Assembly (NCBI GenBank): GCA_000310025.1
Contig: FN649730.1
Coordinates: 361,041 to 425,040 of the forward strand
DNA from: Ectocarpus siliculosus
Taxonomy: Eukaryota; Sar; Phaeophyceae; Ectocarpales; Ectocarpaceae
Length of the DNA: 64,000 bases
Direction of reading: 5' to 3'
Shown piece after piece: positions 1 to 64,000 of the stretch. Below the pieces are notes generated by a model. It was not told the DNA's origin. It saw nothing but the letters and a program-made list of their open reading frames with translations, and made no database searches. Position 1 is the stretch's first letter. Each line of letters begins with the position of its first letter. A program made the translations under genes and the position numbers.

Positions 1-1613
1 TGCCGCCGCCGCCGCCTCCACTCACTTGGTTCAATAGAATCGGCAGCCTTCTCTCTTTCCGTTTTGCTGGCTCGAGCTTCCCCTTCTCTCCACCCCCCGA
101 TCGGGCCCGACATGACAAGCTCTACTCACACTTGGCAACAAAGGGATCGCCGTTTACTATGGAGCGCGTCGGGAACTTGACAACTCCTTCCTGTTGATGC
201 ACAACTGTTTGTATGATGCACCGTTGCTGGAAGGCCTGATGGGTTCGTGAGGATGATGTCGACAAGACGTGCCCATAACGACATGGGTGATTTCGTGGTC
301 GATGTCGAAAAGAGGAGAGCAGTCTGAGGAATGGGACCCCACAACATTGCTGAACATTGCCATCAGAGAAGCATGCACGTAAGCAGTTGACTGCATGTGG
401 AATGATACGTTCCTACACTGGACTATAGCTAGCGTTCACATGTGCCGCAAGGTGGTGCGACGGACGTGGAAGTACGCTGTTCCCACCATGTACTGGGTCC
501 TCGAACTAATATAGGACCTGGTACACACAACGAAGCCGCTTGCAGCTTTTGAGTCTGTTGGTATCGCAAGCCAATAGCCAGTAATTTCGATCTTTTGCGA
601 CCAGAAAGCAAGGTGTGGTGCGTGGCACAAGTGCCAATGCCCGTACAACAGCACATTGGATCGTAGTGCATGTCTTTGCGTAGACTACACGGAACAGCAG
701 TAGTCTCGATCTGTAGACTTGACTATTTAGTCTACTGCAAGCCATGCATAGACTACAGCCAATCAATCATGACGATAAACTAACCCCTCGAGAACAAGCT
801 TTAGGGCATGCCACCTTGCGTCAGCCTCGGCTGGCCTCGGGAGGCTTGACACCCATGTCTCGAGGGTGACGTTGTAGCAATGGTTGTACTGGTAGGCAGT
901 TCCATGACGAGTGTACAGTAAATGTGGGCAATATGAAAGCAACGGCACCGATTCTCTCGTGACGTGCGTGGCAAGCAACACAGCAAAGTCTGCTCGTTCC
1001 TCACCTGGCGGGGTGCACAACAGCAGTCTCCTCCGTCCAGCTGCGAACGAATGGCATCTCGCACACAAGTCTTCACAAGCCGTAGAAAAATGCGGTGCAT
1101 TTGTTGCCGTTTCATGCCCGATGATGGATCTGCACATCTGCTGTGCACACACACGACACACGACACACACACGTACCCCAACGACACAATACGTTCATCT
1201 TCTCATTCATCAGTCCGTTAGCGTGGTCGATGCTACAACAAAAAGCAGCACACACGCAAACGCGCAGTCTACACTGCAAAATAACACCTCGATCGGACAA
1301 TATTTTTGTCCCCCGCCTGGAAAACGTGGCTGCCGCCGTGCTGACAAACGTACAAGAAGAGATCTTTGCTCGCGGGTTGCCGTTGGGCTCTGCTGTAGTG
1401 TACACGCTTCTCTTGCGCATGTGTGGCGACTGGCGACGTGGCGACTGCGATACAAAGCATTGTACAACAATAACAACCACACACTTTGCCGTTTGCCCTC
1501 GCAGGCTGTGTCTGTGATTCTCTGGGACCCTTTGGATTCTCGGCGTTTCGGAAAATAAGTTTCGGGGTAATTTACATTTGGTTGGGCCATAATATTCCAG
1601 CAGCAGTCGCTTC
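1..1613. other. Left flank, no assignable gene
   Basis: I can identify no gene here. A minus-strand open frame at 763-1170 (135 codons) has ordinary amino-acid composition and could be an exon of a gene running off the left edge. Other minus-strand frames at 157-396 and 436-654 are also possible exons; the latter is followed by a GTGAAC donor. None shows a recognisable domain, and without a paralogous copy in the window no frame can be tested by conservation. Confidence 0.3.
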
Positions 1614-2120
1614 AGGCTGACTCTTTATGGCTCCCCATAGTTGGACCGACGGATTTTTTTGGACAGGCCCCGGATTTCGACCAAAAGACAGACCTCTCAC
1701 CACATCACCACAGAGTTCTCCCTCCATGATTGTCGGGTCGTCACCAGAACTTGAAGGCTGTACGCACCACACCTGTAGGCGTCTTTGAAGCTAGTGGTGA
1801 CGGATTCTATACGATAGTTTGGCCAAACTATCGTTTAGAATCTCCTACGGATTCTCCACACGGATTCTTACTTTTGCTCACATGGATTGACATTTCTCAG
1901 CACACACAGACCCAACAGCAGTCACCACTAGCTTCAAAGACGCCTACAGGTGTGGTGCGTACAGCCTTCAAGTTCTGGTGACGACCCGACAATCATGGAG
2001 GGAGAACTCTGTGGTGATGTGGTGAGAGGTCTGTCTTTTGGTCGAAATCAGGGGGTGGGGGGGTATGCCCGTCCAAAAAAATCCGTCGGGCCAACTATGG
2101 GGAGCCATAAGAGTCAGCCT
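1614..2120. repeat. Foldback inverted repeat, ~190-200 bp arms
   Basis: The left arm (1614-1801) is the near-exact reverse complement of the right arm (1921-2120), starting AGGCTGACTC and ending GAGTCAGCCT. The right arm has a small G-rich insertion. The 119-bp loop contains a perfect 24-bp palindrome at 1811-1834 centred on GGCC. No coding potential or convincing target-site duplication was seen. The arm length suggests a foldback or MULE-type non-autonomous element, or an inverted local duplication. The superfamily is not assigned. Confidence 0.75.
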
Positions 2121-2177
2121 CATGCACCATTTTTACCACAAGCAAACGGACGGAGCAAAGAGCAAAGGATCACAATA

Positions 2178-3599
2178 CAGTAGCGGCTACGGTTTAAGAG
2201 AGGGTCGGTACAAGCCAATTTCACTCTCTTAAATCCGGCTTTCTGTTATATCGTGTTGGCTACGATATAAGAGAGAATTTTCTTAAACAGAATCTCACTT
2301 TAAGAGAATTCTCTCTTATATCGTAGACAAAACTGAAGGTCGTGAAACAGGGGCTCTCGCGCACTGACTACACTCGAATGCCAAAATAGGTCATAAAGAG
2401 AGCGTATCATGCATGTCACTTGCGCAGCTAGCGTTACCACGTCGGGCTACCTCCAAACACCGCTCATTCTCTTGGTTGGCAAGCACGTGGACCCAAGCAC
2501 TGCTGTACGTTGTACGCTTTTGGTGGATCTGCGTTCGGAAAAATAAAACATCGTCGTGTGATGCGATGCACATCTTTGCACGTGGACACGTAAAAGGTTT
2601 TGGTTGAGTTGTTTTATAGCTGGGTTTCATAGTTGCACCTCTTCTAGAAGGAAAACACGAGGCGACGAATGCACCAGCACTCAAGAACGACGCACCCGTT
2701 TACACACTGCACCTTCCTCCCACCGTACCCTCAACATATGTAACACCCTCATACCTCTCATCCCATCGATTTGAACCCCCGACAAAAACACGAGTCAACG
2801 AACAAAAAACAGCTTCACAATATCAAAACATCACTCGCCGTACAAATAACACAAACCCAAGAAACCAACGCTACCCTGGCGACCTGTCAGCCTGAACACG
2901 ATCTGCGCTGCAACCGTCAAAGGAAGTCGCTCATGCACGTCTGCTTGGTTTCCCTCGAACCGTAGGCACTCATCCACGCTAGCTTAGCCTTGCGGAGGTG
3001 AAAAGACACTTCGGACATGCGGCACTTCTCGGCAGTATCCTCAAGGTCACCAAAATGATTTGCTACATTCGCGTACGGCGGCGGAGCCGGGGCCGCTGCC
3101 GCCGCCGACTGTCCCGATTGGCGTAGCTCAACCAGGTCGTCGTCCTCGTCGTCAGAGGAAAGATCCATGCCCACCAAATTCTCATCACAGAGGCCCTCTA
3201 CCATCTCTGTAACCATCGCTTCGGCTACCTCCACGTTGTCCTCTACAGCCTGAAGTCATGCGCTCACGGGAGGAAAGGCAGTTGTGGCAGATGCGATGCA
3301 TCTCGGAGGTGCCCTGAGGGTCCACCACACCACAGGTGCCATGGAGGTACTGCCTGCAGACTCCTCTACATTGGTGGTTTGTGAACGCCGGCGGGCCTGG
3401 CGTGTGATCGGGGACAGCCGTGCAGCGACTGCCCGCCACGCAGGGCATGGTGTCTGCAGCTGTGTGGGTGTGTGTGTCCACGTGGTTTCCACATTGTTCG
3501 ATTTAAGAGAAAAATCCCAGCTGCAAAAGGAAATTTCTCTTAAATCGATTGTTATTGGTACACGCCAATTCCTCTCTCTTAAATCCGTAGCCGCTACTG
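2178..3599. mobile_element. Candidate Tc1/mariner-like TIR element, TA-flanked
   Basis: The ends are inverted repeats that begin CAGTAGCGGCTACGG and continue into TTAAGAGAG; the right end is CTCTCTTAAATCCGTAGCCGCTACTG. Both are flanked by TA (2176-2177 and 3600-3601), the usual target duplication of Tc1/mariner/pogo-like transposons. Subterminal CTCTCTTAAA / TTTAAGAGAG motifs recur in direct and inverted order at 2205-2330 and 3500-3590. The interior carries a minus-strand cysteine-rich reading frame. The termini and TA sites are seen directly. The superfamily is inferred, because no DDE/D catalytic domain was recognised. Confidence 0.6.
2917..3481 (-). pseudogene. Broken Cys-rich/acidic ORF inside TIR element
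   Basis: Two overlapping minus-strand frames form what looks like the tail of one protein. The upstream part (about 3256-3481) carries a Zn-ribbon-like pattern CRGVC...HGTCG...CHNC. The downstream part (2917-3234) has an acidic run (SSDDEDDD), an Ala/Pro linker and a Lys/Arg-rich end. They are in different frames, so a frameshift or a lost intron separates them. Cys-rich C-termini occur in several eukaryotic transposase families, which would suit its position inside a TIR element. No catalytic core is visible, so it could instead be captured host sequence. Confidence 0.4.
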
Positions 3600-3601
3600 T
3601 A

Positions 3602-5821
3602 CCCAATAAACACGAAATCACAAATAATATACCAGCATACTCATACACCATCGCTTGTCTGGGACACACAGACCAGCAAGCGTACAACCTTTGATCATCT
3701 CAACCATCCACTCTGCTGCTGCATTCTGATTGGCCAAAATATGAAAATTGTTCTTCCGCGTCTCCCAAAAATGTCCCGCTGTAGAGAACACCCCATCTTC
3801 ATCTCTCACGTCACCCAAGCGCGAGGGAAAGGAGCAAAAGCTCACTTAGAGTGGCTTAGTGAGAGAATCCACGCTCGACAACTACTCGGGTGAGTCCCAC
3901 ACTGCCCATGTTTAACACAACTGTGGTTTGCAACCTCTCCCCTGTAGATGCACGCGGCTACACGCTACACGCTGCTGCCTGCTGCGAGCGCTACGGCGAG
4001 AGGTATTACATACAGCAGAGAGGAGTAGCTTTGTTTGTTTGCTCTACGTATAGGCACCCCCGGTCAACTCGCATAGTCACCATTACCACCAATGAAGAGC
4101 AGCACCGCACCACAACCACCGGCCCTGCTTGATCACGGCAGTCTTTTGGTGCTTTGAGAGCTGCGAACCCAGATGAATGTTTTGATCCAGATTTGATTCT
4201 GTACCCATGATTCCCTCCAGTCCTTGCCAGTTCCGACCAAAAGTGGAACCACTGCTGCCGCTTGCTAGCAGGCACTCCACAACCCTAGGGGTTGCGAGGG
4301 TCTTCAAGACCACAGCACTATCTTGCTTTTAAATTTGTATGCAAGAAGGCGGTGGGTAACGGACGGGGGACCGGACCTGTCTGTGTTGACAAGAGCCGCC
4401 TTTCGGTGCCTTTCGCACTCACGCTCAAGGCGGAGCTACATTTGGACACAGGAAAACAGCACCCGCCCCTGCTGTTGCTCGTCAACAACCCCACAGCAGT
4501 TCGCCGGGGCCGTATCGCAGTGTACACACAGGAAATGCAGGATCGAGCTCCAACAATTGAGCAGACGCTTCTTCTTCGAACCACAGCAGCTCCACACCTC
4601 CACCCCGCCGGTATGCATCATCATCGGCATGGCCAAGTTGGCATGGCATGAATACATTTTTTTTTCTTTTTATCGACACGTGTTGAATGGTTGTCTCGGA
4701 GTGCGAATCTCGGCTCATTCGTGCTTCTTGTCGCCTCATCGAAAAGTCCAGCGTCCAGCGGCGTGCCGGCAGCCTCAAATCTTTCTGCGTTCCGTCCCCG
4801 GTCACACTTGATTTGTTTCGGATTTTGGGAGGGCATGCGGCCTGGCAGCCCGGCTCGTGCAATACGCACACAGGATACAGCAGACGACACCAAAGGCAGA
4901 CTGAGCTACTGTAGCTGCACCAGTGAAAATCGATGAAACGAGATTGGTCCATACCTACATGTCTGCCTTTGACCGACACCGTTCGTTGTACTGCTGTAGA
5001 CTGTGGACACAGCAGAAAATTAGTCCCGAAATTGTACGTACTACCTGCACAACAAAATATGAGAACAACGAACACACACAGCCTGGTACAGTCTTTCAGA
5101 ATAACACCGACACTCCCATTGGCTTTGAAGCTTTTTTTTCTTGGGAGGTGACAACAAATAAATACATGTAGACACACAGCAGTCTGCAGATTTAGAAATT
5201 GACCAAGAGAGCACCCACCAATCAACGACGAGATGCAGACACCACCCTGGAAAGCGCGGCAACAAAGTATTTCGTCCGTTGCCGCAGCGGTTGGGGTTCG
5301 CAAATTTTTACCCAGTCTTGTCGTATGCACAGCTGCATACGACAGAGCGAAGCACAGCTTGAGGTACCGTGGGTGTTCCCCCCCGCGCGCGCTCCTGTGA
5401 GCTGTTTTATTTAATCCCTTTCCCAGGTAAAGGAATAGGCGGAGGTGTGGAAGCCAGGATATACAGTAGATGTCTTCGTAGTGGCATAGACATACATCCG
5501 ACCAGTAGAGATCTGGAAAACAAAGGAATCACTTATGGTGCGAGGGTTTTCACAGAGAGAAAATGCGCCGAATGCTGCGAAAATCCGTGCCCACGATGCC
5601 CTTGCAGTGTGATGATGCTCCTAAGCTTCTGAAAGACCAAAAACTAGGGAGTAGGACCTCTCAACGTCAGTATCCCTCCTCGCCCCCCTCTCTCTCACCT
5701 TGTGATCGAATAGAACTTACTGTAGTACTCTCAACCTCCCTGTTTCTGTGAACTTGTTGGGACGGCATTCAACCGAACGACAGGAAGCCCGCCTGGCGAT
5801 CCGCGCATGTGAGGGGGAGGT
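3602..5821. other. Unassigned sequence upstream of GT61 gene A
   Basis: The longest open frame is on the minus strand at 4482-5330 (282 codons). It is Cys-rich with no recognisable domain, and the opposite strand is also open in places (4323-4811), so coding is doubtful. Between about 5750 and 5880 the sequence aligns with the 5' flanks of genes B and C (21870-22015 and 44840-44987), which helps locate the first exon of gene A. No promoter motif can be defended. Confidence 0.3.
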
Positions 5822-7294
5822 ATGGGGGCGACGGGTCTAACGGGCTCCAAGATAAAGAAATGGGCTCCACGATCGGTGCAGGTAGGCATCAAACCCCTCC
5901 AGCCAACATGCCTGCAAGGATAATTTTCGACGCCGAGGGGCTTACACTGGCGCCCGAAACGCCACGAGTCTATTGACCCCAAGGTGGAGGTGTTGCACCG
6001 TCCCCACTTTTCCTGCGAAGGTCTGATTGATACCCCTAGGCAGGATGGCGGGTGAGTTAGCAGGGCGAACCTTGATGACAGGTCTTGTGGAAATATCTGT
6101 TGACACGCATCGTGTGCTTTGTATGAGGTTGGAATGCATCCACAATGCCGACACTACCACAACGCTTACGAAAAATCGGTTGGTTTTCTTGTTGCAGCGA
6201 GGCCAATCGTGGAATCAAAGCCGACTCGCATGCTGCCTCGTGTGTTGGGAGATTCTTAGCACCACATACACCGGAGGAAACATTGATAACTCGCGGTAGA
6301 CGTTTTTCGTTGACGTTTCGCCCGAACGCGCGGCGCAGGGCCTCTTGCTGACGATGGTGTTCGCTCAGAACTCGTTGGCAATGCCAACAGCCCTAGATGA
6401 GAAACTTCCTGTCATTGAACATAGAGGCGGAAGGGGGGATGAAGCAGCGGCAACACCAACAACAATAGTGTCAGGGCGAGATGGGTCTCGCCAAAACCGA
6501 CCACGACGGAAAGAGTACCCATATTCGCGAACACACCACCGACGGCATCAACAGTGGCGGGCCGAGCAGGAGGAAACTCCATACGCCCCAGTACCATCAC
6601 GGAACTACCGCAACCAGCAGAGGTGGGGGCGAGAGTACCGAAAGCTGGACAGAACAACAGAACGGGATCCAGGGCTCTCCTTGGGACCACAGCTCCCAGA
6701 GGATGAGGACAGTTCGTTACCACAGATTTACCGGGCTCCCACCGACCCTCCCACCAATGGTTCGTGTCCGGTTGCCGTCCACAACTCCAACTCTGCCGCT
6801 TTAAATGAAGACCGAGATAGCGCCGAGCCGTCCACTGTGATCGTCGGCGCCTTTCCCGTGTGGGCTAGGCTGCAACAGGCCGCAACCGTATCGTCGCGAC
6901 TGCGATGTCCGAGCCCGCCGTGCTGCCTTGTGAGTGTCGGACCTACATGCCACACCGTTGTGGATATCAACACTACTCATACATTGATGTCGAGTATGTA
7001 CCTGCGGCTCGGCTGTTAACTCATTCGTAGACTAATTTGGCCGGAGAATCTCATGCTCACGTTTACGTATCTCGAAACACACACATGTGGTGCTCCTTTC
7101 CTTTTCAGCCACACGCTCCGTAGTTTCGCAGGGGAGATGATTGCGCCACAGCACGATGCCTCTGCGTGATGAATCCCAATCGAAATGAAGTGCTCTCGCC
7201 TCCTTCCTCCCTCCCTCGGCAATTATCAGATACGCACGCGCACGCGTGTATTGCAACACATCCCAATCCGTTTGTAGCACATCGCGTCATTCTC

Positions 7295-7364
<70 letters not shown>

Positions 7365-10300
7365 TTCTCTTTCTCTTTCCCCTCTTTCCCCCTCCTTCTC
7401 TGCCTTCTGCAGGGGGACCACGTGCACACGTATCGGGGGGGCGACCTCGGAGAGGAGATGTCGCACGTCCGGGGAACCGTTGTGGTCCGCAGGCCCGACC
7501 TGGCGAGAGCTCCCGGAACGCTGGCGCCTGCCTACGACGTGGACTTCATTAGGACGTTTCAGTCCTACTTCCCTATCTCGCAAAGCTCGCTGCTCAGGTG
7601 CGTTGTTTCTCCGTTCCATAGTCGCATGCTCGTGAGTACGCGTGAGCGAATACGTGAACGAAACACGGTTGGACTCTTCTCTCGCTTCAAAATGAAGGTG
7701 TGCACTGCAGAGTAGTTTTTGTGTGTGACCCTGGATCGGAGGTCTTCGGTTGGAGGACCAAGAACATGGGGTGGCGTAGAAACTGCGAGCGAGGCGATTA
7801 ATGGATGGGATCTATGATAAACACTATCGCGGCCCACCGATGGGTGAGATGTGGGTGCACGTAGCACGTCCACCAGTACCCAGGCAAGCTGTACATTTTT
7901 CGGATCTCGCAGCGCTCAAGGCTCGGGTATGCCTTTACCATATTCCTGTTGTAATTGGCGCGGGTGCTCTAAACGCCATTCTGTCGGCTTACAAGAACGC
8001 GTCACTCGGTTGTTAACCGGCATGAAAAACGCCTCTTCCATGGGAATGCCACGGTGATTTCTTCTCTTCACACACAAGTGTGGAACGATGCACGTAGCCG
8101 TCCTTCCCAGCCTAGCTTCATTTGCTCGTCAACTCCGGCCAGAGACTCATTTCTTTGCATTTTCCTTGCACCCAACCTTGCTCTACTAACGTGTTGGAAG
8201 CAGGCGATAGTACGTTGGCTGGGTGCCGTTTGCGTTGTTGCAGGAGCGCAGTTACGGCTGCCCTGGCACAGCCTTCCTAGCTCCTTCTCGTAGCCTGTTC
8301 AACCATGCCATAACCTTCTCAGCATTTTCCACCTGCGCTGTGTTCAGAGCTGCTGCTTCCGTGCAGCCTAATGCTTATTCTTTTGCGTGCGTTTTGTTCA
8401 CCACAAACCTTCTGGAACAGAGGAATGCTCACGGCTGACGAACAGAATATGACATCCACGACCAAACACGCACTTCCGAAGTTCCCCGAGCTACTTGGAG
8501 TCACTTCATTCCTAGGCGCCGTTCGCGAGGGCAACCCTGCTGCGGCAGAGTGAGTGACGTCAACGACTGGTTCACATTCATCGAGCAAACTTGTTTTTGT
8601 CCGTTGTCTGAAGCGGGTTCGAGGTGCGAGATGACAGCTTGGTAGTTGTTTTTGCTTTTTTCAAGGCACCGGGCGGCCGGGGCGCTGCTCCCCTTCCGCT
8701 CCGTCCACTGGCAAGCCTGAAGGGCTCGATCGAGATGGAAGCAATGATGGTACGTACCTAGGTCCAATGACAACCGTTAGGGGTTTGGGGGACGTATACA
8801 CGTGCTAAAAATCATCGTGGAACGGGCGAGGGCCGGGGCAAGAGCTGCGGTGGCAGGTTTGTCCGTGAGCGGTATGCCAACAATAGAGAGTAAGTAGTCA
8901 AGTGCCAGGCTGCAACTTAAACAGCCAAGCCGAAAGCAGAGGCTTTGCCAAACCCTGGCACCTGCCATCCCCTTCCGGATGATGCAAGTGTTTGTGCGTT
9001 GTGTTGGTGCAAGACAGCAGTCAGCGTGAGTGCGTGGGGTGGACGTTGATTGGGCAATTCGTCGTGCGCATCGTATCTCTCGCGATTGCTCTCTCTGCCG
9101 GCGGATATCGATGCGTTGTTTGCGCGTTTACACAACAGAAAGACTCGTGGTTGTGGTGCACTTCTTTTTGGAATGAAGCGCGACTTCTGTGTACAAAATG
9201 ACAATCGGAAGAGTTCCAATTCTCGCCAGATCAGGGCGCATTACCGAACGGCCCGGAAGAAATTCCGGAGACAGTAGCCGCGGCAGCATGGGATACCCAG
9301 GGCGTTTTGTGACATGGCAGGATGACCGTGGGCATTGGACGATTGTGCTAGGTCCAGTCACGCTGGTCCCCATTCCCAAGCCTATCGACTCCTGTGATGC
9401 TCGTTTTTTGTTTCATGTGATTGTTTTTTCCAATGACTGCGTCACCTGTTCGGGATAGGTTTCAGAGGGTTTGTGTTGGATTCATCACAATGAGAGTGAC
9501 AACTTCTACATAGAAAATTTCCGTCTGTTTATGTCCTTTTTCTGAGAAACAGTGACGCACGCCGTGACTCTCTTTGGAGTGCAGTGTATTTGATACGTAC
9601 CGTGTGTTTATTGCGCCCGTTGAACTTTCTTGCGTAACCGCCACACCCGAGCAAGGCTGTTGACCCCGTACTGTTCGGGAGACGACCCAAGGCAAGACAT
9701 CGACGATTGCGTGAGGATCCCTACGTTGGTCAGCATGGCAGATGTGTACATAAGCAGGAAAGGGGCCGTGTGGAACAAGAATGTGAGGAAGATCATCTTG
9801 GTAAAATTGTGCTCGTACTAGACGGAGGAAGCGATCTTGTAATCTCCTCTCTGCGATTTTTTTGCTGAGCAAGTGCCATCGCTCCGGTGATCTTACGGCT
9901 ACATAGGTTGAGAGTTCTAGTTCCGGCGAGGTTAGGTTGCACGCTTGGAATAGGGCCACTTAGGTCGCATGCTTCGAATAGGGCCACTGTAGATGCGAGC
10001 ACTTCGAAACGGTTTTGGGTTACAATCACCAAGGCAGGTTTGCACACAGCAGAAAATTTGTTCAGGATGGCCCAGATCGAAACTCTTGAGCTAGAGAGGC
10101 AAGGCCGCATAACGTTAATACAATCTTCCAGCGACGGTACACTGATGGAGCATTGAGAGAGACACAGAGAGAGGATGAGCAGGAGGGGGGGGAGACAGGA
10201 TTCTATCCCTTTTGTGTTACTTGGCGTAATCAGGTTGAAGGTAGTGGCAATCTGCTCTTGTTCGTCGTGACAAAACCGTCGTGACTTCTTTTTTTTTTAG

Positions 10301-13300
10301 ACCCCCCGCGCGGCGCCGGTATTTGTTGTATTGGGGATTGGCCGGGGGGCAAACTATCTGCGCTCTTGTCTTGTGTTCGGAATGTCCTACTAGTGGTCTG
10401 GAGCGTCACAGGAAACACGGAGATGTTGCTTCAAGTGACTGTGTTTTGAACGGTGCACTTCGAGCATCAGTGTCTTGAGCGATGGACGTATTGCAGGTGT
10501 TCACGACCAACTCCAACCGAATATCAATATTCTGCTGACGAAGAATCCATGTCCCCCCTTTCCATTTTTTCTATACCTCTCCGGACTGGGCGATGGGTCT
10601 TGTAACTTCGCCCGACCTACCCGCCCCTCGCAGGACTACATTTTGCCGCTTAATTGCGCTACGGCACACAAAAATGAGGGAAGGGGCTTCAAAGAAAACG
10701 CCGTCGGACCTATACCGAGTTACGTCAAGCGCTACGAAAAGGTAAATGCGACTTACAACGTAGTTTATCCTATACATGTGATATATATGAAGAAAAAAAA
10801 ACATGTAAGGGTCATTCCACGACGGGGGAAAGGCCCATATTGTAGCATGGTGGGGGGTGCCGCTAATGGGGCGGCGTGTTTTTTGTTTCGCGTACCAACG
10901 ATGTGCACAGTGAAGCAGTACGGTGACGGCAAGCACGACGGTAGCGTCGGAAGGTGATACTCTAGACACGATCCCTATTGATGAATTTCTAGCGTTGATG
11001 TTTCGTATGAGCTTTGCGTGGTAGTACAAAAGGAAAGGAAGCAATTCTCTTGTTGAAACCATCTGACTCTGAGAACTCCCTGCCTGCGGCCATCAACAGC
11101 TGGACACGATGTCAGAAGAGAAGACTGCTGTGTAGGAACTCTTACATCCCTGAGTAGTTTCGGGTGACAAAAAGCAGAGTTGCAAAGCATCACAACGTGC
11201 AGGCCGCCCACCGCCCCCTCCTGCATCAGGTTTTGCCTGCACCACGCGACAGTGTAGACATGGTAGTACTGCCACAACGCACGATACACGTTGCACCGGT
11301 GGGAGGAGGGTGTTTAGCGCAACACGCATTCAGTTTTGCAGCCAATCGTGCAATCCCTGTGTATTCTCGAACTGGCCACGTGTGGTGCGTGCTCTTCATC
11401 TACTCTCCACCCGTTCATCGCGCCGATCGTGCCTCTCCCTCCCGCTTGTCTCTATTCGGCCATCGCACCGATGTTTACCACACTGTGGCTGCCTTAGGTG
11501 TTCGTGATGACCCAAGACTGGGGCCCGAACTACTACCACTTTACGGTGGAGCATCTGCCGCGGATCACATTGGCTTTGGATATCCTTCTTAGAAACCCAG
11601 ATATCATGGTGGGTGTTGCCGAAGTGCCTCCCGATTCTATTTTGAACGTCTTTTCTTTCGTTTGATGGGCATCCCATTTACTCAAGGTCCCTCAAAATTT
11701 GTGTCCAGTAGGTGGACAAACAGCGCGTACTTGTTTCTGTTAGCCTTGCCTTTTGGGGTGGTCGCGAGCCTTTTTATCTTGCCCCGACCACTCCCCTCTT
11801 TGAACTCTAGAGCTCAGATCCGGGGCCATACACAGGAAGTCCTCTGCAATGCATGCATGCCCTCATTTTTCACATGCACACAAGAAGATATGCCCGTAGA
11901 CGAGCGTGGTGTTGCGTTCGTCTTCGCGCTGTGCTGATCTGGATGCACCACACCTCCTCCCAGGGTCGTATCCTCGTGGCCAAGTCAACGCTGCGCCCAG
12001 CAGACTTGTTTCTTGTCCTTTGGTGGATGCATATAGTGCGTCCCCGAACCTGAAAAATATAAAATACCCGAAACAAAAACAAGCCACATCCAACCCAAAG
12101 TACGGTATAGTGTTCGCGCATGGCTGGGCCGTAAGCCGGCGGATTCAACAGCAACATTTTGCGTTGCGCATTGGTGCTTATTTTGTAGTGTCGGCTTGTG
12201 TCAGCAACAGTCCTCGGGTAGCAGAAGCGAACATAAGATGGATGGTGCGTTTCGTTAGAGTAGAAATATGTGCGCAACAGAAACAAGACGCGCTGTCATT
12301 TTCCGCACGGTCGCCGGTTTTACTCTCCCACGCACTCCATTTTCATGGCCTGAACGTTTGGTTGCAGGCTTCAATGATGGCACGCTGCCACAGTACCCGA
12401 TGTCAATATGTGCGTGGCAGTATTTTCTCCAAGTGTTGGCCCGCGGCATCAGCCGTCCCACATGGAATACATGTTTCTCTTCGTCCCGTGCCGCTGCTGT
12501 TTGCCCGATGAACCTGTCGCCCGTTTTGATCATCGATTGGCTAAATATTGCAGCAATGCGACACAACATTGACGTGAGGCTCTTGTTGACGTTCCCCGTG
12601 TGTCTTCGAACAACCGCCTTCAGATCGCAGTACACTTCCACGATACCGACCATTGGCACGACACTTCCACAGAGCTCGAAGCTCATATGGGCATGTTCGA
12701 GATTCTGGGGATCAGCAGAGAGCGCATCATTCTTGTCAAGACAAGGGTGCGAAAAAAAACACATGATGTCGGTGGTGATTGTTTTGGTTGCCGTTGTTTA
12801 CTGCGGGACTTGGCTGATGGCCAGTCGAGTGTCTAGTCTACAAACAGACCAGGCAACACGAACGTTTCTGGTGAAATCGGGTTTAAGAAAAGGCTGATAT
12901 ATCAGACATTCTGGAACAACCCAAGACTGGTCATAATCTCAATCTGGTGCGTCAAACGTTGACCAAGGTCGCCTACGCGAGCTTGCCAAGCTCCGTAGAC
13001 TCGGAGGAAAACATCAGCTATTGAAATTACCAGGATTGCGGAGATTCCGCAAGCGATTTGAATCCGAAGGATGTACCCTTACGCACAGCCTTCACCGCAC
13101 CCCGGACTCATGTGGCGTGCAAGACGGTTCTTTGCAATATTATTGTCCAAATAAAGTGATGCTTGTCGTACGTGTAGCCGGTTAGCGCAGTTCTGATGCC
13201 TACTTGCCAACGAAACACCCAAACAATCCCGCCGCGTTCGTTGCAGCGATATTTCCCACCTTTCCGCCGACTAGCACGGCTAATTGACGCTCACCCATGC

Positions 13301-15936
13301 AGAGTAACAATGGGTGGCTTACTGGTTGATACTTCATTCTCTTGGAACGCTCAATCCGCGACACTTGACTTTCTCCGTCCCTTCCAACCCAGATCCATGC
13401 AGATTTAGTGATTGTGCCGACTACTACTGTTTGCGGCGACCCGGACGCTCACATGGTCAACATGCTCAGGAACAGATTCCTGCAGGTCGGCGGCGAGCGA
13501 AAAACCGTTTAGTGTTTGAGGGGGTGGGGCAAGGATAATCTTGATGCTGTTCGTCGCGCTCTCTGCTGGAAGCTTCTGTTCGAAATTCTTTTCGAGGTGT
13601 TCCGCTCTTACTCCAAGCTATAGGGCATTGTTTTGGTGCGTGTTTCCCTTTACTGTTTAGCAAACGTGTTGATTGCTGTGTGTGTCGTACACCTTGGAAG
13701 GGGTTGACCTCGTCTCCTGACGACAAATCACATGAAAACCACGACATCCGTGCTCGCTGTCTGTGCAGGGTCTTTTCCCGACCACGGATGGCGTTCCTCC
13801 TGCGCCACCCCGCCCGGTGATCGTGCTCGTTGTGCGCACCACATTGCGGGGCCTGAAGAACAACGAGGAGGTAGGTGTGCACACGCAAATGTTTGCTCAT
13901 CGCAACGACATGACTGCCGTTGCTTTTCTTTCGGGTAGCCGATGGAGGGCGGCCATCCCACAACCTCCTGTGGCAGCTGATACCCGGCACAACGTTGCTC
14001 AATGTGCGTTGGCTACGCCACATACACATATATATGCGTGTCAATCTTGATAAACAAAGAATTACAAATGGGTAGCAAATGTTAGGAAATGGAAGTGCAT
14101 GCTTAGCCGGTTCAGAGTCGGTCCGCGAGCGAAGCCTGGAAATTCCAGAGGTGTCGAAGGACAATTGTGCCGTATGATGACGAGGTTCTCCAACGTATTA
14201 CGCTTTTTCCTCATTTTCTTGTTCATCATCCGAAAGGGCAAGGACGGTGGGGCTTGAGTAAATCTGTGCCGACTCTCACGAAACTCGTAGCGCGCAAGGT
14301 GGATTGGGGAAGCCCGTAGCCAGGGCACCCCAAGTAGAGCATGTCGTTCGTAGTTTTGTATATATAATCCCGATCGCGGCCAAATCTTGGAGTTTTTTTC
14401 TCTATGCATAGGACTTGGCATGTTTTCTCTAGTTTTTTTTTTAATTCAAGTCTGGTAATAATGTCCGATGCGATCCTACGCTTTTGAGTAACACGGAAGG
14501 ATATCGGAGAGTTCGATACTGTTCGATAGCAATACGACCAACAACGAACCGTTGATCAATCGTAGGTAAGAGAGGCCCTGGAGATGAACTTTCCGAGCTT
14601 CGACGTGGTGGAGTTCTTCGGCACAGATCCCGTCCGAGATCAGCTCAAGACCTTCGCAAGCGCAGCCATGATCATAGCTCCCCACGGAGCCGGGCTTGCC
14701 AACATGGTCGTCGCGCCACTGCACACTCCGGTGCTGGAAATAGCCCCGATAAGGTGCCCCCCCTGCTTCTTGAGGCTCGCGTTGAAGGTACGCATATGAT
14801 TGTAGAGTGTGTTGAAGAGTGCAGCACTGGTGGTACTTCTCTCATCGCTGACGTTGACTTTGACTACGAATATGTATCAACGTCGACGCTTGAACAAGTG
14901 GTGATTGTTGCTGGTGTGTGTGCTGGTGCGGAGTGCGACGGACGGCACCGCATCGGCGTGTTTTACTGAACGTGGCAGAGAGTGCTTGCCATGTCCTGAC
15001 ATTTGTATTTCACTCCCAAGCATTTGACTGCTTGGTAGGCCTTCTACCAGTGAAGAATGAACCTGCGAACACGTCAGCTACCACGCCTCATGTTGTTGCA
15101 CGGTGAGAGTTGCTTGTAAATGGTGTCGACTGCCCAGCAATTTCCTGTCCTCTCCTCACGTTGTTTTCCTGCAACCAACCTTGACCGAACAAAAGCTTCA
15201 CCATGTCTACGCGAGGCATCCCGGAGGCAAATGGACAAAACGGTGTCAGACATGGTACAAGACAGACGTCGACGAAATTGTCACCCTCGCACGGTGAGCC
15301 TACAGCCTATTTTGTGATATTTTTCTGGTGTTCGGTGTTTTGATCGCATCATGCTGCTTTTCCACATTCGAATCCGGTTCTAACCCAAAACTGCATCTCA
15401 CTGCACCCACGCTTACCGTCGAAAGGGCTGAAAATTGGCTTCGATTGTCAGCAGGCATTTCTCGAAGGTTGTCGGAGGGAGCTAAGTTTGATCCACAAGA
15501 AATCGCAAGATTCGGTGCATATGACTACTTTCGTCGGATAGCGTAGGGTTCAGGAGTGCCAAAGAGAGCTCTTCGGCGAATACAATTGTCGTCGGAATCA
15601 CTGAAAGCAACAGCGTGTTCCAAAGCCTCGGCCCCCAAGGTGGTTGGGACGGAAGGGATCCATTGAGCCGTGGTAGGTTGCACCAGCCAAATATCGATGA
15701 ACCTGTCCCTCTCGGTAAGGTGTCGCGATCAACGATTCGTGGTCACCTGCTTGGGTATCAATCAAATCTTGTGTCGGGTGAGTGTGGTCTTGGTCTACCA
15801 CACACTTGAACTTGCACTTGTCGAGTGTTGAAGTATGAATTTTCCCGAAACCGTTGCTTGCTTGCTTCATCTGACACAACGTTGCAGGGATCTCCTCGAA
15901 GGGAAACGCCAGGCAGACGATGCCATGGAACTGTAG
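5822..15936 (+). CDS. GT61-family glycosyltransferase, gene A (13 exons)
   Basis: Proposed exons: 5822-5881, 6339-6929, 7413-7597, 8421-8549, 9656-9800, 10634-10741, 11498-11608, 12624-12746, 13393-13485, 13769-13870, 14566-14787, 15196-15293, 15888-15936 (TAG). They total 2016 nt (671 codons), all with GT-AG borders and phases shared with the two paralogues. Exon 1 encodes a short basic N-terminus. Exon 2 starts with a hydrophobic stretch (GLLLTMVF) and then a long polar Arg-rich region, as in type II Golgi enzymes with a stem. The GT61/DUF563 domain shows NYYHFTVEHLPRI (about residues 417-429), FEILGISRERII (exon 8), a VIVLVVR strand (exon 10) and APHGAGLAN (about 587-595). The likely role is transfer of a sugar (family members use GlcNAc, xylose or arabinose) to a glycoprotein or matrix polysaccharide in the secretory pathway. 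Donor and acceptor are unknown. The 5' exons and start are the least certain part. Confidence 0.82.
7297..7361 (+). repeat. (CT)n microsatellite before exon 3 of gene A
   Basis: An uninterrupted CT dinucleotide run of about 65 bp leads into a further pyrimidine-rich stretch and the CTGCAG acceptor at 7412. Genes B and C have a shorter (CT)n in the same place. It therefore sits as the polypyrimidine tract of intron 2 in all three paralogues. Confidence 0.95.
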
Positions 15937-16024
15937 GCAGCAACAGACGCACATGAATCCCAGCCGTAGTTGCCGAGGCAGAGTGACCGCGACGGCCCGC
16001 CACTAGTGCCTCTGTGAAACTTAT

Positions 16025-16260
16025 TTACGAAGGCCCGGGTAAGAATTGTGAGGGGCAGAGAGTATCCATGACCGGTTGCTTACGATTTATGTCGGAGACG
16101 TCGCGTCCCTGCACAGCCGGGACGGAACGCCTCAAGGTTTCGCCACGTCGTATAGGGGAGCGGGGGGGCTCTTCGCCCGCTGCAGCTGAGCCGAGGACGA
16201 GGTCGTCTCCGAGATCCCTTGGAGGCATGTCGTCGCCCTCCTGCGTAGCGGTGCACACTC
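16025..16260 (-). CDS. Conserved minus-strand coding segment, copy A (partial)
   Basis: The minus-strand frame reads QEGDDMPPRDLGDDLVL, matching QEGDEFAPKDYGEDLVL downstream of gene B. Differences are mostly silent or conservative (D/E, R/K), which indicates a protein-coding history in this frame. It ends about 90 bp from the gene A stop, facing it, so the two genes are convergent. A possible acceptor (ATCGCAG) adjoins 16260, but the first bases differ in length from copies B and C, so this copy may be frameshifted. The upstream exon seen in B and C was not found here. Function unknown. Confidence 0.4.
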
Positions 16261-16906
16261 CTGCGATCCGAGAAATGCCTAGATACTTGGGTTGACAACG
16301 CAAAAAATGTTGTCTGGTGTAGGTCACGCATCTCTCTTTTCGACTCGTGTTGCTTGGGCTTTATGTGTGTGGTCGTTGGTTACATGTTTCCTTCAGTGGT
16401 GTTGACCGCGCGAAACAGATGGCCAAGGAAGGTATGCCATTTCTAGCTGATCAGTTGTTGTTTGTGTGTGTTGGATGTATCGACCACCCCAGCCAGCTAG
16501 CCTTGGAAGACGGAAGTCTTTGGTGGACTAGCTAGGCACAACAATGCGTCCGATTCTGAGGGGTCCCCGGTGGGTGTGTTTGGGCGTTCACTAAATGTTA
16601 CTTCTACTGCTGTGGTTCGCATTTTATTGCCATCGATCGCGCTAACCGGCTGAATATTGAAAAGCGTCAGCCTTAGACTAGTGTGAGACAAAAACGGGTA
16701 GAACGTGGGTATATCTCGAACGTGTAGCCTTTCTGTGTGTGTATGTATTTATTTTTCCTAATGATGCGGTTTCAGGACATCCGCTACGACATTGGAAGTA
16801 AGTAGCCAAATCCCCCCCGTAACGCTGCACCATTGCACCAACCCCCCATAAGTGATGACGTACCATTACAATGTATCGCTGGTTGGTGGCGATGTTTGCG
16901 TGTTTG
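16261..16906. other. Intergenic, nothing recognised
   Basis: No exon, repeat or structural signal is supported between the minus-strand segment and the R1 copy. The open frames are short and lack conservation with the corresponding B/C flanks. Confidence 0.4.
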
Positions 16907-17440
16907 CTTGTTCGTTAGTGGTCTCTCCACCGTGTGCCTTTTTCTGCCTCTTGTTTCTTGTTATTTTTGGCCTGGTCCCTTTTTGTCCTCGCTGTTTTTC
17001 ATTTTTATTTTCATTTTATTTTCTCTTTCCTTGCTGTTTCCTTTTTCTCTCTGTTTTCTCTTTTTCTCTCTTTTTTTTTCTCTCTTTTTCTGTGCCAGAT
17101 GGCCTTGTCTCTGCTTGCGTTTTGTGAAGTACCAAGATTGAACCAAGGGGGTGTACCTCTTTCTCTCCGGCCCGTGATAGTGACTCCTATAGTCTCAGTT
17201 GATTCCTCGCATAGCGCGCAGAGGGAGTGGAGGACTCCAGAATATCTGTCGTTGATTTCTATTGACTTGCGGACCCCTCGGGGCCAGTTTATTTGAGTGT
17301 ACCTTTTTAGGGTAAGTTAACCTGTGACCACGGGAATGGACCGCGTCGAGTGTTGGATCAGTACGGACATATGAAAATACTGGATAGAGAGAGACCGGGA
17401 CGGTTTTTAATGTGAAGACAACAACAACAACAACAACTGC
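16907..17440 (+). mobile_element. R1 retroposon copy near gene A, internally deleted
   Basis: The 5' part (GCTTGTTCGTTAGTGGTC onward) matches the right-hand end of the R1 element at 42120 in reverse. The 3' part (from about 17095) matches the R1 copies at 32393-32756 and 35834-36063. It ends in (CAA)n after TTTTTAATGTGAAGA. The middle is a T/C-rich stretch (16975-17100). The 228-bp internal repeats of the long copy are absent. A (CAA)n tail and variable 5' extent are typical of non-LTR retroposons. No coding capacity is visible, so it would be non-autonomous. Confidence 0.65.
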
Positions 17441-18249
17441 CGTTCTGCCTGCGTATCCACGTCGCGACTCATGGGCATTACCCATGGGTGCCCGTGGGTA
17501 CCCATGGGTACCCAAACTCGGTTGTTGTACAGCAGTAGTCTAATCGAGATAGAGTTGGCCGCAACTCAAGAAGCCTCCCAGAGCTCTCGAGGGTGCGAAT
17601 TGCACGACGAATACCGCCTGCTCTAGCTGATACCTAGCATATGTGGATGATGTGCGCTCTCGTCAACATATGCATAGCTTCCTCCAAAACCTACACCATC
17701 ACTCCTGCCGTAATCGGGCTGCAGTTATCACTCCATTTATTTCCTGCCACGTGCGGGCCGCAGACGCTCGCTGAAATCCTTCGTGTTTCCTGGAAATTTA
17801 TGTTTGGATCGGTTTGGACCCAACGGCAGAACGGGTAAACAAAGGGGAACAAGTGATGAATTCCGAGTTCTCTGTTCTCTGTTCCCTGTTCGCTGTTCGG
17901 TCTATTGCACATTGTAGATGTACGTTGGATATGTCAAGACACGACCGCCGTATATGACACAAGATAACACACCCCCTGGACCAATTTTCAAAGCTCGATT
18001 ACGCCACGACGAAGAGGATGTATAATGAAACAATACATTTTCGGAACACTCTCGACGAGACAGCTTCAACGCCACCGTTTTCGGCGCTGCGACTCTTTCT
18101 GTTGTTAAGAAATTGAGATTTGAAAATCGGTCCGGTTGTGTTGTGTCAAGTAAGTCTACGCTTGCAACATGATCTTTTGTTCCTACACGGATAGATGACA
18201 AGAAAAATAGAAATAGAAAAAAAAAAAATCGATAATCACAGGAACCACA
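17441..18249. other. Intergenic with short CCCATGGG cluster
   Basis: At 17468-17514 several CCCATGGG/ACCCATGGGT palindromes occur, related to the larger arrays near 19.8, 20.4 and 43.3 kb. The remainder, including an A-rich stretch near 18220, shows no gene or repeat I can name. Confidence 0.45.
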
Positions 18250-18693
18250 CCCACACCCGCCCGCCGATATCCATGTTCGCCTGTAGACCACTGCTGTGTA
18301 CTCCGGGCACCCGGCCACCCGGAGAGCAGAGGAACGGGGAACAGGCGCAGGAACTGCCACACGGGCCACATCTCTATCCGCCCGCGGATGTCTGCTCTGA
18401 CGCTCTGACACTCCCGTCTCCCATCGTCGTCATACGTACCAGTTGCAGCGAGCGGAGGGACTATCCAAGATACTCTCATTTTTTCAAGTGGAAACTGTAC
18501 TTCTACAGCGTTCTACAGCACGTCGCTCACAGGCTGGTGCAGGTGACAGGCTGGTGAGGTGCGAGATGTGCGCGTTGCATCATCACTTGTTGTATGCATA
18601 GCATCGACCGCGCAAACCGGCTGATCCGTGAAGAGACATCAGTGCCAGCAGGGGCAAAGCCAACGGGGGTCAAAACTCGAAAAGCCTCCTGGT
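18250..18693 (+). repeat. R2 block, left end of duplication copy 1
   Basis: It matches 35387-35833 at high identity, from CCGCCGATATCCATGTTCGC to AAAGCCTCCTGGT. In copy 1 it runs directly into the rest of the duplication. In copy 2 it is followed by the R1/Copia/hAT stack. It is therefore the left edge of the duplicated unit rather than an independent mobile repeat. Confidence 0.8.
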
Positions 18694-19734
18694 AAGAATA
18701 ACACGCATGATATCATGGAACAGCGCCACCCAAAGGATCTGAGGCGTGTAGAATACAAGATCCCAAACAACCTTCATCGCACGCAGACAGGAAGTTGAAC
18801 AAGCCTCACCGACACATACGCGCATGCCCCTTCCATCTACAACTGCCATGCGTCGACGCTCTCGTACGCTATTGGCTACAGAGTACAGCCGTGACGCCAT
18901 ACATGGTCACCGAGACATGCCACGGCAAACTGGACCCGGGAGTATGTATGTAGAATGTTGTTCCGTACCGACCGTCACACACACAAACACAACACCGACT
19001 ACAGCTGTCTACGCGAAGTAAGCAGTATACCCCACCCGACCCCGCCCATCTTGCATGTACTTGCATAAATTAGGATAATGATACTCGACGCACACCGAGG
19101 TATGTACAACAGATACATGTCCATAGCGCCCGCACTAAATAACTTGGTGCAGAACTTCGTGCTCACTGCTGTGCGTTCTACCAAAAATTCTACCAAAAAT
19201 GGAAGAACTTGAAACCTGAGCACCATTTTTGAGCCCGGTAAAGCCCCCGACATTGTGTAGACTACTTGTGTCGAACGTTGTAGCGACCAAGTGTAGGCCA
19301 CAAATAAGGAGAGCTGAGAAACCCAGCCTCACAGTCAAACCTTGGTTTATAGCTGTCATGTATACGATGCATTCATGTGCCAAAATTCTAAGTACTTCCT
19401 TCCACGATTTGGCAATACTACACAGCAATGAAACCGCACGTGCACGCACGCACATCTTATACAACAAACGATACACGAGGTTTTCGGCCCTTATTGCCAC
19501 CGCCCCCCCAAAATTGAGTGTTTTCAAGACAACACGCTCGACATAGAGCGCAGGGCAGGAACTCGATGAAAAAAGCGCATGCGCATGCAGATAGATATAT
19601 AGGATATGCAGTTGTCTGACTCTAGACCACACATACATGTACACCATCCATTGGACGATGGCGGACGTGGTTTTTTTGTTTGTGCTGGGTTTTGGTGTGC
19701 AATAGTTTCCGCTACATACAGTATTTTTCGTAAT

Positions 19735-19880
19735 GCACCCATGGGCCGCCCATGAACTGCCCAAATACCCATGGACAGTCCGTGATGGCCTGCCCATGGG
19801 CAAACCCATGGGGCGGCCCACGGTGGGCACCCTGTGGGCAGTTCATGGGCAGCCCAAGATCCATGGGCAACCCAGGGACT
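19735..19880. repeat. GCCCATGGGC palindrome array
   Basis: Irregularly spaced copies of the 10-bp palindrome GCCCATGGGC and near variants (CCCATGG, GGGCGGCCC, GGGCAGCCC) fill the interval. The pattern recurs at 20310-20522 and 43160-43512. Confidence 0.85.
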
Positions 19881-20309
19881 CCAATGAGCGCGCTTCAACC
19901 GGGACCAGCATAGACTACTCCTATATATAGAAAACAACAGGTAATGCATTGTGGTAGGCAAATATAACCTAACGCTACAAATCCCTAACCATATTCCCAA
20001 GCCCGCACGATACGAGCTAGATTGGCGCTAGGCTAAGATCTATGTAGGTTGATGTGCCGGCTATGACGTTAGGTTGGTGGTGATGGGAAGTACTGTAGCT
20101 TGGATAGGTACTACATAGTTTGGCGGCGATAAATCTAGGTTCGCATTTGGATATAGATAGGTGCTGGGTTGGTTCCTGGCATGGGTATGTGCTGGGGTGA
20201 TGGTACTTAGAATAGGCCTAGCCTAGGTCGCTCTTGGGTGGTAAACGGTGCCCGTGCAGGTAAATACAGGCGAGACTACCAACTCTGGGTGCATGATTCA
20301 CTCACAGCG

Positions 20310-20522
20310 GTGCCCATGGGCCGCCCATCGTGGGCACTTCGTTGATATGCCGGTGGCGGGTTCTAGGTTGAAGTGCCCACGGTAGGCACTTCGTGGGCAG
20401 TTCTTGGGCCGCCCATGGGACTACCCATGGGTAGCTCATGGGCAGCCCATGGTCGATCCATGGTCGGCCCATGGGCGGCCCATGGGTGCCCCATGGGCGT
20501 CCCACGGGCGTCCCATGGGCGG
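20310..20522. repeat. GCCCATGGGC palindrome array, second block
   Basis: This is the densest block of CCCATGGG units in the window, with a spacing of about 10-14 bp. In duplication copy 2 the equivalent array is shorter and lies closer to its partner. About 400 bp between the two arrays in copy 1 (19915-20310) has no counterpart there. Confidence 0.85.
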
Positions 20523-21955
20523 TCTAGCGAAACTGCCATTGGTGTGGGAGATTGGGGAGATTAGGTTTCCTCCCACGACCAGCGCCGCGGGCGATTCATA
20601 CGCGTAGGTCAAACGAGGACGAACGCAACAATGTCTTCTTTGTCTGAAAGAATGTTGGGCACCAGCATCGAACGACAATACACACATTAAGAAGTACACC
20701 CTGCCTATCGGTGTCGGCTCTAACATAATTAGATAATGCTGTCATCGCGCGACAATAGGTCACTGTGGGTGCATGTGGGGCCGATTTTTTTTCCCTAGTG
20801 AATCCGCCGCAGACCCCACCGACATGGACCGAACCAACAAATGCATATCTTATCCGGGTAGAGCTCGCAATTCACATCGTGCTTGCGTTAACCTGTACAA
20901 CCAACCTTGCGTTATGCTCTCTTCATGGTCGTTTTGCGCGAGGATGCAAAAAAGAGAGGTGCTACTGAACGGTGCTAGATTACAATAAACGTCCCAGCAA
21001 CTGTTGTTCAGCTAAACAAACCCTTCTTCTTTCTCCGATAAACTGAAAGACTCGCATCGCCAAGGAACCCAAACCCTAACCCTAGTTACATGAATTCTTC
21101 CCGCCGTGCGCAACTAGGCTGACATTGCAGGTAGGTGCGCGTGAAATCAGTATACCACGTGTTTTGCCTCGATGATCTTTGTAAGGGCACATTTTTGTCT
21201 CCTCGCCCGTCCTACCGTTCATCAATACACAGGGCGTTTTGTTGTTGTTGCTGCTGGCAAGACGTTGGAAATGCACTGCAGAAGAGAGAGTTTCGGGTGT
21301 AACACGGCGGGCTCTTTTCATTTCGAATCTTCAACTTACCGGGGAGGACTTCGCATGCACGTGGCCTAGACAAGGGTATATCTCCTTCTGACCAGCCTTG
21401 AGTATATAAGATGTTCGAATTCCGTCATGTCGCAACGTTTCTGTCGGAAACTGTGAAACATCGAGCCACACCCGCTATACTTCTACGCCCCACCTTTTTC
21501 ACCTACCATCTCTCAAATAGCTGTATACTCGTGGATTCTTCAGGGGTAAGGCGTACCAGATCGAATATGACGGGGGGAGACGGGGGGGAGTCAACCATGC
21601 AGCTGTCACGATTGTACGCTAGAACGTCTGCAATCAGCAACAATAGCCACACATGCCTATCTCTAAAGGGACTACTTCAAGTATTTTCCAACATCGTGCC
21701 CTTGGTATGCGTATGCGAATCGCGCATCCGTAACCCCACCGCAGTTTATCATCAACGTCATCGAGTTCCGAACGAATGCTTCCAGCCTAATCATGAGGAC
21801 TTGGGCGCCTGGTGGCGCCAAAAATCCGGAGCCCTTTGTATGAACGTTTTGTTGCACCGTGGTCTAACGCTGCCTGTTTGTGTGAAACTGTTGGGACGAC
21901 GCTCCCCCGAGCGACAGGAAACTCGCCGCGCACGCCGCGCACGCAAGAGGAACGT
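20523..21955. other. 5' flank of GT61 gene B
   Basis: No independent gene is supported. The region is almost identical to 43513-44927. A TATATAAG motif lies at 21403-21410, about 550 bp before the proposed start codon. Copy 2 has TATATGAG at the same place. Whether it acts as a promoter cannot be judged from sequence. Confidence 0.4.
21068..21084. repeat. Short CCCTAA tract (degenerate)
   Basis: Two and a half telomere-like CCCTAA units with one changed base (CCCAAACCCTAACCCTAG). The duplicate at 44068-44087 has three clean units. Confidence 0.6.
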
Positions 21956-23250
21956 ATGAGGAAAATGGGGCGAACAGGCTCCACAACTAAGAAATGGACA
22001 TCAAGATCGAGGCAGGTGGGCATCATATCCACCCAACAGGCAAACATACAGTCTAGGGGATACGCACAGTCTAGGGGTTATCCCAACGTCCGCAACGCCA
22101 CGAGTCTGTTGACAACGAGGAAGAGGTGGTAACATGTGTTAACATCCTCGATCTTGCTGTTAAGGTGAGCCTGATGTTTACCGCTTGGATGGCTAACGAC
22201 TTCGCAGGGCGAACCATGAAGGAAGGTTTAGCAGACAACGTAGATTCACATCGTGTTGGCCGTTTCGTTGAAATACATTCACAATGCCGACTGCAGCCGG
22301 AAGTATTTGTAGTTCGCACGATGTCAACCGTGGAGTCGAAATCGCAAAATCGTGCTTGCCGCGGGTACCCTGCCGGACCAAACACAATGACGGCAGGGAA
22401 GATGTCGCTTCCCACACTCCGTACAACATGTTCGTTCCCCTTTGATGTTTCTCCCGAACGCGCGGCGCAGGGACTCTTGCTGACGATGGTGCTCGTTCAG
22501 AACTCCTTGACAATGCCACCAGCCCTAGCCGAGAAATCTCCAATCATTGGACTGAGGGGCGGAAAGGAGGATGAAACAGCAGCAGCAGCAGCAACAATAG
22601 CATCAGGGCAAGATTTGCCTCGCCCAAACCGACTACGACGCGAAGGATATCCGTCCTCGCGAGGAGACCGCCAACGTCACCAACAGCTGCGGACAAAGCA
22701 GGAGCGTATTCCGTATGCCCCGGTATCATGGAACCACCATGACCAGCAGGAGTGGGGGCAAGAGCACCGAAAACTGGACAGAACAACGAAAGGGGATCCA
22801 AAGCTCTCGTTAGAACCAGAGATCCTAGAAGATGGGAATAGTACCTTGATTTACCGCGCTGCCACCACACCTCCAACCAAAGGTATGTGTCCGGTTGCCC
22901 TCCATAACTCCAACGCTGCGGTACTGCGAGAAGACCGGGATAACGCCGCGCCGTCGACTGTGATTGCCGGCGCGTTGTCTGTGTGGAAAAGACTGCGGCA
23001 GGCCGCAACCGCACCATCTCGACTGCGATGCCCGAGCCCGCCGTGCTGTCTTGTGAGTGTCAAACCTGCTGCCACTGTCACTGGATATCAACATTACCCA
23101 TAAATCGATTATGAGTGTGTACTGCGGTCGGTTGTTCACTCGTTTCCTCCATTTAGTTTCTGGTCTTACCACTGTGCTAGAACTCCCGCTTTTGGTTTTG
23201 CTCCGGCCTGTGCCCACCCACAAGCATGCACCTATGTATCACCTCCACCT

Positions 23251-23299
<49 letters not shown>

Positions 23300-26200
23300 C
23301 TCCTGCAGGGGATGCACGCACACACGTACCAGGGGGGCGACCTCGGAGAGGAGATGTCGCACATCCAGGGAGCCGTTGTGGTCCGCAGGCCCGATCTGGT
23401 GCGGGCCCCCGGATCCCTGGCGCCTGCCCACGACCTTGACTTCGTCAAGACGTTTCAGTCCTATTTCCAGATCGCGCAAAGCTCGCTGCTAAGGTGTGTT
23501 GTTTCTCCTTTCCATTGTAGTCCGTTCGTGAGTAATCTTGAGCGAAAGACAACTGAACCCATCTCTCGTTACAATACGAACAGATGGGAGGCTGTGTGAC
23601 CTCGGATCGGAGCTCATTTGTTGGAGAGGAAAGAATATAACGTTAGGTAGAAATTGCGAGCGAGAGTAGACGGGATGAAGAGAACAATATAATGGTCGCC
23701 GATGTGGATGCTCGTTATTGCACAACGTTATGTGAGGTGCGGATGCAACTAGCGTATGCACCTCTGCGTGGATAAGTTGAACTGGAGGATCGGATCTCAC
23801 AGTACTCCCACCTCCTAGACGTTCTTACAGTTTTCCTGTCGTGTGCGTGGAGATACTAACACCGACTGGCTTATGTTTGGTTGGGCTCACGGTACGGCAG
23901 TTCAGGGCGACTGCGGCATGAAACAGTCGGTCATTATTTTTTCGCCTCTCGTGAAAACGGCGTGGCGATTTGTCCCCCTCACGCAACTATGTACGACATA
24001 TGTTCTCTACCTTCAAGCTCTACCAAGCTTCAAAATGATCGTGAAATCCGACGAAACCCGAAAATTTGCGTTCTTCTCACCCGCTGCCAAATTATTCAGC
24101 CTTCTGAAACTGTTAAAAAATCAGGCGACAGCGTGTTGGTCATTAGCATTTGCGTTGTTATAGGAGCGAAATCACGGCTGCCCTTGCAGAGCCATGCTTG
24201 TTTATTCCTTAAGAGTCTGCTGAAACAGGCCGTGCTAAGAGTTTTTGCTCTGTTGTCGGAGCTCGCTGCGTCCCTGTAGCATAACGCATCCCCATCCTCT
24301 CGCCGCGGTTTTATCATAACCTGTTGGAACAGGCGATTGGTTGAGGCCGACGGGTTTAACTTGACGTCCACGACCCAGCACGTGCTTCCGGCGTTTAAGG
24401 AGCTGTTTGTTGCCACTTCTTTCTTAGGTGCCGTTCGTGAGGGCAACCCTGCCGCAGCAGAGTGAGTGACTTCAACCTCTGGTGTCCGAACATACAAATG
24501 CAACGTTTTTGTTCTACATATGTTGCTGAAACAATTTCTTTGACCGTCAGTTTTCTTGTGTACCAGGGGCCGCACGGACGCTGCTCTTGCACGCCCGGTC
24601 TACTTCGTGTACTGCCCAAACTGAAAAGCTCAAGATGGAGAGAAGCGAAAAATAGTGCACCCGATGCATATGCCTTATTGGTATGGACTGCCGAAATCGA
24701 GTATGTTTGGGATCCAGAAATATATGCGACATATCTGATGCCCGGCTACATCGCTAGTACGAGCGAGGCGCTCCCTTTGTTGAGGAACCCGTGTGCGCAC
24801 GACCGCATGTCACGCCAAGCGGCTACCAGCGCGGCGTGAGCATGGGTTGTGCCTGATTACCCGAAACTCAACTGTCTCTTCGGGCTTATGACACGAAAGC
24901 AAGGGAAGTAATGATCATTTTCGAGTGGGCAGGCTCTCCATGATTTGTTCCAAATTTTGAATTCATCCGATCACAACGTTCTTTACAATCCGTAAACTGG
25001 TGACACACGTTGGGGTTCTTTTTTTGATGTGCTACCCCCGTTTCTTCGCTCCTTGACATTCTCGTTGGTAACTGCCACACCCGAGCAAGGCTATTGACCC
25101 CGTACTGTTCGGGAGAGGACCCAAGGCGAGACATCGAGGAGTGCGTGAGGATCCCTACGTTGGTCAGCATGGCAAACGTGTACACTAACAAGAAGGGGGC
25201 CGTGTGGAACGAGAATGTGAGGAAGAGCACCGTTGGGACATTTTGCTAGGTGGAGGGAACGAGTGTGCTTACTCCTTCTTTCTTCGACTGTTTTTTGCCT
25301 GGGCGCCCCGGTGTCAAGCGACTAGGTTCTCAATATCGACGGCGTGTGTTGTCACGAGCCCTACAGTAGGTACAGGCATCGATGTACCACATATCCGACA
25401 GACACGTGCGTGGTGTTGATTTGCAGCAATCGAAGTGGTACTTCGTGTTTTCCAGGGTGACTGTTTATTGTGCAGACATCCGAACGAAGGCAATGGTGTG
25501 TTGTTTTTTATAACGTTGTGGGGGGAAACGGTCCCTTTTATAGTCTGTAGTTTTTCACTATAGAGTGGTCTGAGGCCCTGAGGATGAGGCGGGATGATCC
25601 GGAAGCAACAACAGCAACAAGAAGAAGAGTGACGTGCTTGCAAGATAAACATGGAGCAGCAGTTTCTGAACGATACACCTGTTGCTGTTTTGCACCACCA
25701 GTTCCTACCACTGTTGAATATTTTCCTGACGACGAAACATCCGTTCTTGCCTCGTCCCGTTGGGGGGGCGGGGGGGATGTTTTTTCAACTTTCCCGATCG
25801 ACCCTATGCAGGACTTTATTATACCGGTGAATTGTCAGGGACCAGTACGCCATGATTTCGATTTCGCCCGACGAATATCCGCGCATGGTTTGCCGACAAG
25901 CCTCCTCAACTACGACAAGGTATTGCAAAAACACTAAATATTAGTAAGAGAATAATGGTGGACGGTAATGTCGTTCGGCCGCGGCGGAAAGGATACTATC
26001 ATGGAGGGGAGCGTATCGATTGAAATTGGCGGAATTTCGTGTTTGGTTCTTGGCGCATGCGTACGACTTTGCCCAGCAAGCTTGATGCTTTCGTCGAGCA
26101 CATGGTGGATACCACGAGTTAGTACGGTGACGGCACGCACGATTGCATCGTTGGAATGTGCAGGGGGGACGTTGTTGTGGTAAACTATGTTTTCGATTTT

Positions 26201-29200
26201 AGCGACTGTTGTTTTGTGTTTGTTGCGCCACACGGTCGAAAAAGGGAAGAAACAATTTTCATGTTGAAACCCACATTACTCTGCGCCCTGCTTGCGGTCG
26301 TCGATAGCTGTACATGACATGAAGAAAATCTGCGTCTTAACTCAACCATTCTTGAGTAGTTTCGGTTGACACCAAGCCAGAGTTGCACAGCAAAGCCTAT
26401 AGGCGGCCCACCATTCCTTCTGCGTTAAATTTAGCCCCGACAACACGACAGTATCGACACGAGAATTGGCCGCATCTCACGCTGCACATTAAATGGACAG
26501 GGCTTGAAGCCGAACAACGTACATACTGTTGAGCCGATCACTCAAGTTTCAGCTTGTCGTCGAATCGGTCATGCGTCTAGCCCTCCTCCGTGGTTGTCGA
26601 GCTACATGGTCTTCAGACCCATGAACCTATCAGCGTCTCCCTTCGGCTTACCGCTGTCCGACCATCAATCGCCTGTGGCTGCCTCAGGTGTTCGTGATGA
26701 CCCAGGAGTGGACCCCGAACTACTACCACTTTACGGTGGAACATCTTCCGCGGATCACTTTGGGGCTAGATATCCTTCTCGAAAACCCAGAAATCATGGT
26801 GAGTGCTGCGGTATGCCTTCCCCGTTTTTCACCACCTAGACTACATTTTCAGTTTTTTATGCATGCCATTTTGTTCAAGGTCGCTGGAAACATGGCGAAC
26901 AAACAGTCGCCGTTGCTAAAAAGGGCATTGCGGGGGATCGCAAGGAATCATGTAGCTCTTGGCACCCCGGGCCGTGTGCGATTACCAGTATCCTGGTGTA
27001 TGTTGCGTGACGCGGAATGCAGGATCCCAAGTTGGGGAGCAGGAGGACGAATCATGTGGCTGTGTCTTGGTCTCAGTTCCTTTGTCATTACCCGATCTGA
27101 TGAGGTTATCGCGAACGACGCCGGTGTGGCACATGCGTCTCACTGCCGTAGAGGGGGGGACGTAGCCTTCTTTTCTGGCAACGAGCAACTAGACTTGCGC
27201 AGCTACCGCATGGCTGATCGGCTAGGGTTGCGTTTTCGAGGTCACAAGGGCGATCAGGATGGGAGAGGGAACATTCGAGTGCGGAGTCGGGGGTAAGAGC
27301 GAGTGGCGGGGCAGTCGGTCTTGTTGTGGAGCTGTTATCGTGTCATGCGACGTTGCCCGACTCCGCACAACTATTGTCTTTCCGCGAGAAGGAAGGGGCG
27401 GTACCCGTGGCGAAGTACACTAGAGCGCTTACTGCGCTAAGAGAAGTCGTCGCCGAGTCCGGGCGAGACCCCCCCAACACTATGCATCACATTCGCTACG
27501 AATCGCGGGCGCTACGACTTTGGCATCCGGCGGGGACATTTCTGAGCGGGTAATTCAAAGAGAAGGAAAACGTTCTTCGGATATATACAAGCAGTACGCT
27601 CAGAACAAAATGGGGGATTCGAGAAGGGTGTCGCGAAAGCTGACGAATGGGAGTAGGTCAGAAGAATGACACCGGGGGAAGGCACGACATGGGGAACGAG
27701 GGGTCGACTGCGCGTAGGCAGTAGTCTGGCTGACTGCACGTGGGCAGTAAGTAGCCTGGAGTAGACCTCGCCTTGGGTGTAGTTAATGGTCGAGTACCAT
27801 TTGGGGACTTGGTCACTCCACACCCCTGCTTGCAATTGCAGTAGCCGGCTTCCCCCCGGCTGGATGTAGCAGATTTGCGAGCAGAGAGAGGGGGAGGATA
27901 GAGACAATTTTTGATGGGGAATCAGGCGCGATGCTTGTGTGTGCTTCAGCGCGGGTTCCCACCCCTTCTCTCTCTCTCGATCCTTGGTGATATAGAAACC
28001 GATAATGACCAAGCAACAAACAGCATGGATACTCGAAACGTCAGTTGAACGTTTGTCTTGGCTGGTCGTCAGCCGTGAAAACTGGTCGGAGCTCCGACTT
28101 GTCCAGAGCAGCTCCTGACGGCTTCACCGAAAAACCCGACAAAAACCAGCATCGATAGATACTTCTGCGCATGTTTGCCACAAGTTACAACCCACACACG
28201 CTGCCCACGAGAACCCAACGTGAGGAGTCATGCACGTGTATCTTCCCTGAAAAGCAGCTCGACGAGCAATGTGGGATATCTGTTGGTACCGGTGCTGTTC
28301 CTGGCCCTTCGGTGCCTATTCCTACGCAAATTCCCTTGTCGTTGGCGATCTCGCCCTTCTTGAACTCCGCTGCTGCCCCTATTTGTTGCTCTGTTCTCGT
28401 CAGGTCATGACATATGTGTCTTCATTTTCTCTTCGATTACGCGCACTATTTGGCGAGACACGGACAAACGCTAGACTAACCGTTGGTCCATGACATCAAT
28501 CGTCACATACGGATGGCCTTTTTCTCTCCTCGTGCTGTTCTTGCATGCCCGAACTAGACCTCGCTCGATTTCGGATGCCTATTCAACGAAACCTCGTTTC
28601 GGATGTAGCACCAATGAGACATATTTGACGTGATGCTATTGACAACGTGCTCCGCGTGTGTTCGAACAACTGCATGCAGATCTCAATGCATTTCTACCAG
28701 CGCGACCCACTACATCACGACATTTCGGCAGTGCAGGAAGTTCAAATGGAGATGCTTGAGATTCTGGGAATCAACAGAAAGCGCGTCGTCTTTGTAAATA
28801 CAGAGGTGGGGAAACAAGCACATGCTGTCGGTGATGGGTCTTAGTCGCTGTCGTTGTTTACCGCAGGGCATATTCGTGCGTTCACTAGACTGTCTTGATG
28901 CATTGAACTCCCAACCAACAAGAGATGTTGCGGTACAAAGAACGTCGGGTTAGGAATAGAAGGTTTGACATGCCATCAGACAGTTTCAAGCATCAATGGC
29001 TAAGATCGGATCTACTACGTCAGGCATGTGCCAATAATTCAATCGCGAGCTGGGTAAACATGAGCTTTGCGTAGTGGCCGTCGTGCCCGAAGGTTCGGGG
29101 GGAAACACCGAAAATAGGTCGGGACTCCGATAGATGATCGCTCCATCGAGCCACGTGTTTTTCGAACTTCGTTGACGGTACACCATTGTGATCGTCTCAG

Positions 29201-32200
29201 GAGTTAAACGATCGCTCCATCGAGCCACGTGTTCTTCGAACTTCGTTGACGGTACACCATTGTGATCATCTCAGGAGTTAAACGAGAGTCAGTTTACTCT
29301 TCTCAAGACTCGTAGCTATAGGGCAGGATTAATGGTGAAGTATCTGCCTTCGTCCTGCTGTTTGTTAGGTTTGATATTACGGATGAACTTAAGGCGGCGA
29401 CCCTAGATATAAGTATTGGTACCACCGGGACTAGGGAGGCACCGCAGTAGAAGTTTCTTGTTTCAGCTCGTATGCAGGTGCTTTGAATGTTGAATCCGTC
29501 GCCTGTACCCTTGCGCACAGATTCCGCCACGCCCCCCTCCCTGGCGTGGAGGTTAAAGCGAAATTGGGTTGTGTATTGTGGTCCCGGTGAGACTTGCGCC
29601 TTTTCGTATCTTAAGCCGGTTAGCACAGGTAGTTTGAATTCGGTGCCTGGATATCAACGAAGCATGCACACCCCTCGCGTGCGCTGACACTGAATCGTTT
29701 CCATCTGTCCGCCGGTCAGCTCGACTGAGTGACGCTTACTCATTCACAATCAGCAACTCGTTTTGTACTACTCGATACCCGCTCGCTGCAACGCTAAATC
29801 CGCTTTACCTCTCGGTCTCGTTTCCTTCCCATCCCAGATGCATGCAGAACTAGCGATTGTGCCGACTAGTACTAATTGCGGCGACCCCGACCTGCAGATG
29901 GTCAACATGCTCAGGAACAGATTCTTGCAGGTGGGGAGTAATTAATCGATTCAGTGGGGGCGGTTGCGGGCACGGGATTCTTGGTGATGTTCGTCGTGTT
30001 TCTGGCAGGAGTTGCCCTTGCTGTTTCTTTTCCAAATATTTCGTGTTTTTTTGTTTTTTTCGCAAAGATATCGATGCATGTTGGAGTCGTCCTGGTCGGG
30101 ATGGGCTGGCATTGCCCCCTCACGAAGCAGAACTTATCCACGTCATCGGCGACTGCTGCACTGTCTTCGCAGGGCCTTTTCCCGACCACGAATGGCGTTC
30201 CTCCTGCGCCACCCCGCCCGGTGATTGTGCTTGTTGTGCGCAACAAACTTCGGGGCCTGATGAATAACGAAGAGGTACGTGTACGTGCATCGTACACGCG
30301 CACGTTTGTTGGTCACTAAGTAGTATTGACTGCCGTTGCGTTCCTATCGGATGTTCGATGGACGGCGGCCATCTCTCAACCTCCGGTGAGGCTGATATCC
30401 TACACAACGGCGATGCGTATGGTGCACGCTAAGCCCGCCACATAGAAATACTGGCCGTGATAGACAGCGAAAGGCCACTGGGTTAAGAGAGAAGGAAAAG
30501 CACAAAGAGAATGAACCCTACAGAAATGTATGTACGTGGCTAGCCCGCTCACAGAGGGTCCACGGGGGAAGTCTCCTAGAACTTCGAGTGATCTCGAAGG
30601 ACAGTTGGGTTGTACGGACGAGGTTCTCCGATGCGCAACATCGATTAGTTGTCTTTGCTTGCATGTTTTTTAGTCGTGCATCATCAGGCAGTGCACGACA
30701 GATGGGCAGTGAGTAGAATAGTACAGACTCACGAAATTCTAAGCGTAATTTACAGGGTGGATGGGGTGTAGCCCGTAGTCATAGTACCCAACGCATCCCA
30801 TGCCGTTGGTATATGTTTTCATATCGCGATCCGACGTTGGCGAAATAGCGGAGTTTCTTTTTCTCGCTTGGTTGACTTATGCTGGCTAGTCATCATGTCC
30901 TGTCCGATGCAACACCAACAACTGACAATAATTCGAAAAATAGGTGAAAGAGGCCCTGGAGAGAAATTTTCCAAGCTTCGACGTGGTGGAGTTCTTCGGC
31001 ACAGGTTCTGTCCGTGACCAGCTCGAGACCTTCGCAACCGCGGCCATGATCATTGCTCCCCACGGGGCCGGGCTTGCCAACATGATGGTCGCGCCCCTGC
31101 ACACTCCGGTGCTGGAGATAGGGACGTTAGCGTGCCCCCCCTGCTTCTTGAGGCTCGCGTTGAAGGTACGGATTGGCCATAGGGATATGTTGCGCTATAA
31201 TGAATAAGTGGCCGGGAAGGGTGGGGAATACTTATCCCCAACTGCTTGTTTCTTCGCTGACGTTAGTGTGCTGCACGAACAAGTACTAGCATCCGAAATG
31301 GTGCTTATTGTCGATGTGCCGGCGGTGTTGAGTGCGCTGCCAGGCGGCAGGGCATCCGTGCAGTGTACGATATTTACTGAACGTATAGCAGAGAGCGCGT
31401 AGCCTATCCGAAACGGTTTGTGGTTCATTTCCGAATAATTGGTTGCTTCGTAGGTCTTCATAGTTGTGATAAGATAGTTGCTTCTTTGGCCGACGTTAGA
31501 CAATGAATCACTCACCACCAATTGCCGATCCGGACCGCCTTGTTCATGCCGCACCGACCGAACAACGTTTCCCGCAACCAACCATGACCGAAAAATAGCT
31601 CCACCACATCTACGCGAGACATCCCGGGGGCGAGTGGTCACAGACGTGCCATGCATGGTACCAGCCAGACGTCGATGAAATCGTCGAACTAGCAAGGTGA
31701 GCGAAACCTTGCTGGCGTTTCGTATACTTCTAGTGGTGTTCGTGTTCGTGTTATTGTTGTGGCAACGTATTATTATTTTGTCACATAAGAGTCCCTAGGC
31801 GTCTCCCGATGGCTGGCCGGTGTGGCTGCAACTAACATGTTTCGCATTGAATGACGACATGTGGTTAAGTCGTATATTCCGATTGTTGGGATGGCGAAGC
31901 TGGGGTTTGCAGCCGTGCCCAAGGCAGCTCTTCGCTGAACGGAGTGTAGTGGTCGGAATTATCTGTAGACGAAAGTACTCGAAATGGGTGGCTTCAAGGT
32001 GAGTGGCACGCATGGGAAACAGCCAGCAAGTGGGGGTTGGCTCGGGACGAATGTCGATGAAAGTTCCACTCTCGGCAAGGTTTCACGATCAGCGGGTCGT
32101 GCTCACCTGCATGGGCAATATTTCAAATCTTGTTTCGGAAGAACTCGTCACTGAGCATACACAGTCTGGTCTACCCACACTTGCACTTCACCCCCCCCCC

Positions 32201-32357
32201 CCCTCTCACCTAACGCTAATCTTTCCATGGTTTTTTCGAAACCGTTGCTTTCTTGATGCATCCGAATGTTTGCAGGGATCTCCTCGAGGCAAAACGCCAG
32301 GTAGGGAATGCCCTGGGGCTCCCTGAAGTAGCAGAAGCCCATCAAGAACACCCGTAG
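21956..32357 (+). CDS. GT61-family glycosyltransferase, gene B (13 exons)
   Basis: Proposed exons: 21956-22015, 22471-23052, 23309-23493, 24333-24461, 25090-25231, 25812-25919, 26688-26798, 28680-28805, 29838-29930, 30173-30274, 30944-31165, 31599-31696, 32276-32357 (TAG). They total 2040 nt (679 codons). Phases match gene A at every junction. The GT61 signature NYYHFTVEHLPRI is at about residues 413-425 and APHGAGLAN at about 584-592. Exon 2 encodes a polar stem with an Ala run from a CAG-like repeat. The last exon is 11 codons longer than in gene A. In exon 5 the GTAAAA donor of gene A is lost, and the frame requires GTTGGG three bases upstream, giving one codon fewer. Without transcripts the use of this donor is inferred. 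No inactivating change was seen. Predicted type II secretory-pathway enzyme; substrate unknown. Confidence 0.82.
23252..23295 (+). repeat. (CT)n microsatellite before exon 3 of gene B
   Basis: About 22 CT units end 13 bp before the CTGCAG acceptor at 23308. They take the polypyrimidine position, as in genes A and C. Confidence 0.95.
29136..29283 (+). repeat. 74-bp tandem duplication, only in gene B intron 8
   Basis: Two adjacent copies start GATCGCTCCATCGAGCC. Gene C has a single copy at the matching place (about 52163-52237), so the duplication arose after the B/C split. Confidence 0.9.
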
Positions 32358-32392
32358 TTTTCACGGTCCACCTCCGCCCGGCTTTACTGTTT

Positions 32393-32756
32393 TTCTCTTT
32401 TTCTCTCTTTTTCTGTGCCAGATGATCTTGTCTCTGCTTGCGTTGTGAAGTACCAAGATTGAACCAAGGGGGTGTACCTCTTTCTCTCCGGCCCATGATA
32501 GTGACTCCTAGACTCAGTTGATACCTCGCATAGCGCGCAGAGGGAGTGGAGGACTCCAGAATATCTGTCGTTGATTTCTATTGACTTGCGGACCCCTCGG
32601 GGCCAGTTTATTTGAGTGTACCTTTTTAGGGTAAGTTAACCTGTGACCACGGGAATGGACCGCGTCGAGTGTTGGATCAGTACGGACATACGAAGGTACT
32701 GGGTAGACAGAGATCGGAACGGTTTTTAATGTGAAGACAAAAACAACAACAACACA
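32393..32756 (+). mobile_element. R1 retroposon, 5'-truncated, beside gene B
   Basis: This 364-bp insertion starts just after the gene B stop codon. The matching place in copy 2 (about 55709-55715) reads straight through, giving an empty site. It is bounded by the direct repeat ACTGTTT (32386-32392 and 32757-32763) and ends in an A/C-rich (CAA)n-like tail. Compared with the long R1 copy it is truncated at the 5' end. It lies in the 3' flank between the convergent genes and could affect their 3' ends. Confidence 0.85.
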
Positions 32757-32847
32757 ACTGTTTCTGGGAATCCTCTCAGCTACCGGGGAGTGATGTTAGA
32801 CTTCCTATCGCGCACGGTCGCGTCCTGCACAGCCGGGACGGAATGCC

Positions 32848-33495
32848 TCAAATGTGTGCCAAGGCACCGGGACCGGGCAGGGGGGGCTTTTTGCCCACTT
32901 CTGCCGATCCAGATATGCTCTTTTGAGTGCGGAGGACAAGGTCCTCTCCGTAATCCTTTGGCGCAAATTCATCGCCCTCTTGCATGGCGATGTACACCTC
33001 CCTGAGGACGAAATTCAATGTTGTGTGTTTTTTCAAATATTATTGCCTGTGTACATGCTTGTAGTTGACCTATCTTTTTTTTCGACTCGTGATGCTTTGG
33101 GCTTTGTGTGTGGTCGTTCATGCGTGTTTGATTTCCGTGATTATGTTGTATAGCCCGCGCTAAGCAGCAGGCCGAAATCAAGCCAATAAACAACACGTTG
33201 GGTCCAAGGTCCTCTGGCAGTGCATTCATGTGTTGTGTTTTTTTGTGAGCGTCACCCGTGATGCTCACCTGGTAAATGAACCGGCGTCTTCTTCCTGCAC
33301 GAATGTCGCGAAAGTTCCTTCTAGGCCTCGGGCGATGTGTGCATCTGTAGGTATCATGGACCAGGCTAGGGGGCCGACCAATGAAAATACGAACACGCTT
33401 TCAATCATCGGGGTCCCCCGGCAGAGAGAGGGGGTTCTGACAAATGTTCCCAGATAAATGTTGGCCTGCTGATAACCCATGTTTGGTTGGATCAA
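32848..33495 (-). CDS. Unknown convergent gene, copy B (2 exons seen)
   Basis: Two minus-strand exons fit together. The upstream exon covers about 33269-33495 with donor AG|GTGAGC and includes ESVFVFSLVGPLAWSM and ARGLEGTF. The downstream exon is 32848-33001, with acceptor CCTCAG, and includes EVYIAMQEGDEFAPKDYG. Phases match across the junction. The frame is supported by the substitution pattern against copy A. I recognise no family. The 5' end is open, because further upstream exons could lie to the right. The gene faces GT61 gene B, and the R1 insertion lies between their 3' ends. Confidence 0.45.
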
Positions 33496-35386
33496 ATTGT
33501 TTTTGCGGGTTGTTCAATGGCAGCAGTTTCGATGGTGTGTTGGACTCCTGCCCCCTTCGGGATATGCCCTTGTCTCTTTCATTTTCTAGTAGTGTGCTGG
33601 CGCTTCCGTTGTTACTGAGCACGTGACACGGGCCAGATTTGCTCAGGTGATTCCATGTGACGTCAGAAACTAACAATAGCGGTGATTTGTTGCAATTTAG
33701 TGCTTTTCACTCAGACCCTAACCCTTGGGGTATGGCAGACCCAAGACCGTGTGCACCTCCTCGTGTTCCTGATGATGCGTTTATCGCGCCATTGCCCACC
33801 TGGATCTTGTGTTAAATAGGTGTTTCTTCTCTAAAATATACAAATGCGTGAATCCTGTTTGCAATGCTATCCACGTTACTGCTTATTTCAATATGTTGGG
33901 ATGGATTGTTCAGTGTAGCCATGCATATGAGGCGAGCGTACCGCGTTTGTTTCACGTCATTCTGAGTAAGGACTGGTTGTTAGGAATGCGTGCGGGAATG
34001 ACGGCCGAGCCCTCTCGTTAAGAAATGAAGTCATGCAAATCCCTTGTTTGTCTTAGGACGGATCTCTTGAGATCGGGAGGCAAGGCCGTAGCAGCGTAGT
34101 AGAACCTACGAGCCAGTGCCTGGGTGAATGACGAGCAAGTGCCCTATGTTGGCTCAGCTTTCGAGTTTGGGCCACGGGGCCTACCTCATATTTTACGCTT
34201 TTGTGCGCCACGTTTGTTTGTTGTCGACGAAATGGTGGTGGCGTTCATTTTCTTTTTCGGAAATAAATGCGTTTGCTAATGGATAGACAGCAGACAATAG
34301 GTATTTCCCCTTTGCTAATGGATAGCAGACAATAGGTATCATCATGTTTTTATATCCATCGTTTGTTGCAGCAAGGGAAAAATGTTGTTGCGGGTGTTAT
34401 GAGTTACAATCCATCGAAGAGTAGATCAACCATTCATTCGTCCGAAGACTATTACATAATATTAGCTTCTGTGTTCTAGTATATGTATACAGCAGGAAGA
34501 ATTGTACAGCCTAGCTAGGGTGTGCGGTTAGATGTCATAAATGACAAATCACGCATATGAACGTGCCACAAAGGGCACGTCATAACACCAGTCAGTTCAA
34601 CTAGGATACTTTGGCTACCACATGGGGCCGTCTCGAAGCACTGGCAAATATTAGGAAACAAAATACAAACACAGAAAGACTACATGTATGTACCCATTCG
34701 AGATAAAATACCACACACATGAGTCGAACGGCATGTGTTGAGGTCTTCACAGTGAATGGAGGGAAACCGGCTGGGTACTGGGCTTATTTGGAGTCTACAC
34801 ACTGCAGTTTTTCGATCAGTGGATGCCAGATGCCAGCAGGTACTAGACTAATCACAAAATCGCGGTATAGGTACAAATAAATACCACAAGACATCTCCTC
34901 CCCCGTATTGTTCTTTACCTACTGGGTCAACGACAAAATTATCGGGGAGAAACCCTCCGCTATGATATTCTGCCTTCACAGCAATACGTCGCAGTGTCTC
35001 TTGACAACTTGCTGGATTTTACTTATTTCTGCTGTTGTTGTTGTTGATCTACGATACACGGCAAAACTTCCAAATAAATCGAGGCGGATCAACTCCCCTA
35101 TGGCTTGCTCGGTTGGGTGACGCGTCTAGCCCCTGTCGGCTCGTTGAAGCCATCGATCTCGATAGCATCCACATTGTAGAACGTCAGCAGTGAAGGATAT
35201 CATCAGCAGCACATGTAGAGAAGAAGTGGTGCGGGTATCTTAACTGGTACGACCACAAAAAACATGCTGAAAAATGTTTCCCACCTGGGATAAATAACGT
35301 ATATAATCACCGAAACCACACTGAAACCCTTGGAAGATGACAATATATATAGCGAAGCTGCGCTACATGTTGTCATCTTCCATAGC
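33496..35386. other. Unassigned region, end of copy 1 and spacer
   Basis: To about 34265 this is the right-hand end of the duplication. From 34266 to 35386 the sequence is unique in the window. It includes an imperfect tandem repeat (TTTGCTAATGGATAG, about 34270-34340) and a hairpin with 12-bp arms GGAAGATGACAA / TTGTCATCTTCC (35332-35381). No gene is supported. Confidence 0.4.
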
Positions 35387-35956
35387 CCACACCCGTCCGC
35401 CGATATCCATGTTCGCCTGCAGACCACTGCTGTGTACTCCAGGCACCCGGCCACGCGGAGAGCAGAGGAACGGGGAACAGGCGCAGGAACTGCCACGCGC
35501 CACATCTCTATCCGCCCGCGGATGCTTGCTCTGACACTATCGTCATCATACGTACCAGTTGGAGCGGGAGCTGAGGAACCATCCAAGAGACTCTTAATTT
35601 TTTCAAGTGGAAACTGCTGTACTTCTACAGCGTTCTACAGGCCGGTTCTACAGCAGTACGTCGCTCACAGGCTGGTGCAGGTGACAGGCTGGTGAGGTGC
35701 GAGGTGTGCGCGTTGCATCATGACTTGTTGTATGCATAGCATCGACCGCGCAAACCGGCTGACCCGTGAATAGACATCAGTGCCAGCAGGGGCAAAGCCA
35801 AGGGGGGTCAAAACTCGAAAAAAGCCTCCTGGTTGTTGTTGTTGTCTTCACATTAAAAACCGTTCCGATCTCTACCCGGCACCTTCGTATGTCCGTACTG
35901 ATCCAACACTCGACGCGGTCGATTCCCGTGGCCACAGGTTGTTGTTGTCTTCACAT

Positions 35957-35997
35957 TAAGGTTAGGGTTAGGGTTAGGGTTAGGGGTTAGGTTAACA
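35957..35997 (+). repeat. Interstitial TTAGGG tract inside R1
   Basis: About four TTAGGG units follow a second, partial copy of the R1 tail (TTGTTGTTGTCTTCACATTAA, from about 35939). Other R1 copies run uninterrupted from CCACAGG to TTAAC here, so the tail fragment plus telomeric repeats is an insertion. Confidence 0.85.
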
Positions 35998-36063
35998 TAC
36001 CCTAAAAAGGTACACTCAAATAAAAAAGCCCCGAGGGGTCCGCAAGTCAATAGAAATCAACGA

Positions 36064-36428
36064 TGATCGATAATAATTCGGGTGGCTCAGTTCTGTGTGC
36101 TGGGAGTGTAGAGCAGCTCGGCCATGACGGGCCGTGGATGGGTAGAAAACGTGTTGGGAAACGTGTTGGGAAACGTGCTGTATTCTTCGGGGGTGTGCTT
36201 GCGCTCGTAAATCTGTCACGGCATCAAGGACGCGTCACGCTCATCACGGTTCGTTGAAGTACCAAACGCATCTCTCTGAATCTCCATCAAACTCTTCTCA
36301 CTTCGAAGGAAATTACCCAGAAAGTTCTGGTGGTCCATCCGCATCTCATCACTGCAATTTCCGTAGGTATGTGTACCAAAGACAACCCGTCGTACTATGC
36401 TACGAGTACACCCCCAATATATCGAACA
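36064..36428 (-). repeat. Copia 3' LTR
   Basis: It aligns along its length with 40347-40697 and contains the shared segment GTGGCTCAGTTCTGTGTGCT. It has an extra GTTGGGAAAC-type unit and other small differences, so the two LTRs have diverged since insertion. Confidence 0.9.
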
Positions 36429-36852
36429 GCCCCCCTGCTCGTATGCATCGTCATGCTTCGGCAAATACCAATCCTCTTCTGTACCATTATCTCCAAAACA
36501 AGAAAAAATATCTTTCAAGACAAATCACAAGCAAGAAAATCCCAACACAACCAAAACTCCTCCAAAACATTCAAGAAATATCCCAACACAACCAAGACTC
36601 CTAGAAAACAACCAAGAAAAATCCCAACAATTCCAACACTCCTACTACCTTCACCAGACTCTCTCTTTCTCTTGTCCAATCTCGTCTCTCTCTTTCTCTT
36701 TCCACTACAGCATACGAATCGACCCCAAAACACTCCTTCACTGCAAGTTCATCACAAAGTCACGGTGCAACGCAAAAGACTCCTTCCTTGCTAATAGCCT
36801 TCGTCAAGAAGTCTGCATGCTGAAATTGCGTCGGCACATGAGTAATTGAAAT

Positions 36853-37275
36853 CTATTTCTTCTCTACCAGCTCCCTAATAAAGTGATGCCGTACATCGAT
36901 GTGCTTCGAGTTGGAGTTCGTGATCGGGTTGTGCGCAATCTGAATCGCTCCCTGATTATCCTCGAACACCGGGATGCACGGCATACCCGCATCTGGCAAC
37001 ATAAAACGCCACACCTGCCTCAAGAACAACACCTCCTTCAAGACGTCGGCAATTGCCACATACTCTGCTTCCGTGGTGGAAAGCGTAACGCACTTCTGCG
37101 TCCTCGAAAACCAACTCACACACCCACCCGCACACATCACTAACCCTCCTGACACCGATCTACGGTCTGTCGCCTTGCTTGCATAGTCGGCATCCACAAA
37201 CTCCTGCATGCTCATCCCAATCACCACTCCCCTCTCAAATGTAATCCCCATCCAACTCGTCCTCCGCACGTACCC
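36853..37275 (-). pseudogene. Copia RNase H domain remnant
   Basis: The minus-strand frame shows the Copia RNase H pattern: DADYA near the start, then SVSGG, STTEAEYVA and EDNQGA, and finally KHIDVRHHFIRE. These correspond to the family's acidic catalytic segments and conserved C-terminal His region. The upstream continuation is cut by the hAT-like element at 37283. The domain itself appears intact. Confidence 0.88.
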
Positions 37276-37283
37276 TAAAATAC

Positions 37284-38592
37284 CAGGGTACACCTCGGGA
37301 AAATTCCCGCCGTTTTTTTCCCGCCGTGGTGGGCGGTCCCGGTACTGGCGGGAATTACCGCCACATTCGGTGGTACCGGGAACCGCCGAAGGCGGTACCG
37401 CCGAAAAACGAAAAACCGCCGACCGCCTAAAAAGTACCGCCACATTGCAGTACCGCCTAAAAAGTACCGCCAAAAAACGAAGTACCGGGAACCGCCTAAA
37501 AAGAACCGCCATATTGCAGTACCGCCGAAAAAGTACCGCCGTACTGCAGTACCGCCAAAATGGTACCGCCAAAAAACGAAGTACCGGGAACCGCCAAAAG
37601 AGAACCGCCATATTGCAGTACCGCCGAAAAAATACCGCCGTACTGCAGTACCGCCAAAATGGTACCGCCATACTTTAGTTTTGCCCTCTAAAGTAGCATA
37701 GGGCACTAACTCCAACGCCATGTCTCGCGCTGAACAGTGGTTCGAGTCCAACTGGCGTGCGTCTTTGTTCACATTTATTCTTGTTTCTTTTTCTCTTTCG
37801 TCATACATATATATATATATTTTTTTTTTGGTTCTGCCTTGTTCCTTTTCGGCGGAACCTCTTTCATCTGTCGCCGATCGTCAGCTGTTCGAACACACCC
37901 GTGGCATTCGACGGATCGCGTTTTGGCGCGCTCTTCTCTTTTTGCATTTTCTTTCTTCTTTTGGTTGCCTTTCGTTTGTCCATGAACAGCTCGATTTGAC
38001 CATGGGTATGCATCGCATCGTGAATTCACGAAATCATATGGGAGATGCAGGCTCTCAAGCGTACATACAAGAGACAAAAAGAGACCCATCCTGAAAGAGA
38101 GGAAAGAGGTTCGCCGGTTGATGGGGCGCCAAGGGCACCGAAATGTAGTTTGGCATCGCCATATTTTATATTTTGATATTCTGGTCTACTCGCAACCCTC
38201 GAAGGCGGTGCCGCCATATTTCAGTACCGCCACCAAAAAACCGCCATATTTGGCAGTACCGGGAACCGCCGAAGACGGTACCGCCATATTTCAGTACCGC
38301 CAGAAAAATACCGCCATATTTGGCAGTACCGGGAACCGCCGAAGGCGGTACCGCCATATTGCAGTACCGTCAGAAAAATACCGCCGTATTTGGCAGTACC
38401 GGGAACCGCCTAAAAAAAACCGCCATATTGACGTACCGCCAAAAAAGTACCGCCATTATTGGCAGTACCGGGAACCGCCAAAGGCGGTACCGCCGGAAAA
38501 CGAAATACCGCCAACCGCCAAAAAAGTACCGCCACATTGACGTACCGCCCCGCCTGGATCCGCCTAAAAAACTAGTACCGAGGTGTACCCTG
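37284..38592. mobile_element. hAT-like non-autonomous DNA transposon
   Basis: The 15-bp terminal inverted repeats are CAGGGTACACCTCGG (37284-37298) and CCGAGGTGTACCCTG (38578-38592). An 8-bp target duplication TAAAATAC flanks them (37276-37283 and 38593-38600). CAGGG ends and an 8-bp duplication are the hallmarks of hAT elements. No transposase is encoded. Two CCGCC-rich minisatellite arrays (about 37310-37680 and 38195-38570) flank a unique core (37680-38190). The insertion interrupts the Copia reverse transcriptase/RNase H frame, which resumes on the other side. Confidence 0.9.
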
Positions 38593-39650
38593 TAAAATAC
38601 CGAGTGCTGCCTTCCAGTGCACCATTTTGGCAGATGCACAATACCGCGCTACTGCTCGTACTGCGATCGCGATGTCAGGCCTTGTTTGAGTGGCCAACCA
38701 CATCAGAGATCCTGCCAACTCGCGAAAAGGGACATCAGCGCACGCTTCGTTCTCGTCAAAGTCGGTGAGCTTCACGCTCACAGGCAAGGGCACACTCCTC
38801 CCCCACTCAATGCCGTACTCTGCAGCCAACTCTTCGGCAAACCTCTGCTGCGAAATCTTCAACAGCCCTCTCTCTACGTCTCTCTCGTAAAAGCGCGCGG
38901 AGTATCACCTCAACTCTCCAAGGTTCTTCACGGGGACCATCTCGTTGAGATCCCTGCCAAACTTGTCACACCTCTCCTTCTGCCCTACAGCAAGAATGTC
39001 ATCCACGTGGACCACGATAATCATGATCACGCGACCCTCCTCCATCAATCGAAAAACACATGCATCCGCCCGACACTGCACAAAAACTAAAAGTAACAAA
39101 CACCTCGTCAGGTGCGCATGCCAATAATGTCGTGATGCCTGCTTCAAACGATATAGACTCTTGCAGAGCTTCACGATCAGCCCAGAAAACCTACCACATC
39201 CCTGCGCTAAGCGCATGAAAACATCCTCATCAAGCTCAGTCTTTGCACGAAAGCCTGCTGAATATCAAAAAGTCAAGATTCTGCTCACATGCTAATGCTG
39301 CCAACAAGCGCACACTAGACACTGATACGGTGGGTGCAAACAATTCTCCAGAATCAATCGAAGCCCTCTGCATGTCCCCCCGCGCTACAAGTCTTGCCTT
39401 GAATTTCGTCGGCCATCCGTACTCGTCTGCCTTACAGTTAAATACCCACTTAGCATTGATGGCGTTCTCCCCCCGCGCTACAAGTCTTGCCTTGAATTTC
39501 GTCGGCCATCCGTATTCGTCTGCCTTACAGTTAAATACCCACTTAGCATTGATGGCGTTCTCTACTGGTTGCTACACCGGACTAAAGTTCCTGCATCCGA
39601 CAAACCGAAAAACTCTCGACCGACTGCATCACCCCACAACTCTGAATGTT
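38593..39650 (-). pseudogene. Copia reverse transcriptase remnant
   Basis: Minus-strand frames read in Copia order. The N-terminal KARLVARG region lies at about 39380-39560, SLYRLKQASR and HVDDIL at about 38960-39170, and PFRELAGSLMWLA with TRPDI at about 38660-38760. Frame changes occur near 39240-39290 and 38890. The KARLVARG segment is tandemly duplicated in frame (93 bp, about 39378-39563). The polyprotein is therefore non-functional. Confidence 0.85.
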
Positions 39651-40257
39651 GAGACCGCATGGCCCCTTTTAACGTTTTCGGCACGCGGAGGTCGCTGGCG
39701 AGGCAGTGAGGAAGGTCCGGCATCTTGTCGGGCGGGCGCTCGGCGCGAAGAGCGGCGTCCACATCCTCGCGGGTGGCGAACATCGTTGCGAACATCTGCG
39801 GTCTCCCCCACCCCCCCCCCGGAATCCACGGCCCCCCCAGCTCCCACAGCCCCCCCGCTTCCACGGCCTCCAAGACTCGGATCCGGCTGCGGCCGGGGCG
39901 GTAGGTCGCGGCGTCCTTGATCTACGGCCTCCCGGGTGGCGAGCGACGAGATGAGGGTGGCCTTGTCCATCATGCTCAACAGCCCAAGGCGGTGGTGGAG
40001 AGCGGTGCCGCCACCCGGTGGCGACGGCGGTTGTTGTTGCTCATCCATGAACCGCACTCCATCGCCGCGCGTGCGGCCGTGAACCCTCGTGTCCTCTCGT
40101 TCCAACTCCTTGTTGACGGCTCGTTTTGTTGTCGTACCTCCATCTCGGCCAGCCTGGCCGCTAGCCTCTGACTCACCATCTGCTCGACCCGAGCCTCCTC
40201 AGCTGCTGCTTGCTCTGCTCGGCGGGCGTCGTCGCTCTCGCGCCCGGGTTCGGACAT
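39650..40257 (-). pseudogene. Copia gag-like N-terminus, truncated
   Basis: A minus-strand frame opens at 40257 just inside the 5' LTR and is rich in Ala, Glu and Arg, as in a coiled N-terminal gag region. It passes, with frame changes, into a low-complexity Gly/Pro-rich stretch and then almost directly into the reverse transcriptase segment. No zinc knuckle, protease or integrase is seen, which indicates a large internal deletion. Confidence 0.6.
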
Positions 40258-40346
40258 CTTGATCCTGCTCCTGATCGCCGCAAAGCGATACTCCGATAAA
40301 CTAAGCTAGACCGCGAATCTCGTAGACGACGTGTGATACGCTAGCG

Positions 40347-40697
40347 TGATCGATAATTCGAGTGGCTCAGTTCTGTGTGCTGGGAGCGTAGAGCAGCTCG
40401 GCCATGACGGGCCGTTGATGGGTAGAAAACGTGTTCGGAAACGTGTTGGGAAACGTGTTGTATTCTTCGGGGGTGTGCTTGCGCTCGTAAATCTGTCACG
40501 GCATCAAGCACGCGTCACGCTCATCACGGTTAAACTACCAAACGCATCTCTCTGAATCTCCATCAAGCTCTTCTCACTTCGAAGGAAAATACCCTGGAAA
40601 GTTCTGGTCCATCCGCATCTCATCACTGCAATTTCCGTAGGTATGTGTACCAAAGATAACCCGTCATATGCTACGAGTACCCCCAATATATCGAATA
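40347..40697 (-). repeat. Copia 5' LTR
   Basis: It is the partner of 36064-36428. Its outer terminus has changed from TG to TA on the minus strand. Confidence 0.9.
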
Positions 40698-41289
40698 ATC
40701 GACAGATATTCTGGAGTCCTCCACTCCCTCCGCGCGCTATGCGAGGTATCAACTGAGACCGCAGGAGTCACTATTATCACGGGCCGGAGAAAAAGAGGTA
40801 CACCCCCTTGGTTCAATCTTGGTACTTCACAACGCAAGCAGAGACAAGGCCATCTGGCACAGAAAAAGAGAGAAAAAAAAGAGAGAAAAAGAGAAAGCAG
40901 AGAAAAAGAGAACAAAGTAAAAAGGAAACAGTAATAAGGCTGAGTCTTACGGCGTGATTATTTCCGGATTGGATTTGGGGTGGGGGTCCTTTTCTGAGCC
41001 AAAAAAACATTTTGGGCTTCTTACGGGTACGAAAATGGCAATTTCCAACAGCCCAAATTCCAACAGCGCAGTTTCCAACAGCGATTCCGGCAGGCCTGTT
41101 AGACTGTTAGAACATTGGCCCATTTTCCAACAGCGATCCTGTTGGAATATCGCTGTATGAAGTGGGTGTGGGTAACCCCTGGTCACACCCCGATCGTGCC
41201 AGAACGAGGAACTACACCGTCTGCTGGCCAAACAGAGGCCAGTATCATGAGGTCATGCACAAACCCTCTGCAGGTATCTAAAATTCAGG

Positions 41290-42060
41290 GCGTTCTGCGT
41301 CGTGTTGACCGCACACGATCCGAAAACGTCAACCCTTCCACATTGCTCTGCTGACGTTCTTGCCTTTGGGCCGAAAAGAGCCGTTTTTGCGCCTGCTGCA
41401 TGTGTGACCAGTTAAAAACGCATGCCAGAGAGAGGCCTTAAGCCGTCGACATCCACAAACTGCAGCCAATGGCGTGTGTTCATACTCATACCCTCTACTC
41501 GCGTACCAGAAACAGAGCGTGTTGTCCAGTCTTGATTGCACACGGCCTGCAAACGTGAACCAAAGTGTGTTGCGGTGTTGACTTTTTGGTCTTTTTCCTT
41601 GTTCCGCCGCGTGTTTGCTCCGTGTGCCACCCGCGACCAGTCAAAAACGCATGCCAGAGAGAGGCCTTTGGCCGACGACATCCACAAACAGCAGCCACTG
41701 GCCTGTGGTCATACACATACTCTCTGCTCGCGTCCCAGAAACAGAGCGTATTGTCCAGTTTTGATTGCACACGGCCTGCAACAGTGAATCGAGGTGTGGT
41801 TCGGTGTTGCCTTTTTTGGACGTTGCTTTTTTTTCTGCCGCATGCTCCGAGTCGAGTGTGATCAGTGTACAACGCATACCATCAGAGAGAAGCCTTTGGC
41901 CGACGACATCCACAAACTGCAGCCACTGGCGTGCGATGATACACATGCCCTCTGCAGGCGACCCATAAATAGGGCGCTCGGTGTCTTGTTGGTCGCACAC
42001 GAGCTAAAACCGTGTACTGAATCATGTTGTGACTCGCAAGAACATGAATCAGCCTCTTTT
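41290..42060 (-). repeat. 228-bp tandem repeats inside R1
   Basis: The motif AAAACGCATGCCAGAGAGAG recurs at about 41415, 41642 and, diverged, 41870. It is accompanied by CATCCACAAACTGCAGCCA and CAGAAACAGAGCGT with a period of about 228 bp, for roughly three units. The shorter R1 copies lack them. Confidence 0.85.
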
Positions 42061-43159
42061 TTCCCTTCAGAAATAAGAGGCAGAAAAAGGCACACGGTGG
42101 AGAGACCACTAACGAACAAACTGGTACATAACACGCATGACATTATGGAACAGCGCCACCCAAAGGATCTGAGGCGTGTAGAATACAAGATCCCAAACAA
42201 CCTTCATCCCACCTAGACAGGAAGTTGAACAAGCCTCACCGACACATACGCGCATGCCCCTTCCATCTACAACTGCCATGCTCGCTTGTCGACGCTCTCG
42301 TACGCTATTGGCTACAGAGTACAGCCGTGACGCCATACATGGTCACCGAGACATGCCACTGCAAACTGGACCCGGGAGTACAATGTTGGTCCGCACCGAC
42401 CGTCACACACACAAACACAACACTCGACTACAGCTGTCTACGCGAAGTAAGCAGTATACCCCACCAGATCCCGCCCATCTTGCATGTACTTGCATACTTG
42501 CATATGTTAGGATAATGATACTCGACGCACACCGAGGTATGTACAACAGATACATGCACATAGCGCCCGCACTGAAGAACTTGGTGCAGAACTTCGTGCT
42601 CACTGCTGTGCGTTCTACCAAAAATTCTACCAAAAATGGAAGAACTTGAAACCTGAGCACCATTTTTGAGCCCGGTAAAGCCCCCGACACTATGTAGACT
42701 ACATGCGTCAAACGTTGTAGCGGCCAAGTGTAGGCCACAAATAAGGAGAAGTGAGAAACTCAAGAACTGAGAAACCCAGCCTCAGTCAAACCTTGGTGTA
42801 TAGCAGTCATGTATATGATGCATTCATGTGCCATTATTCTAAGAACTTCCTTCCACGTTTTGGCAATACTACACAATAATGAAACCGCACGTGCACGCAC
42901 GCACATCTATATATACAACAAACGATACACGAGGTTTTCGGCCCTTATTGCCACCGCCCCCCCAAAATTGAGTGATTTCAAGACAACACGCTCGACATAG
43001 AGCGCAGGGCAGGAACTCGATGAAAAAAGCGCTGTTGTCTTGACACCACACATGTACGCCATCCATTGGACGATGGCGGACGTGATTTTTTTGTTGGTGC
43101 TGGGTTTTGGTGTGCAATAGCTTCCGCTACAGGTCTTCCACACTTTCGTTTTTTTTCGT

Positions 43160-43512
43160 AATGCACCCATGGGCCGCCCATGAACTTCCCAAATACCCAT
43201 GGACAGCCCGTGATGGTCTCCCCATGGGAAAACCCATGGGGCGGCCAACGGTGGGCACCCTGTCAGCAGTTCATGGGCAGCCCAAGATCCGTGGGCAACC
43301 CATGGACTCCACACGATACGTTCTAGGTTGGCGCTGGGTGGCTAAGTTCTATGCTGATGAGCCGATGACTATGTTCTAGGTTGATATGCCGGTGGCGGGT
43401 TCTAGGTTGAAGTGCCCACGGTAGGCACTTCGTGGGCAGTTCTTGGGCCGCCCATGGGAATACCCATGGGCTGCCCATGAAGTGCCCATGGGCGTCCCAC
43501 GGGCGTCCCATG
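43160..43512. repeat. GCCCATGGGC palindrome arrays, copy 2
   Basis: Two blocks (43165-43305 and 43410-43512) correspond to those at 19735-19880 and 20310-20522. The spacer is about 100 bp instead of more than 400 bp, and the second block has fewer units, so the arrays have changed in length since the duplication. Confidence 0.85.
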
Positions 43513-44927
43513 GGCGGTCTAGCGAAACTGCCATGGGTGTGGGAGATTGGGGAGATTAGGTTTCCTCCCACGACCAGCGCCGCGGGCGATTCATACGCGT
43601 AGGTCAAACGAGGACGAACGCAACAATGTCTTCTTTGTCTGAAAGAATGTTGGGCACCAGCATCGAACGACAATACACACATTAAGAAGTACACCCTGCC
43701 TGTCGGTGTCGGCTCTAACATAATTAGATAATGCCGTCATCGCGCGACATAGTGGTCCTCATCATTGTAGGTGCATGTGGGGCCGATTTTTTTTCCCTAG
43801 TGAATCCGCCGCAGACCCCACCGACATGGACCGAACCAACAAATGCATATCTTATCCGGGTAGAGCTCGCAATTCACATCGTGCTTGCGTTAACCTGTAC
43901 AACCAATCTTGCGGTATGCTCTCTTCATGGTCGTTTTGCGCGAGGATGCAACAAAGAGAGGTGCTACTGAACGGTGCTGGATTACAATAAACGTCCCAGC
44001 AACTGTTGTTCAGATAAACAAACCCTTCTTCTTTCTCCGATAAACTGAAAGACTCGCATCGCCAAGGAACCCTAACCCTAACCCTAGTTACATGAATTCT
44101 TCCCGCCGTGCGCAACTAGGCTGACATTGCAGGTAGGTACGCGTGAAAATCAGTATACGACGTGTTTTGCCTCGACGATCTTTGTAAGGGCATATTTTTG
44201 TCTCCTCGCCCGTCCTACCGTTCATCAATACACAGGGCGTTTTGTTGTTGTTGTTGCTGGCAAGACGTTGGCAAAGCACCGCGGAAGAGAGAGTTTCGGG
44301 TGTAACACGGCGGGCTCTTTTCATTTCGAATCTTCAACTTACCGGGGAGGACTTCGCATGCACGTGGTCTAGACAAGGGTATATCTCCTTCTGACCAATC
44401 TTGAGTATATGAGATGTTCGAATTCCGTCATGTCGCAACGTGTCTGTCGGAAACTGTGAAACATCCTTTTTCACATACCATCTCTCAAATAGCTGTATAC
44501 TCGTGGATTCTTCAGGGGTAAGGCGTACCAGATCGAATATGACGGGGGGAGACGGGGGGGAGTCAGCCATACAGCTGTCATGATTCTACTCTAGAACGTC
44601 TGCACTCAGCAACAATAGCCACACATGCCTATCTCTAAATGGACTAATTCAAGTATTTTCCAACATCGTGCCCTTGGTATGCGTATGCGAATCGCGCATC
44701 CGTAACCCCACCGCAGTTTATCATCAACGTCATCGAGTTCCGAACGAATGCTTCCAGCCTAATCATGAGGACTTGGGCGCCTGGCGGCGCCAAAAATCCG
44801 GAGCCCTTTGTATGAACGTTTTGTTGCACCGTGGTCTAACGCTGCCTGTTTGTGTGAAACTGTTGGGACGACGCTCCCCCGAGCGACAGGAAACTCGCCG
44901 CGCACGCCGCGCACGCAAGAGGAACGT
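43513..44927. other. 5' flank of GT61 gene C
   Basis: It is nearly identical to 20523-21955, with no independent gene. A CCCTAA tract (three units) is at 44068-44087. Confidence 0.4.
44068..44087. repeat. CCCTAA telomere-like tract
   Basis: Three consecutive CCCTAA units at the position where copy 1 has a degenerate version. Confidence 0.7.
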
Positions 44928-46219
44928 ATGAGGAAAATGGGGCGAACAGGCTCCACAACTAAGAAATGGACATCAAGATCGGGGCAGGTGGGCATCATAT
45001 CCACCCAACAGGCAAACATACAGTCTAGGGGATACGCACAGTCTAGGGGTTATCCCGACGCCCGAAACGCCACGAGTCTGTTGACACCGAGGAAGAGGTG
45101 GTAACATGTGTTAACATCCTCGATCTTGCTGTTAAGGTCAGCCTCATGTTTACCGCTTGGATGGCTAACGACTTCGCAGGGCGAACCATGAAGGAAGGTT
45201 TAGCAGACAACGTAGATTCACATCGTGTTGGCCGTTTCGTTGAAATACATTCACAATGCCGACTGCAGCCGGAAGTATTTGTAGTTCGCACGATGTCAAC
45301 CGTGGAGTCGAAATCGCAAAATCGTGCTTGCCGCGGGTACCCTGCCGGACCAAACACAATGACGGCAGGGAAAATGTCGCTTCCCACACTCTGTACTTGT
45401 TCGTTCACCTTTGATGTTTCTCCCGAACGCGCGGCGCAGGGACTCTTGCTGACGATGGTGCTCGTTCAGAACTCCTTGACAGTGCCACCAGCCCTAGCCG
45501 AGAAGTTTCCAATCATTGGACTGAGGGGCGGAAAGGAGGATGAAACAGCAGCAGCAGCAGCAACAATAGCATCAGGGCAAGATTTGCCTCGCCCAAACCG
45601 ACTACGACGCGAAGGATATCCGTCCTCGCGAGGAGACCGCCAACGTCACCAACAGCTGCGGACAAAGCAGGAGCGTATTCCGTATGCCCCGGTATCATGG
45701 AACCACCATGACCAGCAGGAGTGGGGGCAAGAGCACCGAAAACTGGACAGAACAACGAAAGGGGATCCAAAGCTCTCGTTAGAACCAGAGATCCTAGAAG
45801 ATGGGAATAGTACCTTGATTTACCGCGCTGCCACCACACCTCCAACCAAAGGTATGTGTCCGGTTGCCCTCCATAACTCCAACGCTGCGGTACTGCGAGA
45901 AGACCGGGATAACGCCGCGCCGTCGACTGTGATTGCCGGCGCGTTGTCTGTGTGGAAAAGACTGCGGCAGGCCGCAACCGCACCATCTCGACTGCGATGC
46001 CCGAGCCCGCCGTGCTGTCTTGTGAGTGTCAAACCTGCTGCCACTGTCACTGGATATCAACATTACCCATAAATCGATTATGAGTGTGTACTGCGGTCGG
46101 TTGTTCACTCGTTTCCTCCATTTAGTTTCTGGTCTTACCACTGTGCTAGAACTCCCGCTTATGGTTTTGCTCCGGCCTGTGCCCACCCACAAGCATGCAC
46201 CTATGTATCACCTCCACCT

Positions 46220-46268
<49 letters not shown>

Positions 46269-49200
46269 CTCCTGCAGGGGATGCACGCACACACGTACCA
46301 GGGGGGCGACCTCGGAGAGGAGATGTCGCACATCCAGGGAGCCGTTGTGGTCCGCAGGCCCGATCTGGTGCGGGCCCCCGGATCCCTGGCGCCTGCCCAC
46401 GACCTTGACTTCGTCAAGACGTTTCAGTCCTATTTCCAGATCGCGCAAAGCTCGCTGCTAAGGTGTGTTGTTTCTCCTTTCCATTGTAGTCCGTTCGTGA
46501 GTAATCTTGAGCGAAAGACAACTGAACCCATCTCTCGTTACAATACGAACAGATGGGAGGCTGTGTGACCTCGGATCGGAGCTCATTTGTTGGAGAGGAA
46601 AGAATATACCGTTAGGTAGAAATTGCGAGCGAGAGTAGACGGGATGAAGAGAACAATATAATAGTCGCCGATGTGGATGCTCGTTATTGCACAACGTTAT
46701 GTGAGGTGCGGATGCAACTAGCGTATGCACCTCTGCGTGGATAAGTTGAACTGGAGGATCGGATCTCACAGTACTCCCACCTCCTAGACGTTCTTACAGT
46801 TTTCCTGTCTTGTGCGTGGAGATACTGACACCGACTGGCTTATGTTTGGTTGGGCTCACGGTACGGCAGTTCAGGGCAACTGCGGCATGAAACCGTCGGT
46901 CATTATTTTTTCGCCTCTCGTGAAAACGGCGTGGCGATTTGTCCCCCTCACGCAACTATGTACGACATATGTTCTCCACCTTCAAGCTCTACCAAGCTTC
47001 AAAATGATCGTGAAATCCGACGAAACCCGAAAATTTGCGTTCTTCTCACCCGCTGCCAAATTATTCAGCCTTCTGAAACTGCTAAAACAGCAGGCGACAG
47101 CGTGTTGGTCACTAGCATTTGCGTTGTTATAGGAGCGAAATCACGGCTGCCCTTGCAGAGCCATGCTTGTTTATTTCTTAAGAGTCTGCTGAAACAGCCC
47201 GTGCTAAGAGTTTTTGCTCTGTTGTCGGAGCTCGCTGCGTCCCTGTAGCATAACGCATCCCCATCTTCTCGCACGCGGTTTTATCATAACCCGTTGGAAC
47301 AGGCGATTGGTTGAGGCCGACGGGTTTAACTTGACGTCCACGACCCAGCACGTGCTTCCGGCGTTTAAGGAGCTGTTTGTTGCCACTTCTTTCTTAGGTG
47401 CCGTTCGTGAGGGCAACCCTGCCGCAGCAGAGTGAGTGACTTCAACCTCTGGTGTCCGAACATACAAATGCAACGTTTTTGTTCTACATATGTTGCTGAA
47501 ACAATTTCTTTGATCGTCAGTTTTCTTGTGTACCAGGGGCCGCACGGACGCTGCTCTTGCGCGCCCGGTCTACGTCGTGTACTGCCCAAACTGAAAAGCT
47601 CAAGATGAAGAGAAGCGAAAAATAGTGCACCCGATGCATATGCCTTATTGGTATGGACTGCCGAAATCGAGTATGTTTGGGATCTGGACATATATGCGAC
47701 ATATTTGATGCCCGGCTGCATCGCTAGTACGAGCGAGGCGCTCCCTTTGTTGAGGAACCCGTGCGCGCACGACCGCATGTCACGCCAAGCGGCTACCAGC
47801 GCGGCGTGAGCATGGGTTGTGCCTGATTACCCGAAACTCAACTGTCTCTTCGGGCTTATGACACGAAAGCAAGGGAAGTAATGATCATTTTCGAGTGGGC
47901 AGGCTCTCCATGATTTGTTCCAATTTTTGAATTCATCCGATCACAACGTTCTTTACAATCCGTAAACTGGTGACACACGTTGGGGTTCTTTTTTTGATGT
48001 GCTACCCCCGTTTCTTCGCTCCTTGACATTCTCGTTGGTATCTGCCACACCCGAGCAAGGCTATTGACCCCGTACTGTTCGGGAGAGGACCCAAGGCGAG
48101 ACATCGAGGAGTGCGTGAGGATCCCTACGTTGGTCAGCATGGCAAACGTGTACACTAACAAGAAGGGGGCCGTGTGGAACGAGAATGTGAGGAAGAGCAC
48201 CGTTGGGACATTTTGCTAGGTGGAGGGAACGAGTGTGCTTACTCCTTCTTTCTTCGACTGGTTTTTGCCTGGGCGCCCCGGCGTCAAGCGACTAGGTTCT
48301 CAATATCGACGGCGTGTGTTGTCACGAGCCCTACAAATATCGACGGCGTGTGTTGTCACGAGCCCTACAGTAGGTACAGGCATCGATATACCACATATCC
48401 GACAGACATGTGCGTGGTGTTGATTTGCAGCAATCGAAGTGGTACTTCGTGTTTTCCAGGGTGACTGTTTATTGTGCAGACATCCGAACGAAGGCAATGG
48501 TATGTTGTTTTTTATAACGTTGTGGGGGGAAGCGGTCCCTTTCATAGTCTGTAGTTTGTCACTCTAGAGTGGTCTGAGGCTCTGAGGATGAGGCGGGATG
48601 ATCCGGAAGCAACAACAGCAACAAGAAGAAGAGTGACGTGCTTGCAAGATAAACATGGAGCAGCAGTTTCTTGAACGATACACCTGTTGCTGTTTTGCAC
48701 CACCAGTTCCTACCACTGTTGAATATTTTCCTGACGACGAAACATCCGTTCTTGCCTCGTCCTGTTGGGGGGGCGGCGGGGATGTTTTTTCAACTTTCCC
48801 GATCGACCCTATGCAGGATTTTATTATACCGGTGAATTGTCAGGGATTAGTACACCGTGATTTCGATCTCGCCCGACGACCATCCGCGCATGGTTTGCCG
48901 ACAAGCCTCCCCGACTACGACAAGGTATTGCAAAAAAACTAAAAAGTAGTAAGAGAATAATGGTGGACGGTAATGTCGTTCGACCGCGGCGGGAAGGGTA
49001 CTATCATGGAGGGGAGCGTATCGATTGAAATTGGCGGAATTTCGTGTTTTGGTTCTTGGCGCATGCGTACGACTTTGCCCAGCAAGCTTGATGCTTTCGT
49101 CGAGCACAATGGTGGATACCACGAGTTAGTACGGTGACGGCACGCACGATTGCATCGTTGGAATGTGCAGGGGGGACGTTGTTGTGGTAAACTATGTTTT

Positions 49201-52200
49201 CGATTTTAGCGACTGTTGTTTTGTGTTTGTTTGCGCCACACGGTCGAAAAAGGGAAGAAACAATTTTCATGTTGAAACCCACATTACTCTGCGCCCTGCC
49301 TGCGGTCGTCGATAGCTGCACATGACATGAAGAAAATCTGCGTCTTAACTCAACCATTCTTGGGTAGTTTCGGTTGACACCAAGCCAGAGTTGCACAGCA
49401 AAGCCTGTAGGCGGCCCACCATTCCTTCTGCGTTAGATGTAGCCCCTACAACACGACAGTATCGACACGAGAATTGGCCGCATCTCACGCTGCACATTGA
49501 ATGGACAGGGCCTGAAGCCGAACAACGTACATACTGTTGAGCCGATCACTCAAGTTTCAGCTTGTCGTCGAATCGGTCATGCGTCTAGCCCTCCTCCGTG
49601 GTTGTCGAGCTACATGGTCTTCAGACCCATGAACATATCAGCGTCTCCCTTCGGCTTACCGCTGTCCGACCATCAATCGCCTGTGGCTGCCTCAGGTGTT
49701 CGTGATGACCCAGGAGTGGACCCCGAACTACTACCACTTTACGGTGGAACATCTTCCGCGGATCACTTTGGGGCTAGATATCCTTCTCGAAAACCCAGAA
49801 ATCATGGTGAGTGCTGCGGAATGCCTTCCCCGTTTTTCACCACCTAGACTACATTTTCAGTTTTTTATGCATGCCATTTTGTTCAAGGTCGCTGGAAACA
49901 TGGCGAACAAACAGTCGCCGTTGCTAAAAAGGGCATTGCGGGGGATCGCAAGGAATCATGTAGCTCTTGGCACCCCGGGCCGTGTGCGATTACCAGTATC
50001 CTGGTGCATGTTGCGTGACGCGGAATGCAGGATCCCAAGTTGGGGAGCAGGAGGACGAATCATGTGGCTGTGTCTTGGTCTCAGTTCCTTTGTCATTACC
50101 CGATCTGATGAGGTTATCGCGAACGACGCCGGTGTGGCACATGCGTCTCACTGCCGTAGAGGGGGGGACGTAGCCTTCTTTTCTGGCAACGAGCAACTAG
50201 ACTTGCGCAGCTACCGCATGGCTGATCGGCTAGGGTTGCGTTTTCGAGGTCACAAGGGCGATCAGGATGGGAGAGGGAACATTCGAGTGCGGAGTCGGGG
50301 GTAAGAGCGAGTGGCGGGGCAGTTGCTCTTGTTGTGGAGCTGTCATCGTGTCATGCGACGTTGCCCGACTCCGCACAACTGTCGTCTTTCCGCGAGAAGG
50401 AAGGGGCGGTACCCGTGGCGAAGTACAGTAGAGCGCTTACTGCGCTAAGAGAAGTCGTCGCCGAGTCCGGGCGAGACCCCCCCAACACTATGCATCACAT
50501 GCGCTACGAATCGCGGGCGCTACGACTTTGGCATCCGGCGGGGACATTTCTGAGCGGGTAATTCAAAGAGAAGGAAAACGTTCTTCGGATGTATACAAGC
50601 AGTACGCTCAGAACAAAATGGGGGATTCGAGAAGGGTGTCGCAAAAGCTGACGAATGGGCGTAGGTCAAAAGAATGACACCCGGGGGAAGGCACGACATG
50701 GGGAACGAGGGGTCGACTGCGCGTAGGCAGTAGTCTGGCTGACTGCACGTGGGCAGTAAGTAGCCTGGAGTAGACCTCGCCTTGGGTGTAGTTAATGGTC
50801 GAGTACCATTTGGGGACTTGGTCACTCCAGACCCCTGCGTGCAATCGCAGTAGCCGGCTTCCCCCCGGCTGGATGTAGCAGATTTGCGAGCAGAGAGAGA
50901 GAGGGGACAGAGACAATTTTTGAGGGGGAATCAGGCGCGATGCTTGTGTGTGCTTCAGCGCGGGTTCCCACCCCTTCTCTCTTTCGATCCTTGGTGATAT
51001 AGAAACCGATAATGACCAAGCAACAAACGGCAAGGATACTCGAAACGCCAACGTTTGTCTTGGCTGGTCGTCAGCCGTGAAAACTGGTCGGAGCGCCATT
51101 CATCTGTTTTCCAGCAGCTCCGACTTGTCCAGAGCAGCTCTTGACGGCTTCACCGAAAAACCCGACAAAAACCAGCATCGATAGATATTTCTGCGCATGT
51201 TTGCCACAAGTTACAACACACACACGCTGCCCACGAGAACCCAACGTGAGGAGTCATGCACGTGTATCTTCCCTGAAAAGCAGCTCGACGAGCAATGTGG
51301 GATATCTGTTGGTACCGGTGCTGTTCCTGGCCCTTCGGTGCCTGTATTCCTACGCAAATTCCCTTGTCGTTGGCGATCTCGCCCTTCTTGAACTCCGCTG
51401 CCGCCCCTATTTGTTGCTCTGTTCTCGTCAGGTCATGACATATGTGTCTTCATTTTCTCTTCCATTACGCGCACTATTTGGCGAGAAACGGACAAACGCT
51501 AGACTAACCGCTGGTCCATGACATCAATCGTCACATACGGATGGCCTTTTTCTCTCCTCGTGCTGTTCTTGCGTGCCCGAACTAGACCTCGCTCGATTTC
51601 GGATGCCTATTCAACGAAACCTCGTTTCGGATGTAGCACCAATGAGACATATTTGACGTGATGCTATTGACAACGTGCTCCGCGTGTGTTCGAACAACTG
51701 CATGCAGATCTCAATGCATTTCTACCAGCCCGACCCACTACATGACGACATTTCGGCAGTGCAGGAAGTTCAAATGGAGATGCTTGAGATTCTGGGAATC
51801 AACAGAAAGCGCGTCGTCTTTGTCAATAAAGAGGTGGGGAAACAAGCACATGCTGTCAGTGATGGGTCTTAGTCGCTGTCGTTGTTTACCGCAGGGCATA
51901 TTCGTGCGTTCACTAGACTGTCTAGATGGACAGAACTCTCAACCAACAAGACATGTTGCGGTACAAAGAACGTCGGGTTAGGAATAGAAGGTTTGACATG
52001 CCATTAGACAGTTTCAGGCATCAATGGCTAATATCGGATCTACTACATCAGGCATGTGCCAAGGATACAATCGCGAGCTGGGTAAACATGAGCTTTGCGT
52101 AGTGGCCGTCGTGCCCGAAGGTTCGGGGGGAAACACCGAAAATTGGTCGGGACTCCGATAGATGATCGCTCCATCGAGCCACGTGTTTTTCGAACTTCGT

Positions 52201-55200
52201 TGACGGTACACCGTTGTGATCGTCTCAGGAGTTAAACGAGAGTCAGTTTACTCTTCTCAAGACTCGTAGCTATAGGGCAGGATTAATGGTGAAGTATCTG
52301 CCTTCGTCCTGCTGTTTCTTTAGGTTTGATATTACGGATGAACTTAATGCAGCGACCCTAGATATAAGTATTGGTACCACCGGGACTAGGGAGGCACCGC
52401 AGTAGAAGTTTCTTGTTTCAGCTCGTATGCAGGTGCTTTGAATGTTGAATCCGTCGCCTGTACCCTTGCGCACAGATTCCGCACGCCCCCCTCCCTGGCG
52501 TGGGGAGGTTGAAACGAAATTGGGTTGTGTATTGTGGTCCCGGTGAGACTTGCGCCTTGTCGTATCTTAAGCCGGTTAGCACAGGTAGTTTGAATTCGGC
52601 GCCTGGATATCAACGAAGCATGCACACCCCTCGCGTGTGCTGACACTGAATCGTTTCCATCTGTCCGCCGGTCAGCTGGACTGAGTGACGCTTACTCATT
52701 CACAATCAGCAACTCGTTTTGTACTACTCGATACCCGCTCGCTGCAACGCTAATCCGCTTTACCTCTCGGTCTCGTTTCCTTCCCATCCCAGATGCATGC
52801 AGAACTAGCGATTGTGCCGACTAGTACTAATTGCGGCGACCCCGACCTGCAGATGGTCAACATGCTCAGGAACAGATTCTTGCAGGTGGCGAGTAGTTAA
52901 TCGAATCAGTGGGGGCGGTTGGGGGCACGGGATTCTTGGTGATGTTCGTCGTGTTTCCGCCAGGAGTTGCCCTTGCTGTTTCTTTTCCAAATATTTCGTG
53001 TTTTTTTGTTTTTTTCGCAAAGATATCGATGCATGTTGGAGTCGTCCTGGTCGGGATGGGCTGGCATTGTCCCCTCACAATGAAGCAGAACTTATCCACG
53101 TCATCCGCGACTGCTGCACTGTCTTCGCAGGGCCTTTTCCCGACCACGAATGGCGTTCCTCCTGCGCCACCCCGCCCGGTGATTGTGCTCATTGTGCGCA
53201 ACGAACTTCGGGGCCTGATGAATAACGAAGAGGTACGTGTACGTGCAACGTACACGCGCACGTTTGTTGTTCACTAAGTAGTATTGACTTTCACAAGTAG
53301 TATTGACTGCCGTTGCGTTCCTATCGGATTTCACAAGTAGTATTGACTGCCGTTGCGTTCCTATCGGATGTTCGATGGACGGCGGCCATCTCTCAACCTC
53401 CGGTGAGGCTGATATCCTACACAACGGCGATGCGTATGGTGCACGCTAAGTCCGCCACATAGAAATACTGGCCGTGATAGACAGCGAAAGGCCACTGGGT
53501 TAAGAGAGAAGGAAAAGCACAAAGAGAATGGACCCTACAGAAATATATGTACGTGGCTAGCCCGCTCACAGAGGGTCCACGGGGGAAGTCTCCTAGAACG
53601 TCGAGTGATCTCGAAGGACAGTTGGGTTGTACGGACGAGGTTCTCCGATGCGCAACATCGATTAGTTGTCTTTGCTTGCATGGTTTTTAGTCGTGCATCA
53701 TCAGGCAGTGCACGACAGATGGGCAGTGAGTAGAATACTGTAGTACAGACTCACGAAATTATAAGCGTACAGGGTTGGATGGGGTGTAGCCCGTAGTCAT
53801 AGTACCCAACGCATCCCATGCCGTTGGTATATGTTTTCATATCGCGATCCGACGTCGGCGAAAATAGCGGAGTTTCTTTTTCTCGCTTGGTTGACTTATA
53901 CTGGCTAGTCATGTCCTGTCCGATGCAATACCAACAACTGACAATAATTCGAAAAATAGGTGAAAGAGGCCCTGGAGAGAAATTTTCCAAGCTTCGACGT
54001 GGTGGAGTTCTTCGGCGCAGGTTCCGTCCGTGACCAGCTCGAGACCTTCGCAACCGCGGCCATGATCATTGCTCCCCACGGGGCCGGGCTTGCCAACATG
54101 ATAGTCGCGCCCCTGCACACTCCGGTGCTGGAGATAGGGACGTTAGCGTGCCCCCCCTGCTTCTTGAGGCTCGCGTTGAAGGTACGGATTGGCCATAGGG
54201 ATATGTTTTTTTTTTTTTTTCACTTCAAATCAGCGCTCACAGCACTAGTGCCGTTTACTCCAACCCGTGGTCACACAGAAGAGCCCCTCTCTACCCTCCC
54301 CTCCTGCGGTACTTTGCCTTCGATTTTTAATGCGAGAAGAGTTCAGCACTCTCTTCCCTCTGTGTACACACGAACTAGCGCTATCCACTAGGCCAGAAGC
54401 GGAAGTGAGAGAAAAACTCACTTTGCAAGAAAAGCTCGCTTACGCCGGGATGCGAACCCCTGACCTGACCTCTAGAAGGTTACGAGGCTACCAACTAGAC
54501 CACCGGGGCGACCGGTCCATATGTTGTGCGATATTGAATAAATTGCCGGGAAAAGAGTGGGGAATACTTATCCCCAACTGCTTGTTCCTTCGCTGACGTT
54601 AGCGTGCTGTACGAACAAGTACTAGCGTCCAAAATAGTGCTTGCTGTCGATGTGCCGGCGGTGTTGAGTGCGCTGCCGGGCGGCAGGTCATCCGTGCAGT
54701 GTACGAGATTTACTGAACGTATAGCAGAGAGCGCGTAGCCTATCCGAAACGATTTGTGGTTATTTCCGAGTAATTGGTTGCTTCGTAGGTCTTCATAGTT
54801 GTGATAAGACAGTTGCTTCTTTGGCCGACGTTAGACAATGAATCACTCACCAGTTCGTTGCCTGCGGTGTTGGCTGACCACCAATTGCCGATCTGGACCA
54901 CCTTGTTTATGCCGCACCGACCGAACAACGTTTCCCGCAACCAACCATGACCGAAAAATAGCTCCACCACATCTACGCGAGACATCCCGGGGGCGAGTGG
55001 TCACAGACGTGCCATGCATGGTTCCGGCCAGACGTCGATGAAATCGTCGAACTAGCAAGGTGAGCGAAACCTTGCCTGACGTTTCGTATACTTCTAATGG
55101 TGTTTGTGTTCGTGTTATTGTTGTGGCAGCGTATTATTATTTTGTCACATAAGAGTCCCTAGGCGTCTCCCGATGGCTGGCCGGTAAAAATGGCTGCAAC

Positions 55201-55682
55201 TAACATGTTTCGCATTGAGTGACGACATGTCGTTAAGTCGTATATTCCGAGTGTTGGGATGGCTAAGCTGGGGTTTGCCAGCCGTGCCCAAGGCAGCTCT
55301 TCGCTGAACCGAGTAGTGGTCGGAATTATCTGTAGACGAAAGTACTCGAAATGGGTGGCTTCAAGGTGAGTGGCATGCGTGGGAAATAGTCAGCAAGTGG
55401 GGTGTCACGATCAGTAGTTCGTGCTCACCTGCATGGGGGAATATTTCAAATATTGTTTCGGCAGAACGTCACTGAGCATACACAGTCTGGTCTACCCACA
55501 CTTGCAATTTCCCCCCCCCCCCCCCCCCTCTCACCTAACGCTAGTCTTTCCATGGATTTTTCGAAACCGTTGCTTTCTTGATGCATCCGAATGTTTGCAG
55601 GGATCTCCTCGAGGCAAAACGCCAGGTAGGGAATGCCCTGGGGCTCCCTGAAGTAGCAGAAGCCCATCAAGAACAACCGTAA
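44928..55682 (+). CDS. GT61-family glycosyltransferase, gene C (13 exons)
   Basis: Proposed exons: 44928-44987, 45440-46021, 46278-46462, 47303-47431, 48060-48201, 48817-48924, 49696-49806, 51708-51833, 52793-52885, 53131-53232, 53960-54181, 54962-55059, 55601-55682 (TAA). They total 2040 nt (679 codons), with the same phases as gene B. Exons 3, 4, 5, 7 and 9 appear identical to gene B. Exon 6 differs at eight of 36 codons, seven of them changing the amino acid. The GT61 motifs NYYHFTVEHLPRI and APHGAGLAN are intact. The exon 5 donor is GTTGGG, as in B. Intron 11 carries a SINE insertion. Exon 12 changes two residues near its end. No stop or frameshift was found, so the gene is potentially functional. 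Role as for gene A; acceptor substrate unknown. Confidence 0.82.
46221..46264 (+). repeat. (CT)n microsatellite before exon 3 of gene C
   Basis: About 22 CT units, in the same position and of nearly the same length as in gene B, directly upstream of the CTGCAG acceptor at 46277. Confidence 0.95.
48302..48369 (+). repeat. 34-bp tandem duplication, only in gene C
   Basis: Two copies starting AATATCGACGGCGTG lie in intron 5. Gene B has one copy (about 25332-25365). Confidence 0.85.
53290..53369 (+). repeat. ~40-bp tandem duplication, only in gene C
   Basis: A unit starting TTTCACAAGTAGTATTGAC is repeated just after exon 10. Gene B has a single related segment near 30318-30350. Confidence 0.8.
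54208..54518 (-). mobile_element. Dimeric tRNA-derived SINE in gene C intron 11
   Basis: On the minus strand it begins with a tRNA-like head (54443-54513) with A box TGGTCTAGTTGG and B box GGTTCGCATCC. A second tRNA-like segment follows (A box TGGCCTAGTGGATAGCGC near 54378-54394). It ends in poly(A), seen as poly(T) on the + strand at about 54208-54220. The direct repeat ATATGTT flanks it (54201-54207 and 54519-54525). The same intron in gene B has a single ATATGTT and no insertion, so the SINE arrived after the duplication. Transcription would be by RNA polymerase III. Confidence 0.9.
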
Positions 55683-55729
55683 TTTTCACGGTCCACCTCC
55701 GCCCGGCTTTACTGTTTCTGGGAATCCTC

Positions 55730-56624
55730 TCAGCTACCGGGGAGTGATGTTAGACTTCCTATCGTCCGCACGGTCGCGCGTCCTGCACAGCCGGGACGGA
55801 ATGCCTCAAATGTGTGCCAAGGCACCGGGACCGGGCAGGGGGGCTTTTTGCCCACTTCGGCCGATCCAGATATGCTCTTTTGAGTGCGTAGGACGAGGTC
55901 ATCTCCGTAATCCTTCGGCGAAAATTCATCGCCCTCGTGCATGGCGATGTACACCTCCCTCTGAGGACGAAATTCAAAATTGTATATTTTTTCAAATATT
56001 GCCTGTGTACATGCTTGTAGTTGACCTATATTGTTTTTCGATTCATCATGATGCTTTGGGCTTTGTGTGTGGTCGTTCATGCGTGTTTGATTTCCTTGAT
56101 TATGTTGTATAGCCCGCGCTAAGCCTCTGACCAAAATCAAGCCAATAAACACGTTAGTTCCAAGGTCCTTTGGCAGTGCATGTGTTGTGTTTTTTTGTGA
56201 GCGTCACCCGTGATGCTCACCTGGTAAAGTAACCGGCGTCTTCTTCCTGCACGAATATCGCGAAAGTGCCTTCTAGGCCTCGGGCGATGTGTGCATCTGT
56301 AGGTGTCATGGACCAGGCTAGGGGGCCGACCAATGAAAATACGAACACGCTTTCCATCATCGGGGTCCCCCGACAGAGGGGGTTCTGCCAAATGTTCCCA
56401 GATAAATCTTGGCCTGCTGATGACCCATGTTTGTTTGGATCAAATTGCTTTTGCGGGTTGTTCAATGGCAGCAGTTTCGATGGTGTGTTGGACTCCTGCC
56501 CCCTTCGGGATATTCCCTTGTCTCTTTCATTTTCTAGTAGTGTGCTGGCGCTTCCGTTGTTACTGAGCACGTGACACGGGCCAGATTTGCTCAGGTGATT
56601 CCATCTGACGTAAGAAACTAACAA
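55730..56624 (-). CDS. Unknown convergent gene, copy C (2 exons seen)
   Basis: The upstream exon covers about 56221-56624, with donor CCAG|GTGAGC at 56221/56220, and includes ESVFVFSLVGPLAWSM. The downstream exon covers about 55730-55958 and includes EVYIAMHEGDEFSPKDYGDD. The acceptor region has two extra bases compared with copy B (CTCAGAG against CTCAG), so the acceptor must shift by two bases to keep frame. The stop lies about 50 bp from the stop of GT61 gene C, on the opposite strand. Family unknown. The 5' end is not determined. Confidence 0.45.
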
Positions 56625-56756
56625 TAGTCGTGGTTTGTTGCAATTTAGTGCTTTTCACTCAGACCCTAACCCTTGGGGTATGGCAGGCCCAAGACCGTGT
56701 GCACCTCGTCGTGTTCCTGATGATGCGTTTATCGCGCCATTGTCCACCTGGATCTT

Positions 56757-57150
56757 GTGGTAATATCGGATTTGAGACGAATCCAGATTTCGGAACGAAA
56801 TCGGGAAGAGTCAGATATCCCATCATTTTGGGTTCAGAAAGGGGACTGAACAAGAAGACTGAACATGTTGGAATGTGACTCTACCTTGTTCAGTCCCCTT
56901 TCTCTCTCCCGAAATACGCCGGAGCAGAGGAGAAAGAAGAAATATTTGAGACGCCCTACGAATACTGTTTCTATTCATGAACTTGCTGATCATTCAAACG
57001 CTTCGGGTCTGGGCATATTGCGATCTGTATGCCCAGCCCGAAGAGTTACTTCACGGCGAGGCCCTCCTGTCAGTGCAGGAGGCCTCACCCAACCCAATCC
57101 AAAACTTACATTGAATGATCTAGGTAAGGGACAAGAATACAACAGTAAAT
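56757..57150. repeat. Hairpin-rich block absent from copy 1
   Basis: Copy 1 passes directly from ATCTTGTG to TTTCTTCTCTAAA at this place, while copy 2 has about 395 extra bases. They contain three successive inverted repeats. The first has perfect 18-bp arms (56837-56854 and 56885-56902, GAAAGGGGACTGAACAAG). The second, at 57001-57043, has arms CTTCGGGTCTGGGCAT and ATGCCCAGCCCGAAG. The third is at 57058-57086 with arms GAGGCCCTCCTG and CAGGAGGCCTC. No clean target duplication was identified. Confidence 0.75.
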
Positions 57151-57638
57151 ATATGTTTCTTCTCTAAATGCATGAATCCTGTTTGCAATGCTATCCACGT
57201 TACTGCTTATTTCAATATGTTGGCATGGATTGTTCAGTGTAGCCATGCATATGAGGCGAGCGTACCGCGTTTGTTTCACGTCATTCTGAGTAAGGACTGG
57301 TTGTTAGGAATGCTTGCGGGAATGACGGCCGAGCCCTCTCGTTAAGAAATGCAGGCATGCAAATCCCTTGTTTGTCTTAGGACGGATCTCTGAGATCGGG
57401 AGGCAAGGCCGTAGCGTAGATAGAACCTACGAGCGAGTGCTGGTCTCGTTGAATGACGAGCAAGTGCCCTTATGTTGGCTTTCGAGTTTGGGCCATGGGG
57501 CCTACTTCATCTTTTGCGCTTTTGCGCGCCACGTTTGTTTGTTGTCGACGAAATGGTGGCGTTCATTTTCTTTTTCGGGAATGCATTTTCCTTTCCGTTG
57601 GGATTTCCCAGTTAGCCACCCAAACCCTTGTTTTTTCC

Positions 57639-57708
57639 TGTTGTATTATTGCTCGTGGCCTAGGATCATTTAATCTAAGTATTGGATTTTGGATGCGGCC
57701 TCCAGCTC
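57639..57708 (+). repeat. 70-bp direct repeat, unit 1
   Basis: It is identical by eye to 57987-58056, from TGTTGTATTATTGCTCG to GGCCTCCAGCTC. The 278 bp between the copies hold two further hairpins (57734-57762, arms TGCCGCGCC / GGCGCGGCA; and GAGGCTTTGAGCCTC near 57783). Confidence 0.9.
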
Positions 57709-57986
57709 TGAGGCCGGCGGTCCCACGGATGCACTGCCGCGCCGACTGCAGTTGGCGCGGCAATGAATCTGTAAATGATCCTGAGGCTTTGAGCCTCAAT
57801 ACAACATTAGCTGCAGGGTGGGTGGGGTGGTCGCGAAATTTTTTCTTTTCTACCCTGTGTTCTCGCGTATTCACGGTAGGGAGAAAGACAATGATCGGCT
57901 GTATGCAAATTTCAACATGCTACCGGGACAGACGCCTACATCCATTTTCGTGCCGAATTTGAATTCGTTTGCAGACCCGATTTTAC

Positions 57987-58056
57987 TGTTGTATTATTGC
58001 TCGTGGCCTAGGATCATTTAATCTAAGTATTGGATTTTGGATGCGGCCTCCAGCTC
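57987..58056 (+). repeat. 70-bp direct repeat, unit 2
   Basis: Second copy of the unit at 57639-57708. Confidence 0.9.
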
Positions 58057-59711
58057 CGGCCTGTGGTCCCACCCATACTTTCCTTGTCCCGTCTTCTTCG
58101 CGACCACTGACCTGGAGCGTGGTTGAGCCACCCAAACTTTCGTATATTCAGCTATGGGATTAAACCGGCGTACGGGGGGGGCATACGCTGCAAAGGCGGC
58201 TCCCAATGCCAGAGACAACAACTCCTCGTGGAAAGCCGTATAGTTCGCCGCCCCCCCGCCGTGTGAAGGACGGCCCAATGTTGTGTAGTTCTTCACCACC
58301 ATCGGTTCCGGTCTCTAACCCCCATCGGCACATCTCCTTTCGCGCTAAGCCGGGCTTGGATCTGGTCAAAGCCCTCCTTGCCCTGAAATGTTGCATGGAA
58401 AAAGAGGGCTGGTCGGCAGGCCACAGTTGCGCCGAAGAGCCACCGTATCCTGGGCCGCAGCGCTTCAAGATCCACTGCTATCATCATCGAGCACCGCAGA
58501 CGCATGCTGGCGGAGGATAAGCTCCACGACACAGCTTGGCCCGCGTGGATGTAGCCCGCTATGGCTCTGACTGCACCAATGTCCCTAGCGGTGATCCGGA
58601 CTAACAGCTGCAGTGCTGGTGGTGAATGTGAGGCTCGTGTTCACCGTCGGACTGGCACCAAAGGTTCTGAGCCCCGACGTAGAGTTAAAGTCGTCCCCTC
58701 TGCCAAGTTGCTCGTTACACGCCGTGTTCAACTTACAGAAAGAGTCCTTGGAGAGCGACACGGCGGCAGATTGTTTTGCCCACGTGGAGCCGGAAGAACA
58801 AAACAGGCAACCGGGCGACCCCACTTCCACGCACGTGACATAATGCTCCGATCTTGTCACCTTCCCCGGAGAATCGACCAAGTAATCAACCTACCGCCTT
58901 GTTCCGGGAGGCGTGAATCCAACCGATGCCGTTCAAGCAAAGCGCGCATCCGACCACATCAGTGACGACGACAACGGTGTTTTGCTCCCCGCGGTTGGGG
59001 GATGTCCTCTGGCAATCCTCAACACAAGTTCGTCCGTGTGCGCCCGAATGATGTTAGACGCCCTTTCGACCGCAGGCGCTAATATATGCACGGACGGGGG
59101 CCACCCCGCCAACAGGTGCACTCTGCACCAACACGGGAAACCCGCCTACCGGCGGGTAACCATCTACCGACATAAGTGTATGGGTCAAGAGGAACATGAC
59201 TTCTGACTTCGCGCGCAATCATCGCCCAGTCAGGATATCGCCAACGCTTGAGGATGCCCAAGCCAAACAACACTCCGACCTCTGCCATGTGCGCGACCTC
59301 GACGGAGCGGGCTGTCGCTAGTTGTACACAGGGGAAAACCTGCAAATTGTGCATGGTGAATTGTGCATGGTGAATTGTGCATGGTGCGGTTCGTCGCCAC
59401 CCGCAATTGAAGGAGTCTACTACCGACTGGATGCCGGCGTCGAACAGGACTCGGTGCGTCGGAGATGATTCGGGAGTGGTTGGCGGTTCAAAGACGGCGC
59501 ATACACCGGCGAGCCATGTCTGCATGCGGTGACGGTTCGAGCATCCGCGGTGCTCCCTTTGCTGGCATCGTGCCGCCCAGGCCAGTCTTTCGATGTGGCG
59601 ACTGGGGCGAGGCAGGTCGGGCGTACTGTGTACACAGTGCATGTATACCCGAGATATCATGATCACCAACGAGTTTCAGATGAGCAGGTTTCGGGGCAAA
59701 TAAATGCCGAA
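58057..59711. other. Unassigned, several open frames on both strands
   Basis: GC-rich sequence with overlapping open frames: minus strand 58293-58532, 58585-58881 and 59079-59669; plus strand 58206-58520 and 58561-58965. None contains a motif I recognise, and no paralogous copy is present to test which frame is conserved. A short triplication GTGCATGGTGAATT occurs near 59348-59385. This may be a decayed gene or retroelement. Confidence 0.3.
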
Positions 59712-60650
59712 ACGATGCAACTATCCAGACTGGAGCAAAAAAACCATGCCCAGGAAAAGACACGCGCAACGCAGCGCCGGGCCCACTACTACCTACGACG
59801 ACGGAGTCGTTGTTCCTACGTGAGGGAGTAGGCCGCACTGCTATTGCGGGTGCGCCTGTGCAGTGTGCGTCAATCGATGGGAAAGGATCGGAACCTTCGC
59901 CCGATTTATGTATTTCCGAGCATCGGGTGCTAAGGCAATCGTCGGTACGATGCAACTATCCAGGCTGGGAGCCGAGAAAACATGGCACAGCACAGACACT
60001 CGTAACGCAGCGCCGGGCCCACTACTATATGCAACAATGGAGCTGTTGTTCCTACGTGAGGGAGTAGGCCGCACTGCTATTGCGGGTGCGCCTGTGCAGT
60101 GTGCGTTAATCGATGGGAAAGGTTCGGAACCTTCGCCCGATGCATGTATTTCCGAGCATCGGGTGCTAAGGCAATCGTCGGTACGATGCAACTATCCAGG
60201 CTGGGAGCCGAGAAAACATGGCACAGCACAGACACTCGCAACGCAGCGCCGGGCCCACTACTACTTGCAACAATGGAGCTATTGTTCCTAGGTGAGGGAG
60301 TAGGCCGCACTGCTATTGCGGGTGCGCCTGTGCAGTGTGCGTTAATCGATGGGAAAGATTCGTTACCCGCGCCCGATTTATGTATTTCCGGGCATCGGAT
60401 GCTAAGGCAATCGTCGGTACGATGCAACTATCCAGGCTGGGAGCCGAGGAAACATGGCACAGCACAGACACTCGCAACGCAGCGCCGGGCCCACTACTAC
60501 CTATGACAAACGGAGCTGTTGTTCTTACGTGAGGGAGTAGACCGCACTGCTGCTGCGTGTGCGCTTGTGCAGTGTGCGTCAATCGATGCGAAAAGTCGGG
60601 AAACCCGCGCCCGATGTACATAGAACTGCCGAGCATCGGGTGTTAAGGCA
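59712..60650. repeat. 236-bp satellite, about four units
   Basis: ACGATGCAACTATCCAG recurs at 59712, 59947, 60183 and 60419, giving a period of 235-236 bp. Central units are nearly identical and the outer ones more diverged. Open frames exist only because the sequence repeats. No gene is inferred. Confidence 0.92.
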
Positions 60651-62154
60651 CATGCCGCTGGGATACCTGAAACATTCGGGAGGAACCCCACACCGGTGAA
60701 CCGACGAGCGGATGGATTGGCGGCAAGCACCGCACCATGTCTGGCTCTTGGCGAGCGCCTGGGCCGCGGCCGGATGTATAGCGACAAAGCAATCAGATGT
60801 ATACCCTCCGCTGACCTGCGTCAATTGAGATGACGGCAAGAACCGCCGCCATGTCTGGGAGGCGGTCGGGTGTAGGGCAACACGTCAATCGGATGAACAG
60901 CCACTTCTGGCTGGCGTACATGGGTCGACGACAAGCGCCGCCCAACATCGGACTATGTAGCGACGAGCGGCGGCCTAGCAGCCGGATGCATGGCACGTCT
61001 GTCCAACGGCCCCGCGTGTAGCAACCCCGATCTTGGTGTGCAGCGACCAACAGTCACGGCCTACACCGAAGAAACCGGGGTCACAACGGTTGGAAGTCGG
61101 CTTACAGAGGCCGGGTGTCAACACAGCGTTCGGAATTACGATTATTGAGATGGACAGCAAGCACCGTCACCACGACGGCTAGCAGCCGATTGTACACCTG
61201 GCGACCCAGCACGGATGCACAGCTACCTCCGACTTGCATATACGGAGTGAGGCATAGATCTACCGTAGTAGCGACCCACCGCTAGCTAGCGGTCGGATGT
61301 GTAGACTAACAACGCAGCACGACAGAACAGCAACTTCTGGCGTGCAAGATGGATTGACGGCAAACACCGTGCAATATTTATTTGCGGTCAGCACCGCAGC
61401 GATCCGAAGTATCGCAACTGATTATTCGAATTGGGTAATGCACACGAGATACCGAACGCCCCGCAGCAACCAGAAGTACAGCAACTTCAGACTTGCATAG
61501 ATATGTTGAGACGGGTGGCCAGCACCTTAATGCACCACATCTGGCTACGCCGAAAGCAATACTGCGTCCATAGTCTACTATGCGAAGGAGGGCTGGAAGC
61601 GGCTCCCCTACTCCGGGTGTATGGCGACACCGCAATTGGATTGGGGCAACTGCTGACTCGCGTGATGAAAGCGGGGCGCATAGCAACACGGCAAGCAGAG
61701 TATAGCGACTTCTGACTTGTCCCAACGCCGGAGCAGTTGGAATCTAGCGACTTCGATTGTGCATAGATAGACGAAGGCGTGTACGCGGGGTGTTCGAGCA
61801 ACACGGCAAGCATAACAGAGCGACTTGGCAACTCCGAATTGCCATAGACGGAGAGTGTAAGCGGGGTGGACAGCAACACCGCATGCAGAGAATACCGACT
61901 GCTGACTGGCACCAACACCGTAGCAGGTGAGTTATTATAGCAACTCCGATTTTGCATAGACGGAGGGGAAGTATAGCAACTTCTGACAGATAGATTGACG
62001 GCAAGCACCATGCATATCTGCCTATTTTGCGAGCGGGGTGTGTGTATAGCAACACAGCACCCGGAGTACAGGGCGCGCGTAGACGGGGGAATAGCAACAC
62101 AGCAATTGGAATATCGTAACATCCAACTGGTCAAACCGACGGGCGGTATGCACT

Positions 62155-62526
62155 GCGCTACGTCGCGCTAGCGCGCAGCAATGGGAAGTATAGCAACCTC
62201 TGACTTGCGTAACATCACAGAACGCGGAGTATAGCACTTCGATGTCTGCGACGGAGGGTGGGGAGTGGGGTGTATACCAACACGGCAACCGGAGTGTAAC
62301 AACTGCTAGCTTATCCCCGTCACGGCAGGTAGAGTATAGCAACTCGATGTCTGCGCCCATGGATGTTGCAGACGGGGTGTATGTCAACACGCAGCAATGC
62401 AGCAGTAAGCAACTTCTGACTTGCGCAAATAGATTGACTACAAACACCATGCAATTTCTGCATATGCATAGCAACACAGCCACTTCTGATAACTGTAGCC
62501 TAACGTCACAGCAGGCGGAGTATAGC
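62155..62526 (+). repeat. Higher-order duplication within array, unit 1
   Basis: It matches 63343-63741 nearly base for base, starting GCGCTACGTC and including GCGCGCAGCAATGGGAAG. The spacing is 1188 bp. Confidence 0.9.
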
Positions 62527-63342
62527 AACTTCACTGTCGGCGACGGAGGGTGGTACGCGGGGTGAATAGCAACACGGCGAGCGGAGCAATTAAATTGCCT
62601 GCTTATCACCCGTCGCAGAAAGTTGAGTTTTGCAACTCAATTTCGGCATCAGTGGGGGGGGGTGGCGGTAAACGGGGTGTAGAGCAACACGGCAAGCGGA
62701 GTGTAGCAACTGCTAGCTTGTCACCGGTCACCGCATGTGGAGTAGCAACGCGATTTCTGCACCGATGGGGGTTTTAAACGGTGTGTGTAGCAACACGGCA
62801 AGCAGAGTATAGCAACTGCTAGCTTGCACCCGTCCCAGAAGGTTGAGTGTAGCAGCAACTCAATTTCGGCCTCGTTCGGTGGTGGGGGGGGGGGAAACGG
62901 TGTGTGTACGTAGCAACACGGCAAGCGGAGTAGCAACTGCTCGCTGGTCCCCGTCACTGGAGGCAGAGTATAGCAACTCGATTTCTTCACCGATGGGGAT
63001 TGTAAACGGTGCGTATAGCAACACTGCAAGCGGAGTATTGCATCTGCTAGCTTGCATCCGTCACGACAGGTACTGTAGAGCATAGCAACTCGATTCCTGC
63101 ACCGCATCGATGGGGGGGGAGGGAGGGGGGTTGTAGACGGTGTGTGTAGCAACACGGCAACCAGAGTAGCAACTGCTAGCTTGGACCCAGCAGGAGAGTA
63201 CCGCAACTCAATTTCTGCACCGATGGGGGTTGTAAACGGTGTGGATAGCAACACGGCAAGCGGAGTCTTGCATCTGCTCCATTGCATCCGTCACAACAGG
63301 TACCGTAGAGTATAGCAACTCGATTCCTCCACCGCATCGGCA

Positions 63343-63741
63343 GCGCTACGTCACGCTAGCGCGCAGCAATGGGAAGTATAGCAACCTCTGACTTGCGTAA
63401 CATCACAGAACGCGGAGTATAGCACTTCGATGTCTGCGACGGAGGGTGGGGAGTGGGGTGTATACCAACACGGCAACCGGAGTGTAACAACTGCTAGCTT
63501 ATCCCCGTCGCGGCAGGTAGAGTATAGCAACTCGATGTCTGCGCCCATGGATGTTGTAGACGGGGTGTATGTCAACACGCAGCAATGCAGCAGTAAGCAA
63601 CTTCTGACTTGCGCAAATAGATTGACTACAAACACCATGCAATTTCTGCATATGCATTGTAGCAGTACAGCAACCTGCCAATCCGAGCAACACAGCCACT
63701 TCTGATAACTGTAGCCTAACGTCACAGCAGGCGGAGAATAG
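63343..63741 (+). repeat. Higher-order duplication within array, unit 2
   Basis: Copy of 62155-62526 with about 27 extra bases after GCATATGCAT (near 63657). Confidence 0.9.
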
Positions 63742-64000
63742 CACCTGTTCGTGGGTCTACGGACATGGTTTGGATATGTTAGCCGTACGTACAAGTGTGA
63801 CGCAGATGGTGTAGAACCTTTTAGGTAGGGGTACGGTGATGATGCACCGGGGCCCCCTTTTGTTGTGTGCAGCAGCCCTGCTGCCACTCCTCCTTTTCTG
63901 AGCACGACAGCGCCCTGGGTACGGGCGTTGCCTCACCGTCTGAAGTTAATACACTACACAAACAATACCCGATAAGTACGCGGAGTACGGCCGACAAACA
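63742..64000. other. Right edge, nothing recognised
   Basis: Non-repetitive sequence after the array. No gene or element is supported. Confidence 0.4.

Follow-up and report, generated by a model that had tools for sequence, protein, structure and literature searches.

The 64,000-nucleotide stretch of Ectocarpus siliculosus DNA analyzed here (contig FN649730.1, positions 361,041 to 425,040; hereafter the window) carries three tandem genes, A, B and C, of which B and C are nearly identical and most different in one short exon. The question raised by this locus is why exon 6 differs so much between two copies whose neighboring exons are the same. In the initial annotation, the exon was described as hypervariable, and it was proposed that diversifying selection acts on a loop for substrate choice or that the tract was converted from an unseen paralog. 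No title on this gene pair was found among the literature matches listed. We have compared the sequences of A, B and C, two of which are closely related, and the features discussed below are collected in Table 1.

Table 1. Features of the B/C block and of exon 6, in window coordinates.
Feature	Position	Strand	Remarks
Exon 6 of gene A	10634..10741	+	36 codons, equal length; 8/36 residues common with B
Upstream flank of the block	18698..19883	+	70 differences in 1139 aligned bases versus C (6.1%)
Core, B copy	20341..31184	+	versus C 43380-54200, 218 differences in 10,676 aligned bases (2.0%)
Near-identical tract	22553..23835	+	3/1283 differences (0.2%); covers the greater part of exon 2, then intron 2 and exon 3, and enters intron 3; from the hidden Markov segmentation
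Exon 6 of gene B	25812..25919	+	36 codons, phase 0-0; acceptor CTATGCAG, donor GTATTG; open reading
Divergent patch, B	25814..25993	+	180 bases with 16 differences, of which the last six fall in intron 6; top 180-base window of the core
Exon 7 of gene B	26688..26798	+	NYYH motif with N194 and H197 (numbering of the spliced exon 3-13 protein)
Exon 8 of gene B	28680..28805	+	versus C, 3 replacements and 1 silent change; versus A, one codon different in length
Downstream part of the block	31185..34264	+	three aligned pieces, 4.4-5.8% versus C; most of intron 11, and intron 12; 32393-32756 excluded
Exon 6 of gene C	48817..48924	+	10/108 bases unlike B; 7 of the 8 changed codons are replacements
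Divergent patch, C counterpart	48819..48998	+	from the alignment to B

Identity of genes A, B and C

Genes A, B and C are arranged in tandem and encode GT61 glycosyltransferases. The Pfam GT61 profile (PF04577) matched A with 62.6 bits and B with 65 bits, the cut-off being 27. The scan covered the spliced exons 3-12 of A and 3-13 of B, and C was represented by B, to which it is 96% identical. The match began at residue 195, which places exon 6 (residues 148-183) just N-terminal of the GT61 domain. The NYYH motif is located in exon 7, so that exon 6 does lie just before it, as had been annotated.

The NxxH histidine and the N-R-R UDP-binding residues of GT61 enzymes were found in the three genes, with N194, H197, R316 and R320 being invariant. 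R316 and R320 aligned with the arginines of POMGNT2 and had the same four-residue spacing as R294/R298; against EOGT, the first arginine fell one column off. N194 and H197 are three residues apart, like N245 and H248 of EOGT, and the two pairs were matched by this spacing, not by alignment. According to the description of the metazoan enzymes consulted (PMC13123520), N245 is the UDP-binding asparagine of EOGT and H248 is the equivalent of the residue proposed as catalytic in POMGNT2. As judged from sequence, nothing in these four residues speaks against A, B and C being active enzymes. The GT61 domain is common to the algal genes and to metazoan EOGT and POMGNT2 (PMC13123520; chains 9wjk and 6xi2), with the NxxH motif and the two arginines kept in A, B and C. 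The alignments with solved GT61 chains spanned only query residues 295-412, exon 6 being without counterpart there. A profile search of a structure database also linked residues 212-296 weakly to cytochrome b5 reductases (E of 0.02 or worse), which was taken as chance.

Divergence along the B and C copies

B and C each lie in one copy of a duplicated block, at approximately 18.7-34.3 kb and 42.1-57.6 kb of the window, respectively. The two copies of this block form a mosaic of divergence, with a core of low divergence between more divergent flanks (Table 1). Gaps followed the same partition, occurring at 2.5 per kb in the core versus 7.0-13.9 per kb in four flanking pieces that were 4.4-6.2% divergent. 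The downstream step in divergence falls inside the gene, since introns 2-10 differed at 137/6820 positions (2.0%) and introns 11-12 at 49/962 (5.1%, P = 2e-7). Hidden Markov segmentation of the alignment gave alternating tracts with approximately 0.7% and 3.8% divergence, and a third state corresponding to brief dense stretches of 1 to 17 columns. The longest identical run comprised 653 bases (P = 0.0002 against uniform placement), 514 of which belong to exon 2, where constraint may help. A CT array in the near-identical tract counts 22 units in either copy. In the noncoding core, with columns near gaps and exons excluded, differences clumped modestly; windows of 100, 200 and 300 gave P = 0.03, 0.005 and 0.11, respectively.

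The alignment agreed with the earlier observation that B and C have identical exons 3, 4, 5, 7 and 9. The differences numbered 4, 3, 3 and 2 in exons 8, 10, 11 and 12, including 3, 2, 2 and 2 replacements, respectively, and exon 13 had 2. Altogether, the exons other than exon 6 differed at 17/1875 positions, versus 180/7708 in the introns outside the divergent patch. The rates at replacement (N, 9/900) and silent (S, 3/285) sites outside exon 6 were equal, and this comparison gave no clear signal of purifying selection. Exon constraint may contribute to the low exon divergence. Purifying selection acting on exons only was rejected as the whole cause of the identical exons, because near-identical tracts enter introns (the tract of Table 1, 24796-25300 and 26515-27299) and the divergence of introns 11-12 is 2.5-fold that of introns 2-10. 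We read this mosaic, known from one sequence per copy, as the probable result of patchy gene conversion between B and C.

Exon 6 and the surrounding patch

The coordinates and counts initially annotated for exon 6 of B and C were right: eight codons differ, seven by replacement and one silently. The replacements are P/L and I/P, each caused by a double substitution, and R/H, H/R, F/L, L/P and N/D. Codons 9-33, the middle 25 of the exon, account for all seven, and the 11 end codons are free of replacements (P = 0.08). Nine of the ten base changes are transitions. The changes go in both directions, which ruled out one-directional base deamination.

Gene A was also correctly described as very different in exon 6 at constant length. 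The differences between A and B leave the two ends of the exon conserved, with 17/24 bases in common in the first 8 codons and 8/9 bases at the other end, and the end motifs D[FY]I[IL]P[VL]NC...Y[DE]K are common to both genes. Based on these conserved ends, the constant length and the splice signals, it was ruled out that exon 6 is a chance open stretch. Compensated frameshifts were likewise rejected as the source of the A-B difference, since a gapped alignment of the middle was no better than those of shuffled sequences (P = 0.68).

Along the B-C alignment, exon 6 appears as a narrow divergence peak with low divergence around it, and the peak also includes 74 bases of intron 6. Difference-free stretches of 157 and 277 bases lie on the two sides of the patch, the next B-C difference downstream being at 26292. 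In the initial annotation, equal divergence of the adjacent introns was taken to point away from selection, toward a mutation hotspot or conversion. On the 3' side, the divergence of the intron matched that of the exon (6/74 versus 10/108, P = 1.0). On the 5' side, the last 54 bases of the intron (25758-25811) contained two differences, at 25758 and 25772. Such a spill-over into introns need not refute selection, because in converted duplicates the raised divergence around a selected site can extend beyond it (PMC3924837).

In density alone, the patch is unremarkable. If the 273 differences were spread uniformly over the 11,837 aligned columns, some 108-base window with at least 12 of them would occur with P = 0.0044. 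This density was reached at exactly two places, one inside the exon 6 patch and the other in noncoding DNA at 31193. With the dispersion observed in 49 disjoint noncoding windows, the probability of at least 16 differences in one 180-base window somewhere was approximately 0.3. The intron 11 patch is equally dense (12 differences in 108 bases at 31193; 15 in 150), and flank windows contained up to 23 differences in 180 bases, hence dense patches arise without any exon. More remarkable is the location of the patch, as the A-B comparison independently points to this exon. By length alone, a peak on that exon would have a chance of approximately 3% (288/10,676 columns), a value calculated after the fact.

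The proposal of diversifying selection was not demonstrated by the B-C pair, and two results of the A-B pair point in its direction. Between B and C, exon 6 differed at 8.5/81.8 N sites and 1.5/26.2 S sites, and N did not differ significantly from S plus the adjoining intron (P = 0.43). When nine transitions and one transversion were placed at random in the exon, 51% of the stop-free trials yielded at least seven replacements and 8% yielded no more than one third-position change. In the exon middle, N (9/55) exceeded the 5.1% of introns 11-12 (P = 0.002); the comparison with the adjoining intron gave P = 0.17 and that with silent sites P = 0.27, the middle-only tests ranging from P = 0.10 to 0.27. 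With N not significantly above the rates of S and of the adjoining intron, B and C alone do not demonstrate diversifying selection.

Between A and B, exon 6 was by far the fastest of the exons compared, with differences at 48/83 N sites versus 90/799 in eight other exons (P = 4e-21). The A-B and A-C tables omit exon 8, whose lengths differ, and all dN/dS tables omit exons 2 and 13. In the middle of exon 6, the numbers of alike positions at codon positions 1, 2 and 3 were 5, 7 and 12 of 25, respectively. Position 3 was thus above chance (12 versus 6.8, P = 0.02), with positions 1 and 2 at chance. This is the opposite of the eight other exons, in which position 3 is the least conserved. The middle had a pN of 0.77 and a pS of 0.39, versus a pS of 0.73 for shuffled codons (P = 0.0007); we have preferred the weaker third-position count. 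When the exon was taken as a whole, pN minus pS had bootstrap intervals that spanned zero in A-B, A-C and B-C. The A-B evidence is a hint, not proof, that replacement change in the exon 6 middle was faster than silent change.

Origin of the exon 6 island and comparison with known systems

The mosaic, the island and the rapid change of the exon 6 middle were observed, whereas we infer that conversion produced the mosaic and that selection produced the island. The account that we favor, tentatively and with a little less than even confidence, starts with a block of about 15 kb whose duplication gave rise to B and C. Patchy gene conversion would then have partly homogenized the two copies, leaving the core approximately 2% apart and the flanks and last introns 4-6% apart. 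Exon 6 encodes a segment with conserved ends and a freely changing middle of 25 codons. The island would most likely have been retained by functional divergence of this segment, with converted hybrids being lost there. If the exon were merely unconstrained, the intron-like 2% would be expected and not the highest divergence of the block. Selection maintaining the exon 6 difference is plausible, but unproven. Among the explanations, we place selection-held divergence first, a neutral island second and a tract from an unseen paralog third, with weak inclusion of exon 6 and assembly error as further possibilities.

The neutral island would consist of an unconstrained exon 6 middle, free of selection for difference, located either in a stretch that was spared recent B-C conversion or in a local mutation hotspot, and we regard it as a serious, although rather unlikely, explanation. 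It would be compatible with the statistically similar N, S and intron rates and, in particular, with the like rate on the 3' intron side. It also agrees with the comparable dense patches in intron 11 and the flanks, and with the chance of finding one such window given the noncoding dispersion. However, the 8.9% divergence of the patch is above the 5.1% of introns 11-12 (P = 0.02), the patch coincides with the exon marked by A-B, and the exon middle keeps third positions better than first and second ones between A and B.

The second origin proposed in the initial annotation, in which approximately 180 bases of B or C were overwritten by a tract from an unseen third paralog or allele, seems improbable. 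Such a tract would explain the compactness of the patch, its clean 277-base downstream edge and the zero indels within it, but the differences at 25758 and 25772 blur the upstream edge. The window contained no additional gene copy beyond A, B and C, and relatives were found neither in viral contigs nor in prokaryote genome contigs or phage records. Gene A was excluded as donor, as the alignment of its exon 6 middle to that of B did not surpass alignments of shuffled sequence.

Very doubtful is the weak inclusion or skipping of exon 6 in B and C, with free drift as its consequence. The exon is symmetrical, and its donor in B matches GTRAGT at only 3/6 positions, the poorest among the ten B donors listed; yet the exon 9 donors of A and C are just as poor, and phase 0-0 is not special, being found also in exons 7 to 11. 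Skipping would moreover predict intron-like divergence, not divergence above that of introns, and the exon ends are conserved between A and B. The least probable explanation is an assembly artifact, in which mixed reads of two near-identical copies or alleles would create false identity and false difference: the B and C copies are 96% alike over 9 kb and the CT array in the near-identical tract has 22 units in both, but the exon 6 differences preserve the frame and the splice signals and, except for one silent change, spare the conserved ends.

If selection holds the island, exon 6 would mark a stretch that possibly sets the substrates of these glycosyltransferases, with seven residues available for swapping. 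If it does not, the hypervariable-looking exon would be the visible remainder of patchy homogenization, and a caution.

A mosaic of high and low divergence between paralogs, with apparent conversion, was also described for GOT1p1 and GOT1p2 of Tigriopus californicus (PMC3728101). The data presented there compare several populations, in contrast to the single sequence available here. Selection for difference can raise a divergence peak in converted duplicates, as reported for exon 5 of the human red and green opsin genes (PMC3924837). In the account given by this source, the opsins differ from B and C in that the effects of the replacements on function are known, concerted evolution of introns was seen in other primates, and the flanking introns are low in divergence, whereas in B and C the peak continues for 74 bases into the 3' intron. 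Like B and C, the opsins are tandem duplicates homogenized by conversion in which divergence peaks at a single exon, and the approximately 24 kb that separates them is close to the B-C offset of approximately 23 kb. The exon 6 middle might be an acceptor-specificity loop in which diversifying selection holds the 180-base island open against conversion, a possible, although rather unlikely, enzyme counterpart of opsin exon 5.

Splice donor and C-terminal end of gene A

The exon 5 donor AAT|GTGAGG is likely common to the three tandem GT61 glycosyltransferase genes A, B and C. In gene A, exon 5 remains open beyond the GTGAGG donor until it meets another candidate donor, TTG|GTAAAA, which was read by eye and is absent from B and C. 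The last exon of A, also read by eye, reaches its stop earlier than those of B and C, and the C-terminus of A should therefore be shorter.

Positions of the features described
Feature	Positions
Exon 5 of A	9777-9819 (compared with 25211-25253)
Last exon of A	15888-15936
Duplication, intron 8 of B	29136-29285
Duplication, intron 5 of C	48302-48369
Intron 11 of C	54182-54961
TTAGGG run	35956-35991
Direct repeats	36064-36426; 40347-40695
Inverted related pieces	17019-17257; 40694-40928
Tandem array, 236-base units	59712-60650
Tandem array, ~230-base units	62558-63339

Intron differences between B and C

Introns 5, 8 and 11 show differences between the near-identical copies B and C. Intron 5 of C carries a 34-base perfect tandem duplication that is single copy in B. 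A 74-base tandem duplication in intron 8 of B is single copy in C. Based on the exon coordinates, intron 11 spans 433 bases in B and 780 in C.

Repeats in and around the B-C interval

The window contains two tandem arrays and an interstitial run of about six units of TTAGGG, the telomere repeat of many eukaryotes. Pieces that are related in inverted orientation occur at 17019-17257 and 40694-40928. Between genes B and C lies a 4.6-kb stretch flanked by direct repeats of ~350 bases each, which are 92% alike. This stretch contains six open frames of at least 170 codons, and a scan of five of them gave no Pfam match. The arrangement of the direct repeats resembles the ends of a long-terminal-repeat element.
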